From: Actinotalea lenta
GTDB lineage: Bacteria; Actinomycetota; Actinomycetes; Actinomycetales; Cellulomonadaceae
DNA length: 64,000 nt
NCBI RefSeq assembly: GCF_030586465.1
Contig: NZ_JAUQYP010000002.1
Location: 190,279-254,278 of the forward strand
Direction of reading: 5' to 3'
Part shown: piece after piece, positions 1 to 64,000 of the stretch
How the letters are laid out: each line of letters opens with the position of its first letter
Numbering within the stretch: the first letter of the stretch is position 1
The notes under the pieces: generated by a model
Database searches by the model: none
What the model was told of the DNA's origin: nothing
What the model saw: the letters and a program-made list of their open reading frames with translations, nothing else
Position numbers and translations under genes: made by a program

Positions 1-1
1 C

Positions 2-1051
2 GGTCTGTACGTGGGGACGGCGATCGACGTCGGTGCGCTGTCCGACCCGACGTACTCGCAGATCGCTGCGAGCCAGTTCTCGACGGTCACCGCCGAGAAC
101 GCGATGAAGTGGGAGACGATCGAGCCCGAGCGCGGGGTCTACAACTGGGCTCCGGCGGAGCAGTTCATGGCGTTCGCCAAGGCTCACGACCAGAAGGTGC
201 GCGGCCACGTGCTGGTCTGGCAGAACCAGCTCCCGGCGTGGCTCACCGAGGGCGTGGCCGACGGCAGCATCAGCAAGGCCGAGCTGCGCGGCATCCTGCA
301 CGACTACATCACTGCCGTCGTGACCCACTTCCAGGGTCGCATCTGGCAGTGGGACGTCGTGAACGAGGCCGTCACCGACCCCTGGGACTCGCCGGACGGC
401 CACATCACCTACAAGGGGTTCTGGTACGAGAACCTCGGTGCGGGCTACATCGCCGACGCGTTCCGCTGGGCGCGCGCGGCGGATCGTCAGGCCCTGCTGA
501 CCTACAACGACTACAACATCGACGCCTTCGGGGACGGCGGGCCGCTGGACAAGACGCAGTTCGTCTACGACATGGTCAAGGACCTGCGAGCCCAGGGCGT
601 TCCGATCGACGTGGTGGGCAGCCAGGCGCACCTGTCGACCCGGTACGGCAACTACTCGCCGTTCCAGATCGCCGACGCGCAGCAGAAGTTCGCGTCGCTC
701 GGTGTCGCCACCGCGCTGACCGAGGTCGACGTGCGCAACCTCATGCCCGCCGAGCAGACCGGCGACACGATGAACCCGCTGCTCCAGGCGCAGGCCTACG
801 ACTACAGCGCCCTCATGCAGGGCTGCCTGGCGTCGCGGCACTGCATCTCGTACACCGTCTGGGGCTTCGACGACGGGCACAGCTGGACCAACACCTGGGA
901 CTTCGGCGCGGGCGCCGGGGCCGAGGCGATGGCCACGCTGTACACCGCCGACTACCAGCCCAAGCTCGCCTACCGGGCGATCCAGGCCGACCTGGCCTTC
1001 ACCGGCGCGCCGCAGGTGCTCTCGCGGATCCCGCAGCACCCGACGCGCTGA
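2..1051 (+). CDS. GH10 endo-1,4-beta-xylanase (5' end missing)
   Basis: Glycoside hydrolase family 10 catalytic domain, which cleaves internal beta-1,4 bonds of xylan. The frame is open to the left edge and reads GLYVGTAIDVGAL, the usual first strand of the GH10 barrel, so the real start and any signal peptide lie upstream; the GTG at 11 is not the start. The acid/base glutamate is in WDVVNEAV and the nucleophile in LTEVDVRNL; substrate-binding motifs (ENAMKWE, GHVLVWQ, VVGSQAHL, YTVWGFDD) are all present. The protein stops about 20 residues after the barrel, so there is no carbohydrate-binding module at the C-terminus. Expected to be exported. Confidence 0.95.
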   Translation, partial: GLYVGTAIDVGALSDPTYSQIAASQFSTVTAENAMKWETIEPERGVYNWAPAEQFMAFAKAHDQKVRGHVLVWQNQLPAWLTEGVADGSISKAELRGILHDYITAVVTHFQGRIWQWDVVNEAVTDPWDSPDGHITYKGFWYENLGAGYIADAFRWARAADRQALLTYNDYNIDAFGDGGPLDKTQFVYDMVKDLRAQGVPIDVVGSQAHLSTRYGNYSPFQIADAQQKFASLGVATALTEVDVRNLMPAEQTGDTMNPLLQAQAYDYSALMQGCLASRHCISYTVWGFDDGHSWTNTWDFGAGAGAEAMATLYTADYQPKLAYRAIQADLAFTGAPQVLSRIPQHPTR

Positions 1052-1083
1052 GCCACCGCCGTCGCCCGCCTGGGCGACAGCAG

Positions 1084-1147
1084 CCGAGATCGGGTGTCCG
1101 CCCAGAGATCGGGTGTCCTCGGCACCCGCTCGGGCACCCGATCTCGG
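1084..1147. repeat. Intergenic inverted and direct repeat, possible terminator
   Basis: Between the convergent xylanase and acetyltransferase genes. CCGAGATCGGGTGTCC (1084-1099) is complementary, with one wobble pair, to GGGCACCCGATCTCGG (1132-1147), and a direct copy of its core, GAGATCGGGTGTCC, sits at 1105-1118. It could fold as a bidirectional terminator, or be a dispersed actinobacterial intergenic repeat. There is no T-run. Confidence 0.55.
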
Positions 1148-1173
1148 CGCACGTGGCGGGAGGGGCGGGGGCG

Positions 1174-1788
1174 TCAGAGGAGGTCGCTCGGGGCCACCAG
1201 GAACACGCCCTGCGCGAGCCTGAGCTCCTGCATCCCCAGGTGCCGGTAGAACGCCAGCGCACGCTCGTTGTCGGGCGCGATGCCGAGGTGGACCCCGGGC
1301 GCCCCCCGGTCCCGGGCGGCGGCGAACAGCGTGCTCATCAGCCGCCGACCCCAGCCGTGGCCCTGCACCGCCGGCAGCAGGTCGATGTGCAGGTGGGCCG
1401 GGTAGGGGGCCAGCTCCGGGAGGAGGTCGCGCTCCGGCTCGTGCAGCGCCCGCACGAGACCCTCCTCCAGCGCCGTGGGCCGTGGCCCGGGCGGGTAGCG
1501 GCCGCCGACCCGCGGCAGCCAGTCGCGGCGCACCGCGGCGGCGAACGCCGCGCTGTCGGCAGTGCCGACCACGTACCCCTGCACGCTGCCGGCGACGTCG
1601 AGGACGAACGCCAGCCCCGGGTCGAGGACGAGGTACGGCAGCGCGAACAGGTCCGCCCACAGCCCGTCGTCGGTCAGCAGCCCGGTCGCGTCCCGGCCCG
1701 AGTCGGCGGTGCGCAGGCAGATGTCGGCGAGTGCCGCGGCGTCGGGCCGGCGCGCGGCACGGATCGTGCCCTGCCCGGCCCCGGGCAC
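1174..1788 (-). CDS. GNAT-family N-acetyltransferase
   Basis: A 204-residue acyl-CoA N-acyltransferase fold protein. The acetyl-CoA pyrophosphate loop is visible as QGHGWGRRL (Q-x-x-G-x-G), followed by the typical VHLGIAPDNERALAFYRHLGM segment of GNAT beta5-alpha4. The N-terminus (TIRAARRPDAAALADICLRT) is the usual first strand and helix. The start is GTG at 1788, four bases after the stop of a 44-codon ORF, suggesting coupled translation. The substrate cannot be predicted. Confidence 0.85.
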   Translation of the reverse strand: MPGAGQGTIRAARRPDAAALADICLRTADSGRDATGLLTDDGLWADLFALPYLVLDPGLAFVLDVAGSVQGYVVGTADSAAFAAAVRRDWLPRVGGRYPPGPRPTALEEGLVRALHEPERDLLPELAPYPAHLHIDLLPAVQGHGWGRRLMSTLFAAARDRGAPGVHLGIAPDNERALAFYRHLGMQELRLAQGVFLVAPSDLL

Positions 1789-1792
1789 GTGC

Positions 1793-1927
1793 TCAGGCGT
1801 GGGCGTGCCTCCGGGTCCTCGCCGGGACGTCCCAGGCGGGTGCGGCGGCCGATGCCTCGAGGGCGGCGGCGGGCTCCAGGTCGAGTCCGGCGAGGCGTGC
1901 CAGGGCGGTGGCGAGTGCGGTGCTCAT
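1793..1927 (-). CDS. Possible 44-residue small protein upstream of the acetyltransferase
   Basis: ATG at 1927 preceded by AAGGACC, running 44 codons (MSTALATALARLAGLDLE to ARTRRHAHA) to a TGA at 1793. It is Ala-rich with an acidic amphipathic N-terminal half and a basic C-terminus, and has no cysteine or membrane segment. The stop lies 4 bp before the GTG of the GNAT gene, so it may be translationally coupled to it, or be a leader. No family recognised. Support is the ribosome-binding site and spacing only. Confidence 0.4.
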   Translation of the reverse strand: MSTALATALARLAGLDLEPAAALEASAAAPAWDVPARTRRHAHA

Positions 1928-2128
1928 GGTGGTCCTTCGCGGAGCTCTCGAGCGGTCCTGCCGTGCGCGGGCCGCCTCCAGGCTACGAGTCCGCTGCGGG
2001 CGGGGAAGGTCTCGCGACGCGGCTTCCCCCGGATGGAGCAGCGAGCCGGTGCGGTTCGTCCACGTCTGGTGGTGTCTGCGCAGGGCGGGCGCCTGCGCAG
2101 GTGGCGACCTGGAGCGCGCTCCGGTTCG

Positions 2129-3091
2129 TCACGCCAGCAGCGTGCCGCGGCGCTGCGTCAGCTCCGCGAGGCCGTGCCGGACGGCGGCCCGCCGGTCGGC
2201 CAGACGACGGGCGACGTCGTCCACGGCCCGCCGGGCACCCGCAACCTCGTCGATCGCGTGCAGGATCGCCCCGCGGCTGCTCAGGTCGGAGAAGATGTTG
2301 TCGAACCAGATGTCCATCGTCCGGGTGAGCTCGCTGACGTGCACACCGCTCACGGGTGGCAGGTCGACGTCGGCGAGCTCGCGGCTGAGCCGGGCCAGCG
2401 CGGTGTCCGCCTGGTGGATGAGGGCCGACGCGTCGTCCATCCGCTCGTGCTTGACCATGCTGGAGACCATGCCGCCGCCGAAGAACGTGTCGTAGGTCGA
2501 CCACCCGCGCGCGCTGTCCAGCCGGCCGGCGGCGGCGGCCAGCGCGCGCGCCGCGTCCCCCGCGGCGCCGACAGCCTCGTCGATCTCACGCAGCTCCTCG
2601 CGGTGCGCACCGATCCGGGACGCCACCTCGTCCAGAGCGGCGGCGATCTGCGGGTCGTGCTCGTGCAGCCACCGCTCGCGGGACGCTGTGGCGGCGGCGC
2701 GGCGGGCATCGAGGTTCCCGATCGCGCCGAGCTCGGTCTCGAGGCGGGTGGCCTCGGTGCGGGCGGACGCGACCCTCGCGCGCGCGGCGTCCAGCCGGGC
2801 CTGCGCGGCGGCGTGCTCGAGCCGGGCGGACTCGGCCTCCTCAGCGCGGCGCCCGCGCAGCGCGGCTCCCAGCCGGCGCCACGACCAGCCGCTCAGGGCC
2901 CGCTCGGCGCGTGCCGCCTCGTCCAGCCGTAGGGCGGCCTGCTGCTCGGCCGCCCGGAGGTCGCCCTCGGCCGCGCGGGCGGCCGCGAGCCGGGTGCCCA
3001 GTGCGAGCCGGAGGGCGCTGAGCCGGGCGAGCTCCTCGACCTCGTCCTGGTAGTGCGCTCGGTCACCGGCGGCGGGCTGCCCGCCGGTCAC
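2129..3091 (-). CDS. Coiled-coil protein of unknown function
   Basis: The GTG start at 3091 overlaps the stop of the preceding PPOX-fold gene as GTGA; longer upstream extensions in this frame are antisense low-complexity. The 320-residue product is Ala/Arg/Glu-rich and predicted to be nearly all helical with long coiled coils (roughly residues 10-165 and 270-315). A conserved-looking non-coiled island, YDTFFGGGMVSSMVKHERMDDA, lies near residues 195-215, followed by a second island, LTRTMDIWFDNIFSDLSSRG. No signal peptide or membrane segment. It is the last gene of a three-gene operon with chorismate mutase. Function unknown. Confidence 0.75.
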   Translation of the reverse strand: MTGGQPAAGDRAHYQDEVEELARLSALRLALGTRLAAARAAEGDLRAAEQQAALRLDEAARAERALSGWSWRRLGAALRGRRAEEAESARLEHAAAQARLDAARARVASARTEATRLETELGAIGNLDARRAAATASRERWLHEHDPQIAAALDEVASRIGAHREELREIDEAVGAAGDAARALAAAAGRLDSARGWSTYDTFFGGGMVSSMVKHERMDDASALIHQADTALARLSRELADVDLPPVSGVHVSELTRTMDIWFDNIFSDLSSRGAILHAIDEVAGARRAVDDVARRLADRRAAVRHGLAELTQRRGTLLA

Positions 3092-3486
3092 GAAGCCGGC
3101 CAGGCGTGCCAGCGGTCGAGGCGGACGTGCACGCTGACCCGGGCTCGGTCCCGCACCGGGTACGCCCTGCCCGTGTAGTGCCGCGAGAGCCGGTCGATGT
3201 CCGCGAGGTCGACGTCGTCGGTGATCGAGACCACCTCGCCCTGCACGGAGACGTGCGTGTACCAGTCCTCTCCGAGCGCGGTGAGCGCGACGCGGCCGTC
3301 CCGGCGCAGGTGCTCCAGGCGCGCCCGCGCGGCGTCCAGGTTGAGCAGCACGGTGCCGTCCGGCTCGACCAGGTACCACGTCGCGACCGTCACGGGACGG
3401 CCGTCGGCGGCGACGGTCGCCATCACGGCGGGGTTCGCGGCGCCGAGGAACTCGGCGACGGGGGTGGGCAGGGGGACGTCGGGCAC
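3088..3486 (-). CDS. PPOX-class F420/FMN-dependent oxidoreductase family protein
   Basis: A 132-residue split-barrel protein of the pyridoxamine-5'-phosphate-oxidase-like superfamily, closest in appearance to the actinobacterial F420-dependent PPOX class: PVMATVAADGRP at the first strands, then TWYLVEPDGTVLLNLDAARARLEHLRRDGRVALTAL. Such proteins bind FMN, F420 or haem; the cofactor cannot be decided here. GTG start at 3486 chosen because AGGAGC lies seven bases upstream, directly after the stop of the chorismate mutase gene. Overlaps the next gene by 4 bp. Confidence 0.8.
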   Translation of the reverse strand: MPDVPLPTPVAEFLGAANPAVMATVAADGRPVTVATWYLVEPDGTVLLNLDAARARLEHLRRDGRVALTALGEDWYTHVSVQGEVVSITDDVDLADIDRLSRHYTGRAYPVRDRARVSVHVRLDRWHAWPAS

Positions 3487-3497
3487 CGGTGCTCCTG

Positions 3498-3830
3498 TCA
3501 GTCGCGGTCGGCGTGCTCGGAGGCGATCCGCTCGTGGTGGTGGATCACCTCGGCGGTGACGAAGGCGAGCCACTTCTCGGCGAATGCCGGGTCGAGGTTC
3601 GACTCCTCGGCCAGGGCGCGTAGGCGGGCGACCTGGACGCGCTCGCGCTCCTTGTCCGCCGGCGGCATCCCGGCGCGGGCCTTGAGCCGCCCGACCCGCT
3701 GGGTGAACTTGAAGCGTTCGGCGAGAAGGTGGACCAGGGCGGCGTCGATGTTGTCGATGCTGCCGCGCAACGTCGCCAGCTCCGCGCGCGCCGCGGCCAT
3801 CGGGTCGGCGGGTCCGTTCGCGTCGTCCAC
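3498..3830 (-). CDS. Chorismate mutase, AroQ type
   Basis: A 110-residue all-helical mutase converting chorismate to prephenate (Phe/Tyr pathway). The AroQ active-site pattern is visible: LRGSIDNIDAALVHLLAERFKFTQRVGRLKA (catalytic Arg and Lys), ADKERERVQVARLRALAEE, and a final helix EKWLAFVTAEVIHHHERIASEH. Length and layout match the intracellular actinobacterial enzymes that are activated by DAHP synthase. First gene of a tight operon with the PPOX-fold and coiled-coil genes. Confidence 0.9.
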   Translation of the reverse strand: MDDANGPADPMAAARAELATLRGSIDNIDAALVHLLAERFKFTQRVGRLKARAGMPPADKERERVQVARLRALAEESNLDPAFAEKWLAFVTAEVIHHHERIASEHADRD

Positions 3831-3968
3831 GGAGCCAGCCTAGAGGCCGTAGGGTCGAGGACGCGTCCGGTCGGCGGCGGGTGAGACCGGGACCGAAGTC
3901 CCCTCACATCCGTGGGCCCGCGGCCGAATGGAGCCTGGCCAGGGGTGTGTCGAACGACGGGGAGTGCT

Positions 3969-4241
3969 GTGCTGAGCGTGTCGAGGGTGCTGGTACGAGA
4001 CCAAGGGACGCGGGCGCTGCTGTTCGTCGTGGACCAGAAGACGACGCCGCTGCGCATCGAGGCGACCCAGCACTCGCTGTGGATCGAGGCGGCCGACACG
4101 GGGCGGCCGGTGGTGGACGCCCCCGAGGCGCACCTGGAGATCCTCAACGACGAGGCGATCCAGTTCGTGGGCGCGGCGCGGCTGCGCGGCGAGCGGGACC
4201 TGCGCGCGGTGCGCGTCACCCTGGAGCTGCCCTCCCGCTGA
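3969..4241 (+). CDS. Conserved hypothetical protein
   Basis: A 90-residue protein starting at GTG 3969 (GGGGAG five bases upstream). It begins VLSVSRVLVRDQGTRALLFVVD and looks like a small beta-rich domain ending with a strand-loop-strand (LRAVRVTLELPSR). No cysteine pair, signal or membrane segment. It lies alone between divergent chorismate mutase and convergent phosphofructokinase. No family recognised. Confidence 0.6.
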   Translation: MLSVSRVLVRDQGTRALLFVVDQKTTPLRIEATQHSLWIEAADTGRPVVDAPEAHLEILNDEAIQFVGAARLRGERDLRAVRVTLELPSR

Positions 4242-4288
4242 GCGCCGGGGGAGCACGGCCGTCCGGCGGTGCGGAGCGCCGGACGCGG

Positions 4289-5416
4289 TCAGTCGCCGAG
4301 GCCCACGCCGATCTTGCGTGCCGCCGTGACCCACTCGTGGTCCGTCGGCACGGTCTTGACCTTGCCGGCCACCTCGGACAGCGGGACCGGTTCCGTGCCC
4401 TCGCCGCGTGCGGCCACCATGTAGCCGAACTGACCGTCGGCCGCGAGGTCCGCCGCCGCGGCGCCGATCCGGGTGGCGAGCAGCCGGTCCGCGGCGCACG
4501 GCGTCCCGCCGCGCTGCACGTAGCCCAGGATCGTCACGCGCGACTCGAGCCCCGTCGCCGCCTCGAGCTCGCGCGCCAGGCGGAACGTGTGCTCGCGCTG
4601 GGCGTCCTCGACGCTGGCCAGGTGGGCGCGGGCGGCGCGCTCGGCCTCGGCGTTCTTGGCGGACTTCACCAGGAGGCGGGCGGCCTGGTAGTCGGCGGTG
4701 TCGTCGATGTCCCGCGCGCCCTCGGCCACGGCGACCACGGAGAACGAGCTGCCCCGGTCCAGCCGCGCCTGGATCCTCTCGGCGACCTTCTCGACGCTGT
4801 ACGGCAGCTCGGGGATCAGGATGACGTCCGCCCCGCCGGCCAGGCCCGCGCCGAGCGTCAGCCAGCCGGCGTTGTGGCCCATGATCTCGGTGAGGATGAT
4901 CCGGTGGTGGCTGTGCGCCGTGGAGTGCACGCGGTCGAGAGCCTCCGTCGCGATCTCCATCGCGGTGGCGAAGCCGAAGCTCGTGTCGGTCATCGCGATG
5001 TCGTTGTCGATCGTCTTGGGCAGGTGCAGGATGTTGAGCCCCGCGTCCATGAGGCGCTTGGCGTTCTTGGCGGTGCCACCGCCGCCGAGCAGCACGAGGC
5101 CCTCGAGCTTCTCGCGCTCGTAGTTCTCGACCACGGTGGGGACCATGTCGACGGGGCCGTCCTCGGTGGGGAACTTGTGCACCTTGTCGCGGCTGGTGCC
5201 GAGGATCGTGCCCCCGATGGTGAGGATGCCCGACAGCGCCTTGCCGTCCAGGGGCACGTGCCGGTCGCTGACGAGGCCCGTGATGCCGTCGCGGAAGCCG
5301 AGCAGCTCCCAGCCGTAGTGCCCGACGGCGGTCTTGCCGAAGCCGCGGATCGCGGCGTTGAGGCCGGGGCTGTCCCCGCCGGCCGTGAGGATCCCGATGC
5401 GCGTGGCGCTGGCCAT
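4289..5416 (-). CDS. pfkA: 6-phosphofructokinase
   Basis: Phosphorylates fructose-6-phosphate in glycolysis. 375 residues from ATG 5416 (GGGAGTGG upstream). Family motifs: GGDSPGLNA near residue 13, GGTILGTSR near 68, catalytic PKTIDND at 133-139, and the substrate loop [12 protein letters not shown]. The phosphate-donor loop reads GGGGT (111-115), where the usual forms are GGDGS/GGEGT (ATP) or GGDD (pyrophosphate): the glycine typical of ATP enzymes is present with the lysine of PKTIDND typical of pyrophosphate or trypanosomal-type enzymes, and the metal-binding acidic residue is missing. ATP use is more likely, but the donor is uncertain. Confidence 0.92.
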
Positions 5417-5557
5417 GACCACTCCCGTGTGACGACGACGGTCCCAGTCTGGCGGCCCCGCCACGCGGCAGCCACCTTGGCGCGCTCCTCGTCGCGAACG
5501 CCGCACGCCGGGGTTCGCGCGGCGCGAGAATGGGTGCCGACGACACCGGGAGGGGAC

Positions 5558-5833
5558 ATGTCGGAGCAGGTGGGGAATGAGGAGCGCTACGCCGCCTACA
5601 AGCGCGTCAAGGCGCGTCGCGACCTGGCCGGGCACGCGGTCGCCTATGTCGTGGTCAACGCCTTCCTGGTCATCGTGTGGTGGCTGACCAGCCCGGGCGG
5701 GTACTTCTGGCCGGTGTGGGTGCTGGCCGGGTGGGGGATCGGTCTGGTCCTGAACGCGTGGGACGTCCTGGGCCGCCGACCCATCAGCGAGGAGGACGTC
5801 GACCGGGAGCTGCGCCGGGGCCAGCGGCGCTGA
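5558..5833 (+). CDS. 2TM-domain membrane protein
   Basis: A 91-residue protein from ATG 5558 (GGGAGGGG upstream). An N-terminal charged helix ([18 protein letters not shown]) is followed by two hydrophobic segments, about residues 27-45 ([16 protein letters not shown]) and 52-72 ([18 protein letters not shown]), then a basic/acidic tail. This is the layout of the 2TM domain family, sometimes found joined to histidine kinases or LytTR regulators, here free-standing. Divergent from the phosphofructokinase gene. Confidence 0.75.
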
Positions 5834-5867
5834 GGTCCGCGACCGCGACAAAGGTCCCGGTCGTCGC

Positions 5868-5884
5868 TAAGATACTTAGTATCT
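5868..5884. promoter_or_regulatory. MarR-type operator overlapping a promoter
   Basis: AGATACT-T-AGTATCT (5870-5884) is a perfect 7-1-7 inverted repeat in an otherwise GC-rich spacer, and TAAGAT at 5868-5873 can serve as a -10 element for the MFS-MarR operon starting at 5959. The position and symmetry fit autorepression by the MarR protein encoded as the second gene. Confidence 0.65.
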
Positions 5885-5958
5885 AGCAATCATTTCGGCC
5901 CGCGGCCTGGCTCACCGGCGCGCACGGATCGTGGCCGACCCGATCGACGGAGCCCCCG

Positions 5959-7770
5959 GTGAGCAGACGCGCCCCCTTCATCGCGGCCGACCATCCCCGC
6001 TACCGCTGGGTGGCCCTGAGCAACACCACGCTCGGCATGCTGATGGCCACGATCAACGCCTCGATCGTGCTCATCTCGCTGCCGGCGATCTTCTCCGGGA
6101 TCGGTCTCGACCCCCTCCAGCCCGGCAACGTCAGCTACCTGCTGTGGATGCTGATGGGCTACATGCTGGTCACGGCGGTCCTGGTGGTCAGCTTCGGCCG
6201 GCTCGGCGACCTGTACGGCCGGGTCCGGATCTACAACCTGGGCTTCGTGGTGTTCACCGCCGGGTCGATCGCCCTGGCTCTCGTGCCGTGGGGCGGCCAG
6301 GCCGGGGCGCTGTGGTTGATCGGCTGGCGCCTGGTCCAGGGTGTCGGCGGCGCCATGCTGTTCGCCAACTCCTCGGCGATCCTCACCGACGCGTTCCCCG
6401 CGCACCGCCGCGGCATGGCGCTCGGCGTCAACCAGGTGGCGGCGATCGCCGGCTCGTTCCTCGGGCTGCTCGTCGGTGGCCTGCTCGCGGTGATCAGCTG
6501 GCGCGCCGTCTTCGTGGTGAGCGTCCCGATCGGCGTGCTCGGCACCGTCTGGTCCTACCGCTCGCTGCACGAGACCGCCCGCCGCGCGACGCGGGCCAGC
6601 ATGGACTGGGCCGGCAACGCGTCCTTCGCGCTCGGCCTGACCCTGCTCCTGGTCGGGATCACCTACGGCATCCAGCCCTACGCCGGGAGCCCCACGGGCT
6701 GGACGAACCCGTGGGTGCTCGGCTCGATCGTCGCCGGGCTGGGGGTGCTGACCCTGTTCGTGGCGATCGAGCTGCGGGTCGAGGCCCCGATGCTCGACCT
6801 GCGACTGTTCCGGATCCGGGCGTTCGGGATGGGCAACCTCGCGGGTCTGCTCGCTGCGATCGGCCGCGGCGGCCTGCAGTTCATGCTCATCATCTGGCTG
6901 CAGGGCATCTGGCTGCCGCTGCACGGCTACTCCTACGAGTCGACCCCGCTGTGGGCGGGCATCTACATGCTGCCGATCACCGCGGGCTTCCTCCTCGCCG
7001 GGCCCCTGTCCGGCACGCTCTCCGACCGGTTCGGCGCGCGCGGCTTCGCCAGCACCGGCCTCGTGCTCGTGGCCCTGACCTTCGGTGCGCTGCTGGTCCT
7101 GCCCGTGGAGTTCACGTACTGGCAGTTCGCCCTCATCACGCTGCTCAGCGGGATCGGGTCGGGCCTGTTCGGCGCACCCAACCGCACCGCGATCATGAAC
7201 AGCGTGCCGGCGTCGGCCCGCGGCGCGGCGTCCGGGGTGGCGGGCACCGTGCAGAACGCAGGCTCGGCGCTGTCCATCGGCGTGTTCTTCTCGCTGATGA
7301 TCGTCGGCCTGTCCCGGACCCTGCCGCGCGCCCTCACCAGCGGCCTGACGGCGCACGGTGTCCCGACGGCGGTGGCAGCGCAGATCGGGCAGCTGCCGCC
7401 GGTCGGCTCGATGTTCGCGGCATTCCTGGGCTACAACCCGATCCAGACGCTGCTGGCCCCCACCGGCGTGCTCGGGTCGCTCCCGGCGTCCGACGTCACC
7501 GCACTGACCGGCAAGGAGTTCTTCCCCCGGCTGATCTCCGGGCCCTTCCACCACGGGCTGATCGTGGTGTTCGGTGTCGCGGCGGTACTCTCGCTGATCG
7601 GCGCGATCGCGTCGTTCTCGCGGGGCGGTCGCTACGTGCACGCCGACGAGCCGGAGGCCACGACGTCGGGGCCCGGTGTGCCGGCCGGCGCGCTCGACGT
7701 CGCCGGTCCGCGCGCGGGCGACGGTGCAGGTGCGGAGGTCGGCGCACGGGGCGGAACGAGGGGTGCATGA
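5959..7770 (+). CDS. MFS drug-efflux transporter (DHA2, 14-TM type)
   Basis: A 603-residue integral membrane protein with about 14 hydrophobic segments. It shows the major-facilitator motif [11 protein letters not shown] after TM2, LQGIGSG-like motif C as [20 protein letters not shown], and repeated [13 protein letters not shown] between the halves, all typical of DHA2 proton-antiport multidrug pumps. GTG start at 5959. The C-terminal ~70 residues are a Gly/Ala-rich cytoplasmic tail. It overlaps the MarR gene by 4 bp, so the pump is probably induced by its substrate through release of MarR. Confidence 0.9.
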
Positions 7771-8189
7771 GCGACGACGCGGCCAGGCTCGCGACGGCTT
7801 TCGGCCTGCTGGCACGGCAGCTGCGTCCGGTGCGCGGGGAGCTGTCGCTGGGGCACTTCTCGACATTGGCGAGCCTGGAGCGGCATGGTCCGCAGCGCAT
7901 CGGTGACCTCGCGCGGGTCGAGCGCACGAGCGCGCCGGTGATGACCCGGATCGTCAACGTGCTCGAGCGGCGCGAGCTCGTGGCCAGGGCGGTCAGCGAG
8001 CAGGACCGTCGCGTCGTCGAGGTCACGATCACGGCGGCGGGTCTCCGCCTCGTCGAGGAGGTGCGTGCCGAGCGGGCGGATGCGGTCACCCTGCTGCTCG
8101 CGGGGCTCACCGACTCGGAGCGCGAGGCGCTCGCGGGGGCGGTCGAGGCGCTCGAGGCCCTCGCCGCGCGCGCCACGCCCGACCTCTGA
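7767..8189 (+). CDS. MarR-family transcriptional regulator
   Basis: A 140-residue winged-helix repressor, starting at an ATGA overlap with the efflux pump. The DNA-binding core is visible as [63 protein letters not shown], including the wing residues D-R-R. The C-terminal helices form the dimer interface. It probably represses its own operon through the palindrome at 5870-5884; ligand unknown. Confidence 0.9.
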
Positions 8190-8207
8190 GGCCACCGCCC
8201 CCGGAGG

Positions 8208-8242
8208 CTGTACGGGTGTATAGTCCTGTACGTGCGTACAGG
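8208..8242 (+). promoter_or_regulatory. TetR promoter with two palindromic operators; leaderless transcript
   Basis: CCTGTACG-TG-CGTACAGG (8225-8242) is a perfect 8-2-8 inverted repeat, and CTGTAC-N4-GTATAG (8208-8223) is a near copy. A good -10, TATAGT, lies at 8219-8224, and the GTG start codon of the TetR gene is at 8232 inside the palindrome, only seven bases after the -10. The transcript is therefore probably leaderless and autorepressed. Confidence 0.65.
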
Positions 8243-8861
8243 CGAGTGGCCGGCGGGAAAGATCCTGCTGCGGGACACGGCCCTGGCGTTGTTCGCCGAA
8301 CGCGGTGTCGACGCGGTCAGTGTGCGCGACGTCGCCTCGGCGGCCGGGGTGTCGCCCGGCCTGATCGTGCACCACTTCGGAACCAAGCAGGCGCTGCGCG
8401 AGGCGGTCGACGACCACGTCACCGAGGTGCTCGAGGTCCTCCTGCGCGCGGCCGAGGAGGAGTTCGCGGGGGCGGGCTCCGCCGCCGAGCCGTCCGGGGA
8501 CATGGCCGCGGGCTTCGCGGCACACCTGCTCGAGCACCTGCCCAGCGGTTCGCCGGTCGTGGACTACATGCGCCGCATGCTGATGTCGGGTGCGGCCGGG
8601 ACGCCGCTGTTCCGCCGGTGGTTCGACGTCACGCTCGCCGCCGTGCGTCGGTGGACCGACGCGGGGTTCCTGCGCGAGCAGCCCGACCCACCGGTCGTCG
8701 CTGCGTTCCTGCTGGTCAACGACCTCGCGGTGTTCCTGCTCCGGGACCAGCTCGCCCAGGTGCTCGGCCAGGATCCGATGGGCCCCGAGGGGATGCGGCG
8801 CTGGAGCGCGGTGGTCCTGTCCACCTACGCCACGGGTCTGCTCGCTGTCCCCGACGGATGA
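8232..8861 (+). CDS. TetR/AcrR-family transcriptional regulator
   Basis: A 209-residue regulator. The N-terminal helix-turn-helix is clear: [53 protein letters not shown]. The C-terminal ligand domain is unassigned. No Shine-Dalgarno sequence precedes the GTG start; the gene appears leaderless and lies within its own predicted operator. The ABC exporter genes begin 45 bp downstream, so they are the likely regulated cargo. Confidence 0.9.
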
Positions 8862-8906
8862 CGCGAGGTCCCGCCACCCCACCCCACGACCGTCAGGAGC
8901 TGCACC

Positions 8907-9707
8907 GTGACCGGACGCCACGACGCCGAGACCACCGATACGCGCGCAGGGACCGGTGGCGCCGACGCGCCGCACCGGCACGCGGCCGAGCACCTCGCGC
9001 CGCGCGGGGGGGTGCGGCTGGCGGGGGTGCGCAAGACGTACGGCGCGGGGGACAACGTCGTGCACGCCCTGGACGGCGTCGACCTCGAGCTCCCTGCCGG
9101 GTCGTTCACCGTGGTGCTCGGCCCCAGCGGCTCGGGCAAGACCACGATGCTCAACGTGGTGGGCGGCATCGAGCAGGCGACCGCAGGCACGGTCGAGGTG
9201 GCCGGCCAGGACATCTCGGGCCGCAGCCCGGTGGACCTGGCCGGGTTCCGGCGCGAGCACGTGGGGTTCGTCTTCCAGTTCTTCAACCTGGTCCCGACGC
9301 TGACGGCGCGGGAGAACGTGGAGATCATCGTCGAGCTCACGGGGGTGGGGCAGGCCAAGCGGGCGCCGGAGCTGCTGGCCCAGGTGGGGCTGGCCGAGCG
9401 CGCGGACCACTTCCCTGCCCAGCTGTCCGGCGGCCAGCAGCAGCGGGTGGCCATCGCCCGGGCCCTGGCCACCGACCCCGACCTGCTGCTCGCCGACGAG
9501 CCCACCGGCGCGCTCGACCTCACCACCGGCCGGCAGATCCTCGGTGTCCTGCTGGACCTGAACCGCGCCGGGCGCACGGTCGTGGTGGTCACGCACAACG
9601 CGTCCGTGGCTCAGATCGCCGACACCGTGGTCACCGTGGTCGACGGCAAGATCCGTTCGGTCGAGCACCAGGAGTCGCCGGCGGACGCCGAGGCGGTGTC
9701 CTGGTGA
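8907..9707 (+). CDS. ABC transporter ATP-binding protein (MacB/LolD type)
   Basis: A 266-residue ATPase. Walker [11 protein letters not shown]-loop [18 protein letters not shown], signature LSGGQQQR, Walker [13 protein letters not shown] and the H-loop VVVVTHN are all present. [10 protein letters not shown] is characteristic of the MacB/LolD/FtsE group that works with FtsX-type permeases. A roughly 35-residue low-complexity N-terminal extension precedes the domain. GTG start; overlaps the permease gene by 4 bp. Confidence 0.92.
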
Positions 9708-12034
9708 GTGCCTCGCTGCGCAAGGCCGTGCGGGACCTGCGGCGTCAGCGCACGCAGGTGTCCGCGGTGGCGCTGACCGTGCTGCTCGGCGTGATGATGT
9801 TCGTCGCCACCGGTGGCGCCTACCGCAACCTGTCCACGTCCTACCAGGGCACCTACCACCGGCTCGGGTTCGCGGACCTGGTCGCCACCGGCGCCGATGC
9901 GCAGGGGTTGGCCTCGGCGGCCCGTGCGGCCGGTGCGGGAGCGACCCGGGTGCGGACCGCCGTCGACGTGCCGATGACCCTGGACGGCACGCGGTTGTCC
10001 GGTCGGCTGCTGGGCACCACGGCCGACGCCCACGCCGCGGTCGACGACGTGCAGGTGGTGGACGGGCAGTACCTGTCTCCTGGTGACCCCACCGGGGTCC
10101 TGCTGGAGAAGCATGCCGCCGCCACGTTCGGGCTGGGCCCCGGCGACACGCTGACGATCGCCACCCCGAGCGGCTGGCAGACCGTCACGGTGCGCGGTGT
10201 CGTCGTCTCCCCGGAGTTCCTGTGGCCGGCGCGCAGCCGCCAGCAGGTGCTCGGCGACCCGCACTCCTTCGCCGTCGTGGTCGCGGCCCAGGCCCAGGTC
10301 GCCGCGTGGTCCGGGCAGCAGGCGAACGAGGCCCTCGTGCTCCTGGGCGGGGCGTCGCAGGACACGGTCAGCGCCGCGCTGCGCAGCGCGGGAGCGTCCG
10401 ACGTGCGCACCCAGGCGGACAACCCGTCCGACGCGGCCCTGACGCTGGACCTGGACGGGTTCAACGCGATGTCCAAGGCCTTCCCCCTGATGTTCCTCCT
10501 GGCCGCGGGTGTCGCCGCCTACGTGCTGCTGGCCAGGCGGGTGCTCTCCGAGCGCCCGGTCATCGGTGCGCTGATGGCGGCGGGTGCGCGACGCGGCCGG
10601 GTCGTGGGGCACTTCGTGCTCCAGGGCCTGCTGGTCGGTCTGGTGGGGTCGGTGCTCGGCACCGCCCTGGGCGCACCGTTGACCGTTCTGATCAGCCGTG
10701 CGTACACCACCGAGCTCGGCATCCCGGACACCGTCGTGACGGGTCACCCCGACCTCGCCGTGATCGGGGTGGCGCTCGGCGCGGTCGTCGGGGTGCTGGG
10801 CGCCGCGGTGCCGGCGTTCGTCGCCGCGCGCACCGTCCCGGCGGAGGCCATGCGCAACCAGGCGGCGCTGCCCCGCCCGGGGCGGTGGAGCCGCCTGGTG
10901 GCGCGGTGGCGCAGGCTGCCGGCGACGACCCGGATGGCGCTGCGCGACGTGGTCCGCAACCCGCGGCGGACCTTCGCGACCATGCTCGGGTCGGTGCTCG
11001 GCCTGGTCCTGGTGCTCGCGGCGGTGGGCATGATGACCTCGATGGTCGCCGCGCTGGACGAGCAGTACGGGACCGTGCAGCGCGAGGACGCCTCGATCGT
11101 CGTCGCGCCGGGCACCGCCTCCCACGTCGGTGCGCAGGTCTCGGCGCTGCCCGACGTCGCCGCGGTGGAGCAGGTGCTCGCGGCCCGGGTCACGGTGGCG
11201 TACCAGGGGTCGGGCTACGCGACCGACCTGCAGGGCTTCGACCCCGGGACGACGATGCACGGCTTCGTCACCGCCGCCGGCCCGGTCGCGCTGCCCGGCG
11301 ACGGGGTGCTCGCGGGCGCGGGGCTGGCCGACCGGCTCGGGGTCCGGGTCGGTGACACCCTCACGGTGCACGACTCCGCCGGGCAGGCCACGTCGGTGCG
11401 GCTGGCCGGCCTGCTGGACGAACCGCTGGGCACGATGCTCTACGGGACACCGGCCACGGTCCGCTCGCTGGCCTCGGACGCGAGCCCGGTGCTCCTGGTC
11501 CGGTTCGACGGCGGCCTGGGCACGGCGGCACGTGACCAGCTGCGCTCGACGATCACGGCGATGCCTGACGTCCTCGCCTACACCGACACCCGCGCGCTGC
11601 TGACCATGGTGCAGAGCTTCCTCGGGCTGTTCTGGGCCTTCGTCGGGGTGATCGTCGTGCTGGGCGGCGTGCTCGCACTGGCGGTGATCCAGGTGACGAT
11701 GTCCGTGAACCTGGTGGAGCGGACCACGGAGCTCGCGACGCTGCGAGCCGCGGGGGTGTCGGTGCGGCGCGCTGCGGGCGTGGTCGCGACCGAGAACATG
11801 GTGGCCACGGCACTCGGTCTGCCGATCGGCCTGGTCGCGGGCGTCCTCGCGGCGCGGTGGACGCTCGGCCTGTTCGGCACCGACATGTTCCACCTGAGTC
11901 TGAGCATCGGGTGGTGGGTGCTCGCCCTGGCCGGGCTGGGCGTGCTCGCGGCCGCCGGGGCGTCGCAGCTGCCCGCGGCGCGGTCGATCCGTCGCCTCGA
12001 CGTGGCCCGCGTGGTGCGCGAGCGCGCTGCCTGA
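9704..12034 (+). CDS. ABC transporter permease with two FtsX domains
   Basis: A 776-residue membrane protein, starting at GTGAG overlapping the ATPase stop. An N-terminal TM (VSAVALTVLLGVMMFVATGGA) is followed by a ~200-residue extracytoplasmic domain, three to four TMs (about 260-390, FPLMFLLAAGVAAYVLLARR), a second soluble domain after VVRNPRRTFATMLGSVLGLVLVLAAVGMM, and a final FtsX domain (about 645-770, with LVERTTELATLRAAG). This is the single-polypeptide, duplicated layout of actinobacterial MacB-like exporters of peptides, lipids or drugs. The substrate is unknown; it is probably controlled by the upstream TetR protein. Confidence 0.9.
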   Translation: MSASLRKAVRDLRRQRTQVSAVALTVLLGVMMFVATGGAYRNLSTSYQGTYHRLGFADLVATGADAQGLASAARAAGAGATRVRTAVDVPMTLDGTRLSGRLLGTTADAHAAVDDVQVVDGQYLSPGDPTGVLLEKHAAATFGLGPGDTLTIATPSGWQTVTVRGVVVSPEFLWPARSRQQVLGDPHSFAVVVAAQAQVAAWSGQQANEALVLLGGASQDTVSAALRSAGASDVRTQADNPSDAALTLDLDGFNAMSKAFPLMFLLAAGVAAYVLLARRVLSERPVIGALMAAGARRGRVVGHFVLQGLLVGLVGSVLGTALGAPLTVLISRAYTTELGIPDTVVTGHPDLAVIGVALGAVVGVLGAAVPAFVAARTVPAEAMRNQAALPRPGRWSRLVARWRRLPATTRMALRDVVRNPRRTFATMLGSVLGLVLVLAAVGMMTSMVAALDEQYGTVQREDASIVVAPGTASHVGAQVSALPDVAAVEQVLAARVTVAYQGSGYATDLQGFDPGTTMHGFVTAAGPVALPGDGVLAGAGLADRLGVRVGDTLTVHDSAGQATSVRLAGLLDEPLGTMLYGTPATVRSLASDASPVLLVRFDGGLGTAARDQLRSTITAMPDVLAYTDTRALLTMVQSFLGLFWAFVGVIVVLGGVLALAVIQVTMSVNLVERTTELATLRAAGVSVRRAAGVVATENMVATALGLPIGLVAGVLAARWTLGLFGTDMFHLSLSIGWWVLALAGLGVLAAAGASQLPAARSIRRLDVARVVRERAA

Positions 12035-12075
12035 GCCGGTGGGTCCGGTCCCATGCCGGATGCGGCCTGACCTGC

Positions 12076-12089
12076 GGGACCTTTGGCAC
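12076..12089 (+). promoter_or_regulatory. DosR/DevR-like box upstream of the cysteine-less TusA paralog
   Basis: GGGACCTTTGGCAC resembles the mycobacterial hypoxia box (GGGACC/T-N3-4-GGCCC) with mismatches in the right half. It lies about 85 bp before the GTG at 12174. Weak alone; of interest because similar elements recur at 12508 and 23813. Confidence 0.3.
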
Positions 12090-12173
12090 GTGCGGCCTGC
12101 TGCCGCCGGGGAACAGGGTGGACATCGAGGTCCTCGCAGCGTCGCGGGGACCGACCAGAAGGGGGAGAGGCCA

Positions 12174-12434
12174 GTGGCTGCACGCGCGAGTCGTCTCAAG
12201 GCGTTGGAGTGCGTCGCCGTGGTCGACACCAGGGGGCGTCGACGCCCCGGCCCTGTCCTCGCCGTCAAGCGCTCGATCCCGCAGGCTCCGCGCGGCGGGG
12301 TGCTCGAGGTCCTCGCGACGGACCGCAGCACGCTCGCGGAGCTGCCGTCGTGGACCGCGAAGGTCGGTCATGAGTACCTCGGTGCGTTCGAGGACGACGG
12401 CGACCTGCACCTGTTCGTCCGGCGTCTGGACTGA
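12174..12434 (+). CDS. TusA-like protein lacking the catalytic cysteine
   Basis: An 86-residue paralog of the TusA protein encoded 320 bp downstream; they align without gaps from VVDTRG/VVDARG through VLEVLATD and GHEYLGAFEDDG. In the sulfur-carrier motif the downstream copy has C24-P-G-P and this one has R24-P-G-P, so it cannot form a persulfide at that position; a different cysteine occurs at residue 13. GTG start at 12174 behind GGGGGAGAGG. Possible roles are a non-catalytic partner or decoy of the TusA/DsrE relay, or a decaying duplicate; the intact reading frame and good ribosome-binding site favour a retained role. Confidence 0.8.
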   Translation: MAARASRLKALECVAVVDTRGRRRPGPVLAVKRSIPQAPRGGVLEVLATDRSTLAELPSWTAKVGHEYLGAFEDDGDLHLFVRRLD

Positions 12435-12507
12435 GGGCCGGCGCCGCCGCGGCGGTCCGCGCGCGGGCGGCCGGCCCCTCTGGACCGGGTACGGCCGGGG
12501 GTATTGC

Positions 12508-12521
12508 GGGACCTCGGACCC
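12508..12521 (+). promoter_or_regulatory. DosR/DevR-like element (GGGACC-N3-GACCC)
   Basis: GGGACCTCGGACCC is one base from the ideal GGGAC-N4-GTCCC palindrome of DosR sites. The same GGGACC-N3-GACCC arrangement occurs in reverse orientation upstream of the hydrogenase operon (23813-23826). Inference from motif resemblance only. Confidence 0.4.
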
Positions 12522-12535
12522 GGCTCGTCCTCTAG

Positions 12536-12551
12536 TGTGACCTGGCTCACA
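12536..12551. promoter_or_regulatory. CRP/FNR-family (GlxR-type) binding site
   Basis: TGTGACCTGGCTCACA is a perfect TGTGA-N6-TCACA palindrome, the consensus of CRP and the actinobacterial GlxR/CRP regulators. It sits about 200 bp upstream of tusA in the only long intergenic region of the sulfur operon. Confidence 0.65.
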
Positions 12552-12554
12552 GTC

Positions 12555-12570
12555 ATACCCCAGGGGGTAG
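12555..12570. promoter_or_regulatory. CsoR/CstR-type operator upstream of tusA
   Basis: ATACCCCAGGGGGTAG contains TACCCC-AG-GGGGTA (12556-12569), a perfect 6-2-6 palindrome of the G-tract type bound by CsoR-family repressors. The CstR branch of that family senses persulfides and controls TusA/rhodanese operons, which fits the genes here. A near-identical palindrome lies in the hydrogenase promoter (23843-23856). Confidence 0.6.
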
Positions 12571-12757
12571 GGACGTTCGACCCGCGGCCCACAGCGCCCC
12601 CCGACCGAGGCTGAGTGCCATGAGAACGACGCACGAGGCACGGTCGGCGCACCGCGGCGCCCGTCCGGCCACGCCCGCGACGGCCTCCCTGCCCCCTCTG
12701 CTCCGTCACCGCCGTGGTGACGGCTGACCAGCACATTTACCGATCCCTGGAGGGACA
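12571..12757 (+). promoter_or_regulatory. tusA leader with small ORF and hairpin
   Basis: A long leader between the operators and tusA. It holds a 35-codon ORF at 12620-12727 (ATG with GAGG upstream; MRTTHEARSAHR to RRGDG, no cysteine) and a perfect 8-bp hairpin, CCGTCACC-gccgt-GGTGACGG (12703-12723), that overlaps the end of that ORF and lies 34 bp before the tusA ATG. This could be an attenuation or translational-control leader; whether the ORF is translated is uncertain. Confidence 0.35.
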
Positions 12758-13015
12758 ATGTCCGTCACTGTCGAGGAGCTCAAGGCCCTCACCGGAACCA
12801 CCGTGGTGGACGCTCGCGGCACCTCGTGCCCCGGCCCCATCCTCGCGGCCAAGAAGGCCGTCCGCGGCGTGTCCTCGGGCGCGGTCATGGAGGTCCTGGC
12901 CACCGACTCCGGGACGCTCAAGGACCTGCCCGCGTGGGCCAAGAAGATGGGTCACGAGTACCTGGGCCACTACGAGGACTCGGGCTACCTGCGCCTGTTC
13001 CTCAAGATGAAGTGA
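12758..13015 (+). CDS. tusA: TusA-family sulfur-carrier protein
   Basis: An 85-residue SirA/TusA-fold protein. The persulfide-carrying Cys24 is in the CPGP motif (VVDARGTSCPGPILAAKKA), followed by the conserved GAVMEVLATD strand and GHEYLGHYED. TusA proteins pass sulfane sulfur between rhodaneses, DsrE-type proteins and acceptor enzymes in the cytoplasm. ATG 12758 behind CTGGAGGGA. First gene of an operon with an MvhD-like subunit, a DsrE-like protein and HdrA/QmoC-like redox proteins, so it probably delivers or receives sulfur for that complex rather than serving tRNA thiolation. Confidence 0.93.
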   Translation: MSVTVEELKALTGTTVVDARGTSCPGPILAAKKAVRGVSSGAVMEVLATDSGTLKDLPAWAKKMGHEYLGHYEDSGYLRLFLKMK

Positions 13016-13020
13016 CGTCC

Positions 13021-13449
13021 ATGGGCCACGACGTCACCGGCGAGCCGATGCCCCGGATCCTGGTGTTCTCCACGAACAACATCTCGGACCCGGGCATCGA
13101 CCTCGCCGGCAGCCGGCACCTGCACTATCCCGCAACGGTCTCCGTGCTCCCGGTGCCGTGCTCCAGCGGCATCAAGCCCACCTGGATCCTGCACGCGCTC
13201 GCGACGGGCCAGGACGGGGTCTTCATCGCCTCGGACGGCGAGGAGTGCTCCTACCTGCCGGACTGTGCCGAGCGCACCGCGGGCATCGTCACGCGCGCTC
13301 AGGCGCTCATGGCCGAGCAGGGGTACGAGCCCCAGCGCCTCAAGATGGCCGCGGTCTGCTCGGTGTGCGCCGAGCCGTTCGCCAACTACATGCGTGAGTT
13401 CGCCGCCGCCCTCAACGAGCTCGGGCCTCGGCCCGTCCCGGTCGGCTGA
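13021..13449 (+). CDS. MvhD-like hydrogenase/Hdr delta subunit
   Basis: A 142-residue protein of the methyl-viologen-reducing hydrogenase delta (MvhD/FlpD) family, which relays electrons between a partner and HdrA through a [2Fe-2S] cluster. ILVFSTNNISDPGIDLAGSRHLHYP and VSVLPVPCSSGIKPTWILHALATGQDGVFIA match the fold. Cysteines are at 47, 76, 82, 113 and 116 (CSVCAEPF); the N-terminal CNWCSY cysteine pair of archaeal MvhD is replaced by STNNIS. In QmoB of sulfate reducers this domain is fused to the C-terminus of the HdrA-like part; here it is free. ATG at 13048 is an alternative start. Confidence 0.85.
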   Translation: MGHDVTGEPMPRILVFSTNNISDPGIDLAGSRHLHYPATVSVLPVPCSSGIKPTWILHALATGQDGVFIASDGEECSYLPDCAERTAGIVTRAQALMAEQGYEPQRLKMAAVCSVCAEPFANYMREFAAALNELGPRPVPVG

Positions 13450-13485
13450 CCCGCACTGCTCACTACCGGGAAGGGAACCCAAGAG

Positions 13486-13965
13486 GTGGAGTCGACGAAG
13501 AAGACGATCATCGTGTTCAGCGGTGATTTCGACAAGGTGATGGCCGCGTTCATCATCGCCAACGGCGCTGCCGCCATGGACGACGAGGTCGTCATGTTCT
13601 TCACGTTCTGGGGCCTCAACGCGCTCCGCAAGGACGCGCACGTGGCCGCACCGGACAAGACGTTCGTGCAGAAGATGTTCGGCGCGATGATGCCGCGCGG
13701 CCCCAAGAAGCTCTCGATGTCGAAGATGAACTTCGCGGGCATGGGACCCAAGCTCATGCAGCGCGAGATGAAGGCGCAGAACGTCATGTCGCTGCCCGAG
13801 CTCATCGAGACCGCGCGCGAGCAGGGCGTGAAGTTCATCGCGTGCACCATGTCGATGGACGTCATGGGCCTGACCAAGGACGAGCTGCTCGACGACATCG
13901 AGTACGCCGGCGTCGCCTCCTACCTGGGCGAGGCCGACGAGTCGAACGTCAACCTCTTCATCTGA
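13486..13965 (+). CDS. DsrE/DsrE2-like sulfur-transfer protein
   Basis: A 159-residue DsrE-fold protein of the DsrE2/peroxiredoxin-like branch: KKTIIVFSGDFDKVMAAFIIANGAAAMDDEVVMFFTFWGLNAL, then VKFIACTMSMDVMGLTKDEL. Its only cysteine, C120, is in the conserved ACTMSMDVMG motif and is the expected persulfide site. Met-rich centre (MMPRGPKKLSMSKMNFAGMG) as in this subfamily; a weak amphipathic helix could touch the membrane. Start GTG 13486 behind GGGAAGGG. DsrE proteins exchange sulfur with TusA, encoded two genes upstream. Confidence 0.9.
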   Translation: MESTKKTIIVFSGDFDKVMAAFIIANGAAAMDDEVVMFFTFWGLNALRKDAHVAAPDKTFVQKMFGAMMPRGPKKLSMSKMNFAGMGPKLMQREMKAQNVMSLPELIETAREQGVKFIACTMSMDVMGLTKDELLDDIEYAGVASYLGEADESNVNLFI

Positions 13966-13993
13966 GCCTGCTGGCGAGAGACGGAGCCACTCG

Positions 13994-16732
13994 ATGGACT
14001 ACGACGTCCTGGTGATCGGGAGCGGGATCGGCGGCATGGAGTCCGCGATCAAGCTCGGTGACATGGGCCACAAGGTGCTGCTGGTCGAGAAGGAGGCCAG
14101 CGTCGGCGGACGGATGATCCTGCTGTCCAAGGTCTTCCCGACGCTCGACTGCGCGAGCTGCATCTCCGGCCCGAAGATGTCCTCGACGATCAACCACCCG
14201 AACATCACCACGAAGACGTACTCCGAGGTCACGGGGATCAAGCGTCGGCCGGACGGACGCTTCACCGCGAGCGTGAAGGAGAAGTCGACGTTCGTGGACT
14301 GGGCGGCCTGCACCGGGTGCAGCGACTGCCAGACCGCGTGCACCGTCGCAGTACCTGACGAGTTCAACGCCGACCTCGCCGCACGCCGGGCCGCCTACAT
14401 CGCGTTCCCGCAGGCGGTTCCGAAGAAGGCCGTGCTCGACCGGGAGGGCACGTCGCCGTGCATCGGCGCCTGCCCGGCCGGCATCAAGGCGCACGGCTAC
14501 GTCTCGCTGGTGCGGTCCGGCAAGGACGAGGAGGCGTTCCAGCTGGTGCTGGACGCCACGCCGCTGGTCGGCACGCTCGGGCGGGCCTGCTACGCGCCCT
14601 GCGAGTCCGAGTGCACCCGGACCAAGCTCGAGGGTCCGGTGCCGATCCGGCTGATCAAGCGGTTCGCCGCGGACCAGCACTACGCCGCGCACGGCGAGAC
14701 GCCGTCCGGCCCGGCCGTCGAGGTCGCCGCGCCCAACGGCAAGAGGGTCGCCGTGGTCGGCTCCGGGCCCGCCGGTCTGACCGCCGCCTGGCAGCTCGCC
14801 CGCCAGGGGTACCAGGTCACGATCTTCGAGAAGCGCTCACAGCCGGGCGGGTTCCTGCGTCACGCGATCCCGTCCTACCGCCTGCCGCACGAGGTGGTCG
14901 ACGCGGACATCGCGAACCTCACCTCGATCGGCGTCGAGATCGAGTGCGACGCGAAGATCGACGACCTCGCCGCGCTCAAGGACTCCGGCTACGACGCCGT
15001 CGTGGTGGCCACCGGCACCCAGCACGCCACCCCGATGAACGTCCCGAACGAGGACGCCGCCGGGTCGGTCAACGGTCTGGACTTCCTCGCCGACGTCGCG
15101 AACGACAACGCGCCGGACCTCACGGGCAAGCGCGTCGTCGTGGTCGGCGGCGGCAACGTCGCGATGGACGCCGCGCGCGTCTCGCTGCGCCTGGGCGCGG
15201 CGGACGTCAAGGTCGTCTACCGCCGCACGCGTGCCGAGATGCCCGCGCACCACGTCGAGGCCGACGACGCCGAGGCCGAGGGGGCCCGGTTCGAGTTCCT
15301 GGTCACCCCGCTCGAGGTGCTCGCCACCGACGGGCACGTCACCGGCGTCCGGCTGCAGAAGATGCGGCTGGGCGAGCCCGACGCGTCGGGACGCCGCAGC
15401 CCCGAGCCGATCCAGGGGTCCGAGACCTCGGTCGCGTGCGACCTGGTCATCTCGACGATCGGCATGAGCCCGGACGCCACGCTGTACGAGAACGTGGTCA
15501 CCGTCGGGCGGGGCAAGCGCATCACGGTCGACCCGCACACGCTGCAGACCGAGGTGCCCTACCTGTTCGCCGCCGGCGACGTGGCCACCGGAGCCACGGA
15601 CATCACGCGGGCGATCGGTGCCGGCCGTCGTGCGGCCCACATGGTCGACCGGTGGGTCACCGGCCGGCCGCTGACCGGCTTCACCGCGCTGGACGACCGG
15701 CTCGACACGATCGGCCACGACACCGTGCTGTCCCGGCAGACCGCGTTCGGCCACCGCAACCCGATCAAGGGCGCCGTCGATCTCCAGAAGCTCCCGCGGG
15801 ACTTCCACGAGATCGAGTCGCCGCTGACCGAGACGGAGGCGCGGTCGGGCGCCGGCAGCTGCCTGGACTGCGGCGTGTGCTCGGAGTGCCAGGAGTGCGT
15901 GCACGCCTGCCCGGCGGACGCGATCCGGATGGACAAGCGGGACGTCGAGAACGAGTTCGACGTCGGTGCCGTGGTCGTCTCCACCGGCTACAAGCTGTTC
16001 GCGGCGGACAACAAGCCCGAGTACGGCTGGGGCAGGTACGCCAACGTCATCACCGGCATGCAGATGGACCGCCTCCTGGCCCCCACCCGGCCGTTCAACA
16101 CCGTGCTGCGGCCCGGCGACGGCAAGGTGCCCGAGCGGATCGCCTACATCTCCTGCACCGGTTCGCGCGACGCACAGGTGGGCAACCCGTTGTGCTCGAA
16201 GGTCTGCTGCATGTACTCGATCAAGCAGAACCAGCTGATCATGGGTGCCCTGCCGCTGGCCGACGTGACCATGCACTACATGGACATGCGGGCCGCCGGT
16301 AAGCGGTACGACGAGTTCTACGAGCAGGCCAAGGACATGGGCGCGCAGTACATCCGCGGCCGGGTGTCCAGGATCACCGAGAAGGAGAACGGTGACCTGG
16401 TCCTGCGGTACGAGGACACCGAGGGCACCGGCGAGATCGTCGAGGCCGAGTACGACCTCGTGGTCCTCGCGGTGGGCATCCAGCCCAACCGGGACGTCGA
16501 GCGGCTCTTCACCGACGAGCCGCTCGGCCTGGACGAGTACTTCTACGTCGCCGAGCCGAGCGAGGACCTCGACCCGGGGGTGACCGACGTGCCCGGCGTG
16601 TTCGTCGCCGGCACCGCGTCCGGCGCCAAGGACATCGTCGACACGATCGTGCACGCCGGGGCCGCGGTCGCGCAGGTCGCGGCGCACCTGGAGAAGGCCC
16701 AGCAGACCACGAAGGCAGAGGTCCTGGCATGA
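13994..16732 (+). CDS. HdrA/QmoA-like flavoprotein with inserted NfnL/GltD NAD(P)H module
   Basis: A 912-residue iron-sulfur flavoprotein. Residues 1-120 and 600-912 form an HdrA-type core: FAD motif GSGIGG (9-14), CASC (53-56), a Cys cluster at 107-117, a [4Fe-4S] segment CLDCGVCSECQECVHACP (623-640) and the HdrA signature CTGSRD...CSKVCC (721-739). Residues about 150-565 are an insertion resembling GltD/NfnL: CIGACPAGI, CYAPCESEC, a second FAD motif GSGPAG (256-261), an NAD(P) motif GGGNVA (385-390) and FAAGDVATG (525-533). Such a protein could couple NAD(P)H to the Hdr/Qmo electron path, with bifurcation possible. ATG 13994; overlaps the next gene by 4 bp. Confidence 0.88.
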   Translation: MDYDVLVIGSGIGGMESAIKLGDMGHKVLLVEKEASVGGRMILLSKVFPTLDCASCISGPKMSSTINHPNITTKTYSEVTGIKRRPDGRFTASVKEKSTFVDWAACTGCSDCQTACTVAVPDEFNADLAARRAAYIAFPQAVPKKAVLDREGTSPCIGACPAGIKAHGYVSLVRSGKDEEAFQLVLDATPLVGTLGRACYAPCESECTRTKLEGPVPIRLIKRFAADQHYAAHGETPSGPAVEVAAPNGKRVAVVGSGPAGLTAAWQLARQGYQVTIFEKRSQPGGFLRHAIPSYRLPHEVVDADIANLTSIGVEIECDAKIDDLAALKDSGYDAVVVATGTQHATPMNVPNEDAAGSVNGLDFLADVANDNAPDLTGKRVVVVGGGNVAMDAARVSLRLGAADVKVVYRRTRAEMPAHHVEADDAEAEGARFEFLVTPLEVLATDGHVTGVRLQKMRLGEPDASGRRSPEPIQGSETSVACDLVISTIGMSPDATLYENVVTVGRGKRITVDPHTLQTEVPYLFAAGDVATGATDITRAIGAGRRAAHMVDRWVTGRPLTGFTALDDRLDTIGHDTVLSRQTAFGHRNPIKGAVDLQKLPRDFHEIESPLTETEARSGAGSCLDCGVCSECQECVHACPADAIRMDKRDVENEFDVGAVVVSTGYKLFAADNKPEYGWGRYANVITGMQMDRLLAPTRPFNTVLRPGDGKVPERIAYISCTGSRDAQVGNPLCSKVCCMYSIKQNQLIMGALPLADVTMHYMDMRAAGKRYDEFYEQAKDMGAQYIRGRVSRITEKENGDLVLRYEDTEGTGEIVEAEYDLVVLAVGIQPNRDVERLFTDEPLGLDEYFYVAEPSEDLDPGVTDVPGVFVAGTASGAKDIVDTIVHAGAAVAQVAAHLEKAQQTTKAEVLA

Positions 16733-18480
16733 GCGAGAGCGGGAGCCCCCAGCGCCGGATCGGGGTGTACATCTGCCACTGCGGCGGCAACATCTCCGAC
16801 TACGTCGACGTGGACAGGGTCCGTGCGGCGATCTCCGCCGACCCGGACGTCGTGGTCGGCAAGACCACGCTGTTCGCGTGCTCCGACGGCACGCAGCACG
16901 AGATGATCGACGACATCCACGGCGAGGACCTGGACGGCCTGGTCGTGGCGTCGTGCTCGCCCAAGCTGCACACCACGACGTTCCGCGGGGTGTCGACCCG
17001 GGCGGACCTGAACCCGTACGCGTACACCCAGGTGAACATCCGCGAGCAGGACTCGTGGGCGCACACCGACGACCACGAGGGCGCCACGCAGAAGGCGATC
17101 GCGCTGGTCCAGGCGGGGATCGCCAAGACGCGCCTGTCGCTGCCGCTCGAGCCCCTGCGGGTCGAGACGGTGCCCGCGACCATGGTGGTCGGTGCCGGGA
17201 TCACCGGCCTGCGCACCGCGATCGGGCTGGCGGACATCGGCATCGCGGTCACGGTGCTCGAGCGCGAGTCCGAGGTCGGCGGCTGGGTCGGCCGGCTCGG
17301 GCCGATGTTCCCGCACAACGCCTCCGGTCGTGCGCAGATCGACGAGCTCATGGCGGAGATCGCCAAGCGGCCGACCATCACGGTGCTCAACAACGCCGAG
17401 CTGGTGGGCAAGACCGGGTCGTTCGGCAACTACACCGCCAAGGTCCGGCTGCGCACCGAGACCACCGAGGAGCTGCGCCAGCTCCAGGTGGGCACGTTCG
17501 TCATCGCCACCGGTGCGGACGTGTACTCGCCCGAGGCCGGCGAGCTCGGCTACGGCATCGACGGCGTGCTGACCATCAAGGAGTTCGGCGACCTGGTCGA
17601 CGCGGCGAAGGGCAGCGGGTCGCTGACCTGGCAGGGTCGCAAGGTCCGCTCGGTCGCGTACGTGTACTGCGTCGGCAACCGGCAGCCCGGCGGCAACGAG
17701 TACTGCTCGAAGTTCTGCTGCGCGGCCACCGTGCACGCCTCGATCAAGGTCTCCGACCTCGACCCGTCGATCCGGCAGTTCCACCTGCACCGCGACGTGC
17801 GGGCCTACGGCCGGTACGAGCTCATGTACACCGAGTCCCGCGAGCGTGGTTCGGTGTACATGCGGTACCCGGACGACGCCCCGCCGTCGGTCGAGCAGAT
17901 GCCCGACAAGCGGCTCGCGGTGACGGTCACCGACGCGTTGACGTCCCAGGACGAGATCACGCTGCCGGTGGACCTCGTGGTGCTCGTCACCGGCATGGTC
18001 CCGCGGGACAACGAGGACCTCACCACGCTGCTCAAGCTGCCCACCGGCGACGACGGCTTCTACAACGAGATCCACCCGAAGCTGCGCCCCGTGGAGACCG
18101 TCGTCGACGGCGTGCTCATCGCGGGTGCCTGCCAGGGCCCGAAGCCCGCCACCGAGGCGGTCAGCGGTGGCCTGGCGGCGGTCACGCAGAGCGCGGGGAT
18201 CCTCAAGAAGGGCTTCGCCGAGCTCGACCCGCTGGTGGCCACCGTCACCGAGAGCCTGTGCACCGGCTGCGGCGACTGCCTGACCACGTGCCCGTACGAC
18301 TCGATCGCGTCGTACGTGTGCGACACGGGCCAGAAGGCCACCATCGACCCGGCGAGCTGCAAGGGCTGCGGCGGGTGCGTCCCGGTGTGCCCCGAGGACG
18401 CGATCGACCTGCTGGGCTACACCAGCGCCCAGATGCTGGCCGCGATCGACGGCCTGTCGGTGAAGGAGCCCGTGGCATGA
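16729..18480 (+). CDS. HdrA/QmoB-like iron-sulfur flavoprotein
   Basis: A 583-residue protein with full HdrA layout: N-terminal domain IGVYICHCGGNISDYVD, FAD motif GAGITG (155-160) with EVGGWVGRLGPMFPHN, the CSKFCC signature (326-331), and a C-terminal pair of [4Fe-4S] motifs, CTGCGDCLTTCP (511-522) and CKGCGGCVPVCP (544-555). Archaeal HdrA and QmoA/B of sulfate reducers share this pattern. With the preceding HdrA-like protein, the free MvhD subunit and the QmoC-like protein downstream it would complete a Qmo-type complex. No CCG-domain HdrB is encoded in the window. Confidence 0.9.
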   Translation: MSESGSPQRRIGVYICHCGGNISDYVDVDRVRAAISADPDVVVGKTTLFACSDGTQHEMIDDIHGEDLDGLVVASCSPKLHTTTFRGVSTRADLNPYAYTQVNIREQDSWAHTDDHEGATQKAIALVQAGIAKTRLSLPLEPLRVETVPATMVVGAGITGLRTAIGLADIGIAVTVLERESEVGGWVGRLGPMFPHNASGRAQIDELMAEIAKRPTITVLNNAELVGKTGSFGNYTAKVRLRTETTEELRQLQVGTFVIATGADVYSPEAGELGYGIDGVLTIKEFGDLVDAAKGSGSLTWQGRKVRSVAYVYCVGNRQPGGNEYCSKFCCAATVHASIKVSDLDPSIRQFHLHRDVRAYGRYELMYTESRERGSVYMRYPDDAPPSVEQMPDKRLAVTVTDALTSQDEITLPVDLVVLVTGMVPRDNEDLTTLLKLPTGDDGFYNEIHPKLRPVETVVDGVLIAGACQGPKPATEAVSGGLAAVTQSAGILKKGFAELDPLVATVTESLCTGCGDCLTTCPYDSIASYVCDTGQKATIDPASCKGCGGCVPVCPEDAIDLLGYTSAQMLAAIDGLSVKEPVA

Positions 18481-18731
18481 CCGACACGACGGAGCGGAGC
18501 CTGCGGGACCCGCGCGAGGTCATCCGCGAGGAGATGACCATGCACGCGGTGATCAAGGCCGCGTTGGCCGACGGGCCGTTGACCGTGCCCGAGCTCGCCT
18601 CGGCGATCGGCCGGCCGGCCGAGGAGGTCCTGTACTGGGTGATGGGCATGCGGCGCTACGGCCACGTCGTCGAGATGCCGGAGGCCGACGACGAGGGCTA
18701 CTTCCCCTACGCCCTCCCGAAGGGAGCGTGA
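18477..18731 (+). CDS. Small winged-helix-like protein of the Qmo/Hdr operon
   Basis: An 84-residue acidic protein starting in an ATGA overlap with the HdrA gene and ending one base before the QmoC-like gene. The middle, VIKAALADGPLTVPELASAIGRPAEEVLYWVMGMRRYGHVVEM, has the pattern of a helix-turn-helix or small winged helix, but its place between structural genes suggests a subunit or assembly factor instead of a classic regulator. No cysteines. Function unknown. Confidence 0.8.
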   Translation: MTDTTERSLRDPREVIREEMTMHAVIKAALADGPLTVPELASAIGRPAEEVLYWVMGMRRYGHVVEMPEADDEGYFPYALPKGA

Positions 18732-18732
18732 G

Positions 18733-19914
18733 ATGGCCACCGTCGTCGACATCGACCTGATGGCGGACGTGCAGAAGTTCGGCGCCGCGGACGTCAACGC
18801 GTGCTTCTCGTGCGGCAACTGCACGGCGCTGTGCCCGCTCGCCGACAACGACGCGACGTTCCCGCGCCGGATCATCAGGTACGCGCAGGTCGGGCTGACC
18901 GACGAGCTGCTCGGCTCGAAGGAGCTGTGGACCTGCTACCACTGCGGGCTCTGCTCGGAGTCGTGCCCCACCGAGGCCGACCCCGGGGAGTTCATGGCCG
19001 CGGCCCGCCGGTACGCGATCGCCTCCTACGAGCCGACCGGCCTGGCCCGGGTGCTGTACACCAAGCCCGTCATCGGCACGATCATCGCGGTGGTCGTCGC
19101 GCTCTTCTTCGCCGGGTTCATGCTGTCCCAGGCGCAGCTCGGCGGGATCGACGCGCCGCGGCTGGCGTTGTTCGACTTCGTCTCCAACGACCTCATCCAC
19201 TGGATGGGCATCGTCGTGATGGCGCTGATGTTCCTGGCCGGCGCGTGGGGCGTGGTCCGCATGGTCCGGGCGATCGGCAAGCGCGACGGCGTGACGCTCA
19301 AGGACACGTTCGGGTCGGGTGCCGCGTGGACGCGCACCGTGCGGGCGCTGTGGGACTCCGTGGGCGTCGAGTCGCTGGGCCAGAAGCGGTTCCGCGACGA
19401 CTGCCACGACGAGCAGGTGGTCGAGCCACTGTGGCGGCGTCGCTGGCTCGTGCACGCGCTGACCATCTGGGGCTTCCTGATGCTCTTCGCTGCGACGCTG
19501 ATCGACTACGGGCTCGAGCTGCTGGGCATCAAGGAGACCGGCACCCCGATACCGATCTGGTACCCGTCGCGCGCCCTCGGAACCGTCGGCGGCCTCGCGC
19601 TGATGTACGGCGTGACCGTGTTCATGCTCGGCCGGTGGAAGCGGTGGTCCACCTCGCAGGCCACGTCGCAGAGCTCGGACTGGCTCCTGCTGACCCTGCT
19701 GTGGCTGACCGGGTTCACCGGGTTCGTCATCGAGGTCGCGCTGTACGTCACGACCCCGCCGGTGTGGGGGTACTGGTTCTTCCTGGTGCACGTCGCGATC
19801 GCGATGGAGCTGCTGCTCATGCTGCCGTTCACCAAGTTCGCGCACGTCATGTACCGCCCGGTCGCGCTGTTCTTCTACTCGCTGTCCCAGCAGAAGCACG
19901 CCACGGCGGCCTGA
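18733..19914 (+). CDS. QmoC-like protein: HdrC ferredoxin domain fused to cytochrome b-type membrane domain
   Basis: A 393-residue protein. Residues 20-80 carry two [4Fe-4S] motifs of HdrC type (CFSCGNCTALCP, 24-35, and CYHCGLCSESCP, 68-79). The rest is a membrane part with about six helices (TIIAVVVALFFAGFML, WMGIVVMALMFLAGAW, HALTIWGFLMLFAATLI, LGTVGGLALMYGVTVF, WLLLTLLWLTGFTGFVI, FFLVHVAIAMELLLML) holding histidines typical of HdrE/NarI-like haem b proteins (LIHWMG, LVHALT, LVHVAI, FAHVMY). This fusion is the hallmark of QmoC, which exchanges electrons with menaquinone. It anchors the proposed complex to the membrane. Confidence 0.9.
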   Translation: MATVVDIDLMADVQKFGAADVNACFSCGNCTALCPLADNDATFPRRIIRYAQVGLTDELLGSKELWTCYHCGLCSESCPTEADPGEFMAAARRYAIASYEPTGLARVLYTKPVIGTIIAVVVALFFAGFMLSQAQLGGIDAPRLALFDFVSNDLIHWMGIVVMALMFLAGAWGVVRMVRAIGKRDGVTLKDTFGSGAAWTRTVRALWDSVGVESLGQKRFRDDCHDEQVVEPLWRRRWLVHALTIWGFLMLFAATLIDYGLELLGIKETGTPIPIWYPSRALGTVGGLALMYGVTVFMLGRWKRWSTSQATSQSSDWLLLTLLWLTGFTGFVIEVALYVTTPPVWGYWFFLVHVAIAMELLLMLPFTKFAHVMYRPVALFFYSLSQQKHATAA

Positions 19915-20022
19915 TCCGCCCGATCTCCGCGCGGGGTTGTCACGGAAAATTCACCGGGGCACGGTGGCGCAAACCCGACTCGTCCGCCAAACTCATAGGA
20001 CGAATCGAGAAGGGGGGCCGCC

Positions 20023-20115
20023 ATGACGGACCGTCGCAGCGACACCACCGACCGCGACCAGACCACCAGGGACCGGGACAACCTCGTCGGGAACCCCAAC
20101 CGGGTTCGCCTCTGA
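20023..20115 (+). CDS. Possible 30-residue charged peptide
   Basis: ATG behind a strong AAGGGGGG, 30 codons, TGA just before a strong hairpin. The peptide (MTDRRSDTTDRDQTTRDRD to NPNRVRL) is almost entirely charged or polar with an Asp/Arg/Thr-rich repeat-like centre and no hydrophobic segment. The placement between a gene end and a terminator supports expression; no family recognised. Confidence 0.45.
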   Translation: MTDRRSDTTDRDQTTRDRDNLVGNPNRVRL

Positions 20116-20124
20116 GGCAGACTT

Positions 20125-20158
20125 CCGAAGGCCCGCACCGGACGGTGCGGGCCTTCGG
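20125..20158 (+). terminator. Strong hairpin terminator after the Qmo/Hdr operon
   Basis: CCGAAGGCCCGCACCG / CGGTGCGGGCCTTCGG forms a perfect 16-bp stem with a GA loop, directly after the stop of the 30-codon ORF. No U-tract follows, as is common in high-GC actinobacteria; it probably ends transcription from the sulfur operon. Confidence 0.8.
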
Positions 20159-20262
20159 CCGTCTTCCGGGGGCACCGCCCCGGTGGCCGCGCGGTGCGTG
20201 GGACCGCGGACGTAGCGTGGGGCTGCCGCGCGGGTGCGCGGCAGCCGAGCTGAGGAGTGGTG

Positions 20263-20799
20263 ATGGACGTCGCAGGGCTGCTCGCCGACGGGTACTCGAG
20301 GATCGCCGGCAGCGTGCACAGGGTGCTGCAGGACGTGGACGACGACCTGCTCTCGGTCGAGCCCGAGCCGGGCTCCAACACGATCGCGTGGCTGGTCTGG
20401 CACCTCACGCGCGTCCAGGACGACCACCTGGCCGACGCTTTCGGGCGCGGGCAGGTCTGGACGAGCGACGGCTGGGTCGAGCGGTTCGGGCTGCCGCTGC
20501 CGGCCGAGGACACCGGGTACGGGCACGGACCGGGTGAGGTCGCAGCGGTCCGGGTGGGTGCGGACCTGCTGGTCGGCTACCACGACGCGGTGCACGCCCG
20601 GTCCGCCGCGCTGCTGGACACGGTCGACGCCGACGCGCTGGACCGCGTGGTGGACACCCGGTGGGATCCGCCCGTCACCCTCGGCGTGCGGCTGGTCAGC
20701 GTCCTGGCCGACGACCTGCAGCACATCGGCCAAGCGGCGTACCTGCGGGGGCTCCTGGAGCGACGCACCGGCGGTCAGGAGCGCGGCGCCGACGACTGA
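20263..20799 (+). CDS. DinB-family protein
   Basis: A 178-residue four-helix-bundle protein of the DinB/YfiT-like metal-dependent family. The metal-binding histidines are visible as IAWLVWHLTRVQDDH and DDLQHIGQAAYLRG. Many actinobacterial members act as thiol transferases (mycothiol or bacillithiol S-transferases), others are unassigned; this one has the general actinobacterial (DUF664-like) look. ATG 20263 chosen because GAGGAG sits seven bases upstream. A possible -10 (TAGCGT) lies at 20213-20218. Confidence 0.8.
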   Translation: MDVAGLLADGYSRIAGSVHRVLQDVDDDLLSVEPEPGSNTIAWLVWHLTRVQDDHLADAFGRGQVWTSDGWVERFGLPLPAEDTGYGHGPGEVAAVRVGADLLVGYHDAVHARSAALLDTVDADALDRVVDTRWDPPVTLGVRLVSVLADDLQHIGQAAYLRGLLERRTGGQERGADD

Positions 20800-20814
20800 A
20801 ACTAGGGTGGGCGC

Positions 20815-21801
20815 GTGACTCTTCGCGTGCTCTTCCTCGGCGGTACCGGCGTGATCAGCTCGGCCAGCACGGCGCTGGCCCTGGAGCGTGGGATCGACCT
20901 GACGTTGTTCACCCGCGGCACCTCGGGCCGCCCCGTGCCGGAGGGGGCGAAGGTCCGCCAGGTCGACGTGCGCGACCCCGCAGCGCTGCGCGAGGCGGTC
21001 GCCGGCCAGGAGTTCGACGCCGTGGTGGACTGGCTGGCGTTCACCCCGGAGCACGTGCAGGCCGACCTGGACGTGCTCGAGGGCCGCACCGGGCAGCTCG
21101 TCTTCATCAGCTCCGCGTCTGCGTACCAGACGCCGCCCGCGCGACTGCCCATCACCGAGTCCACCCCGCTGCGCAACCCGTGGTGGCAGTACTCGCGCGA
21201 CAAGATCGCCTGCGAGGACGTGCTGATGGCCGCCTACCGCGAGCGCGAGGCGCCCGTGACGATCGTGCGGCCCTCGCACACCTATGACGCGTCCCTGGTG
21301 CCGCTGGACGGCGGGTGGACGGCGCTGGAGCGGATGCGGCAGGGCCGCCCGGTCGTCGTGCACGGCGACGGGACGTCGTTGTGGACCCTGACCCACCACA
21401 CCGACTTCGCGCGCGGACTGGTCCCCCTGCTGGGCGACCCGCGCACGCTCGGTGAGGCGTACGGGATCACCGGCGACGACGTGCTCACCTGGGACCAGAT
21501 CGCCCACGCCCTGGCCGCCGCGGCCGGTGCCGAGGCCCGGATCGTGCACGTGCCCTCCGACGTCATCGCCGCCGAGGACCCCGAGTGGGGCGCCGGGCTG
21601 CTGGGCGACAAGGCGCACTCCGCGGTGTTCGACACCACCAAGCTGCGCCGGGTCGTGCCGGAGTTCACCACCACGGTGCGGTTCGAGCAGGGCGCCAGGG
21701 AGATCGTCGCCTGGCACGACGCGGACCCGGCGCGCAGGCGGGTGGATGCCGCCAAGGACGCGCTCATGGACCGGCTGGTGGAGCGCTTCGCCGTGCGTTG
21801 A
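20815..21801 (+). CDS. NAD-dependent epimerase/reductase-like SDR protein
   Basis: A 328-residue extended-SDR Rossmann protein: VLFLGGTGVISSAST as the nucleotide-binding loop (G-G-T-G-x-I-S), FDAVVDWLAF, LVFISSASAYQ and YSRDKIACED (a YxxxK-type pair in WWQYSRDK). It resembles the CSP41/isoflavone-reductase-like atypical SDRs used on sugars or as RNA-binding proteins. A -10 TAGGGT at 20803-20808 lies six bases before the GTG, so the mRNA is probably leaderless. Substrate unknown. Confidence 0.82.
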   Translation: MTLRVLFLGGTGVISSASTALALERGIDLTLFTRGTSGRPVPEGAKVRQVDVRDPAALREAVAGQEFDAVVDWLAFTPEHVQADLDVLEGRTGQLVFISSASAYQTPPARLPITESTPLRNPWWQYSRDKIACEDVLMAAYREREAPVTIVRPSHTYDASLVPLDGGWTALERMRQGRPVVVHGDGTSLWTLTHHTDFARGLVPLLGDPRTLGEAYGITGDDVLTWDQIAHALAAAAGAEARIVHVPSDVIAAEDPEWGAGLLGDKAHSAVFDTTKLRRVVPEFTTTVRFEQGAREIVAWHDADPARRRVDAAKDALMDRLVERFAVR

Positions 21802-21894
21802 TCATCGGGACCTACGGCCGCCGCGAAGCGGGTGCCCGCTCCTGACAATGGCTCGGTGACCCGCGACGGTGCGGGCGTCGATCCCGGGGGAGGC

Positions 21895-23783
21895 ATGGAC
21901 CACCTGTTGTCCCCCACGCGGCTGGGTGGCCTCACGCTGCACAACCGGATCGTGCTGCCCCCCATGACCACGCGCCTGTCGGGCCCCGACGGTCACGTGA
22001 GCCAGCGGGAGGCCGCCTTCCTGGGGGCGCGGGCGCGCGGCGGTGCGGGGCTCGTGGTGGTCGGCCCGTTCGCGGCGAGCACCAGCCTCCAGGGCGCCGA
22101 CGGGCTGCTGCGCATCGACGACGACCGCTTCCAGCCGGGCGTGGCCGGGCTCGTGACCGCGTTGCACGGGGCCGGTGCCCGGGTCGGGGCGCAGGTGACG
22201 GCCGGCCAGGGCCGATTGGCGGGTCCGGGGACCGAGCCGGTGTCTGCCTCGCGGGTCACGACGCCGGACGGGCGCCGCTGCCGGGCCCTGCGCGGGGAGG
22301 AGATCGAGGGGCTCGTCGCGGAGGTCGCCGCAGCCGCGCGCCGGCTGGTGGACGTGGGGGTCGACCTGCTGGACATCGACGCGCGCGCCGGTGGCCTGGT
22401 GGACCAGTTCCTGACGCCCCTGTGGAACGAGCGCACCGACGCCTGGGGCGGCGACCTGCCGCGCCGGGCAGCGCTGCTCGTGGCGCTGGTCGTGGCCGTG
22501 CGCGCCGCGGTGCCGGGCACGCCGGTGAGTGTTCGCCTGACCCTGGATCAGCACCTGTCCGGCGGCCGGGAGCTGGACACGTCGATCGAGATCGCACGCC
22601 TCCTGGCCGGTGCGGGCGTCGACCTGGTCGCCGCCGAGGAGGGGGCGGCGGAGCTGCCCTACCTGGTGGCGCCCGACTACCACCAGCCGGCCGGCGCGCA
22701 CCTGGCCGCCGCCGCCCGCCTGCGGGCGGAGGTCGGGATCCCGGTGCTGGTCGCCGGTGCCACGACGGTGCAGCAGGCGGACGAGGCCATCGCCGCGGGC
22801 CGGGTGGATCTGGTGGGCCTGGGCCGGGCGCTGGTGGCCGACCCCGACCTGCCGGCGAAGCTCGCCGCGCGCCGGGGCCGGGCCCGGCCGTGCGTGCGCG
22901 GCAACTCCTGCCTGGACGCCGTGCGCAGCGGGCGTGCGCTGCGCTGCGCCGTGAACCCGCTGGCCGGTGCCGAGACCGCGCTCGCCGTCCGTCCGGTCGC
23001 GCGCCCCGGGCACGTGGTGGTGGTCGGGGCGGACCGGCGGGCCTCGAGGCCGCGCGGGTCGCCGCGCAGCGGGGCCACGTCGTGGACCTGTACGAGGCGA
23101 AGCCGTGGCTGGGCGGTGTGCTGGCCCGCGCGGCCGGCCCGGGCTTCCGTCCCGAGCTGCTGGACCTGGTGGCCTGGTACCGCGGCGAGCTGGCGGAGGC
23201 CGGGGTCACGGTGCACCTCGAGCGCACCGTGCGGATGGGCTCGCGCGTGCTGGCCACCGCGGGGTCGGTGGTGCTGGCCACGGGGGCGCGTCCCGTCCGG
23301 CCCGACATCACCGGGCTGGACCGGCCGGAGGTGCTCGACGTGCTCGACGTGCACGGTGCCGCCCTGGGTTCGCGCGTCGTGATGATCGGCGGGGGGACGT
23401 CGGGGGCGGACGCGGCGTTCGAGCTCGCCGCACTGGGGCACCGGGTGACCGTGGTCGAGGCCGGTGACGAGATCGCCCCGGGCGCGCCGGCCACGAGCCG
23501 GGCCGCGCTCCTGGCGGGGCTCGCCCAGCGTGAGGTGCCCGTGCTGACCGGGACGCTGGTGCACGCCGTCGATGCCGCCGGGGTGCACGCGATCGGTCCG
23601 GACGGTCGGGTCACGCTGCCCGCGGACAGCGTCGTGCTCGCCGTGGGCGTGCTCCCGAGCCGCGAGCTGGCGGCCGGTGGGGTGCTCGAGGACCCGCGCG
23701 TGCACCTGGTGGGCGACTGCTCCACGCCGGGCACGTTGGGCAATGCGATCGGGGAGGGATTCGCCGCCGGCCTGGCGCTGTGA
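21895..23783 (+). pseudogene. OYE-family NADH:flavin oxidoreductase / 2,4-dienoyl-CoA reductase-like, frameshifted
   Basis: An ATG at 21895 (GGGGGAGG upstream) opens an FMN-barrel domain of the Old Yellow Enzyme family (LLSPTRLGGLTLHNRIVLPPM; DEAIAAGRVDLVGLGRALVADP) followed by the cysteine region CVRGNSCLD...CAVNP. At the dinucleotide-binding motif the frame breaks: GHVVVVGA continues as junk, while the correct GPAGLEAARVAAQRGHVVDLYEAKPWLGGVLARAAG resumes one frame over. One missing G around 23031-23033 (GCGGAC for GCGGGAC) explains it. The restored protein would be 629 residues. One of the four [4Fe-4S] cysteines is already Gly (CVRG for CxxC). Either a recent pseudogene or a sequencing error. 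Confidence 0.85.
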
Positions 23784-23812
23784 GGCCGCATCGACCAGCC
23801 CCGTCAGGCGCC

Positions 23813-23826
23813 GGGTCATTGGTCCC
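23813..23826 (-). promoter_or_regulatory. DosR/DevR-like element of the hydrogenase promoter
   Basis: On the minus strand this reads GGGACCAATGACCC, the same GGGACC-N3-GACCC form as the site at 12508 and one base from the symmetric DosR box GGGAC-N4-GTCCC. It ends ten bases before a TTGACA -35 box. Inference from motif resemblance. Confidence 0.45.
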
Positions 23827-23836
23827 GATCGCCCTC

Positions 23837-23865
23837 TTGACATACCCCCTGGGGTGTATTTATGC
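23837..23865 (+). promoter_or_regulatory. Hydrogenase operon promoter with CsoR/CstR-type operator
   Basis: A consensus -35 TTGACA (23837-23842) is followed by ATACCCCCTGGGGTGTAT (23842-23859), which contains TACCCC-CT-GGGGTG, a one-mismatch copy of the tusA operator TACCCC-AG-GGGGTA, and then an AT-rich TATTTATGC where the -10 is expected. A repressor bound to the spacer would block polymerase. The hydrogenase genes begin about 100 bp downstream. Confidence 0.65.
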
Positions 23866-23961
23866 AGGTCAGACACGGTGCAGGTCCAGACCTTCGTCCT
23901 CCCCGCCCCGGCGTCCCGTGGCCCACGCTGGGCATGCACGCCGAGGTCCTAGGGAGGGCAC

Positions 23962-25107
23962 ATGCGGACGATGGGGCTGGCCGGGCTCGACGAGCTCGTC
24001 GAGGCGCTGGGCCGGGCCGGGTACGAGGTCTTCGGGCCCCGGGTACGCGACGGGGCGATGGTGCTGGCGCCGATCTCCGGGGTCGCCGACCTGCCCCGCG
24101 GCGTCGGGGACACCCAGGACGCCGCGCACTACCGGCTGCGGGACCGCGGCGACGAGAGGCTCTTCGGGTACGCCACCGCCGTCCAGGGCCTCAAGCAGGT
24201 GCTCTTCCCGTCCCACGAGCTGCTGTGGCGCGCGCGCAAGACGCCGATCGGGTTCGACGTCGAGGAGGCCGACGCCACCCCGCCCAAGCCGCGGGCCTTC
24301 CTCGGGGCGCGGGACTGCGACCTGCGCGCGCTGGCCGTGCACGACACGGTCCTCGCCTCGCGCGAGTACGCCGACAAGCCCTACCAGCAGCGCCGCGACG
24401 GCGTGTTCGTGGTGGCCGTCACCTGCGCCGACCCGGGCGGGACGTGCTTCTGCGTCTCGCAGGGCGGCAGCCCCAAGCCGCAGGCCGGCTTCGACCTGTC
24501 GCTGACCGAGCTGCTGGACGACGACGGGCACCGCTTCCTGGTCGAGGTCGGCTCGGAGCGCGGCGCGCAGATCCTGGCCGAGGTCAGCACCGCCGAGGCG
24601 GTCGCGGCGGACACCGACGCGGCCGACGCCCTGGTCGCGACGGCGACGGCGTCGATGGGGCGCACGCTGGACACCGAGGGTCTGCACGACGTGATGTTCG
24701 CCTCGGCCGACTCGCCGCACTGGGACACGGTGGCGTCGCGGTGCCTCGCGTGCACGAACTGCACCCTGGTGTGCCCTACGTGCTTCTGCACGTCGGTGGA
24801 GGACACCACCGACCTCGCGATGACCACGACGGAGCGGCACCGGGTGTGGGACTCGTGCTTCGGTGCCCGGTTCTCCTACATCCACGGGGGCGTGGTCCGG
24901 GAGAGCGGCTCGTCGCGGTACCGCCAGTGGATCACCCACAAGCTGGCCGGCTACCAGGACCAGTTCGGGCTGTCGGGCTGCGTCGGCTGCGGCCGGTGCA
25001 TCACCTGGTGCCCGGCGGCGATCGACATCACCGCGGAGGCCGCGGCGCTGCGCGCGAGCCTGCCCGCCACCGAGGAGGACCTGCAGACCGTGGGGGAGAC
25101 CCGATGA
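23962..25107 (+). CDS. hydB: [NiFe] sulfhydrogenase beta subunit (4Fe-4S dicluster)
   Basis: A 381-residue iron-sulfur subunit of group 3b hydrogenase, related to AsrA of anaerobic sulfite reductase. The N-terminal part (KQVLFPSHELLW, FLGARDCDLRALAVHD, VAVTCADPGGTCFC) is typical of the family. The C-terminus has two cluster motifs, CLACTNCTLVCPTCFC and CVGCGRCITWCP, linking the NAD(P)-reducing gamma subunit to the hydrogenase module. ATG 23962 behind AGGGAGG. First gene of a tightly overlapped beta-gamma-delta-alpha-protease operon. Confidence 0.93.
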   Translation: MRTMGLAGLDELVEALGRAGYEVFGPRVRDGAMVLAPISGVADLPRGVGDTQDAAHYRLRDRGDERLFGYATAVQGLKQVLFPSHELLWRARKTPIGFDVEEADATPPKPRAFLGARDCDLRALAVHDTVLASREYADKPYQQRRDGVFVVAVTCADPGGTCFCVSQGGSPKPQAGFDLSLTELLDDDGHRFLVEVGSERGAQILAEVSTAEAVAADTDAADALVATATASMGRTLDTEGLHDVMFASADSPHWDTVASRCLACTNCTLVCPTCFCTSVEDTTDLAMTTTERHRVWDSCFGARFSYIHGGVVRESGSSRYRQWITHKLAGYQDQFGLSGCVGCGRCITWCPAAIDITAEAAALRASLPATEEDLQTVGETR

Positions 25108-25931
25108 CCGCCACCGACGTCGCCCGCGAGGCGACCGCGCCGGGGCCGATGGCGCCCCGCCCGTACCGCGTCGTGGCCCGGCGCCAGGACACCCACGACA
25201 CCGCCACGCTGGACCTCATCCCGCTGTACGGGGAGCAGACCCGCTGGCGGTCGGGGCAGTTCATGATGCTCTACGCCTTCGGCGTCGGTGAGATCGCGGT
25301 GTCGATCTCCGGCGGCGCGCTGCCCGGTGAGCCGCTCCGCCACACCATCCGGGACGTCGGCGCGGTGAGCCACGCGCTCGTCACCTCGAGGGTCGGCGAC
25401 GTGATCGGCGTGCGCGGGCCGTTCGGTACGTCGTGGGACGCGATGGACGCCGTGGGCGGCGACCTGATGTTCATCGCGGGCGGCATCGGCCTGGCCCCGC
25501 TGCGGCCCTCGATCCTCGAGGCGGTGCGGCGTCGCGGGGAGTTCCGGCACGTGATCCTGCTCTACGGCTCCCGCCCCGGTGAGGGCTTCCTGTTCACCGA
25601 CGAGATCGAGGACTGGGAGCGCAACCACGGCTTCACGGTCCGCCAGGGTGTGCGCGCCGGGCTCGCGGAGATGACCAGCCGCGAGGAGTTCGACCCGCTG
25701 CGCACCCTCACGTTGGCCTGCGGCCCGGACATCATGATGGAGGTCGCGGCCAAGACCCTGGTCGGCAAGGGCGTGCCGGGCGAGAAGGTCCGCCTGTCGA
25801 TGGAGCGCTCGATGCACTGCGGCATCGGCCTGTGCGGCCACTGCCAGCTCCGCGAGGCGTTCCTGTGCGTCGACGGACCGGTCTTCTCCTACGACCAGCT
25901 CGTCCCCCTGCTCGCCACCGAGGAGCTCTGA
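25104..25931 (+). CDS. hydG: [NiFe] sulfhydrogenase gamma subunit (FAD/NAD(P)-binding)
   Basis: A 275-residue ferredoxin-reductase-like subunit. The FAD domain is visible in [21 protein letters not shown], the NAD(P) loop in [13 protein letters not shown], and a C-terminal [2Fe-2S] set in [21 protein letters not shown] as in dihydroorotate dehydrogenase PyrK and AsrB. It passes electrons between NADP(H) and the beta subunit. ATGA overlap with hydB, and TGATG overlap with the small subunit gene. Confidence 0.93.
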
Positions 25932-26746
25932 TGACGACCACGACCACCACGCCGACCGTCGCGGTGTGGAAGTTCGCCTCGTGCGACGGCTGCCAGCTGA
26001 ACCTGCTCAACGCCGAGGACGAGCTGCTCGACGTCGCCAAGGCCGTCACGATCGCCTACTTCCCGGAGGCGACCCGAGCGATGCAGGACGGCCCCTACGA
26101 CGTCTCGATCGTCGAGGGTTCGATCACCACGCCGGAGGAGATCGAGCGGATCAAGCACGTCCGTGAGATCTCCGGCAAGCTCATCACGATCGGTGCGTGC
26201 GCCACGCACGGCGGCATCCAGGCGCTGCGCAACTACGCCGACGTCGAGGAGTACACCAGCTACGTCTACGCGAGCCCCGAGTTCATCGACACGCTGGAGA
26301 CCTCCACCCCGATCTCCGAGCACGTGCACGTCGACTTCGAGCTGCGCGGCTGCCCGGTGGACAAGTACCAGCTGGTCGAGGTGATCTCGGCTTTCGCCCA
26401 GGGCCGGCGTCCACGGATCCCCACCTACAGCGTGTGCGTCGAGTGCAAGCGGGCCGGCAACATCTGCGTCCCGGTCGCGCAGGGCACCCCGTGTCTCGGC
26501 CCCGTGACCCAGGCGGGTTGCGGAGCGATCTGCCCGTCGTTCAACCGCGGGTGCTACGCCTGCTTCGGGCCCCAGGACTCGCAGAACTGTCACGGTATGG
26601 CGGATCGGCTCATGGCCCTCGGCATGACCACCGAGGAGATGACCCGGGCCTACCGGACGTTCAACGCGACGTGTGAGCCGTTCCAGGCCGAGAGCCTGCG
26701 GCACGAGCGCGCCCGCAAGGCCGGCGCGGAGGAGGTTGAGGCATGA
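25931..26746 (+). CDS. hydD: [NiFe] hydrogenase small (delta) subunit, group 3b
   Basis: A 271-residue electron-transfer subunit. The proximal cluster motif [10 protein letters not shown] is near residue 17, with IGACATHGG and RGCPVDKYQ completing it; medial and distal clusters are in [12 protein letters not shown] and [27 protein letters not shown]. There is no twin-arginine signal, so the enzyme is cytoplasmic. Partner of the catalytic subunit encoded next, with which it overlaps by 4 bp. Confidence 0.95.
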
Positions 26747-28044
26747 GCATGCAGCCCACGAGCGAGCGCACGCTCTCGGTCGATGTCCTGGCGCGGGTCG
26801 AGGGCGAGGGCGGTCTGCACCTTCGCCTGCGCAACGGCAAGGTCGACGACGTCAAGCTGAACATCTTCGAGCCGCCGCGGTTCTACGAGGCGTTCCTGCG
26901 CGGGCGGGCGATGACCGAGCTGCCCGACCTCACGGCGCGGATCTGCGGGATCTGCCCGGTGGCGTACCAGTTCAGCGCCTGCCTGGCGATCGAGGACGCG
27001 TGCGGCGTGACCGTGCCGGACTCGGTGCGCGCGCTGCGCCGGCTGCTGTACTGCGGCGAGTGGATCGAGTCCCAGACGCTGCACATCTACATGCTGCACG
27101 CGCCGGACTTCCTGGGGTACGCGGGCGCCATCGAGATGGCCAAGGACCACGGCGCCGCCGTCGAGCGCGGGCTGAGCATGAAGAAGGCCGGCAATGCCCT
27201 GATGACCCTGGTGGGCGGTCGATCCGTGCACCCGGTGAACACCAAGATCGGCGGCTTCTACAAGATGCCCTCCGTGCAGGACATGAAGGCGCTGCGTCCG
27301 GCGATCGCCCAGGGGCTCGAGGACGCGCTGGAGACCGTGAAGCTGGTCTCGACGTTCGAGTTCCCGGACTTCGAGCGGCCCTACCTGTACCTCTCGCTGC
27401 GGCCTGAGGAGGGCTACCCGATCGAGGGCGGCCGGGTGGTCACCAGCCGTGGGGACAACTGGGACGTGCAGGAGTTCACCCAGCACATCGAGGAGGTGCA
27501 CGTCGCGCAGTCCAACGCGCTGCACGGCCTCCTGGACGGCGAGCCGTACGTCGTCGGCCCGCTGGCCCGCTACTCGCTGAACTTCGACCGGCTCTCGCCC
27601 ATGGCCCAGCAGGCCGCGCGTGAGGCGGGGCTGGGGGAGACCTGCTACAACCCGTTCAAGTCGATCATCGTGCGCGCGGTGGAGACCGTCGAGGCGTTCC
27701 ACGAAGCGCTGCGGATCATCGACGCGTGGACGGACGGTCTCGAGCCGTCGGTACCGGTGGTGCCGCGCGTCGGCGAGGGCTTCGGTGCGACCGAGGCGCC
27801 GCGCGGGGTCTGCTTCCACCGGTACAAGATCGACGAGACCGGTCTGGTGACGGACGCGCAGATCGTGCCGCCGACGTCGCAGAACCAGCCGAGCATCGAG
27901 GCCGACCTGCGCGAGCTCGCGCAGGAGTGGATGTGGATGTCGGACGAGGACCTGACGCTGCGCGCCGAGGTCGCGATCCGCAACTACGACCCGTGCATCT
28001 CGTGCTCGGTGCACTTCCTCAACCTCACGGTGGACCGGGGGTGA
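26743..28044 (+). CDS. hydA: [NiFe] hydrogenase large (catalytic alpha) subunit, group 3b
   Basis: A 433-residue catalytic subunit. The nickel-iron ligands are in the L1 motif RICGICPVA (C68, C71) and L2 motif DPCISC (C418, C421). After the L2 histidine (SVH) a nine-residue tail, FLNLTVDRG, would be removed by the endopeptidase encoded immediately downstream, so the precursor needs maturation. L1/L2 forms and the four-subunit order beta-gamma-delta-alpha identify group 3b bidirectional NADP-linked hydrogenase, a class that can also reduce sulfur or polysulfide to H2S. In other actinobacteria this class evolves H2 during hypoxia. Confidence 0.96.
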
Positions 28045-28520
28045 CGCGCCCGCGGCGGCGGGTGGTCGTGGGGCTGGGGGCCCCCGACCGGGGGGACGAC
28101 GCCGTCGGGCCGACGGTTGCCCGCGTCGTGGCGGCCGAGCTCGCCGCACGGCCGGTGCCGGGTGTGGAGGTGCTGGAGCGCGAGGACCCGACGGCGCTCA
28201 TCGACGTGTGGGCCGACGCGGCGATGGCGGTGGTGTGCGACGCGGTGCGCTCGGGGGCGCCGCCCGGGACGCTGCACGTGGTGCGCACCGGTCCGGACCT
28301 GCCGCCGCTGAGCGACATGCACGTGCAGGAGGCGGGTACGCACGACTTCGGCCTGGCGTCCGCGGTGGAGCTGGCGAGGGCCCTGGGCCGGCTGCCGGAG
28401 CAGGTCGTCGTGGTGGGTGTCGAGGCCCGCTCCTTCGACTGGTCCGCCCCCCTGACCCCAGCGGTGGCTGCGGCGGTCCCCAGCGCCGTCACGGAAGTCC
28501 TCACCCTCCTGGGCCCGTGA
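28041..28520 (+). CDS. Hydrogenase maturation endopeptidase (HycI/HyaD family)
   Basis: A 159-residue protease starting at a GTGA overlap with the large-subunit gene. The nickel-recognition motif appears as GLGAPDRGDDAVGP (family form GNxxxxDDG/AVG), and a later metal histidine in GTHDFGLASAVELARALG. It removes the C-terminal tail of HydA after nickel insertion. Its stop codon lies in the first unit of a 32-bp tandem repeat. Confidence 0.9.
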   Translation: MTRPRRRVVVGLGAPDRGDDAVGPTVARVVAAELAARPVPGVEVLEREDPTALIDVWADAAMAVVCDAVRSGAPPGTLHVVRTGPDLPPLSDMHVQEAGTHDFGLASAVELARALGRLPEQVVVVGVEARSFDWSAPLTPAVAAAVPSAVTEVLTLLGP

Positions 28521-28592
28521 TCAAGGAACTCCTGCCCACCCCAGGCCCGTGATCAAGGAATTCGTGCCCACCACAGGGGCGTGATCAAGGAA
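28517..28592. repeat. Three-unit 32-bp tandem repeat between convergent operons
   Basis: The core GTGATCAAGGAA occurs at 28517, 28549 and 28581, exactly 32 bp apart, with related flanks (CTCCTGCCCACC, TTCGTGCCCACC). The first copy supplies the TGA stop of the protease gene. The array fills the gap between the convergent hydrogenase and hyp operons. It may be a dispersed actinobacterial repeat or a transcription/replication feature; no clear hairpin. Confidence 0.8.
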
Positions 28593-28597
28593 TGGGG

Positions 28598-29656
28598 TCA
28601 GCAGATTCGGGGGAGCTGTTCGCCTACCAGCATGTCGACGATGCGCTCCGAGCCGACCAGGGTCTTGGCGGTGACCATGCCCGGGTGGTCGGCGACGACC
28701 GCGCCGATCCGGACCGCGCCCTCGCCCTCGGGGAGGGCGCGCATCGCGTCGAGCACCCGGTCCGCGCTGTCCGCCGGCACGACGGCGACGAGCTTGCCCT
28801 CGTTGGCCACGTGGTAGGGGTCCAGCCCGAGCATCTCGCACGCGCCCCGCACCGCGTCCGGGATCGGCACGGCCGCGTCGTCCAGCACCATGCCGACGCG
28901 TGAGGTCTCCGCGATCTCGTTGAGCGCCGACGCCAGGCCGCCGCGGGTCGGGTCGCGCAGCACCTTGATCCCCGGTTCGACCGCGAGCATCGCGGCGACC
29001 AGCCTGTTGAGCGGCTGGGTGTCGGACGCGATCTCCGCCTCGAACTCCAGCCCCTCGCGCACCGACATGATCGCCACGCCGTGCAGCCCGATCGGCCCGG
29101 ACAGCAGGATCACGTCGCCCGGGCGCGCTCGGTCCGCGCCCAGCTGCACGCCGGCCGGCACCACGCCGACGCCCGCCGTGTTGACGAAGAGCTGGTCCGC
29201 GGCGCCCCGCCCGACCACCTTGGTGTCGCCCGTGACGATGCTGGTCCCGGCCTTCGCCGCGGCGCGCGCCGCCGACGCGGTCAGCGCACCGAGGTCCTCG
29301 AGCGTCAGCCCCTCCTCGATGACGAACGCCAACGACAGCCCCGCCGGCTGCGCGCCCATCATCGCCAGGTCGTTGATCGTGCCGTTGACCGCGAGCTCGG
29401 CGATGTCGCCGCCGGGGAACACCACGGGCGAGACCACGAACGAGTCGGTGGTGAACGCGACCTGCGTGCCGCCCAGGTCGAGCACGGCGGCGTCGTTCAA
29501 GGGCCCGCCAGGCGACGCCTGCGCCAGGCACGGCGCGAGCACGTCCCGCATCAGGGCGCCGGACAGCTGCCCGCCGGAGCCGTGCCCGAGCGTCACGCGC
29601 GCGCCCTCCGGGATCGGCACGGGGCAGCTCAGGGCCAGGGGGTCGATGGTGGTCAT
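28598..29656 (-). CDS. hypE: Hydrogenase maturation protein HypE
   Basis: A 352-residue PurM-like enzyme that dehydrates the C-terminal S-carbamoyl group to thiocyanate, the cyanide donor for the Fe(CN)2CO centre. [13 protein letters not shown] and the glycine-rich [19 protein letters not shown] are diagnostic, and the protein ends in the required PRIC with its terminal cysteine. ATG 29656 overlaps the hypD stop as ATGA. Last gene of the hypF-C-D-E operon. Confidence 0.96.
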
Positions 29657-30765
29657 CCGACGCTCACTCTCCGGGGGTCGAGGCCACGGTTGGCCGCGTG
29701 GAAGGCGGCACAGGTGCCCTCCGCACTGACCATCGGTGCCCCGAGCGGGTGCTGGGGCGTGCACAGCGTGCCGTACGCGGTGCAGTCGATCGGCAGCTTC
29801 TCGCCGGTCAGGATCTGCCCGGCGATGCAGGCCGGGTGCTCGAGGGTGTGGATGTCACCGACCTCGAACTTCGTCTCCGCGTCGTACGCGGCGTAGGCCG
29901 GACGCAGGCGGTACCCCGACCGCGGGATCGGGCCGACGCCGCGCCACGTCCGGTCGCCGATCTCGAACACCTCGAAGATCTGCTTCTGGGCCAGCGGCAC
30001 GCCCTCACGCTTGACCGCGCGCGCGTACTGGTTCTCGACCTCGTGCCGGCCCTCTTCGAGCTGGCGGATCGCCATGAGCATGCCCTCGAGCAGGTCCAGG
30101 GGTTCGAACCCGGTGACGACGATCGGGACCTGGTACTTCTCGGCGATCGGCTCGTACTCGGTCCAGCCCATCACCGCGCACACGTGCCCGGCGGCGAGGA
30201 AGGACTGCACCTGGTTGGTGGGGGAGTCCAGCAACGACGTCATCGCCGGCGGCACCAGCACGTGGCTGACCACGACGGAGTAGTTGTCGATGCCCTGCGC
30301 CTTGGCCTGGGCGATGGCCATCGCGTTGGCCGGCGCGGTCGTCTCGAACCCGACCGCGAAGAACACGACCTCCTTGTCCGGGTTCTCCTTGGCGATCTTG
30401 AGCGCGTCCAGCGGGTTGTAGACGATGCGCACGTCCGCCCCGCGCGCCTTGAGCGCGAGCAGGTCGGTGTCGGTGCCGGGCACGCGCAGCATGTCGCCGT
30501 AGCTGGTGAAGATCACGCCCGGCCGGGCGGCGATCGCCAGGGCCTTGTCGATCTGCTCGAGCGGCGTGACGCACACCGGGCAGCCCGGGCCGTGGATCAT
30601 CCGCACGCCCTGCGGCAGCGCCTCGTCCAGCCCCTGCTTGACGATGGTGTGGGTCTGCCCGCCGCAGACCTCCATGAGCGTCCACGGGCGCGTGGTGATG
30701 CGGTGGATCTCCGCGAGCAGCGCCTTGGCCAGCTCGGGGTCGCGGTACTCGTCGAGGTACTTCAT
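29653..30765 (-). CDS. hypD: Hydrogenase maturation protein HypD
   Basis: A 370-residue [4Fe-4S] scaffold protein that, with HypC, assembles the Fe(CN)2CO unit. Conserved motifs are [13 protein letters not shown] (catalytic Cys), [18 protein letters not shown], and the C-terminal cluster cysteines in [12 protein letters not shown] and [32 protein letters not shown] overlaps on both sides place it between hypC and hypE. Confidence 0.96.
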
Positions 30766-31157
30766 GCGCCCGCCTCCTGCGTGCTGCCGGCCTCCTGGGG
30801 AGCGCCCGCCTCCTGGGGCGCGCCGGCCGGGGTCGAACCCCGCAGCGGTCCGCCCACGACGGGCCTGCCGTCGTCGTCGACCACCGCCGGGGCGTCCATC
30901 CCCGGGCCCATGGTCTCCAGCTCGGTCTCGACGACGTCGCCCATGCTGGCCAGGACGTCCAGGGTCTTGAGCGCCTCCTCCTCGTCGACCTTGGAGATGG
31001 CGAAGCCGACGTGCACGATGACGTAGTCGCCCAGCTGCACCTCGGGGGTGTAGGCCAGGCAGGCCTCCTTGCGGATGCCGCCGAAGTCCACCTTGCCCAT
31101 CAGCACGGCGCCGTCCTCGCGCAGCTCGATCACCTTGCCGGGGATGCCCAGGCACAT
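30762..31157 (-). CDS. hypC: Hydrogenase maturation chaperone HypC with repetitive C-terminal tail
   Basis: A 131-residue HypC/HupF protein: the N-terminal Cys2 (MCLGIPGKV) binds the iron precursor, followed by the OB-fold [40 protein letters not shown]. Typical HypC has 75-95 residues; here an Ala/Pro/Asp-rich tail of about 40 residues ends in three near repeats ([18 protein letters not shown]). The tail is unusual and probably disordered. Four-base overlap with hypD. Confidence 0.95.
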
Positions 31158-31158
31158 G

Positions 31159-33576
31159 TCAGACCTCCTCAGGTGTGGTCGGGGTCGGCGCTCCGGCCGT
31201 GATCGCGGCGGCGACGGCCGCCTGCCCGTAGCTGATGCCGCCGTCGTTGCAGGGCACCTGCTCGTTCACGTGCACCACGAACCCGTCGGAGGTGAGCCGG
31301 TCGAGCAGCGTGGTGGACAGTCGTCGGTTCTGCAGGACGCCGCCGGACAGGCACACGACGTCGGTGCCGGTGGCCGTGCGCGCGTCGGCGAGCAGCTCGC
31401 GGGTGACCTCGGCGACGGTCTCGTGCAGCGCGGCGGCGAGCTCGGGGACCGGGGTCCCTGCGGCCTGCCCGGCCAGCAGCGCGGCGAGCGTGGGCCGCGG
31501 GTCGTAGATCACGAGGCCGCCGGACCGCTCGAGCCGGTAGGGCAGCGGTGCGGCGGGCAGGTCGCCGGCGGCCCTCTCGAGGTCGATCGCGGCCTGCGCC
31601 TCGTACTCGGCGACCTGCCGCAGGCCCAGCAGAGCGGCGGCCGCGTCGAACAGCCGGCCGGCCGACGACGCCTGGGGTGCGTTGAGCCCGCGCCGGACCT
31701 GGGTGGTCACGGTGGCGACCTCGCGCGGGTCGAGCCCGGCGACGAAGGCCGCGGCCAGCTCGGGGTCGACGGCCCCGTGGCCGGGCAGGTCCTCCGCACC
31801 CAGCAGGTAGCCCAGCGCCATCCGGTAGGGCCGCCGCACGGCCAGGGCCCCGCCGGGCAGGGGGGCGCGCGCGAAGCGTGCGAGCCGTCGGTAGCCCCGC
31901 AGGTCGGCCAGCAGCACCTCGCCGCCCCACAGGGTCCCGTCGCCGCCCATCCCCAGGCCGTCGTAGGCGACGCCCAGGAACGGACCGGTCACGCCGTGCT
32001 CGGCGGCGCACGAGGCGACGTGCGCGTGGTGGTGCTGCACGCCGATGCGCCGGTGCGCGGGCGCGTGCGCCATCGCGTACTTGGTGGACAGGTACTCCGG
32101 GTGCAGGTCGTGGACCAGCAGCTCGGGCTCCAGGGCGAGCAGCCGGGACAGGTGTGCCAGGCCGTCGGTGAACGCGGTGTGGGTGCGCAGGTCCTCGAGG
32201 TCGCCGTTGTGCGGTGCGACGTGCGCGACGCCGCCGCGGGCCAGGGTGAAGGTGTGCTTGAGCTCGGCGCCCACCGCCAGGAGCGGGCGAGCGGTCGGCA
32301 CCGGCAGGGGCAGGCCCTCGGGCGCGTACCCGCGGCCGCGGCGCAGCATGCGCACACGTCCGGCGTCGACGCGGGTCACGGAGTCGTCGTAGCGGGCCCG
32401 GATGGGCCGGTCGTGCACCAGGAACGCGTCGGCCAGCGGGCCCAGGCGTTCGGTCGCGTCGTCGTCGTCGGTGGCGAGCGGCTCGTCGGCGACGTTGCCC
32501 GAGGTGAGGACGATGGGCCGGCCCACGGCTGCCATCAGCAGGTGGTGCAGGGGGGTGTAGGCCAGCATCACGCCCAGGTCGGTGGCGCCGGCGGTGACCG
32601 ACGGGGCGATCGGCCCGGGGTGCGGCCGGAGCAGCACGATCGGGGCCTGCGGGCCCGTGAGCAGGGCCGCCTCGGCGTCGTCGACGTCGGCCAGCGCGCG
32701 GGCCGTGTCCAGGTCCGCCACCATGATCGCGAACGGCTTGGCCCAGCGCCGCTTGCGCTCGCGCAGCAGGGCGACGGCGGACTCGTCGGTCGCGTCGCAG
32801 GCCAGGTGGTAGCCGCCGAGTCCCTTGACGGCGACGATGCGCCCGGCGCGCAGGTCGGCTGCCGCGGCGCGGATCGGGTCGTGGGGCGGGGCGGGTGTGC
32901 CCGGGGCTGTGTCGAGGGCCGTACGGTAGGCCACCTGGGGTCCGCACGACGGGCACGCGACGGGTTCGGCGTGGAAGCGGCGGTCCGCGGGGTCGGCGTA
33001 CTCGGCGGCGCACGCGTCGCACAGCTCGAACGCCGCCATGGTGGTCGCGGCCCGGTCGTAGGGCAGGTCGTCGATGATCGTGGCGCGCGGCCCGCAGTCG
33101 GTGCAGTTGGTGAACGGGTAGTGGTACCGACGGTCGGTGGGGTCGGTGAGGTCGGCCAGGCACGCGGGGCAGGTCGCCAGGTCGGGCGGGAAGTGCCGCT
33201 CGGTCGCGGCGTCCACGGCCGCGGAGGTGCTCTCCTCGATGCGGAACGGTCGCGGCAGGGCCGCGACCCACCCGTCGTCGTGCACGGGCGTGGCGGTCAC
33301 CGCGTCGACGCGGGACCGGGGCGGTGCGTCCGAGGTCAGCCGGTGCGTGAGGGCCGTCAGGGACGCTGCGCTGCCGCCCACCTCGAGCTCGACGCGTCCG
33401 GCGACGTTGCGCACCCGGCCGGCCAGGCCCAGCTCGGAGGCCAGGCGCCAGACGAACGGACGGAAGCCCACGCCCTGCACCACGCCGGTCACCACGACGC
33501 GGGCCCCGGGCGCTGCCGCGCGCGCCGCGACCGGCGCGTGGCCGGGTGCCGCGGGGGCGTGCGTGGGCGTCGACAT
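31159..33576 (-). CDS. hypF: Carbamoyltransferase HypF
   Basis: An 805-residue enzyme transferring the carbamoyl group from carbamoyl phosphate to HypE. Domains in order: acylphosphatase (TGVVQGVGFRPFVWRLA), two zinc fingers (CPACLADL...CTDCGP, CDACAAEY...CPSCGP), YrdC-like (KGLGGYHLACDA) and Kae1-like (IGVQHHHAHVASCAAEHG; CLSGGVLQN). First gene of the hyp operon. No hypA or hypB occurs in the window, so nickel-insertion proteins must be encoded elsewhere. Confidence 0.96.
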   Translation of the reverse strand: MSTPTHAPAAPGHAPVAARAAAPGARVVVTGVVQGVGFRPFVWRLASELGLAGRVRNVAGRVELEVGGSAASLTALTHRLTSDAPPRSRVDAVTATPVHDDGWVAALPRPFRIEESTSAAVDAATERHFPPDLATCPACLADLTDPTDRRYHYPFTNCTDCGPRATIIDDLPYDRAATTMAAFELCDACAAEYADPADRRFHAEPVACPSCGPQVAYRTALDTAPGTPAPPHDPIRAAAADLRAGRIVAVKGLGGYHLACDATDESAVALLRERKRRWAKPFAIMVADLDTARALADVDDAEAALLTGPQAPIVLLRPHPGPIAPSVTAGATDLGVMLAYTPLHHLLMAAVGRPIVLTSGNVADEPLATDDDDATERLGPLADAFLVHDRPIRARYDDSVTRVDAGRVRMLRRGRGYAPEGLPLPVPTARPLLAVGAELKHTFTLARGGVAHVAPHNGDLEDLRTHTAFTDGLAHLSRLLALEPELLVHDLHPEYLSTKYAMAHAPAHRRIGVQHHHAHVASCAAEHGVTGPFLGVAYDGLGMGGDGTLWGGEVLLADLRGYRRLARFARAPLPGGALAVRRPYRMALGYLLGAEDLPGHGAVDPELAAAFVAGLDPREVATVTTQVRRGLNAPQASSAGRLFDAAAALLGLRQVAEYEAQAAIDLERAAGDLPAAPLPYRLERSGGLVIYDPRPTLAALLAGQAAGTPVPELAAALHETVAEVTRELLADARTATGTDVVCLSGGVLQNRRLSTTLLDRLTSDGFVVHVNEQVPCNDGGISYGQAAVAAAITAGAPTPTTPEEV

Positions 33577-33690
33577 GCCGTCGATGCTGCCACCCGGCTC
33601 GCGCCTCCCGGCGGGCCGTTGGACCCCCGGCGACCGGGCAAATTCGCGGGTGAGCAGGGCGACGGCGGCCCGGGCGCGCTGCGTCCGGAG

Positions 33691-34389
33691 TCAGGAGGGG
33701 CGAGGTCGCCGGTGCCGCCGCACCCGTCCCACCAGGGCGCCCCGGACGCGGCCGCGGACCCCGCCGCGGCCGGCGCCGAGCCGGGTGAGCTCGCGGCGTC
33801 GGGGGCCGCCGGGCACGTCTCGCGGCAGCGATGCGGAGGCCATCAGCCACGTCGGCATGCCCAGCAGGCGCAGGGCGGCGCGCAGGCGCTCGGACTCGTA
33901 CGTGGAGTCCCGGTCGATGCGTTCGTCGAGGAGCTCGGTGAGGTCCTCGCCCGCGTCGGGTCGGCCGCACGCCGCCGCGAGCTCGGTGAGGAGCTCCACG
34001 CCCTCCGGGTCGTCGGAGAGCTCGTCGTCGTCCTCGTGGCCCACCGTCGGGTCGGAGTCGTAGCGGCCGGCGCCGTCCGGCCCGGACCAGAACAGCCGCA
34101 GGACCTGGTCGTCGATGACCTGGACTGCGAGCACCAGGGTGCCCAGCCGGTCCGCGAGCCGGTCGGCCAGCGCCGCGATCCCGGTGCGGGACCCGGCCAC
34201 CGGCCCGAACGGCGTCGCGGCGACGACGACGAGCCACGGCGTCTGGTCCGGTCCCACCCAGCCGCTGAACCGTGCGGCGCTCAGGGCGGAGACCACCGCG
34301 TCGCGTCCCACCCCGTCCAGGTGCACGACGAGGCCGCCGTACCGCAGCCCCTCGCGCTCCGTCCCCGGTACCGGCCCGATCGCTGTCAT
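33691..34389 (-). CDS. Conserved hypothetical protein
   Basis: A 232-residue protein. The first ~110 residues look like an alpha/beta domain (RYGGLVVHLDGVGRDAVVSAL, WLVVVAATPFGPVAG, LGTLVLAVQVIDDQVLRLFWSG); the middle is Asp/Glu-rich (VGHEDDDELSDDPEG); the last 40 residues are Arg/Gly-rich and possibly disordered or nucleic-acid binding. No signal or membrane segment. It stands alone upstream of hypF in the same direction with a 114-bp gap. Function unknown. Confidence 0.65.
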   Translation of the reverse strand: MTAIGPVPGTEREGLRYGGLVVHLDGVGRDAVVSALSAARFSGWVGPDQTPWLVVVAATPFGPVAGSRTGIAALADRLADRLGTLVLAVQVIDDQVLRLFWSGPDGAGRYDSDPTVGHEDDDELSDDPEGVELLTELAAACGRPDAGEDLTELLDERIDRDSTYESERLRAALRLLGMPTWLMASASLPRDVPGGPRRRELTRLGAGRGGVRGRVRGALVGRVRRHRRPRPS

Positions 34390-34424
34390 CCCCCCATCAT
34401 CCCCGCCCCACCCACCTCCGCCCA

Positions 34425-34501
34425 GTTCGCTGGCCCGCGTCCGGTTCGCTGGTCCGGGTCCAGCTCGCTGAGTACACGACCTCGACCGTGATCAGCGAGC
34501 T
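34425..34501. repeat. 19-bp tandem repeat and 10-bp inverted repeat
   Basis: Three units starting at 34425, 34444 and 34463 (GTTCGCTGGCCCGCGTCCG, GTTCGCTGGTCCGGGTCCA, then GCTCGCTGAG...) have an exact 19-bp period. The last unit is half of AGCTCGCTGA-N20-TCAGCGAGCT (34462-34501), a perfect inverted repeat. Lies in the divergent gap between the hypothetical gene and the LLM oxidoreductase gene. Confidence 0.7.
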
Positions 34502-34620
34502 CGGCGGGTGGGCCGGGGCGGAGGAGGGTGAGGATGGGGGTACCGGCGCGCGGGAATGCGGGGCGGTGTGGGAGAGTTGAGAGCGGGTAGTTGAACGTTG
34601 GATCATCAGAGGAGCGGGCC

Positions 34621-35766
34621 ATGATGCAGTTCGGGGTCTTCACCGTCGGCGACGTCACGCCGGACCCGACCACCGGCCGCACCCCCACCGAGGGCGAGCG
34701 GATCGCGGCGATGGTCGCGATCGCGAAGGCCGCCGAGGACGCCGGGCTCGACGTGTTCGCCACCGGCGAGCACCACAACCCGCCGTTCGTGCCGTCCTCA
34801 CCCACGACGTTGCTCGGCTACATCGCCGCGCAGACCACGCGCCTGCAGCTGTCCACCGCGACCACGCTGATCACCACCAACGACCCGGTGAAGATCGCCG
34901 AGGACTACGCGATGCTGCAGCACCTGGCCGGCGGCCGCGTCGACCTCATGCTCGGCCGGGGCAACACCGGCCCCGTCTACCCGTGGTTCGGCAAGGACAT
35001 CCGCGACGGCGTCGCGCTCGCCGTGGAGAACTATGCCCTGCTGCGCCGGCTGTGGCGCGAGGACGTGGTGGACTGGTCCGGCACGCACCGCACCCCGCTG
35101 CAGTCCTTCACCTCGACCCCGCGGCCGCTGGACGGCGTGCCGCCGTTCGTGTGGCACGGCTCGATCCGCACCCCGCAGATCGCCGAGCAGGCGGCGTACT
35201 ACGGCGACGGCTTCTTCCACAACAACATCTTCTGGCCGATGGAGCACACCGCAGCGATGGTCGACCTGTACCGACGCCGCTGGGAGCACCACGGCCACGG
35301 CCCGGCCGACACCGCGATCGTCGGCCTGGGCGGCCAGGTGTTCATGCGGCCCCGCTCGCAGGACGCCGTCGCGGAGTTCCGCCCGTACTTCGACGTGGCT
35401 CCCGTGTACGGCCACGGCCCGTCGCTCGAGGAGTTCATGGCGACCACGCCTCTGACGGTGGGCAGCCCGCAGCAGGTGATCGACCGGTACGCCGCGATGC
35501 GGGACGACGTCGGCGACTACCAGCGTCAGCTGTTCCTCATGGACCACGCGGGCCTCCCGCTCGAGGTGGTCCTCGAGCAGATCGCGATCCTGGGCGAGGA
35601 GGTCGTGCCGGTGCTGCGGCATGAGCTGGCGGTCGGCCGCCCGGCGCACGTGCCCGACGCGCCCACGCACGCGTCGCTCGTCGCCGCGGCGGGCGGCGCC
35701 CACGACGGCACCGTCTACGCCCCCGCGGACGACGTCACGGGCGCGAGCCCCGAGCCGGTGCGATGA
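34621..35766 (+). CDS. LLM-class flavin-dependent monooxygenase (CE1758-like)
   Basis: A 381-residue luciferase-like barrel enzyme using reduced flavin. Markers: MMQFGVFTVGDV, GLDVFATGEHHNPPFVPSSPTTLLGYIAAQT, HLAGGRVDLMLGRGNTGPVYPWFGKD and WHGSIRTPQIAEQAAYYGDGFFHNNIFWP. The ATG at 34621 follows AGAGGAG. Its stop overlaps the start of an FMN reductase gene, the two-component arrangement of the CE1758/CE1759 pair of corynebacteria, so the reductase probably supplies FMNH2. Substrate unknown. Confidence 0.9.
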   Translation: MMQFGVFTVGDVTPDPTTGRTPTEGERIAAMVAIAKAAEDAGLDVFATGEHHNPPFVPSSPTTLLGYIAAQTTRLQLSTATTLITTNDPVKIAEDYAMLQHLAGGRVDLMLGRGNTGPVYPWFGKDIRDGVALAVENYALLRRLWREDVVDWSGTHRTPLQSFTSTPRPLDGVPPFVWHGSIRTPQIAEQAAYYGDGFFHNNIFWPMEHTAAMVDLYRRRWEHHGHGPADTAIVGLGGQVFMRPRSQDAVAEFRPYFDVAPVYGHGPSLEEFMATTPLTVGSPQQVIDRYAAMRDDVGDYQRQLFLMDHAGLPLEVVLEQIAILGEEVVPVLRHELAVGRPAHVPDAPTHASLVAAAGGAHDGTVYAPADDVTGASPEPVR

Positions 35767-36389
35767 CGGCCTCGTCCGCGCCGCGTCGGCTGGTGGTGAT
35801 CTCCGCCGGCCTGCGCCAGCCGTCGTCGACCCGGCTCCTGGCGGACCGGTTGCGCGATGCCGTGGGCACGGCCGCAGCGGCCCGGGACCTTGCCCTCGAG
35901 GCGAGCACCGTCGAGCTGCGCGAGCACGCCCGCGACCTGACGGGCATGCTCCTGACCGGCGCCCCGACGCCGGCCCTGGACGCCTTCCTGTCCCAGGTCG
36001 CCGGCGCCGACGCGGTGGTGCTGGTCACGCCGATCTACTCCGGCGCGTACACCGGGATGGTCAAGGATCTGGTGGACCTGCTCCCGGCGGAGGCGCTGGC
36101 GGGTGTGCCCGTGCTCATCGGAGGCACGGGCGGCACGGCCCGGCACGCCCTGGCCCTGGACCACACCCTGCGCCCGCTGCTGGGCCACGTCCGAGCCGTG
36201 GTGGCCCCCAGCGCGGTGTTCGCCGCCACCGAGGACTTCGGGGGTGCGGGGGAGGGCGCGCAGTCGTTGGCCCGGCGCGTGGACCGCGCCGCGCGCGAGC
36301 TCGTGGAGCTCGTCGCCGGCCGGCCGCCGCGGGCGGTGCACGACCCGTTCGACGTCTCCGGCTTCACGGACCTGCTCGGCGACGCCTGA
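35763..36389 (+). CDS. NADPH-dependent FMN reductase (CE1759-like)
   Basis: A 208-residue flavodoxin-like reductase starting in an ATGA overlap with the monooxygenase gene. LVVISAGLRQPSSTRLLADRL binds the FMN phosphate and VVLVTPIYSGAYTGMVKDLVDLL is the second flavin loop; VLIGGTGGTARHALALDHTLRPLL follows as in the LLM-partnered reductases. It probably reduces FMN for its neighbour. Confidence 0.9.
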   Translation: MTASSAPRRLVVISAGLRQPSSTRLLADRLRDAVGTAAAARDLALEASTVELREHARDLTGMLLTGAPTPALDAFLSQVAGADAVVLVTPIYSGAYTGMVKDLVDLLPAEALAGVPVLIGGTGGTARHALALDHTLRPLLGHVRAVVAPSAVFAATEDFGGAGEGAQSLARRVDRAARELVELVAGRPPRAVHDPFDVSGFTDLLGDA

Positions 36390-36410
36390 CGCCGCGGTGC
36401 GGCGGCGTGC

Positions 36411-38264
36411 TCAGGGCAGCGCGACGGTGCTGCAGTCCAGCGGTTCCGTGCTCGTGGTCAGGGGTCGGATGGTGGGGGTGACGTCGGTGGTCACGGGCTT
36501 GTCCCCGGGGGTGCCCATGAGCATGTCGACGCTGAGCGTGCCGGTGGCCCCCGGTGGCACCCGCACCCAGACGGTCGCGACGGGGTGCCCCGTGTCGTTG
36601 CCCACCGGGACGTCCTGCGCGGTTCCGTCGACCGTGGCCGACAGCAGCGTCGCGCCCTTCGGCAGGTAGACGTACACCATGTACTGAAGCTCGCCCTTGG
36701 CCAGGCCGAGCAGCTTCCACCCGCCGGCGACCGAGGGGCTCAGGCCGGGGACGTCGGCCGGCTTGAGCGTGTTGGTCAGGTTCATGGTGACGCGGTGCAC
36801 CTCGCGGCCGTCCGCGGTGCACGACCCGGTGGCGACCGCCGGCTTGAGGTAGTAGTCGAGCTTGGACCAGGAGTGGTTCTTCAGGTAGAGACCGACGACG
36901 TCCGCGTCCTTGGTGGACTCGGGCACGCCCCGTGCGGCGAACGGGGTGTCGGCGATCGCGGCCTGCACGGCCGGGTCGGGGAACCAGACGCTGAGGTGGC
37001 GCTGGTCGGCGGCCGCTCCCATGGCGTCGAACAGCGTGACCGGGTCGACGTCCCCGGAGGTCAGCTTGGCGAACGTCGCGTTCACGGTGTCCGCGTACAC
37101 GGCGTTCTGGGCGGCGTTGTCCTTGCGGTAGTCCCCGGAGTCGTAGCGCTGGTACACGTCGTGCAGGAGGAACGTCTCGACGTTCTTGGCGGTGACGGTG
37201 TCCCCGGTGGGGATCGAGACGGGGCCGACCGCCTGGAGCAGCAGGCTCAGCGCACCGCCGTCCATGGAGATCACGCCGTCGATCGTCTCGCCGAAGGTCT
37301 GCTGCCACTCCGCCTGGACGATCTTCGCGGCCGTGACCGCGTCGGGCCGGATGGTGGCGTTGGCGATGAAGATGCCGAGGAAGCCCCGGTAGATGGAGCT
37401 CACGCCGGCGGGCAGGTCGATGATGGGCGAGCCGTGCGTGCGGAAGGCGCCTCCCGACGCCGGCACGATCCGGCCGAACTCGATCCTGCCGTGGTCGACG
37501 CTGATCTCGGCGAAGGACAGCGCGGTACCGCCCAGGGCGCGCAGCTCCGCGTTGTTGAGGAACATCACGACGTAGGTGCGCTTGCCGTCCGCGCCGAGGA
37601 CCGTCGGGAGCTGCTGGACGATCGGGCTGACCTTCTCCAGGGACGCGGTGGCGGTGTCGAGCAGGTCGCTCAGCGTGGTCTTGGCGTCGACCAGCTGGCG
37701 CAGCGTGCCGTCGGTGGAGATGTCCGCGAGGCGTGCCTGCAGGGCGGCGAGCTGGTCGGCGGTCGTCGGCACGAGCGTGGCGGCGCTCTCGATCGGCCCG
37801 AGCGGGATCGCGCCGTTCTGGGGCGCCAGCGACGCGGGCGTGAGCCGGTCGCCGAGCTCGGCCAGCGGCTGGGCCGCGGTCATCGTGTCGTCGACCACGG
37901 CCGTGAGCTCGCGCATGGCCCGCAGGTTCGGCCCGAGCTTCGGGACGTGCTCGGCGATGCTCCACAGCGAGCCGGTGGTGAGGTCACGGGCCTTGGTCGT
38001 GTGCGCCTGGACCTGGGAGAAGGTGTCGCGGAGGCCCGACAGCTCGCCCGCGGACACCCGGTCCTTGACGGTGCTGATCTCCTTCTGGGCCTGCTCGAGC
38101 TCACCCTTGGCGGACCACGCGCGGGTGCCCACCCAGGCGCCGGCGGCGAGCACCGCCACGACGATCAGCGCAAGGAGGGAGCCCACGACCCATCGGCGGG
38201 TGCGTCGCGGGCGGCGGTCATCGCGGGCAGGACCGGGCCGACGGCTCGCTCGACGGTCGGCCAT
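36411..38264 (-). CDS. DUF4012 membrane-anchored protein (copy 1)
   Basis: A 617-residue protein with a basic cytoplasmic N-terminus, one TM anchor (residues ~25-50, WVVGSLLALIVVAVLAAGAWVG) and a large exported region. A helical part (KGELEQAQKEISTVKDRV...) is followed by the DUF4012 core (TYVVMFLNNAELRALGGTALSFAEISVDHG; GVISMDGGALSLLLQAVGPV; VYADTVNATFAKLTSG). It ends with a beta-rich domain. DUF4012 genes commonly flank actinobacterial polysaccharide loci; the function is unknown, though LytR-like attachment roles have been suggested by context. Paralogous to the next gene along nearly the whole length. Confidence 0.9.
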   Translation of the reverse strand: MADRRASRRPGPARDDRRPRRTRRWVVGSLLALIVVAVLAAGAWVGTRAWSAKGELEQAQKEISTVKDRVSAGELSGLRDTFSQVQAHTTKARDLTTGSLWSIAEHVPKLGPNLRAMRELTAVVDDTMTAAQPLAELGDRLTPASLAPQNGAIPLGPIESAATLVPTTADQLAALQARLADISTDGTLRQLVDAKTTLSDLLDTATASLEKVSPIVQQLPTVLGADGKRTYVVMFLNNAELRALGGTALSFAEISVDHGRIEFGRIVPASGGAFRTHGSPIIDLPAGVSSIYRGFLGIFIANATIRPDAVTAAKIVQAEWQQTFGETIDGVISMDGGALSLLLQAVGPVSIPTGDTVTAKNVETFLLHDVYQRYDSGDYRKDNAAQNAVYADTVNATFAKLTSGDVDPVTLFDAMGAAADQRHLSVWFPDPAVQAAIADTPFAARGVPESTKDADVVGLYLKNHSWSKLDYYLKPAVATGSCTADGREVHRVTMNLTNTLKPADVPGLSPSVAGGWKLLGLAKGELQYMVYVYLPKGATLLSATVDGTAQDVPVGNDTGHPVATVWVRVPPGATGTLSVDMLMGTPGDKPVTTDVTPTIRPLTTSTEPLDCSTVALP

Positions 38265-38311
38265 CCTGCTCCTCAGCCCCGGGCCGCGGTCGGGGGTCCG
38301 CGGGCCCCGTG

Positions 38312-38317
38312 AGTATA
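38312..38317 (-). promoter_or_regulatory. -10 element of DUF4012 copy 1
   Basis: The minus strand reads GCC-TATACT-CAC about 48 bp before the start codon; the other DUF4012 gene has the identical CGCCTATACTCAC at the same distance, in otherwise diverged flanks. The -35 region is not obvious. Confidence 0.5.
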
Positions 38318-38384
38318 GGCGGGGGCGCTGGCAGCGGGCCGGGTGAAAGTCGGCGGCCGGACGCGGGCCGCCGCGGCGGCGGGC

Positions 38385-40286
38385 TCAGGGCAGCGTGACG
38401 GTGCTGCAGTCCAGCTGCTCGGTGCTGGTGGTCAGGGGCTGGATGGTGGGCGTGACGTCGGTGGTGACGGGCTTGTCGCCGGGGTTGGCCATGAGCATGT
38501 CCACGCTGACGGTGCTGGTCGCACCGGGTGGGACCTTGACCCAGATCGCCTTGACGTCGTGGCCGCCGTCATGGCCCACGAGAAGGTCCTGTTGCGTCTC
38601 GTTCGACCTGCCCGACAGCAGCGTGGCGCCCTTCGGCAGGTAGAAGTACACGACGTACTGCTGCTCGCCCTTGGTCAGGCCCAGCCGTTCCCACCCTCCG
38701 ACGATCGACGGGCTCAGGCCGGGCGCCTCGGCGGGCTTGAGGGTGTTGGTCAGGCTCAGGGTCACGCGGTGCACCTCACGGCCGTCCGCCGTGCAGGCCG
38801 CGGTGGCCGTGGTGATCGCGGGCTTGAGGTAGTAGTCGAGTTTCGACCACGACGCGTTCTTGAGGTAGACGCCGACGACGTCCGCGCTGCTGGTGGAGGT
38901 GGGCAGGCCGCGGGCCGCGAACGGGGTGTCCGCGATGGCGGACTCCTCCTGGTCGTTCGGGAACCAGACGCTGAAGCGGTGCTGCTTCGCCGCAGTGCTC
39001 ATCGCGTCGACCAGGGTGATCGGGTCGAAGCTCCCGGAGGTGAGCTTGGCGAACGTCGCCGAGACGGTGTCGGCGTAGACCTTGTTCTGGGCGGCGTTGT
39101 CCACCGCCGAGATGCCGGTGTTGTACCGCTGGTAGACCTCGTTGAGCAGGAGCTTCTGGACGTTGTCCGCGCTCACGACGTCGCCGGTCGAGATCTTCAC
39201 GGGCCCGACCGCCTGGAGCAGCAGGCTCAGCGCCCCGCCGTCCATGGAGATCACACCGTCGACCGGTGTGCCGTACTTGGCCTGCCACTCCGCGTCGACG
39301 ATCTTCGCCGCGGTGACGGCGTCGGGCCGCACGGTGGCGTTGGCGATGAACTGGCCGAGCGTGCCCGAGTAGATCGACTCGACGTCGTCCGGGAGAGGGA
39401 TCACCGGCGTCTTGCGGATCGGGAAGTTGCCGTTGCCGGCCGGCACCGTCCGCTTGAACTCGATCGCGCCGTGGTCGACGCTGATCTCGGCGAAGGACAG
39501 CGCGGTCCCGCCCAGGGCGCGCAGCTCGGCGCTGTTGAGGAACATCACCACGTAGGTGCGCGGGCCGTTCGCGCCCAGGAGGGCCGGCAGCTGCTGGACG
39601 ATCGGTGTGGCCTGCTCGAGCGCGGACGTCGCGGTGTCGAGAAGGTCGACGAGCGTGGTCTTGGCGGCGTGGACCTGGGAGAGTGTTCCGGCCGTCGAGA
39701 CGTCCGCGAGCCGCGCCTGGATGGCGGCGAAGTCGGTTGCGGCGGCGGGGACCGCGGTGGCGGCGGTCTCGAACGGTGCGAGCGGGATCGCGCCGTCCTT
39801 GGGGGTCAACGAGGCGGGCGTGAGCTGGTTGCCGAGGTCGGCCAGCGGTTGGGCCGCCGTCATGGTGTCGTCCACCACGGCGGTGAGCTGGCGGAGCGCA
39901 CGCAGGTTGGGCCCCAGCACGGGGACGTGCTCCGTCAGGCTCCACAGCGGATCCTCGGTCAGCCCGCGGGCCTTGGCGGTGTGCACCTGGACCGCGGCGA
40001 AGGTGTCCCGAAGCCCGCCGTACTCCCCGGCGGTCAGCCGGTCCTTGACGCTGGTGACCATGGCTTGGGCTTGCTCGAGCTCACCCTTGGCGAACCAGGC
40101 CCGGGCTCCCACCCAGGTGGCGGCGAACAGGGCACCGCCGACCAGTGCCAGCGCCAGGAGGTAGCCGACGGGTCGCTTGTTGCTTCGCGGCTTGGCGCGA
40201 AGCGGGCGGTAGTGCGCGGGTTCGGCGGTCGTTCGCGGCCGAGCGTGGGCGGGCTGGGATGGTGCGCTCGGTCGAGAGTGCGCCAT
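38385..40286 (-). CDS. DUF4012 membrane-anchored protein (copy 2)
   Basis: A 633-residue paralog of the neighbouring DUF4012 protein, starting at ATG 40286 behind GAGGAGCAGG, the same ribosome-binding site as copy 1. N-terminal basic/Pro-rich segment, TM anchor (GYLLALALVGGALFAATWVGARAWF), helical stretch, DUF4012 core (TYVVMFLNSAELRALGGTALSFAEISVDHG; VISMDGGALSLLLQAVGPV) and C-terminal beta domain ending LDCSTVTLP. The two copies arose by tandem duplication. Expected to be exported and linked to the polysaccharide locus that begins downstream. Confidence 0.9.
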   Translation of the reverse strand: MAHSRPSAPSQPAHARPRTTAEPAHYRPLRAKPRSNKRPVGYLLALALVGGALFAATWVGARAWFAKGELEQAQAMVTSVKDRLTAGEYGGLRDTFAAVQVHTAKARGLTEDPLWSLTEHVPVLGPNLRALRQLTAVVDDTMTAAQPLADLGNQLTPASLTPKDGAIPLAPFETAATAVPAAATDFAAIQARLADVSTAGTLSQVHAAKTTLVDLLDTATSALEQATPIVQQLPALLGANGPRTYVVMFLNSAELRALGGTALSFAEISVDHGAIEFKRTVPAGNGNFPIRKTPVIPLPDDVESIYSGTLGQFIANATVRPDAVTAAKIVDAEWQAKYGTPVDGVISMDGGALSLLLQAVGPVKISTGDVVSADNVQKLLLNEVYQRYNTGISAVDNAAQNKVYADTVSATFAKLTSGSFDPITLVDAMSTAAKQHRFSVWFPNDQEESAIADTPFAARGLPTSTSSADVVGVYLKNASWSKLDYYLKPAITTATAACTADGREVHRVTLSLTNTLKPAEAPGLSPSIVGGWERLGLTKGEQQYVVYFYLPKGATLLSGRSNETQQDLLVGHDGGHDVKAIWVKVPPGATSTVSVDMLMANPGDKPVTTDVTPTIQPLTTSTEQLDCSTVTLP

Positions 40287-40335
40287 CCTGCTCCTCGTCC
40301 CCTCGCACGCTGCTGCGCCCGGCAGGCGCGTGGTG

Positions 40336-40341
40336 AGTATA
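40336..40341 (-). promoter_or_regulatory. -10 element of DUF4012 copy 2
   Basis: TATACT in the context CGCCTATACTCAC, identical to the element ahead of copy 1 and placed about 50 bp before the ATG at 40286. Confidence 0.5.
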
Positions 40342-40516
40342 GGCGGCGCTGCGAACCCATTCGGGTGATCGTGGGGCGGCGCGCGGATGGTCGGGCGACG
40401 CGCGAGCCACGGGGCCCACGCCGGGCCCCCACGTGCTCCACCGGTCCCGTCGGCGCGCCCGAGGCGCGTGCCATACTGCATGTCGCTGGGCCGTAGGAGC
40501 CGCAAGAGGGGGGCGA

Positions 40517-41122
40517 GTGACTGTTCACGAGGGCGCCGAGGTCGCTGCCGACGTCGCCCTGGGGCCCGGGGCCGTGGTGTGGCCGCTGGCCCAGGTGCGT
40601 GAGGGTGCCCGCCTTGGTGCCGGGTGCATCGTCGGCCGTGGAGCGTATGTGGGTACCGGCGTGACGATGGGCGACAACTGCAAGTTGCAGAACTACGCCC
40701 TGGTCTACGAGCCGGCCGTCCTCGAGGATGGGGTCTTCGTCGGGCCCGCCGCTGTGCTGACCAACGACTTCTACCCCCGCGCCATCACGCCCGACGGAAC
40801 GCTCAAGCGCGGCGCTGACTGGGAGGCCGTCGGCGTCACGGTCCGTCATGGCGCGTCGATCGGTGCGCGCGCGGTGTGCGTCGCCCCCGTCACCATCGGC
40901 CGGTGGGCGCTGGTCGCTGCGGGTTCGGTGGTGACCCGCGATGTTGCCGACTTCTCGTTGGTGGCGGGCTCCCCGGCCCGGCATGTCCGGTGGGTCGGCC
41001 GCGCCGGCGTACCCCTGGAGCAGGTTACGGACGGGACGTGGCAGTGCCCGGTCACCGGGGAGCAGTTCCAGGAGGCCGGGGGTCTCCTGGCGCAGCTGTC
41101 CGGCGGCGAGACCGGCGAGTGA
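40517..41122 (+). CDS. wbpD: WbpD-like UDP-sugar N-acetyltransferase (hexapeptide repeat)
   Basis: A 201-residue left-handed beta-helix acyltransferase. Repeating hexads (VTVHEGAEVAADVALGPGAVVWPLAQVREGARLGAGCIVGRG) and the loop PAAVLTNDFYPRAITPDGTLKRGADWEAVGVTVRHGASIGARAVCVAPVTIG match the WbpD/WlbB group that acetylates the 3-amino group of UDP-GlcNAc(3NH2)A. GTG 40517 behind AAGAGGGGGG. First of four genes (wbpD-A-E-B) for one nucleotide sugar. Confidence 0.88.
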   Translation: MTVHEGAEVAADVALGPGAVVWPLAQVREGARLGAGCIVGRGAYVGTGVTMGDNCKLQNYALVYEPAVLEDGVFVGPAAVLTNDFYPRAITPDGTLKRGADWEAVGVTVRHGASIGARAVCVAPVTIGRWALVAAGSVVTRDVADFSLVAGSPARHVRWVGRAGVPLEQVTDGTWQCPVTGEQFQEAGGLLAQLSGGETGE

Positions 41123-41173
41123 TGCCACGCACTCCCCTCCTGTGTGTGGCCTGATCTGATTCGGAGTGCAGAG

Positions 41174-42475
41174 TTGAGGATTACCGTCGTCGGACTCGGG
41201 AAGATCGGCCTGCCCCTGGCCGTCCAGTACGCGGGCCGTGGGCACACCGTCGTCGGGGCCGACGTCAACCCGGACACCGTCGCTTCGGTCAACGCGGGCC
41301 GCGAACCGTTTCCCGGGGAGGCTCACCTTCAGGAGCGTCTCGCGGACGCGGTTCGCGGCGGGCTCCTCACGGCCACGACGGACACGGCCGACGCCGTCGC
41401 CCAGAGCGACACCGTCGTCGTGGTGGTCCCGCTCTTCGTCAACGACCAGGACGCGCCCGACTTCGGGTGGATGGACTCGGCCACCAAGGACATCGCTCGC
41501 GGACTTCGCCCCGGGACACTCGTGATCTACGAGACCACGTTGCCGGTCGGCACGACCAGGACGCGCTGGAAGCCGATGCTGGAGAGCGGGTCCGGGCTCG
41601 CCGAAGGTGCCGACTTCCACCTCGTGTTCTCGCCCGAGCGGGTCCTCACCGGACGAGTGTTCGCGGACCTGCGGAAGTACCCGAAGCTCGTCGGTGGTCT
41701 CTCGCCGGAGGGCGCGGCGCGCGCCGTCCGCTTCTACGAGGCCGTGCTGGAGTTCGACGAGCGACCCGACCTGGAGCGGGGCAACGGCGTGTGGGACCTG
41801 GGGTCCGCCGAGGCGTCGGAGATGGCCAAGCTCGCGGAGACGACGTATCGAGACGTGAACATCGGGCTCGCCAACCAGTTCGCGGCCTTCGCCGCGACCC
41901 AGGGCATCGACGTCTACCAGGTCATCGACGCCAGCAACTCCCAGCCCTACAGCCACATCCATCGCCCGGGCATCGCCGTCGGCGGGCACTGCATCCCGGT
42001 GTACCCGCGCCTGTACCTGTGGAACGACCCGGCAGCGAGCGTCGTCCGTGCCGCCCGGGACGCGAACGCGGCCATGCCTTCCTACGCGGTGGGCCTTCTC
42101 AAGGCAGCCCACGGGGACCTGGCCGGGGCGCGCGTGGTGGTTCTCGGGGCCGCGTACCGCGGCGGCGTCAAGGAGACGGCGTTCTCCGGGGTGTTCCCGA
42201 CCGTCGCTGCGCTCCGCGCCGAGGGCGCGACGGTGACCGTGCACGACCCGATGTACACCGACGGCGAGCTTCGCGGGCTGGGCTTCGACCCGCACGAGCT
42301 CGGGACCGAGGTCGACCTCGCGATCGTGCAGGCGGATCACGCTGAGTACCGAGAGCTCTCCGCGGAGGACCTCCCCGGGCTGAGGGCGGCCCTGGACGGC
42401 CGGCGCGTGCTCGACCCGGATGCGTTCCCGGAGGCCACCGTCATCGTCATCGGAGACGGGTCCTCGCACCGCTAG
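41174..42475 (+). CDS. wbpA: UDP-N-acetylglucosamine 6-dehydrogenase (WbpA-like)
   Basis: A 433-residue nucleotide-sugar dehydrogenase oxidising C6 to the uronic acid with NAD+. N-terminal Rossmann motif ITVVGLGKIGLPLAVQYA, central FSPERVLTGR and EMAKLAETTYRDVNIGLANQFA, and catalytic cysteine in VGGHCIPVYP. The start is probably TTG 41174 (GGAG seven bases upstream); GTG 41144 is an alternative. Together with the neighbours it makes UDP-GlcNAc(3NAc)A. Confidence 0.9.
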   Translation: MRITVVGLGKIGLPLAVQYAGRGHTVVGADVNPDTVASVNAGREPFPGEAHLQERLADAVRGGLLTATTDTADAVAQSDTVVVVVPLFVNDQDAPDFGWMDSATKDIARGLRPGTLVIYETTLPVGTTRTRWKPMLESGSGLAEGADFHLVFSPERVLTGRVFADLRKYPKLVGGLSPEGAARAVRFYEAVLEFDERPDLERGNGVWDLGSAEASEMAKLAETTYRDVNIGLANQFAAFAATQGIDVYQVIDASNSQPYSHIHRPGIAVGGHCIPVYPRLYLWNDPAASVVRAARDANAAMPSYAVGLLKAAHGDLAGARVVVLGAAYRGGVKETAFSGVFPTVAALRAEGATVTVHDPMYTDGELRGLGFDPHELGTEVDLAIVQADHAEYRELSAEDLPGLRAALDGRRVLDPDAFPEATVIVIGDGSSHR

Positions 42476-42516
42476 CGAATCCCCACCCAGGCATACACAG
42501 TTAGGGGCTTTTTGTC

Positions 42517-43605
42517 ATGACCGAGTTCATTCCGCCTGCACGGCCGCTGATCGGCGAGGAGGAGCGCGCCGCGGTCGACCGTGTCCTTCGGTCGGGAATG
42601 CTTGCCCAGGGCCCGGAGGTGAAGGCGTTCGAGGAGGAGTTCTCAGCCCACTTCGGTCTGGGTCGCAGCTGCGTCGCCGTCAACTCGGGGACGTCCGGCC
42701 TGCACCTTGGCCTGCTCTCCTCGGGCGTCGGGCCGGGCGACGAGGTCATCGTGCCGTCGTTCACCTTCGCGGCGACGGCGAACTCGGTGGCACTGACCGG
42801 CGCCACGCCGGTGTTTGCCGACATCAACGCTGACGACTTCTGCCTCTCGCCGGCCGCGGTGGAGGCGGCGATCACGGAGCGGACGGTCGGCATCATGCCG
42901 GTCCACCTCTACGGGCATCCCGCGGACATGCGCTCGCTCGGTGCGCTCGCCGAGCGGCACGAGCTCCAGATCTTCGAGGATGCTGCTCAGGCGCACGGTG
43001 CCTCGCTCGGAGGAACTCCGGTCGGTTCCTTCGGTTCGTTCGGCGTGTTCTCCCTCTACCCCACCAAGAACATGACCTCGGGAGAGGGCGGCATGGTGTC
43101 GGTGGCGACCCCCGAGATCGAACGGAAGCTGCGGCTCTACCGCAACCAGGGCATGGAGCAGCAGTACAAGAACGAGGTCGTCGGCTTCAACAACCGGATG
43201 ACGGACATCCACGCGGCGATCGGTCGCGTCCAGCTGACCAAGGTCGACGCCTGGACGCGGCAACGCCAGGAGAACGCCGCGTTCCTCAGCGCGAACCTCG
43301 AAGGTGTGACGCCGCCGCCCGTGGCTCCCGGTGCCGTGCACGTCTACCACCAGTACACGATCCGCGTTCCCCAGGACCGGGACGGCCTCGCGAAGGCTCT
43401 CCGCGACGAGTACAGCATCGGCTCCGGCATGTTCTACCCGGTTCCCAACCACCAGCTTGCGCCGTTCGCCGTCGACGTCGACCTGCCAGAGACCACCAGG
43501 GCCGCCGCCGAGTGCCTGTCGCTGCCGGTGCATCCTTCGCTGAGTCGGGACGACCTCGAGCGCATCGTGACAGCGGTGAACACGCTCGCGAAGGCGGGTG
43601 CGTGA
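42517..43605 (+). CDS. wbpE: DegT/DnrJ/EryC1 aminotransferase (WbpE-like)
   Basis: A 362-residue PLP-dependent sugar aminotransferase. The Schiff-base lysine lies in FSLYPTKNMTSGEGGMVS; PLP-binding NSGTSGLHLGLL and FEDAAQAHGA are present, as is MTDIHAAIGRVQL. It transaminates the 3-keto intermediate formed by the oxidoreductase encoded next. The short AT-rich leader TTAGGGGCTTTTTGTC before the ATG is unlike the local GC-rich sequence. Confidence 0.92.
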   Translation: MTEFIPPARPLIGEEERAAVDRVLRSGMLAQGPEVKAFEEEFSAHFGLGRSCVAVNSGTSGLHLGLLSSGVGPGDEVIVPSFTFAATANSVALTGATPVFADINADDFCLSPAAVEAAITERTVGIMPVHLYGHPADMRSLGALAERHELQIFEDAAQAHGASLGGTPVGSFGSFGVFSLYPTKNMTSGEGGMVSVATPEIERKLRLYRNQGMEQQYKNEVVGFNNRMTDIHAAIGRVQLTKVDAWTRQRQENAAFLSANLEGVTPPPVAPGAVHVYHQYTIRVPQDRDGLAKALRDEYSIGSGMFYPVPNHQLAPFAVDVDLPETTRAAAECLSLPVHPSLSRDDLERIVTAVNTLAKAGA

Positions 43606-43607
43606 CG

Positions 43608-44615
43608 ATGGCGAATCTCCGGGCAGGGCTCGTCGGCCTCGGGATGATGGGCCGCCACCATGGCCGCGTCCTCGGCAGCCTCGAGGGTGTGGACCTGGTG
43701 GGTGTCGCGGACGCGGACGGCGACCCGCACGGTGTCGCCAGCGGTCGCCCGCTTCTGCGGGACGTCGAAGAACTGATCGCGCTCGGCCTCGACTACTGTG
43801 TCGTCGCCGTTCCGACCATCCACCATGAGCCCGTGGCGATGGCTCTCGCCGAGGCCGGCATCCATGCGCTGATCGAGAAGCCCGTGACGCACGACGGGCC
43901 ATCGGCGCGGCGGGTGGCCGAGGCGTTCACGTCGCGTGGCCTGATCGGTGGCGTCGGCCACATCGAGCGCTACAACCCGGCGCTGCAGAGCGCGCGGGCC
44001 CGGATCGCCGCCGGCGAGCTGGGCACGGTCTACCAGGTGACGACGCGCCGCCAGGGCCCCTTCCCGGCGCGCATCGCCGACGTCGGCGTGGTCAAGGACC
44101 TTGCGACGCACGACATCGACCTGACCGCTTGGGTCACCCAGCGGGACTTCACGTCGATCGGCGCGCACACCGTCTTCACCAGCGGCCGCGAGCACGAGGA
44201 CCTCGTCGCGGCGACCGGTCAGCTCGCGGACGGTACGGCGACGAACCACCTGGTGAACTGGTTGTCTCCCCTCAAGGAGCGGGTGACCACGATCACGGGG
44301 GAGAAGGGCGCGTTCGTCGCCGACACCCTGACGGCCGACCTCACCCTTTACGTGAACGGTTCGGTCAGGGTCACGCGGGACGAGATCGCGCAGTTCCGCG
44401 GCGTCTCGGAGGGTGACGTGATCCGATTCGCGATCGCGAAGCCCGAACCGCTACGGGTGGAGCATGAGAACTTCCGGGACGCCGTGTTGGGCAAGCCAGC
44501 GGACATCGTCACGCTCGAGCAGGGGATGGCGACGCTCGCGGTCGCGGAGGCGATGATCGAGTCGGCGAACACCGGTCGTACGGTCGCCATCGCGCACCGA
44601 CCCCAGCGTGCCTGA
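43608..44615 (+). CDS. wbpB: Gfo/Idh/MocA oxidoreductase (WbpB-like)
   Basis: A 335-residue NAD-dependent sugar 3-dehydrogenase. Rossmann loop LVGLGMMGRHHGRVLGSL, conserved ALIEKPVT, GVGHIERYNPALQ and DLATHDIDL match the WbpB/WlbA group acting on UDP-GlcNAcA. ATG 43608 has AAGGCGGG nine bases upstream; GTG 43602, overlapping the stop of the aminotransferase gene, is an alternative. Completes the wbpD-A-E-B block. Confidence 0.9.
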   Translation: MANLRAGLVGLGMMGRHHGRVLGSLEGVDLVGVADADGDPHGVASGRPLLRDVEELIALGLDYCVVAVPTIHHEPVAMALAEAGIHALIEKPVTHDGPSARRVAEAFTSRGLIGGVGHIERYNPALQSARARIAAGELGTVYQVTTRRQGPFPARIADVGVVKDLATHDIDLTAWVTQRDFTSIGAHTVFTSGREHEDLVAATGQLADGTATNHLVNWLSPLKERVTTITGEKGAFVADTLTADLTLYVNGSVRVTRDEIAQFRGVSEGDVIRFAIAKPEPLRVEHENFRDAVLGKPADIVTLEQGMATLAVAEAMIESANTGRTVAIAHRPQRA

Positions 44616-44865
44616 CACGGTTCCGCACACGTACCGCCGCGATGCGGAGCAGGCAGCGAGGGCAAGCGCGACGCGCTGAGGTCCACATGACGGTTGGCAC
44701 GACGCGGCAGGGCGAGCAATGCCCGCCCCCCGTCCACAGTCCAGATGCGGACAGCCGCCGGATAGCATTGCGACGCGCCGCCACTCCGCAGCAGGCGGTG
44801 TGGGTGGGTCTTGTCCGCCGTCGGGTCCGGCCCGCGTGGGGCCCTGTGCCGGAAGGAGCGATCCT

Positions 44866-46188
44866 GTGACGCGCTCCCTCCTCGCGAGTGGCTTGAGTCG
44901 CACTCTGGGCCGTCTTTCGCACACCCGCCGAGGTGCGCTCACGATCCTGAGCGGGACCGCAGCGGGTCAGGTGCTCGCGCTGATCTCGGCACCGATCCTC
45001 TCGAGGCTCTACAGCCCCGCGAACTTCGGACTCTTCACGGTGATCTCCTCGGCGGTGACCGTCGTCGGAACGGTCGCCGCACTCCGGTTCGAGCTGGCGG
45101 TCCCGCTGCCCAAGGACGAACGCGACGCTCAGGCGCTGGTGGCGCTCGGGCTCGGTTCGACGGTTCTCAGTCTGATCGTGACCGGCACGCTCGTCGCCAC
45201 CATGGGAGACCGCATCGCGGCGCGCTTCGACGAAGCCGGGCTCATGCCGTGGCTCTGGGCACTGCCCGTCATCTCGGCCTTCATGGGGGCATACCTGCTT
45301 CTCAACCAGCTGGCGATCCGACATCGCCGATACAGTGCGATCGGCCGGCGGAACGTCCTGCAGTCGTCCGCCATGGTCGCCACACAGCTGGGTGCAGGGT
45401 TCCTTGGTCTCAAGACGGGTGGCCTCGTCGTGGGGCTCGGCATGGGCCAGGCCACCAGCGCAGTCAGCCTCGTCGCGGGATCGCAGCTCTTCACTGCAGA
45501 GGGGCGCGAAGGGAGAACGCCGGCGCGGCTGCGCGCGATGGCGAGGCGCTACCGCCGATTCCCGCTCATCCTCGCGCCGTCCGGCCTGCTCAACGTCATG
45601 GGGCTGCAGCTGCCGGTGATCCTGATCGCCTACTGGTACGGCAGCTCGGTTGCCGGCTGGATGGGTCTGACCCAGCGTGTGCTGTCGCTGCCGGTGATGC
45701 TCGTCGGCACCGCCATGGCCCAGGTGTACCTCGGCGAGCTCGCGCGTGCGGCGCACGACGAGCCTGGGCGCGCCCATCGTCTGTTCGTGTCCGCGAGCAG
45801 GCGGCTCTTCGCGGTCGGTGCGGCCGCCGCCGTCGCGGTCGTCGCGCTTGGTCCGTTCCTGTTCGGCCTCGTCTTCGGCTCGGAGTGGCGGACCAGCGGA
45901 CAGTACGCGCAGGCGCTTGCGGTCAGTCTGGCCGCGCAGCTGCTTGCCGTACCGGTCTCGCAGACGTTGATCGTGTTCGAGCGGCAGTTGCTGCAGCTTG
46001 CGTGGGACGCCGGGCGACTGGTCCTGATCGTGAGCGCGGTCGCCGCGACCTACTTCTCCGGGGGTTCGGCCCTCCACGCACTGTGGGCGTACGGCGTGGC
46101 CTCGGCCGTCGCGTACTCGGCGTCGTGGGGCATGTCCTACAGCACGATCAGGAGGAACGACCGCCCTCGCCCTGCTGTACCGAGCTAG
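44866..46188 (+). CDS. Polysaccharide flippase (Wzx/MATE-like, lipopolysaccharide biosynthesis protein)
   Basis: A 440-residue protein with 12 predicted TMs; its N-terminal LTILSGTAAGQVLALISAPILSRLYSPANFGLFTVISSA is the classic start of Wzx/RfbX and O-antigen translocases. It would flip undecaprenyl-linked repeat units to the outer face. GTG 44866 behind GGAAGGAG. The 250-bp gap before it holds no clear signal. Confidence 0.88.
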   Translation: MTRSLLASGLSRTLGRLSHTRRGALTILSGTAAGQVLALISAPILSRLYSPANFGLFTVISSAVTVVGTVAALRFELAVPLPKDERDAQALVALGLGSTVLSLIVTGTLVATMGDRIAARFDEAGLMPWLWALPVISAFMGAYLLLNQLAIRHRRYSAIGRRNVLQSSAMVATQLGAGFLGLKTGGLVVGLGMGQATSAVSLVAGSQLFTAEGREGRTPARLRAMARRYRRFPLILAPSGLLNVMGLQLPVILIAYWYGSSVAGWMGLTQRVLSLPVMLVGTAMAQVYLGELARAAHDEPGRAHRLFVSASRRLFAVGAAAAVAVVALGPFLFGLVFGSEWRTSGQYAQALAVSLAAQLLAVPVSQTLIVFERQLLQLAWDAGRLVLIVSAVAATYFSGGSALHALWAYGVASAVAYSASWGMSYSTIRRNDRPRPAVPS

Positions 46189-46242
46189 GGGTTCCTACTG
46201 GGGCCGTCATGGGGACGCCGGTCGCTCAACCGCTCGCCGGCC

Positions 46243-48090
46243 TCACGGCGGCCATGAGCTCGCATCCGCCGGAGTCCGGTGAGGTGCGAGTCGCCAGATC
46301 CGCATGTCGAACGCCGGTTCGGGGGCCTCTCGGCTGGCCGCGAGGGCGAAGTCCCCGGGGAAGTCGATGCCGCACTCGGCGAGAGCCGCCGCCACCCCGA
46401 CCGTCGAAGGGCCGTCCGAGACAGCGGTTCCGGGCTGCAGCACGAAGAGGTCCTTGGGAGGCCCTTTCCTGCAGGCGGACCGCACCGACGAAACGGAGAC
46501 GGGGAGATAGGACTCGATACGGGGGTTCGCGTAGCCGCTGTGGTTGAAGGCGTACAGCGCACCGGGAGACGAGATCGCGATCGTCGGGACACCGTCCGCG
46601 TGCAAGGACTTCCCGGCGTTCGACATCCAGTCCATCCACTCGGCCTCCCCCTTGGTCAGCAACATGCCGCGGAACTCGGGGGCCGACGTTGTTGTGTCCT
46701 GCGACCACAGCGAGGGCGTCCGGTACGGCTCATCTGCACTTGCCTTGACCGCGAGCGCGCTCATCAGGAGCAGGGTGCAGACGATGGCCACTGGGATCAC
46801 CTGTGCCGGGCTCCGAAGCGCCATGTCGTGCTCCGCCAGTAGCACGAGTGCGACGCCGAGGAGCACGGCCCAGAGCGTCGCTGCGAAGAGGAACTGGCCC
46901 GGAAGGTTGTTGTTCGTTCCGACGGCACTGATGAACGGGGCGGCCGTGAGCGCGATCCCGCCCGCAGCGACAGCGATCCTTCGGTGCGCCGCCGAGCCAT
47001 GCGTCGTGGCGCCCTCACCCCGCAGGACCAGCAGGCCGATGACGCCGGCCAGACCGAGGAAGACGATCAAGGCGCCGAGGTAGTCCCACACGCTGACCTT
47101 CGGCAGCCGGAGGAGCGCGACCACGAGGAGAGCCCCCAGGAGCCAGGACGCCCAGCGCCAGGCTCCGCCGCCCGAATGCCGGCGGGCCAGGCGTGCGGTC
47201 ACCATGGCAAGAGCGAAGAGGGCGAGTGCGGGCAGGACGGCCTTCCCGGCGTCGGCCAGGGTTCGGCCGTACATCGCGACCAGCTCCGAGATCGGATGGT
47301 CGAAGTCGGCCTGGGCCGATGGGTCGAGGAACAAGGACGTCACGTTGTGCCAGTAGGCGCGGATGGGGTACCCGCTGCCCCAGAGCAGGAGCAGCACCGC
47401 TGCCGCTCCAGCGCCGGCCGCGGTGCCCCGCTTCCACGCCCGAAAGGTGCTGTTCGGGACCAGGTAGATCAGCGCAAGCACCGCCGCGAACGCGACGCCG
47501 GAGGTGACCTTGGCGAACACCAGGAGCGCCGTTGCCGCTCCGAGCCCCAACCACACCGGCCACAGCGCCCGGGCTGCCAGTCGGGCGTCGGTTCCGGACA
47601 GGCCCCACGCGAGCGACAGCAGTGCCAGCGCGACGCCGATCTGGGACAGCCACGAAGCAAGTTCGTTGTGGCTGAGATAGCGCGGGGGATAGCTCCACGC
47701 CACGAAGGTGCCCACCTGAGCGATGAGGAGGACCGCCAGCCATCCCGAGCGTCCCACCGCGATGCTGAGCCTGCGCAGGATGGCCCGCGCGAGCAGGACG
47801 AGCGCCACGCTCAGGAGGACGTAACCCCCCAGTCGCATGATGCGCAGGGCAAGGACACTCTCGCCCGTCAGGACATAGAGCGGGTTCAGCAGGTGCTGGA
47901 ACCCCCACGGCTCACCGACGGCGACCCGGTTGCTCGCGATCATGACGTCGACGAAGGCCTCGTCCGTCCAGTCGAATCCGCGCGGGAGCGTCCAGACGAT
48001 GACGGCGTAGGCAACGAACGCCGTCGCCGCCATGAGGCCTAGCGGGAACAGGCGCAGGGCCTGGACGGCGCGGGAGCGCCAGACGCTCAT
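46243..48090 (-). CDS. Multi-spanning membrane protein, possibly GT-C-type glycosyltransferase
   Basis: A 615-residue protein with about 11-12 hydrophobic segments and a C-terminal soluble domain of roughly 130 residues (after LLLMSALAVKASADEPYRTPSL). The first extracytoplasmic loop carries an acidic motif, FDWTDEAFVDV, as in GT-C glycosyltransferases using polyprenyl donors, which suggests but does not prove such a role. Divergent from the CDP-glucose dehydratase gene. Specific donor unknown. Confidence 0.7.
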   Translation of the reverse strand: MSVWRSRAVQALRLFPLGLMAATAFVAYAVIVWTLPRGFDWTDEAFVDVMIASNRVAVGEPWGFQHLLNPLYVLTGESVLALRIMRLGGYVLLSVALVLLARAILRRLSIAVGRSGWLAVLLIAQVGTFVAWSYPPRYLSHNELASWLSQIGVALALLSLAWGLSGTDARLAARALWPVWLGLGAATALLVFAKVTSGVAFAAVLALIYLVPNSTFRAWKRGTAAGAGAAAVLLLLWGSGYPIRAYWHNVTSLFLDPSAQADFDHPISELVAMYGRTLADAGKAVLPALALFALAMVTARLARRHSGGGAWRWASWLLGALLVVALLRLPKVSVWDYLGALIVFLGLAGVIGLLVLRGEGATTHGSAAHRRIAVAAGGIALTAAPFISAVGTNNNLPGQFLFAATLWAVLLGVALVLLAEHDMALRSPAQVIPVAIVCTLLLMSALAVKASADEPYRTPSLWSQDTTTSAPEFRGMLLTKGEAEWMDWMSNAGKSLHADGVPTIAISSPGALYAFNHSGYANPRIESYLPVSVSSVRSACRKGPPKDLFVLQPGTAVSDGPSTVGVAAALAECGIDFPGDFALAASREAPEPAFDMRIWRLAPHRTPADASSWPP

Positions 48091-48416
48091 GCGCTAACCG
48101 CCCCAGGGCGCTTGCACGGCCGCCCGGGCACTGCCGGATCCGACACTCGCGCGCCCCGAGACGCGGGCAGAACCGAACCACCTACGACCACGTCACAGAC
48201 TCCCTGGTGTGCTGAACCGTATGCTAACGGGCCTGGAAGCGTGGCTCGGGACCCTGTCGAGGTGCCACGCCGTGGCCGGGCTTCCCGCGCGCGCCGAGCC
48301 CCACACGAGCGCGGCCTCCTGGTCTGGCGTCGTGCCGGCATCGTGGGCCCCTGCCCGCGCGTACTCTGCGCCTTGACTTCGCTCCAGGTGGCGACTGCTC
48401 CTCGAAAGGCCTGCGC
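48091..48416. other. Divergent intergenic region
   Basis: 326 bp between the start of the membrane protein gene (minus) and rfbG (plus). No credible ORF. TATGCT at 48220-48225 (CCGTATGCTAACGG, partly self-complementary) is the only AT-rich, -10-like site; no strong -35, operator or hairpin seen. Confidence 0.4.
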
Positions 48417-49460
48417 ATGCACTACCTCATCACCGGCCACACTGGGTTCAAGGGCGCCTGGCTTGTCGCATGGCTGCACAGCCTCGGCCATCAGGTCTCG
48501 GGTCTTGCCCTGGATCCGGTGCCTGGCGCTCTGTACTCGCGGGCGCGTCTGGACGAGCTGATGCAGGTCGACGCCCGAGGCGACGTGCGAGACGCCGCCT
48601 CGACGGCGCGGGTCCTCGAACGCGTGAAGCCGGACGTCGTCGTCCACCTGGCCGCGCAGGCCCTTGTCCGGGAGTCGTACCGGGACCCGCGGGGAACGTG
48701 GGAGACCAACGTGATGGGCACCCTCAATGTCCTCGAAGCGGTGGGGGCCACACCGAGCGTCAAGGCGCAGCTCGTGATCACGACCGACAAGGTCTACCGC
48801 AACGTGAACCAGATCTGGGGGTACCGAGAGCACGACGCACTCGGGGGCGACGATCCGTACTCCGCGTCCAAGGCCGCTGCCGACCTCCTGACCCAGTCGT
48901 GGATCGCCACAGCGGTGCCCCGGCCGCCGACAGCCATCGCCCGCGCCGGCAACGTCATCGGGGGAGGCGATGTCTGTGCCGACCGGCTGATGGTGGATCT
49001 TGTCACCGCCTGCTCGCGCGGAGAGCACGCACCCCTGCGCTTCCCTGGGGCGGTACGACCGTGGCAGCACGTGCTCGACTGCCTGGCCGGGTACCTGACC
49101 ATCATCGACCACCTCCTTGCGGGCGAGGCCGATGGCCAGGCGTACAACATCGGGCCCGGAGCTGACTCGTTCGTCACGGTCGAGTCCGTCGCGCGAGAGG
49201 TCGCGAACCTCTGGGGGGTACCTGGCGAACCCGTCCTCTCGACCGAAGCACACCCGGGTGAGGCAGGACTCCTGGCGCTGGATCCGCGCAAGGCAGAGCT
49301 GGCGCTGGGGTGGCGCAATCTCCTGCCTCTCCACGACGCCTTGGAGTGGACCGTCTCGTGGGAGAAGGACGTGCATTCCGGGAGTGATCCGCGCGAGAGG
49401 ATGCAGGCGCAACTGACCGCGTTCCGGGCACGTGGCGGGGCCGATCGTCGCTCCGCCTAG
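48417..49460 (+). CDS. rfbG: CDP-glucose 4,6-dehydratase
   Basis: A 347-residue SDR dehydratase giving CDP-4-keto-6-deoxyglucose. The RfbG-specific start YLITGHTGFKGAWLVAWLHSLGHQVSGLALDP binds NAD; VHLAAQALVRESYRDPRGTWETNVMGTLNVLEA and the YxxxK pair in DPYSASKAAAD follow, with GNVIGGGD. Its substrate comes from the cytidylyltransferase RfbF encoded at 55892-56668. Its TAG stop shares a CTAG palindrome with the stop of the convergent gene. Confidence 0.92.
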   Translation: MHYLITGHTGFKGAWLVAWLHSLGHQVSGLALDPVPGALYSRARLDELMQVDARGDVRDAASTARVLERVKPDVVVHLAAQALVRESYRDPRGTWETNVMGTLNVLEAVGATPSVKAQLVITTDKVYRNVNQIWGYREHDALGGDDPYSASKAAADLLTQSWIATAVPRPPTAIARAGNVIGGGDVCADRLMVDLVTACSRGEHAPLRFPGAVRPWQHVLDCLAGYLTIIDHLLAGEADGQAYNIGPGADSFVTVESVAREVANLWGVPGEPVLSTEAHPGEAGLLALDPRKAELALGWRNLLPLHDALEWTVSWEKDVHSGSDPRERMQAQLTAFRARGGADRRSA

Positions 49461-50527
49461 CGCCTCAGTCGCCGCGTGGCGCGGACCTGGCTCCGCGACG
49501 CCCCCCGAAGCGCCACGGTCGGATGCTTTGCCCTGTTGAGCCGGTCGGCCCCTGCACTCACGTCCGAGGCACGACCGGTGGGCTCGAAGTTGATCCGTTC
49601 GCGCTCGAACATCGGGGGTGCGGGACGTAGCTCGGTGTGGATGCTGATCACGTACTCGCCTGCGAGCCCGAGGAAGAACAGCTGGGTCCCGCCGAACAGG
49701 AAGGCGGCCACGATGAGCGTGGGGATTCCTGCTCCCGCGTTCGTGGAGTCTGTGGTGAAGAAGTACACGAGATTCCACAGGCCGATCCCGACCCCGAGGA
49801 TCGCCGCAAGCACGCCGATCAGCAACGCTGCGCGGATTGGCGCGCGTGCGGTCGAGACCAGGCCGTTGAGAGCTTGGTCGACGAGGTCAGGAAGCGAGTT
49901 CTTGGATCGCCCAGAAACCCGCTGACCCCACTCGTACGGAACGACGGCATACCGCGGGTCCGTCTGCGCCACGAGACCACGGACATATGGGTACGAACCG
50001 CCGACGCTGACGATCGAGTCGATGACGGAACGCCGAGCCAGCAAGAACTCGCCAGCGTTCCTTGGCGGCGCCTGGCCACCCGTCCTGCGGATCAGCCCGT
50101 AGTACGCGGCGCGAGCGAAGCGCAGGACGGGGTTCTCCCGACGGTTCGACCTCACCCCGTAGACCACGTCGACGTCGTCCCGCATCGCCCCGACTAGCTT
50201 GGGGATAGCGGCCGGAGGATCCTGGAGGTCTGCAGGCACCATGGGGATGACGAGGTCACCGCTGACGTGCCGCAGCCCGTTCGCGATGTTGCGGAACGGC
50301 CCGACGTTCCGCGAGTTGGCAATGACCTTGATCCTGCGGTCCGCCGAGGCCAACGACCTTAGGATCTCGAGAGTCCGATCCGTGCTGCTGTTGTCGCAGA
50401 ATATGTGCTCGTAGCGGTAGCCGGGGAGCTCCGCAGCCATGACCGACGCGATTTCTGAAGCGCAGCGCTCGACGTTGCCCTCTTCGTTGTAGCACGGCGT
50501 GACAATCGAGATCATCTGGTTCGCCAT
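49457..50527 (-). CDS. GtrB-like polyprenyl-phosphate glycosyltransferase (GT2)
   Basis: A 356-residue family 2 glycosyltransferase. ISIVTPCYNEEGNVERC, the nucleotide-binding DNSSTDRT, and VPADLQDPPAAIPKL form the GT-A core; two C-terminal TMs (AALLIGVLAAILGVGIGLWNLVYFF, IPTLIVAAFLFGGTQLFFLGLAGEYVI) give the DPM1/GtrB layout that loads a sugar on undecaprenyl phosphate. A GtrA-like protein is encoded at 55386-55895. ATG 50527 chosen over GTG 50533 by ribosome-binding site spacing. Confidence 0.9.
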   Translation of the reverse strand: MANQMISIVTPCYNEEGNVERCASEIASVMAAELPGYRYEHIFCDNSSTDRTLEILRSLASADRRIKVIANSRNVGPFRNIANGLRHVSGDLVIPMVPADLQDPPAAIPKLVGAMRDDVDVVYGVRSNRRENPVLRFARAAYYGLIRRTGGQAPPRNAGEFLLARRSVIDSIVSVGGSYPYVRGLVAQTDPRYAVVPYEWGQRVSGRSKNSLPDLVDQALNGLVSTARAPIRAALLIGVLAAILGVGIGLWNLVYFFTTDSTNAGAGIPTLIVAAFLFGGTQLFFLGLAGEYVISIHTELRPAPPMFERERINFEPTGRASDVSAGADRLNRAKHPTVALRGASRSQVRATRRLRR

Positions 50528-50608
50528 GCTCACCCTCTCTGTGTCGGTCGATTGCCGCCCGTTGGGCGCAGCTCCAGCAGAGACAGATGTGCCGGGTACC
50601 CTTGGCCG

Positions 50609-51562
50609 GTGACGATACTAGTGCTGGGGGCCTCGGGCTTTCTCGGTGCCTGGACCGTCCGAGCCCTCAAGGCCGCGGGTGCCGCCCCCGTCGCCCTCGT
50701 CCGCCCCAGCAGCGCTCTCGCGCGGATCGACGGCCTCGTCGACGTGCTGGCGGTCGACGAGGTGTCATGGCCGCATGCCATCGCCGACCTGCGCCCGAGT
50801 GTGGTCGTCTCGCTGGACTGGATGGGCGTCCGTGGAGGGTCGCGGGACGATCCCTCTCAGCAGGAGAACGTCGCGCGCATCCGCAGCACGGCCCAGGCCG
50901 CGTCGCGTGCCGGTGCCGCCCGGTTCGTCGGTGTGGGCAGCCAGGCCGAGTACGGCCCCCGCGACGCGCCGGTGGACGAGGCCGCCGCGCTCGCGCCCGT
51001 GACCGCCTACGGGCGGGCCAAGGTGGCCGCCGCGGAGGCCACCCGCGCGGTGTGCGCAGAGACCGGGATGGACTGGGTCTGGGCGCGGGTGTTCTCGACC
51101 TACGGCCCGCTGGACCACCCGTACTGGCTTCTTCCCAGGGTCGGCGATGCTTTGATGGCCGGCGAGAGCGTTGCCCTGACCGCAGGTGAGCAGCGATGGA
51201 GCTACCTCTACGGTCCCGACGCGGGCGCGGCGCTCGCCGCTCTCGCGACCCACGCCGACGTGCACGGGGTCGTGAACGTCGGGCATCCGGATGCACCACG
51301 ACTGCGCGACACCGTCGAGACCTTCGCCACCCACTTCCCCGGGGGTGGACCACTCCGGTTCGGCGCCATCCCGTACTCCGCGAACCAGGTGATGAGGCTC
51401 CAGCCGAAGACGGGCAGGCTGGCTGCGCTCGGATGGCGGCCTTCGGTGGCTCTGGAGGACGGCCTTGCCGAGACGGCGGCATGGCTCCAGGGGAAGGACG
51501 TGACGGACCGGCTCACGGGTGTGCCCCTCCCGCGCAGGTACGCGACGCAGACGTCCGCGTAA
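50609..51562 (+). CDS. NAD-dependent epimerase/dehydratase (SDR)
   Basis: A 317-residue extended SDR protein: ILVLGASGFLGAWTVRAL, then FVGVGSQAEYG, the YxxxK pair in VTAYGRAKVAAAE and WARVFSTYGPLDHPYWLLP. Probably a 4-ketoreductase or epimerase of a CDP-sugar, by position beside rfbG and the transketolase pair. A -10 TACCCT at 50597-50602 lies six bases before the GTG, so the transcript is probably leaderless. Confidence 0.85.
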   Translation: MTILVLGASGFLGAWTVRALKAAGAAPVALVRPSSALARIDGLVDVLAVDEVSWPHAIADLRPSVVVSLDWMGVRGGSRDDPSQQENVARIRSTAQAASRAGAARFVGVGSQAEYGPRDAPVDEAAALAPVTAYGRAKVAAAEATRAVCAETGMDWVWARVFSTYGPLDHPYWLLPRVGDALMAGESVALTAGEQRWSYLYGPDAGAALAALATHADVHGVVNVGHPDAPRLRDTVETFATHFPGGGPLRFGAIPYSANQVMRLQPKTGRLAALGWRPSVALEDGLAETAAWLQGKDVTDRLTGVPLPRRYATQTSA

Positions 51563-51615
51563 CCTCGCGGCATAGAGTGCAGCCGACGCGCGCCGGCGGC
51601 GAAGAGGATGACAAG

Positions 51616-52452
51616 GTGGTTGTGATCGACAGTCAGGACCTGGCACGGGCGGCTCGAGTCAGTGCCGTGCGCGCCACGCACCGCGGGAAGTCGTCACACA
51701 TCGGCTCGTGCCTCTCTGTGATCGACATCCTTGCCGTCCTCTACAGCGGAGTGGCCCGCGTCAGGCCCGAGGCACCCGAGGATCCCGCTCGCGACATCGT
51801 CATCCTCTCCAAGGGCCACGCCGCCGCGGGCCTCTACTCCGTCCTCGCACATTCGGGGTTCTTTCCACTCGAGTGGCTTGCGGACTTCTCGTTGGACGGG
51901 TCCCGGCTCGGTGGCCACGTCACCAGCACCGCGGTGCCCGGGGTCGAGCTCTCGACGGGATCCCTCGGGCACGGGCTCCCGTTCGGCGTCGGTCTCGCGC
52001 TGGCCGCAAAGCGCACAGGCGCCCCACGGAAGGTCTTCGTCGTGATGTCCGACGGAGAGTGCGACGAGGGCACGACGTGGGAGTCGGCCCTGCTCGCGGC
52101 TCACCACGGCCTGGACAACCTCGTCGTCGCGGTCGACCGCAACCACCTCCAGTCGCTCGCCGACACGGAGCAGACGTTGCGCCTTGAGCCGTTCGCCGAG
52201 AAGTGGAGCGCCTTCGGGTGGGAGGTCCTCACCGTGGACGGTCATGACCACGATGGCCTGAGGAGCGCGCTGGACACGCCTCGGGAGTCCGCCAGCGGAG
52301 AGCAACGACCACGCGTCGTCATCTGCGAGACGGTCAAGGGGAAGGGCGTCTCCTTCATGGAGAACCAGGTGCTGTGGCACTACCGGTCGCCCGATGACAA
52401 GGCGCTGGCCACCGCGCTCTCGGAACTGCTGCCCGGCGCGGAGGACCGATGA
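51616..52452 (+). CDS. Transketolase N-terminal subunit
   Basis: A 278-residue thiamine diphosphate-binding half of a split transketolase. The TPP/Mg motif reads SDGECDEGTTWESALLAAHHGLDNLVVAVDRN, with catalytic histidines around SKGHAAAGLYSVL and STGSLGHGLPFGVGLALAAK. GTG 51616 has AGAGGA seven bases upstream. It overlaps the C-terminal subunit gene by 4 bp. In a sugar locus with CDP-4-keto-6-deoxyglucose genes it probably adds a two-carbon unit to a keto sugar, not pentose phosphate metabolism. Confidence 0.9.
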   Translation: MVVIDSQDLARAARVSAVRATHRGKSSHIGSCLSVIDILAVLYSGVARVRPEAPEDPARDIVILSKGHAAAGLYSVLAHSGFFPLEWLADFSLDGSRLGGHVTSTAVPGVELSTGSLGHGLPFGVGLALAAKRTGAPRKVFVVMSDGECDEGTTWESALLAAHHGLDNLVVAVDRNHLQSLADTEQTLRLEPFAEKWSAFGWEVLTVDGHDHDGLRSALDTPRESASGEQRPRVVICETVKGKGVSFMENQVLWHYRSPDDKALATALSELLPGAEDR

Positions 52453-53411
52453 GAGACGCCTTCCTCGACGAGCTCTCGGCCCTCGCACGCGAGGACGACC
52501 GCGTCTTTCTGATCGTGGGCGACCTCGGCTTCTCGGTCATCGAGGACTTCGCGGCGGAGTTTCCCGACAGGTTCCTCAACGTGGGCGTCGCGGAGCAGAC
52601 GATGATCGGCGTCGCCGCCGGGCTGGCCGCGAGTGGATATCGGGTGTTCGTCTACTCGATCGGCAACTTCCCGACCATGCGGTGCCTGGAGCAGATCCGC
52701 AACGACGTCTGCTACCACGAACGGTCCGTGACGGTGGTGGCCGTCGGCGCCGGCTTCAGCTACGGCCCCATGGGCTACACCCACCACGCCATCGAGGATG
52801 TCGCTGTCATGCGGGCGCTACCTCGGATGACGGTGCTCAGTCCCGCCGACGCGGTCGAGGCGCGTGTGCTGACGCGCTACGCGGCAGGTCTCGAAGGCCC
52901 TTGCTACCTGCGGCTCGGGAAGAACGGGGAGCCGCGGCTGCACCAGGCGCCGTTGGACGTTGACGAGGCGGTGGGCGGCCAGGTGCTCTGCGAGGGCGAC
53001 GACGTCACGGTGCTCGCGACGGGTTCTATCGCAAGCCTCGCGGTGGAGGCGGCCGACCTCCTTCGTGGGCGGGGCATCGCCGCGCGAGTCGTGTCGGTCC
53101 CCGTGATCGAGCCACTCCCCGAGTCCGTCCTTGACCAGGCCAGAGGCACTGCTGGAATCGTGACGCTCGAGGAGCACTCGGCACGCGGCGGCCTTGGTTC
53201 AGCCGTCCTCGAGACCGCTGCCAGGATGAGGATGACCCTGCCGGTCACGGTGATGGGGACCGATGACAGCGCCCTGGGCCGACACGTCGGGACCACCGCC
53301 TACATGCGTGCGATGAACGGCCTGACGGTCCAGTCGGTGGCCGACGCGGCTGCGTCTCTCGCCCGGGCCGACGGCCCCTCGAACCTCAGCCCTGGGTCTC
53401 CCAGAGCTTGA
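52449..53411 (+). CDS. Transketolase C-terminal subunit
   Basis: A 320-residue pyrimidine-binding and C-terminal half. The catalytic glutamate is in FLNVGVAEQTMIGVAAGLAASGYRVFVYSIGNFPTMRCLEQIRND; SYGPMGYTHHAIEDVAVMRALPRM and the swivelling C-terminal domain (DVTVLATGSIASLAVEAADLL, IVTLEEHSARGGLGSAV) complete the fold. ATGA overlap with the N-terminal subunit gene. Confidence 0.92.
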   Translation: MRDAFLDELSALAREDDRVFLIVGDLGFSVIEDFAAEFPDRFLNVGVAEQTMIGVAAGLAASGYRVFVYSIGNFPTMRCLEQIRNDVCYHERSVTVVAVGAGFSYGPMGYTHHAIEDVAVMRALPRMTVLSPADAVEARVLTRYAAGLEGPCYLRLGKNGEPRLHQAPLDVDEAVGGQVLCEGDDVTVLATGSIASLAVEAADLLRGRGIAARVVSVPVIEPLPESVLDQARGTAGIVTLEEHSARGGLGSAVLETAARMRMTLPVTVMGTDDSALGRHVGTTAYMRAMNGLTVQSVADAAASLARADGPSNLSPGSPRA

Positions 53412-53445
53412 TGCACTCCGCACCCTCTTCTACGACGGGACCACA

Positions 53446-54396
53446 GTGGACACGTTCAACCTGATCATGATCTCCGCCATGTACGAGAACGGTGGCAACA
53501 CCACGCATCGTCACCTCGACGGGCACCCCGAGCTCTTCGTCTACCCGTTCGAGTCCCAGGTGGGCACGGGGTACGGCAATGACTTCCTGAGCAGCTACGT
53601 GCCGATCCGGTACCGGTGGCCGGAGTTCCCTACCGAGGGCGACGCGGCCCAGGACTACGAGATGTTCTGGGACGAGGAGCTCAAGACGCTGCTCCGGGCC
53701 CCGTCCCGCTCGAAGTTCCGGGACTGCGGGCTCGAGATGGATGAGTCGGCACGTCGTGCCCGCTTCGTCGGGATCGCCACCTCGCTGGGCCGCAGTCGGC
53801 GCAATCTCGTCGAGGCCTTCTTCCGCAGCACCTTCGATGCGTGGTCCAACCATCGGTCTACCGGGACTGAGAAGTACTACGTCGGCTACAACCCTGTCCA
53901 AGTTCTCGACACGGACAAGATCATGGCCGACTTCCCGGACGGTCACGTGATCCACGTCGTGCGGAACCCGTACTCCGGCTACGCCGACCAGTTCCGTCGC
54001 CCGTTCCCGCCGACGCTGCACCGGTACGCGCACACCTGGGCCTACGCGCAAACGCTCGCCCTGACATACCGCGAGAAGTACGCGGGACACTTCCACATCG
54101 TGCGCTTCGAGGACCTCGTCTCCCAGAAGGCTGCCGTGATGGGAGCCCTGCAGGATGCCCTGGGCATTGCGCGATCGGACACGATGCTCTACCCGTCCTT
54201 CAACGGTGAGGAGCTGACCAACATCGTGCCGTGGGGCACCATCAGGACGGCGACCATCGAGGAGAACCTTGCGACCGCTCGAGAGCTCTCCGCCGCGCAG
54301 CAGGCAGAGATCGCCGCGATCACCTACGTTCCCCACCGGATCTTCGGGTACGACGGCTTCCTGAACAGCGGCGAGGTCGCTCCGATGGCCTGGTGA
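53446..54396 (+). CDS. Sulfotransferase-family protein
   Basis: A 316-residue cytoplasmic protein of the PAPS-dependent sulfotransferase superfamily. The 3'-phosphate motif is visible as VIHVVRNPYSGYADQFRRP; the 5' end, MISAMYENGGNTTHRHLDGHPEL, has the position of the PAPS loop in a variant form (NGGNTT for SGTTW). FEDLVSQKAAVMGALQDALG follows as in the family. It may sulfate the surface glycan. GTG 53446. Tightly after the transketolase pair. Confidence 0.75.
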   Translation: MDTFNLIMISAMYENGGNTTHRHLDGHPELFVYPFESQVGTGYGNDFLSSYVPIRYRWPEFPTEGDAAQDYEMFWDEELKTLLRAPSRSKFRDCGLEMDESARRARFVGIATSLGRSRRNLVEAFFRSTFDAWSNHRSTGTEKYYVGYNPVQVLDTDKIMADFPDGHVIHVVRNPYSGYADQFRRPFPPTLHRYAHTWAYAQTLALTYREKYAGHFHIVRFEDLVSQKAAVMGALQDALGIARSDTMLYPSFNGEELTNIVPWGTIRTATIEENLATARELSAAQQAEIAAITYVPHRIFGYDGFLNSGEVAPMAW

Positions 54397-54400
54397 CGTG

Positions 54401-55414
54401 ATGGAGACGGCTCAGTGGCGCGCCGGCCGGGCGATGCAGTTCTACCCCAAGGCCGACGCCGTGGACGCGCCGTCAGGGGCGCTGGCCGACGCGCCCGACG
54501 CCGACGTGGTGCTGGAGGCCTGCCGACGCTCCGGGATCGAGATCGTCAGCGTCGAGCCGGTCCACCCGGGCGGGACGTTCCACGCGCTGTTCCGCGGCGT
54601 GGACTGTCGTGGCCACAGCGTTGTGGTCAAGTGCGGCCTGACGGAGTCGACTCGGGCGAGCCTCGCGATCGAGGCAGAGCTCTCCGACGTTCTCGCCGGA
54701 GCTGACGTTCCCCACGCTCGGGTCCTTTCCGCGGACGTGACGTCCGGTTACGCGCCCTTCCCCTTCATGATCATGAGTGCGCTAGACGGGGAACCGCTCA
54801 CCACGTTCGACGGCGACGACGCACGGCTCAGCCGTGTCTTCGGGCCGTATGCGTTCGCCCTGCGCCAGACGCACAGCGTCCAGGGGAACGGGTTCGGGCT
54901 CCTGTCGGGGGTCGAGTCGTCGTTCCCGCAGGCGGCGTCGATGCAGTGGTGGGGCTACGTGCGATCCCGGCTGGGCGACCACTGCTCCATCCTCGTCGCC
55001 GGGGGAGTGATCACGGAGTGGGAACGCGACTCGATCCTGTCGGTCTTCGAACAGGTTCCGAAGGAACTGGCCTCCGGGCTCGCCCCGAGGCTTCTGCACG
55101 GGGACTGCGGGATGCACAACGCGGTGTACGACGGTCGCGCGGTCGCGTTGATCGACTGGGAGGATGCCGTTCTCGGCGACCCGCTCTTCGAAGTCGCAGG
55201 CTGGGCGACGTTCCAACCGCGCCGTCGCTGGGATGCGTTCTTCAGGAGCTACTTCGGCCACGACTGGATTCCGGGGCCGCTGTTCTGGATCTACTTCCTG
55301 CGCATCGCGCTGGCGAAGCAGGTCGTGCGCCTGCGGTTCGGATACCAGGATCGGCCCGGACGTACGCCCGCCGTGGAGCGGATCTTCACCGCTCTCGATC
55401 ACCTCGTCCCGTAA
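54401..55414 (+). CDS. APH-fold phosphotransferase
   Basis: A 337-residue protein of the aminoglycoside phosphotransferase / choline kinase superfamily. The catalytic loop HGDCGMHNAVYD and the metal-binding aspartate in ALIDWEDAVLGDPLFEVAGW are conserved; the ATP lysine is in SVVVKCGLTE. In this setting it may phosphorylate a sugar or small molecule that decorates the glycan rather than give antibiotic resistance. Its 3' end overlaps the convergent gtrA-like gene by 29 bp. Confidence 0.85.
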   Translation: METAQWRAGRAMQFYPKADAVDAPSGALADAPDADVVLEACRRSGIEIVSVEPVHPGGTFHALFRGVDCRGHSVVVKCGLTESTRASLAIEAELSDVLAGADVPHARVLSADVTSGYAPFPFMIMSALDGEPLTTFDGDDARLSRVFGPYAFALRQTHSVQGNGFGLLSGVESSFPQAASMQWWGYVRSRLGDHCSILVAGGVITEWERDSILSVFEQVPKELASGLAPRLLHGDCGMHNAVYDGRAVALIDWEDAVLGDPLFEVAGWATFQPRRRWDAFFRSYFGHDWIPGPLFWIYFLRIALAKQVVRLRFGYQDRPGRTPAVERIFTALDHLVP

Positions 55415-55895
55415 CCTCCCGGTCCCGCGCCGACGCAGGAGCTGTGTGCGGGTCGGGCCGCGCCGTGCGGTGCACGCTGAACGAGAACTCGCGGTGGGCG
55501 ATGTAGGTGGCGATGGCGAGCCCCCCGACGACCAGGGCCTGGGCGACTAGGGACGGTACGTGCCCCACCGCCACCAGGAGCGGGAGAAGGACGAGGTTGG
55601 CCCCGAAGGAACCCACGTAGACGAGCGTGAACCTCATGAGTTCCCGGAACCATGGGCCACGGCTGCGCCACACCAGAGCGCGCTGCAGGACGAATGCCTC
55701 GAGGGTCCCGACCACCTGGGATACGACCAGCGCGAGCATGTAGTGGACGTGGAGCGCTGAGACTTGGAGTACCGCGAAGACGCTGTAGGAGAACGCGGTG
55801 TTGAAGACACCGACGAGGCCGAACCGCACCACCCGGTGGCGGTGCAGGGACAAGGCGGATCGCGTCCAGGGCCGCCGGGCGGAGCCTCGGCTCAC
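55386..55895 (-). CDS. GtrA-like membrane protein
   Basis: A 169-residue protein with four TMs: VRFGLVGVFNTAFSYSVFAVL, LALVVSQVVGTLEAFVLQRALVW, FTLVYVGSFGANLVLLPLLVAV and LVAQALVVGGLAIATYIAHREFSF. It matches the GtrA/DPMS-flippase family that translocates polyprenyl-phosphate sugars, partner of the GtrB-like enzyme at 49457-50527. GTG 55895 overlaps the rfbF stop (GTGA). The C-terminal Asp/Arg-rich tail overlaps the convergent kinase gene. Confidence 0.88.
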   Translation of the reverse strand: MSRGSARRPWTRSALSLHRHRVVRFGLVGVFNTAFSYSVFAVLQVSALHVHYMLALVVSQVVGTLEAFVLQRALVWRSRGPWFRELMRFTLVYVGSFGANLVLLPLLVAVGHVPSLVAQALVVGGLAIATYIAHREFSFSVHRTARPDPHTAPASARDREVTGRGDRER

Positions 55896-56668
55896 CAGGC
55901 CTTCCAGGGAGCGTCGCCCCGGGTCCACATCTCATTCAGCATCATGGCCTCGCGGAACGTGTCCATGGGCTGCCAGAAGCCGTCGTGCTGGTACGCCGCC
56001 AGCTCACCGTCCGCCGCAAGCTTGGCGAGTGGTTCGTGCTCAAGCATCACGGCGTCGCTGTCCCGGATGTAGTCGAACACGGCCGGCTCGAAGACGAAGA
56101 AGCCCGCGTTCACGCGGTCCTCCAGCCGGGGCTTCTCGTGGAAACGGGAGACGCGGCGATCACTGTCGACCTCGACGATCCCGAAGCGAGACGGCGGCCG
56201 AACGGTGGTGATCGTCGCCGTGGCGCCGTGACTCTCGTGAAACGTGATCAGTTCCGCGATGTCGAGATCTGCGAGCCCGTCGCCGTAGGTGACGATGAAC
56301 CGCTCGCCAGCGACGTACCGCTCGATCCGTTCGACTCGTCCGGCGGTCAACGTCGCGTCACCGGTGTCGGCGACGGTGACTGTCCAGTCGCTCTCGTCAT
56401 GGTTGCCGTGGAAGTCCACTGCGCCTCGCTCACCGAGGCGCAGCGTGAAGTCGTTGTTGCGCGCGGAATAGTTGAGGAAGTAGTCCTTGATCTGATCGCC
56501 CTTGTATCCCACGCACACGACGAACTCATCGATCCCGTGGTGCGCGAAGAACTTCATCAGGTGCCAGAGGATCGGCTTACCGCCCACCTCGACCATCGGC
56601 TTCGGCCGGAACTCGGTCTCCTCGCGGATCCTCGTGCCCATCCCGCCGGCCAGGATCACAGCTTTCAT
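55892..56668 (-). CDS. rfbF: Glucose-1-phosphate cytidylyltransferase
   Basis: A 258-residue nucleotidyltransferase making CDP-glucose. AVILAGGMGTRIREETEFRPKPMVEVGGKPILWHLMKFF carries the catalytic G-x-G-T-R and the RPKPMVEVGG loop specific to RfbF; VTYGDGLADLDI binds metal and the C-terminus is DGFWQPMDTFREAMMLNEMW. Provides the substrate for RfbG. Followed with a 4-bp overlap by the gtrA-like gene. Confidence 0.95.
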   Translation of the reverse strand: MKAVILAGGMGTRIREETEFRPKPMVEVGGKPILWHLMKFFAHHGIDEFVVCVGYKGDQIKDYFLNYSARNNDFTLRLGERGAVDFHGNHDESDWTVTVADTGDATLTAGRVERIERYVAGERFIVTYGDGLADLDIAELITFHESHGATATITTVRPPSRFGIVEVDSDRRVSRFHEKPRLEDRVNAGFFVFEPAVFDYIRDSDAVMLEHEPLAKLAADGELAAYQHDGFWQPMDTFREAMMLNEMWTRGDAPWKAW

Positions 56669-56746
56669 CGTCGAAGCGTGCCTTCCGTGTCGACCTGTTG
56701 CGTCCTGTCACGCCGGGCGCGCAATCCCGTCAGCATAGCCGTCGGG

Positions 56747-58069
56747 TCACTGATCTTGGTGCGGAGCCTCCTGCTCCGCACGGGTGGGTGCCTGGTCGCC
56801 GGCAAGTCCTGTTTCGTCCGATGGGACGCCGGTGTCAGTGCCGCCCAGCCGGGCTGTCGCGGCAACGACCCTGGGGTACGCGAGGCCCGCACCAATGGCC
56901 ATCCACATCAGCCGGTTTCCGATGAGATCGGACGATGTCATTGCGGAGGCGACGGAGAAGAGCCACACCGCAAGCAGCGCGCGATCCGTGGTGGAACGGG
57001 CCGCACTGCGGATGCGGCGAAACGACGCGACTAGGAGCCAGACAAGGCCGAGGAAGGCGAGGATGCCACCTTCCGCGGCTGCTTCGGCCAGGACGTTGTG
57101 GGGGTAAAGGTGGGTGCCGGTGTACTCGCTGGCTGCGGTGGGGAGGTGCGTCGCCAAGTCGCCCCACCCGACGCCGATGGGGTGGTGAACGGCGAGCGTG
57201 AACGAGTCCCGCAGCAGGTCGAGACGCCATGAGGACGACTCCCCACCGAGGGAGAGGAGGTGAGCGAGGGCGAGGCGCGAGGCGAGCCTCAGCGACAGCA
57301 GGAGCGCAACCAGGACCGCGCCCGTCACAAAGATCAGCCGGAGCACCAATCGTCTGTTCATCGCGAAGGACCGGAGCGAGGCTCCCAGGCCGCGTCCGTG
57401 TCGTGTCAGCACGAGGGCGAGCAACGGCGCGAGGAACGCAGAAGCAAGCGGGCCGCGGCTTCCGGTCGTGACAGTTGCTCCTGCCGCGACGACTAGCCCA
57501 CCAAGGGCAAGGTAGCGTGTCGCGCCGCGTCGCTCGATGGCCACAACGCCGAGGATTGCGACGGCGATGCACGTGAGTCTCGCGAGCCCGATCGGGGACC
57601 CATCCTCAACTCCGACCCTGCCGGTGTTGGGGTTGGTGGTTCCCGCGAACAGAAGGCCGGCGGATGTCGCGGCGCCGAGGCCGACGAGAATCGCCATCGT
57701 GGCCCGTCTTCGCGCTGCGGTCGTGAGTACCACCATCGGCACGATGGCCGTGAGCAGCGACAAGGTGAAAAGCGAGCGCACTTTGTCGACCGAGTACGCG
57801 GTGCCGAAGGACGTCACGGCAACGGCGGGAAGGAAGGAGATGAAGCCGACCGCGAGCACGACCCATCCAGCTGGCAGGCGCCACCGAGACGGGAACCAGA
57901 CCACGCCAGCAGCCACCATCCCGATTAGTGCCGCTGCGAGTGTCGCGTCGACGGGGAGGATGTCCCGGACAGTCTGGATCTTCCACAGGTTCACCGTGCC
58001 TGTGAGGACGACTGCGGCGGCCCCGAACCAGTCCACGATGCGGTCCCTGTCCCAAGCCCGGGCCGTCAT
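56747..58069 (-). CDS. O-antigen ligase/polymerase-like membrane protein (Wzy/WaaL family)
   Basis: A 440-residue protein with about 11 TMs. The Wzy_C region is visible: GSRGPLASAFLAPLLALVLTRHGRG, then RDSFTLAVHHPIGVGWGDLATHLP and the conserved HNVLAEAAAEGGILAFLGLVWLL loop. It would polymerise or ligate repeat units outside the membrane. ATG 58069 chosen by a GGGA site in the small palindrome CAGGGAACCCTG just upstream. Confidence 0.88.
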   Translation of the reverse strand: MTARAWDRDRIVDWFGAAAVVLTGTVNLWKIQTVRDILPVDATLAAALIGMVAAGVVWFPSRWRLPAGWVVLAVGFISFLPAVAVTSFGTAYSVDKVRSLFTLSLLTAIVPMVVLTTAARRRATMAILVGLGAATSAGLLFAGTTNPNTGRVGVEDGSPIGLARLTCIAVAILGVVAIERRGATRYLALGGLVVAAGATVTTGSRGPLASAFLAPLLALVLTRHGRGLGASLRSFAMNRRLVLRLIFVTGAVLVALLLSLRLASRLALAHLLSLGGESSSWRLDLLRDSFTLAVHHPIGVGWGDLATHLPTAASEYTGTHLYPHNVLAEAAAEGGILAFLGLVWLLVASFRRIRSAARSTTDRALLAVWLFSVASAMTSSDLIGNRLMWMAIGAGLAYPRVVAATARLGGTDTGVPSDETGLAGDQAPTRAEQEAPHQDQ

Positions 58070-58217
58070 GACAGGGTTCCCTGGAGCTGCGCGGGAATCG
58101 TGGGGCCGCAGCGGTGCGCGTCGCCTGGCCCGGTTCCGATCGGAGCGCGCGACTGATCGCGGCGGTCGGAGGAGGTGGTCGCGCCCGGCCGGGGCCGTGT
58201 CGGCGACAGTCCGCGGG

Positions 58218-59411
58218 TCACGATGCACCGCCAAGCGGCGTCAGGAGCGACTGCACGACCCGGTCGGCGCCGAGCCAGCGGTTGGTAGTGGCTCGCCACC
58301 CCCGATCGTCATCGGACTGCCCTTTGCAGACAAGGGTTCGAATGGCGGAAGCGATCTCCTCGACAGGGTGCTCGTCGGCCGCGGAGAAGTACACCCCTGT
58401 GCCGGGGCGGAGGAGGTGGCTGACCCAGTCGTTGCTTGGAACCGCGACTGCGAGCCCGGTACCCATGGCCTGCTGAATGGTGATCGCGGGCATGCGCGGC
58501 CACACGCCGATGTCGGAAGCGTTGAAGAGCCTGTTGAGCTCGGAGGCGTCGACGAATCCGGTGAACTGGGTGCGACCGGCTAGGCCGGGGGTCGCCTTGA
58601 CGGTCTCAACTAGGTCGCGCGAGTACTCGCTGTCGTCGATTCCGGTGAGGAGGAGCTTCAGCGATGGAAACTGCGGCGCCAGTGCGGCCGTCGCCGCGAT
58701 CAGAAGGTCGAGGCGCTTCTTGCGCTGGGTCTTGCCTGCAGCAATCACGACGATGTCCGCGGGTGAATACCCGAGTTCCTCGCGCTTACTGAGCCTGACT
58801 TGAGGATCGAACTTGAAAATGCCTGGATCGAAAGCGAGCGGGAGCACCTCTATGGCCCTTCCCGCCGAAAATGCGCGAAGGCGCGCGACAGTGTTCGGCG
58901 TGTATCCGCGGACCTCGTTGGCGCGCGAATTCACTACCGTGTACAGGATGCCCTTCGTCATCGCAAACAGGAGGCCCTTGATCAGGCGTTTCCATCGAGG
59001 CAGGTGGGACCACATAGCGCTGTTGTCGCCGTAGAGCGCGACGCGCCTGGTGCGGTTGCCCGCGAGCGTCGCCGCAAGGGGCAGCAGTTGACCAGGCATG
59101 ACCTGGATGATCAGGTCGTAATTGCCGGAGCGGATATGGCGGACGGCGGCCCACGACCACACCATCGAGCGGATCTCGGTGGTCGGGACGCGCGTGACCC
59201 TCACGCCGTGTTCCTCGGTTGTCCCAGTCGGATAGCGGCGAGGGAGTCCGAGGCTATCAAGGTGCCCATCGCTGAACATGGTGCTCACTCGGTCGCCAGT
59301 CAAGACCTCTACGGATGCATAGCGACTGAGCCACGTTGCCAGCCCAGTCTCTTGATATCCGGAGAACCAGTCGAAATATCCGACGATCAGTAGGATCTTC
59401 TTGCTAGTCAT
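58218..59411 (-). CDS. Glycosyltransferase, GT-B fold (family 4-like)
   Basis: A 397-residue (from ATG 59411; ATG 59420 is an alternative) cytoplasmic glycosyltransferase. The N-terminal part starts ILLIVGYFDWFSGYQETGLATWLSRY; the C-terminal donor domain has IVVIAAGKTQRKKRLDLLIAATAAL, FTGFVDASELNRLFNASDIGVWPRMPAITIQQAMGTGLAVAVP (E-x7-E region altered to an IQQAMG form). Codon use and base composition look less GC-rich than the middle of the window. Overlaps the acetyltransferase gene by 8 bp. Confidence 0.85.
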   Translation of the reverse strand: MTSKKILLIVGYFDWFSGYQETGLATWLSRYASVEVLTGDRVSTMFSDGHLDSLGLPRRYPTGTTEEHGVRVTRVPTTEIRSMVWSWAAVRHIRSGNYDLIIQVMPGQLLPLAATLAGNRTRRVALYGDNSAMWSHLPRWKRLIKGLLFAMTKGILYTVVNSRANEVRGYTPNTVARLRAFSAGRAIEVLPLAFDPGIFKFDPQVRLSKREELGYSPADIVVIAAGKTQRKKRLDLLIAATAALAPQFPSLKLLLTGIDDSEYSRDLVETVKATPGLAGRTQFTGFVDASELNRLFNASDIGVWPRMPAITIQQAMGTGLAVAVPSNDWVSHLLRPGTGVYFSAADEHPVEEIASAIRTLVCKGQSDDDRGWRATTNRWLGADRVVQSLLTPLGGAS

Positions 59412-59982
59412 GCTCTGCATTTTCCTGCCATGCGGGCGAGTCGGCGAATTTTGGCTCTATTGGCCCTTGGAGCAATCTCGCGGCGTGAGCGTCTCGCGCT
59501 GCGTCGGTGGTGAACCTGTCTCGAAGACGTCTGGCGGGCACACCTGCCCAGACCTCGTAGGGCGGAACGTCCTTCGTGACAACAGCTCGGGCGGCGACCA
59601 CGGCACCTTCACCGATCGTCACACCCCGGATGATGGTGGCCCCGTAGCCGATCCACACGTCGTCGCCGATTCGTGTGGCGTGTTGCGGTGGTCGTCCTGA
59701 GAACTGGATGGGGACGCCTGCCTTGTCGATGACGTGATCGTCTCCGACGACGGCCACCCGCGGGGCGAGCATCGAGTACTTCCCGATGATGACGCGCGGT
59801 GCCAGGTCACAGTGATGCCCAACGAAGGCGAAGTGGCCGGCGACGAGGTCGCGGGCGACCCGAGCGCTCGAGTGGACGTACGCAGTCGATGGGACGTGAC
59901 GCAGGCCCTTGCGGGCGATGTTGACGCGGTTGCGGAGCTTGCGGAGGGCGGCGTACAGCGCGCTGGAGCGTGACAGTGCCAT
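59404..59982 (-). CDS. Hexapeptide-repeat O-acetyltransferase
   Basis: A 192-residue left-handed beta-helix acyltransferase: FAFVGHHCDLAPRVIIGKYSMLAPRVAVVGDDH, GRPPQHATRIGDDVWIGYGATIIRGVTIGEGAVVAARAVVTKDVPPYEVWAGVPARRLRDRF. This is the CatB/Vat/WcaF pattern; the catalytic histidine is in GDDH. Likely acetylates a sugar of the glycan. Starts four bases after the stop of capG. Confidence 0.9.
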   Translation of the reverse strand: MALSRSSALYAALRKLRNRVNIARKGLRHVPSTAYVHSSARVARDLVAGHFAFVGHHCDLAPRVIIGKYSMLAPRVAVVGDDHVIDKAGVPIQFSGRPPQHATRIGDDVWIGYGATIIRGVTIGEGAVVAARAVVTKDVPPYEVWAGVPARRLRDRFTTDAARDAHAARLLQGPIEPKFADSPAWQENAEHD

Positions 59983-59986
59983 CGCG

Positions 59987-61111
59987 CTAGTTCCTCAGCC
60001 CGGACCAGGCGCGGTGGCGTCGCGCCGTGGACATGATGAACCTCACGGAGCGTGTCGAGGTGTTGGAGACCTGGTAGTCCGCAGGGGCAGGGCGATCATC
60101 CAGGTCTCCGCGTTCGCCCATGGCCTCCGCGACCGCCTCCACCACATCTCGCGCGTCGAGCCCGGTCATGATGATCCCGCCGGTGTCGAGCGCCTCGGGC
60201 CGCTCGATCGAGTCCCGCAAGGTCACCGCGGGAAAGCCCATGATGGTGGACTCCTCGGCGATGGTCCCCGAGTCTGACAGGACGCATGCGGCGCCGAGCT
60301 GGAGGCGGTTGAAGTCATGGAAGCCGAACGGCTCGTGGAAGACGATCCCTTCCGGCTCGGTCCAGTCCGGCAGGGACGTCAGGCGCTTCCGGGTCCGCGG
60401 ATGGGTCGACACGTAGACCGGAATCTTCCACGTGTCGCGCACGGCTACCAGGCACTCGAGCAGCATTCGCAGCCTCTCGGGGGAGTCGACGTTCTCCTCA
60501 CGGTGGGCGCTGACGAGGAAGTAGCCCTGTTCCGTGAGCCCGAGTCGCGTCAGGATGTCCGAGGCTTCGATCTGGGGGCGGTACGCGTCGAGCACCTCGC
60601 GCATCGGGGACCCGGTCAGCAGGATGCGGCGAGGGTGCAGGCCCTCGGCGAGCAGGTTCCGTCGAGCGTGCTCGGTGTAGACGAGGTTGAAGTCCGCTAC
60701 GTGGTCGACCAGGCGCCGGTTCGTCTCCTCGGGGACGTTCTCGTCGAAGCAGCGGTTCCCAGCTTCCATGTGGTAGACGGGGATCTTCATGCGCTTTGCC
60801 ATCACCGCGGCGATCGCGCTGTTCGTGTCCCCGAGCACGAGCACGGCGTCCGGCCTCTCGGCCAGCAGGACCTCCTCGGTCTTGATCAGGGTCTCACCGA
60901 GCACGTGGCCGAGGGTGCTGGTGTCGACGCCAAGCAGGTGGTCGGGTTTGCGGATCCCGAGGTCCTCGAAGAAGACCTCATTGAGGGTGTAGTCGTAGTT
61001 CTGGCCGGTGTGCACGAGGACGTGATCGACGGTGGCGTCCAGTCGTGCGATCACGCGGGAGAGGCGGATCAGCTCGGGCCGGGTGCCGACGATCGTCATG
61101 ACCTTGAGCAT
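59987..61111 (-). CDS. capG: Non-hydrolysing UDP-sugar 2-epimerase (CapG/WbjD-like)
   Basis: A 374-residue GT-B-like epimerase. LKVMTIVGTRPELIRLS, DAVLVLGDTNSAIAAVMAKRM and YHMEAGNRCFDENVPEETNRRLVDHVAD are the family hallmarks; the FDENVPEETNRR form, with capF and capE directly upstream, marks the UDP-2-acetamido-2,6-dideoxy-L-talose 2-epimerase giving UDP-L-FucNAc, not WecB. ATG 61144 (ATGA overlap with capF) is an alternative start adding 11 residues. Confidence 0.9.
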   Translation of the reverse strand: MLKVMTIVGTRPELIRLSRVIARLDATVDHVLVHTGQNYDYTLNEVFFEDLGIRKPDHLLGVDTSTLGHVLGETLIKTEEVLLAERPDAVLVLGDTNSAIAAVMAKRMKIPVYHMEAGNRCFDENVPEETNRRLVDHVADFNLVYTEHARRNLLAEGLHPRRILLTGSPMREVLDAYRPQIEASDILTRLGLTEQGYFLVSAHREENVDSPERLRMLLECLVAVRDTWKIPVYVSTHPRTRKRLTSLPDWTEPEGIVFHEPFGFHDFNRLQLGAACVLSDSGTIAEESTIMGFPAVTLRDSIERPEALDTGGIIMTGLDARDVVEAVAEAMGERGDLDDRPAPADYQVSNTSTRSVRFIMSTARRHRAWSGLRN

Positions 61112-61140
61112 GGTTCGGCGGTCCTGTTCGGGTGGGGGCG

Positions 61141-62232
61141 TCATCGCTGCACCGGCTCCGGGTACGTGTCGGGGTCCTCGGGGTTGAACAGCTCGTTCGC
61201 CCAGAAGATGGTGGTCAACTCATCCGAGCCGGTGTTGGTGATGTTGTGGACCCACATCGTGGGCATGTCGACTGCGACCGGGGCGTCGCCCGTGACCTCG
61301 AACGACACGACCTCGTCGGTGAGCACCTTACGGAGGCTGATCGTCGCCTCCCCACCGACCACGGCGAACCTCTCCACCTTGCGCAGATGGAAGTGCTCGC
61401 CCCGGGTGATGCCGGGCTTGGTGGTGGAGATGAAGGTCTGTCCCTGCCCGCCGTGGTTGCGAACGACCTCGGTCAGCGTCCCGCGCGGGTCGCTCCGGGG
61501 CGTCAAGGAGATCGGGTACAGCTCCGGGAACCGGGCCGCGCGCATGGTGTTGAAGAGGTTCGTGGCCAGGCCGGGCTCCAGCGGCGGGATGTCGCCGGAG
61601 GCGTACAGGGCGGCGAAGTCACGCAGCAGCGTGTACACGGTCGACACCGTGGTGGTCGTCCCCGCCGGCCGCACCAGGGCGTCGTCCGTGGCCAGCGCGT
61701 CGATGAGGGCTTGAGCGGCGTCCTGCACGTGCAGGAGCTCGACCTCGCGGTCGGTGATCTGGGGTGTCTCCCCGTGGCTCACGGCATGGGCGAACGTCGC
61801 CACGAACGAGTTGTAGCGCGGGCGGCCGTGCTCGCCGTAGAGGTTGGGTAGCCGCACGTCGACGAATGCGGAGCCGATGGCGGCAGCTGCGTCGGCAAGG
61901 ATCCGGGCCGCCTCGCTCTTGCCGTTGCCGTACGGCGTGCCGTTCCCGGACTGGATCGAGTTCGCGTAGACGATGCGCGGGCGCGAACCGGCCGATGTAG
62001 CGGCGTCGGCGACCTCGCGGGCGAGCTCGACGTTGCCCTGCTCGACCTCGGCGTCGGGGGCCCGGTTCACACCGGCGATGTGCACGATGGCGTCAATCCC
62101 ACGGGCGAGGTCGGCCAGCTGCGGCCAGGCGGAACGATCCACGGGAACGACCTCGTGCTGGCTGCGTGCATGCAGTCGGACCCGGGTGTGCCACCCGAGG
62201 AAGCCCCCGGCTCCGGTCACGAGGATCCTCAT
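61141..62232 (-). CDS. capF: Bifunctional UDP-sugar reductase/epimerase (CapF/WbjC-like)
   Basis: A 363-residue protein of two parts: an SDR domain (MRILVTGAGGFLGWHTRVRLHA; ANSIQSGNGTPYGNGKSEAARILADA with YxxxK) and a C-terminal cupin domain from about residue 245 (TFISTTKPGITRGEHFHLRKVERFAVVGGEATISLRKV) with metal-binding histidines. CapF converts the CapE product to UDP-6-deoxy-L-talNAc. ATGA overlap with capE. Confidence 0.93.
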   Translation of the reverse strand: MRILVTGAGGFLGWHTRVRLHARSQHEVVPVDRSAWPQLADLARGIDAIVHIAGVNRAPDAEVEQGNVELAREVADAATSAGSRPRIVYANSIQSGNGTPYGNGKSEAARILADAAAAIGSAFVDVRLPNLYGEHGRPRYNSFVATFAHAVSHGETPQITDREVELLHVQDAAQALIDALATDDALVRPAGTTTTVSTVYTLLRDFAALYASGDIPPLEPGLATNLFNTMRAARFPELYPISLTPRSDPRGTLTEVVRNHGGQGQTFISTTKPGITRGEHFHLRKVERFAVVGGEATISLRKVLTDEVVSFEVTGDAPVAVDMPTMWVHNITNTGSDELTTIFWANELFNPEDPDTYPEPVQR

Positions 62233-63323
62233 GCCCGGGCACCGACCAGCTGCTGGATCTCGGGCAGGGTCATCAGGAGCTGCTTCGTCTGCTCGACGTC
62301 CAGGCGCTCGGTGTTCTCCGAGGTGTAGTCGTCGAACTCGACGATCTCCTCCTCGCCCTCTTCGTAGTACAGCTCGTACTGGAGGGAGCGCGCGTCCAGC
62401 GGAACGCGGAAGTAGTCGCCTTCGTCCAGGGCCTTGACCTTCTCCTCGCGCGACAGCAACGTCTCGTGCATCTTCTCGCCGTGGCGGGTACCGATCCGCC
62501 TGATCTCAGGGTCCTCGACCCCGAGCAGACCCGCCACCGCCCGAGCGAGCACCTCGACGGTGCACGCGGGCGCCTTCTTGACGAACAAGTCACCCGGTTC
62601 GGCGTGGGTGAACGCGTACTCCACCAGGCCGACAGACTCCTGGAGCGACATGAGGAACCTCGTCATGCGGGGCTCGGTCACGGTGAGTGGCTTGCCGGCG
62701 AGGACCTGCTTGACGAAGAGGGGGATCACCGATCCGCGCGAGTACATGACGTTGCCGTAGCGGGTCAGCGACACGACCGTCGACGAGTTCGGGTGGCTAC
62801 GGGCGAACGCCTGCGCCGTCTTCTCCATGAGCGCCTTCGACATGCCCATCGCGTTCACCGGGTAGACGGCCTTGTCCGTGCTCAGGAAGACGACCGACTT
62901 CACGCCAGTCGCGGCGGCCGCCTCGACGACGTTGTGGCTGCCGGTGACGTTGGTCTTGACCGCCTGCTGCGGGAAGAACTCGCACGACGGGACCTGCTTG
63001 AGGGCGGCGGCGTGGAAGACGAAGTCCACATCGACGAACGCGTTCATCACACTGTCGGCATCGCGGACGTCGCCGAGGAAGAACTTCAGGCGCGAGTCCG
63101 CATAGCGGGTCCGCATCTCGTCCTGCTTCGCCTCGTCGCGGGAGAACACGTGGACCTGCCCCACTCCGTTGTCGAGGAGGTGGCGCACCATGGTCGAACC
63201 GAAGGACCCCGTTCCCCCGGTGATCGCCACGGTCGCGCCCTGCGTCGCCTCAAGCCTCATGCCAGTCGCCTCTCTCGCTGGGTCCGTCGACCGGGTGTCT
63301 GCAGGCAGGCCCTCTCCGGTCAT
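62229..63323 (-). CDS. capE: UDP-GlcNAc 4,6-dehydratase/5-epimerase (CapE/WbjB-like)
   Basis: A 364-residue SDR of the FlaA1/CapE group: VAITGGTGSFGSTMVRHLLDN, DVRDADSVMNAFVDVDFVFHAAALKQVPSCEFFPQQAVKTNV, and the altered catalytic motif MxxxK in VNAMGMSKALMEKTAQ, typical of CapE. First committed step to UDP-L-FucNAc. ATG 63323 overlaps the upstream glycosyltransferase stop; an internal ATG at 63260 would remove a 21-residue non-conserved lead. Confidence 0.93.
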   Translation of the reverse strand: MTGEGLPADTRSTDPAREATGMRLEATQGATVAITGGTGSFGSTMVRHLLDNGVGQVHVFSRDEAKQDEMRTRYADSRLKFFLGDVRDADSVMNAFVDVDFVFHAAALKQVPSCEFFPQQAVKTNVTGSHNVVEAAAATGVKSVVFLSTDKAVYPVNAMGMSKALMEKTAQAFARSHPNSSTVVSLTRYGNVMYSRGSVIPLFVKQVLAGKPLTVTEPRMTRFLMSLQESVGLVEYAFTHAEPGDLFVKKAPACTVEVLARAVAGLLGVEDPEIRRIGTRHGEKMHETLLSREEKVKALDEGDYFRVPLDARSLQYELYYEEGEEEIVEFDDYTSENTERLDVEQTKQLLMTLPEIQQLVGARA

Positions 63324-64000
63324 GCTGTGCCCTCCCGGCTGTCCGAAACGGTGCGCGTGTCAGCCGCGGGCGGCAACTGCCCGGACCCTCGCGCTCCTGG
63401 GTGGGACGATCTGAGCAATGAGGCGAGCGCGCCCGCATTGACCTTCTCGCTCATGTAGCTCTCGTAGTAGTGGCGGGCGCAGGCACCGCGCCTGGCCCGG
63501 TCCTCTGGGCCCGCCTCGGCTGCTGATCGCATCGCCTCGGCGAGCCGATCCACGTCGCCTGCAGGCGCCACCCAGCCTGCGCCCGACTCGAGCACAACCT
63601 GTGCGATGTCGCCGTCGGCCGACGCGACGACGGGGCTGCCGGAGGCGAGGACCGACTGTACCTTGCTGGGCATCGTGTAGGTGAAGACGGGCTGCTTGTC
63701 GAGAGAGACGACCTGGACGTCCGCTGCGGCGGCCGCCTCGGCCACTTCGCAGGGCTGCATCGGCGGTCGAAAGGTCACCACCTCCGGCGCCACCCGATCG
63801 GCAAGTTCGCGTAGCGCGACCTCGGTGACTCCCGAGCCGACGATGACGAGGGCGATGTCGTGCGTCTCGGAGGCGGACGCGGCGGCCTCGATCACCGTCG
63901 CAAGGGCCTGCGCGGGGCCAAGGTTCCCGGCGTACATGAAGAGCGTCGTCTCGTCAGCGACACCCAGGCTGGCACGGAAGGCGGACGACCTGGTTCGCGG
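63320..64000 (-). CDS. Glycosyltransferase family 4-like (5' end beyond window)
   Basis: The C-terminal donor domain of a GT-B glycosyltransferase: LGVADETTLFMYAGNLGPAQALATVIEAAA, ALVIVGSGVTE, PCEVAEAAAAADVQVVSLDKQ, TMPSKVQSVLASGSPVVAS (the nucleotide-sugar glutamate position replaced in a KVQ form) and GAGWVAPAGDVDRLAEAM. The frame is open to the right edge, so the acceptor domain lies outside. WbuB-like family members act next to capEFG genes and add FucNAc. First gene of the minus-strand run seen here. Confidence 0.85.
   Translation of the reverse strand, partial: PRTRSSAFRASLGVADETTLFMYAGNLGPAQALATVIEAAASASETHDIALVIVGSGVTEVALRELADRVAPEVVTFRPPMQPCEVAEAAAAADVQVVSLDKQPVFTYTMPSKVQSVLASGSPVVASADGDIAQVVLESGAGWVAPAGDVDRLAEAMRSAAEAGPEDRARRGACARHYYESYMSEKVNAGALASLLRSSHPGARGSGQLPPAADTRTVSDSREGTA

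Follow-up and report, generated by a model that had tools for sequence, protein, structure and literature searches.

The tusA-to-qmoC operon and its conservation

The window, i.e. the whole stretch of DNA that was analysed, covers 64,000 nt of Actinotalea lenta (GCF_030586465.1, NZ_JAUQYP010000002.1, positions 190,279 to 254,278, forward strand). Pfam searches and translations place a seven-gene operon at positions 12758-19914 (tusA, mvhD, dsrE2, hdrA1, hdrA2, a gene for a small winged-helix protein and a gene for a QmoC-like HdrC-cytochrome), and a hydrogenase operon starts 4.05 kb past its end (Table 1). Both the operon's gene list and a hydrogenase 4 kb away had been proposed in the first-pass annotation, and every gene named there is present (Pfam, translations, predicted winged helix). 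That reading did not list the cysteine-less TusA-like gene upstream of tusA. This paralogue also occurs in two congeneric genomes, both likewise without the Cys (L036 and L038), and is likely not a sulfur carrier. Neither tRNAs nor RNA families at gathering score were found in the 64-kb window.

Table 1. Features of the two operons and their promoters, in window coordinates
Feature	Position	Strand	Basis
TusA-like paralogue	12039..12434	+	Pfam TusA 47.6 bits; CPxP cysteine replaced (RGRRRPGP)
CRP/FNR-type site TGTGACCTGGCTCACA	12536..12551		4 bases ahead of CstR-type operator of tusA promoter
CsoR/CstR-type operator TACCCCAGGGGGTA of tusA promoter	12556..12569		resembles published ATACCn6GGTAT
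tusA, sulfur carrier	12758..13015	+	Pfam TusA 75.9 bits; conserved Cys24 in CPGP
mvhD/flpD, separate electron-transfer subunit	13021..13449	+	Pfam FlpD 98.6 bits (scanned as longer frame 12826-13449)
dsrE2, sulfur-transfer protein	13486..13965	+	Pfam DrsE_2 215 bits; Cys120
hdrA1, QmoA/HdrA-like flavoprotein with inserted NfnB/GltD-type NADP(H) module	13994..16732	+	Pfam, alignments
hdrA2, second HdrA-like flavoprotein	16729..18480	+	Pfam; two C-terminal 4Fe-4S motifs
small winged-helix protein	18477..18731	+	predicted winged helix; no Cys
qmoC-like, HdrC domain and membrane part	18733..19914	+	Pfam HdrC-type Fe-S domain; sub-threshold Nitrate_red_gam match
-35-like TTGACA (23837-23842), then operator TACCCCCTGGGGTG (23843-23856), hydB promoter	23837..23856	+	sequence match
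hydB, Fe-S subunit	23962..25107	+	Pfam Fer4_22; sulfhydrogenase beta models below cut-off
hydG, FAD/NAD(P)H subunit	25104..25931	+	translation; sulfhydrogenase gamma-subunit models below cut-off
hydD, small subunit	25931..26746	+	Pfam Oxidored_q6
hydA, [NiFe] large subunit	26743..28044	+	Pfam NiFeSe_Hases; both CxxC motifs read in translation
hydrogenase maturation protease	28041..28520	+	TIGR00072 98.7 bits, cut-off 47.45
hypE, hypD, hypC, hypF	28598..33576	-	Pfam HypE/D/F; hypC by eye from translation

The seven genes were found in identical order in all eight other carriers read, although a contig end truncates qmoC in one of them. Of 80 related loci, a set in which six of the eight carriers recur, 28 show this order too. 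Records with related operons have titles that name Actinomycetota, Chloroflexi and Bacillota, and tusA stands ahead of mvhD in all 65 loci having both. ArsR-type genes lie upstream of many Chloroflexi-titled operons; we do not call them sulfur sensors, because no Cys pair is common to their rows. A plasmid-borne operon was rejected: of the 13 matches that tblastn with HdrA1 found among 72,556 plasmid records, none spans 80% of the query, and the 8 listed all fall within HdrA1 residues 148-721, mainly in the NfnB part.

Two HdrA-like flavoproteins are present, as first annotated, but the NADP(H) module inside HdrA1 had been missed. This 912-aa protein carries an NfnB/GltD-type module inserted at one point of HdrA, at about residues 150-622. 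Its residues 2-149 align to HdrA 143-289 and residues 628-903 to HdrA 292-569 of the same chain, while the part between these flanks (about 153-635) matches NfnB/StnB-type proteins. The insert is found in 71 of the 71 related loci with both HdrA1 flanks present. A YRR motif, which holds the NADP(H) phosphate in NfnB according to PMC7596348, lies at residues 409-411; 56 of 69 HdrA1 rows have it and 13 lack it. All 50 fold matches listed for HdrA1 are Nfn/Stn, GltD-type or dihydropyrimidine dehydrogenase chains. The predicted structure has a mean pLDDT of 71 with weak HdrA flanks, and nothing is therefore drawn from it on domain packing. HdrA2 is without the internal HdrA ferredoxin insert.

Cys24 of TusA is kept in 65/65 aligned rows, Cys120 of DsrE2 in 52/52 and five Cys of MvhD in 64/64. 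DsrE2 scores 91.5 bits with the NCBIfam DsrE2 model, below its cut-off of 210. The QmoC-like protein matches NF038018 over model positions 2-360 of 360 with 201.9 bits, below the curated cut-off of 300, and has the 8 Cys of two 4Fe-4S motifs and 4 His in 61/61 rows; these His, in the membrane part, are likely ligands of two b hemes. The small protein matched no Pfam or NCBIfam family. Since its third helix is nearly invariant across 37 rows and its gene follows hdrA2 in all 73 loci containing hdrA2 and qmoC, a structural role is favoured over that of a plain transcription factor. Neither an HdrB-type CCG subunit nor LbpA was detected among the operon proteins by Pfam scan; the genome has six CCG matches, all outside the window, and the two genes that hold four of them resemble, by eye, LutA and a large membrane Fe-S oxidoreductase. 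At the level of sequence, the locus combines an NADP(H)-type module in HdrA1, conserved Cys motifs in HdrA1, HdrA2 and MvhD, predicted HdrC-type clusters with four invariant His in QmoC, conserved Cys in TusA and DsrE2, and a CstR-type operator.

Operators shared with the hydrogenase operons

The operator pattern TACCCCNNGGGGTA resembles ATACCn6GGTAT, which in PMC7533328 is the binding site of a Streptomyces CsoR-like repressor that senses sulfane sulfur and leaves the DNA in its presence. The matching operators that had been claimed for the two operons do precede tusA and hydB. With at most one mismatch, the genome has 18 operator sites against 0 for the backwards-read pattern, which, not being palindromic, is a weak control; in the other carriers the counts are 8-22 and 1-5 sites, respectively. 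An operator lies ahead of tusA in 8/8 other carriers read and, among the 35 loci whose titles name neither Chloroflexi nor Bacillota, in 16, compared with 0.003 per 400 nt elsewhere in the same loci, i.e. more than expected by chance. It is absent upstream of tusA in the 23 Chloroflexi-titled and 6 Bacillota-titled loci with enough upstream DNA (0/23 and 0/6).

Fifteen of the 18 sites precede sulfur/thiol-redox or Fe-S genes, including those for a CstR-like repressor, the tusA-qmoC operon, both hydrogenase operons, an Nfn/Sud pair, rhodanese, MBL/rhodanese and thioredoxin. The three misfits are two sites within genes and one ahead of a short-chain dehydrogenase gene. Of the sites examined in two other carriers, 13 of 17 fit in G539 (22 sites in total) and 10 of 11 in G491 (19 in total). 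Sulfane sulfur, already the theme of the first reading, is borne out by this regulon. The CstR-like protein has the CsoR-family fold and two Cys and is without the copper-ligand His of CsoR, the combination that marks CstR; its best PDB match is 7mq1/7mq2, with both Cys aligned. Its gene adjoins a rhodanese gene, between two operators, and in one other genome (L034/L054) an 87% identical gene directly follows qmoC. Staphylococcus CstR is reportedly another CsoR-like sulfane-sulfur circuit. The two-Cys CsoR-family repressor, the ATACCn6GGTAT-type operators and the rhodanese and MBL/rhodanese-type genes are alike in the Streptomyces coelicolor ScCsoR circuit (PMC7533328), whereas the regulon here adds to the ScCsoR/CstR circuits the Qmo-like operon, two hydrogenase operons and the Nfn/Sud pair.

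The CRP/FNR-type site lies 19-20 nt, start to start, from the operator, and this spacing is the same in L050, L051, L052 and L054. It is the one feature that may possibly speak for the "during hypoxia" of the first-pass annotation.

The hydrogenase resembles group 3b [NiFe] hydrogenases/sulfhydrogenases (HydBGDA) in its four subunits, their order and the [NiFe] Cys motifs. Sulfhydrogenase subunits are its best models, but the scores are below the equivalog cut-offs (for HydA, ShyA 286.1 bits with a cut-off of 700 and HydA 252.4 bits with a cut-off of 880). Also in contrast to known group 3b systems, there are two copies here, each preceded by a CstR-type operator; the second copy lies in another part of the genome (L047). 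The operator is present at 5 of 6 hydB promoters of three congeneric carriers, versus 0 of 7 in non-carriers; copies without it are G491 hyd2 and the G406 copy, and G428 and G445 were left out owing to contig ends. In a HydA tree of 16 rows, the two operator-bearing lineages are clades that contain nothing but carriers of the operon from this genus, though the second has one member without the operator.

A fixed hydrogenase-Qmo locus was rejected. Besides the window, one congeneric MAG (G539, the same as L050) has the two operons side by side, and a hydrogenase match lies within the flanks of only 2 of 80 loci, that of L089 having 39% identity to HydA. Of the 8 operon carriers in the family sample, 2 are without this HydA, which is present in 7 of the 192 non-carriers. 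The link is therefore co-regulation in one genus: of the connection first drawn between the operons, the shared operator stands, while the adjacency is not conserved.

Relation to known Hdr-type systems

The MvhD domain of QmoABC is fused to QmoB, whereas mvhD is a separate gene here. The locus further differs from QmoABC by the NADP(H) module inserted in HdrA1, by TusA, DsrE2 and the winged-helix protein in the operon, by the QmoC score below the cut-off and by an AprA partner not found over the cut-off. In line with QmoABC as described for sulfate reducers and Chlorobi (PMC10504309, types I and II), two HdrA-like flavoproteins are encoded with an HdrC-cytochrome membrane subunit, which has two 4Fe-4S motifs and conserved His predicted to serve two b hemes; the MvhD component and the presumed menaquinone link are also alike. 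According to the same source, type II Qmo is found both in the presence and in the absence of Apr and Dsr, and experiments are needed on its role. The nine carriers had no match over the cut-off either for aprA (TIGR02061; weak matches far below it in 7/9), a search without positive control as 0 of 14 control genomes pass, or for dsrA (weak matches in 4/9), likewise without positive control among these genomes. Hidden sulfate or sulfite reduction was rejected on these counts, and the initial description of a Qmo-like complex without apr or dsr agrees with them.

The sHdr sulfur-oxidation layout is hdrC1B1A-hyp-hdrC2B2, lbpA, tusA and dsrE. An HdrA-like protein with TusA and DsrE partners is common to both, but the seven genes here include neither HdrB nor a lipoate-binding protein, and have QmoC and the NADP(H) module instead. 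By description, HdrA1 can be likened to HdrL of Desulfobacterium autotrophicum, an HdrA combined with a glutamate-synthase-like module that binds NAD(P)H, next to mvhD; in PMC2702500, HdrL has a soluble domain structure and one copy lies beside dsrABC, whereas the companions of HdrA1 are TusA, DsrE2, a second HdrA and QmoC. DsrL and NfnB/StnB (PMC7596348) likewise have an NfnB-type NAD(P)H module serving a sulfur enzyme, and the YRR motif; here the module is inside HdrA and its partners are Qmo-like subunits, not DsrAB or NfnA.

Proposed function and alternatives

With moderate confidence, we read the locus as encoding a persulfide-induced, NADPH- and menaquinone-linked Qmo-like complex that handles TusA/DsrE2-bound sulfane sulfur, probably reductively; its direction and chemistry are what we infer. 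The complex would be attached to the membrane. The HdrA flavoproteins would receive sulfane sulfur (persulfide) from TusA and DsrE2, electrons from NADPH would enter by the inserted NfnB-like domain, HdrA1, HdrA2 and MvhD would connect them to QmoC and menaquinone, and the carrier-bound persulfide would be reduced to sulfide. Electron flow from NADPH is the more likely direction. The CstR-like sensor would repress the tusA-qmoC operon, the two sulfhydrogenase-type hydrogenases and the Nfn/Sud-type pair until sulfane sulfur accumulates, when H2/NADPH, persulfide and quinone would become redox partners; the CRP-like site may add a second input. Several observations count against this reading: the operon has no HdrB-type subunit, copper repressors of related kind bind similar sites, YRR is missing from the HdrA1 rows noted above, the Chloroflexi- and Bacillota-titled loci are without the operator, two family carriers are without the hydrogenase, and G491 hyd2 and the G406 copy have no operator at hydB. 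To these are added the three misfits among the 18 sites and a backwards-pattern control that reaches 5 sites where some carriers have as few as 8 operators.

The reaction could run in the opposite direction, which we regard as unlikely though worth weighing: TusA/DsrE2-bound sulfane sulfur would be oxidised toward sulfite, with QmoC handing electrons on to menaquinone and the NfnB-like module to NADP+, an O2-independent alternative to persulfide dioxygenase. NADPH-linked hydrogenases of the type co-regulated here are thought to reduce polysulfide, which argues against oxidation, as does an operon without HdrB, LbpA, DsrAB or another sulfite-forming enzyme. TusA/DsrE-type carriers nevertheless supply sulfur for oxidation in other systems, one cluster of 6 Chloroflexi-titled loci has a gene for a TauE-type exporter ~7.5 kb away from HdrA1, and DsrL, an NfnB relative, serves rDsr sulfur oxidisers (PMC7596348).

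It is improbable that the complex is an electron-side relief valve, an NADPH:menaquinone oxidoreductase, possibly bifurcating, that is on in persulfide stress, with TusA and DsrE2 as sulfur traffic rather than substrates. The NADP(H) module and QmoC would account for NADPH:quinone activity without a sulfur step, and no sulfur active site is evident; but tusA keeps its place ahead of mvhD throughout, and so wide-ranging a fixed carrier argues for a direct role.

Should the operator belong to a copper (CsoR/RicR) regulon, shared regulation would be silent on sulfur. The published site resembles CsoR and RicR sites (PMC7533328), and the genome also encodes a copper-type CsoR (L005); yet no operator site at ≤1 mismatch was found in L005 around that gene, and the sites stand on either side of the CstR-like gene, whose product has no CsoR His, as well as ahead of genes for rhodanese, MBL/rhodanese and thioredoxin, which makes this very improbable. 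A QmoABC displaced from the APS reductase or sulfite-reduction genes that it serves would fit the full-length QmoC match, but is largely refuted by the sub-threshold QmoC score, an MvhD unfused to the second HdrA and the aprA and dsrA searches above, even given their weak matches and missing positive control.

More tentatively than for the persulfide-linked complex itself, we suggest an undescribed respiratory complex across Actinomycetota, Chloroflexota and Bacillota, in which a module-bearing HdrA might couple NADPH, menaquinone and carrier-bound persulfide (by bifurcation or confurcation), with a winged-helix structural subunit, in a sulfane-sulfur respiration that does not depend on Dsr; the persulfide sensor of Actinotalea-type bacteria might co-induce two sulfhydrogenases, with H2 and persulfide exchanging electrons. 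A literature search found no prior description of the seven-gene set, a weak negative as most subscription papers are outside its scope. What group 3b hydrogenases do with sulfur in cells is unsettled. In this one genome, a TusA-fed Qmo-like operon and two operons of the sulfhydrogenase type appear to be under the control of a sulfane-sulfur-type repressor. The locus bears on that question and on the role of type II Qmo (PMC10504309), and offers a concrete answer to both. The titles of related-operon records include fen, palsa, groundwater and lab-scale reactor, where this occurrence would add a sulfur reaction missed by dsr/apr/sox surveys. Actinotalea sp. M2MS4P-6 and Cellulomonas sp. SG140 are among the records without a MAG mark.

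Gene content of the operon and composite structure of HdrA1

We found in the window all the genes that the first-pass annotation had assigned to the Qmo-like operon and to the hydrogenase operon. The genome carrying them comprises 3.31 Mb in 3 contigs, and the window lies within contig 2. The seven genes of the Qmo-like operon are all on one strand and are separated by short gaps or overlap.

Features discussed in the text (window coordinates unless a locus is named)
Feature	Position	Remark
TusA-fold gene	12039-12434	upstream of tusA
tusA	12758-13015	same strand as rest of operon
mvhD	13021-13449	same strand as rest of operon
dsrE2	13486-13965	same strand as rest of operon
hdrA1	13994-16732	same strand as rest of operon
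hdrA2	16729-18480	same strand as rest of operon
small protein gene	18477-18731	same strand as rest of operon
qmoC-like gene	18733-19914	same strand as rest of operon
hydBGDA + maturation protease	23962-28520	downstream of operon
hypF-C-D-E		opposite strand to hydBGDA
two DUF4012 genes	36411-40505	adjacent, minus strand
second hydBGDA operon	4873-8982 of L047 (G000:C1:950001-970000)	own genome
CstR-type operator of second hydBGDA operon	4754 of L047

HdrA1 had been described as an HdrA-like flavoprotein. This holds for its flanks, but the protein is not a plain HdrA, and an inserted NADP(H) module had been overlooked. Residues 2-149 and 628-903 align with residues 143-289 and 292-569, respectively, of the same methanogen HdrA chain (9sfi_A), while the approximately 470 residues between them match NfnB, StnB and GltD (Pfam Fer4_20 and Pyr_redox_2, PDB sequences and PDB folds). 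The NADP(H) module is thus placed at a single point of an HdrA. We scanned the C-terminal part of HdrA1 against the species-genome collection and obtained 154 relatives. In the best 80, which we analysed further, the NfnB module lies between the flanks at every locus that has both of them (71/71). The YRR motif, which binds the phosphate of NADP(H) in NfnB according to PMC7596348, is located at positions 409-411 of HdrA1 and is present in 56 of 69 HdrA1 rows (13 without). Since the AlphaFold model of HdrA1 has a mean pLDDT of 71 with weak HdrA flanks, its domain packing was left uninterpreted.

HdrA2 also aligns with methanogen HdrA, the internal ferredoxin insert being absent. The QmoC-like protein gives a full-length match to the NCBIfam QmoC model with a score below the cut-off (201.9 bits for a cut-off of 300); four His, and eight Cys that belong to two 4Fe-4S motifs, are conserved without exception (61/61 rows). 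Cys24 of TusA and Cys120 of DsrE2 are likewise found in every row (65/65 and 52/52, respectively). The small protein matched no Pfam or NCBIfam family. Its structure model is confident (mean pLDDT 89.7), and the top PDB matches are winged-helix proteins, with E-values near 0.001. Its gene follows hdrA2 in all 73 loci possessing hdrA2 and qmoC; the third helix is almost invariant (37 rows) and the rows contain no conserved Cys. We infer that it is more likely to be a structural subunit than a regulator that binds DNA.

In the TusA-fold gene upstream of tusA, the cysteine of the CPxP motif is gone (RGRRRPGP). Two congeneric genomes nevertheless retain this gene (71 and 76% identity), and there, too, the Cys is missing.

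Distribution of the operon

Of the 394 genomes in the class sample, 3 gave an MvhD/FlpD hit, 2 of them above the cut-off and one of these two being the genome studied here; the family sample gave 8 among 200, this genome counted. The same seven genes occur in the same order in the 8 other carriers examined, one QmoC being cut at a contig end. Going by record titles, 25 of the best 80 among the 154 relatives are Chloroflexi and 8 are Bacillota or Clostridia, while the other 47 are mostly Actinomycetota; the title of a MAG record is, however, no proof of its phylum. Because six of the eight carriers recur among these 80 loci (L050, L051, L054, L061, L062 and L083), the two sets cannot be taken as independent. 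All seven genes stand in the order of the window in 28 of the 80 loci; in the remaining ones, dsrE2 is missing or moved, or the locus is cut by a contig end.

L061, although titled Proteobacteria, equals in length (8,523 bases) a contig of G428, a genome assigned to the same family as ours; it is thus probably a MAG contig that was wrongly labelled or binned. Moreover, five loci (L118, L121, L123, L125 and L128) encode a QmoC-like protein just 26-31% identical to that of the window, with dsrE2 adjoining, and perhaps represent a second operon subtype.

Operator and regulon

The first-pass annotation had reported matching operators at the two operons, and TACCCC-NN-GGGGTA is indeed common to the tusA and hydB promoters. 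Allowing up to one mismatch, the genome contains 18 such sites (10 exact) and none for the pattern read backwards, which is a weak control. We inspected the genes at all 18 sites. Fifteen sites precede the tusA operon, two hydB operons, a thioredoxin reductase-thioredoxin pair, two separate thioredoxin genes, a Pyr_redox_2 flavoprotein (CoA-disulfide reductase-like by eye), a rhodanese-CstR-like gene pair, a YgaP-type membrane protein, a rhodanese with an MBL-fold/rhodanese protein (persulfide dioxygenase-like, curated models under cut-off), a single rhodanese, a rhodanese-domain protein (lipoprotein-like start, the called start overlapping the site), a DsbD/CcdA-type protein, an Mrp/NUBPL Fe-S carrier and an Nfn/Sud-type pair whose first gene is above the NF004862 cut-off. 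The misfits are two sites inside genes and one ahead of a short-chain dehydrogenase. At locus L019 (G000:C1 near 1023506), a CstR-type operator lies ~130 nt upstream of the first gene of an Nfn/Sud-type flavoprotein pair.

The CstR-like protein contains two Cys but not the CsoR His. Its top PDB match is 7mq1/7mq2, the pneumococcal CstR, deposited under the name CsoR. A further CsoR-family gene in this genome, with a C-H-C pattern and RicR as best model (137.4 bits, cut-off 175), is copper-type as judged by its sequence, and adjoins a copper-ATPase-like gene (by eye). According to PMC7533328, a CsoR-like repressor that senses sulfane sulfur in Streptomyces coelicolor binds the palindrome ATACCn6GGTAT, which is also similar to CsoR and RicR sites; this palindrome fits our operator.

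The operator precedes tusA in the 8 other carriers, the carrier genomes displaying 8-22 sites each vs. 0-5 for the backwards control, and a CstR-like gene of at least 56% identity is present in 9/9 carriers. In two congeneric carriers whose regulons were read in part, 13 of 17 examined sites fit in G539 (22 sites in all) and 10 of 11 in G491 (19 in all). In two congeneric carriers (L181 and L195), the operator is also found at a flavoprotein gene (89% identity between them), for which the best NCBIfam match of L181 is type III sulfide:quinone reductase, far below cut-off; we saw no gene of this type at any of the 18 sites in our genome.

For 64 of the best 80 loci, the upstream DNA is long enough for a site count. 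With up to one mismatch, a site upstream of tusA was found in 16 of the 35 loci not titled Chloroflexi or Bacillota, vs. 0/23 Chloroflexi-titled and 0/6 Bacillota-titled loci. A looser pattern gave 25/35, 0/23 and 0/6, respectively, a count that is not independent because the pattern was set after ATGCCCC-type sites had been seen. The background rates per 400 nt are 0.003 and 0.007, respectively. In 11 of the 64 loci, tusA has a CRP-like site upstream. In L050, L051, L052 and L054, as in the window, this site precedes the operator by 19-20 nt; in the other 7 loci no operator adjoins it. In one genome (L034/L054), an 87% identical CstR-like ortholog starts within ~80 nt of the qmoC end, and L052, L055 and L058 (44% in L058) likewise have CstR-like genes no more than ~0.5 kb from the operon. 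An ArsR-type gene is a common upstream neighbour in Chloroflexi-titled loci, its cluster spanning 17 loci (14 Chloroflexi-titled). In such loci (e.g. L097, L098 and L113), ArsR-type genes and sometimes extra DsrE/TusA genes are located upstream of tusA, the CstR-type operator being absent.

Link to the hydrogenase and proposed electron flow

The 200 genomes of the family sample include 13 with a HydA homolog, with a share of 6/8 among operon carriers vs. 7/192 among the others (Fisher p = 5e-7, relatedness ignored). In the three carriers of our genus, the operator is present at 5 of 6 hydB promoters (both of our genome, both of G539 and one of two in G491). No operator was found within 400 nt (up to two mismatches) at the 7 hydB promoters of non-carriers, which possess 7-19 such sites elsewhere vs. 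0-6 for the backwards control, nor at the hydB promoter of the carrier G406; the carriers G428 and G445 are outside this count, their contigs ending too early. In the HydA tree (16 rows), both operator-bearing lineages are clades solely of operon carriers of this genus. The second hydBGDA operon of our genome is 55-69% identical to that of the window and has its own operator. The tie between the Qmo-like operon and the hydrogenase put forward by the first-pass annotation therefore stands as co-regulation in one genus, but not as physical adjacency, which is rare.

Earlier work already describes Qmo-like complexes with or without Apr/Dsr as type II (PMC10504309), HdrA/GltD-type fusions as HdrL (PMC2702500), DsrL with an NfnB-type module serving sulfur enzymes (PMC7596348) and CsoR-like persulfide circuits (PMC7533328). 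As far as excerpts tell, the loci in PMC6776052, PMC4378227, PMC9326234 and PMC12142623 are sHdr-type, Dsr-type or HdrL-like and differ from our operon. No earlier description of the combination was found in the literature searched.

In the preferred reading, NADPH would enter the NfnB-like module of HdrA1, and HdrA1, MvhD and HdrA2 would pass electrons among NADPH, QmoC/menaquinone and a TusA- or DsrE2-bound persulfide, which would be reduced to sulfide. The main rival is that the same system runs in the oxidative direction. NADPH is the low-potential partner, menaquinone and sulfane sulfur both having higher textbook potentials, and electron flow from NADPH would thus be downhill. The co-regulated NADPH-type hydrogenases and the Nfn/Sud pair would supply NADPH to the pool or withdraw it.

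Elsewhere in the window, the two DUF4012 proteins each span the whole Pfam model.
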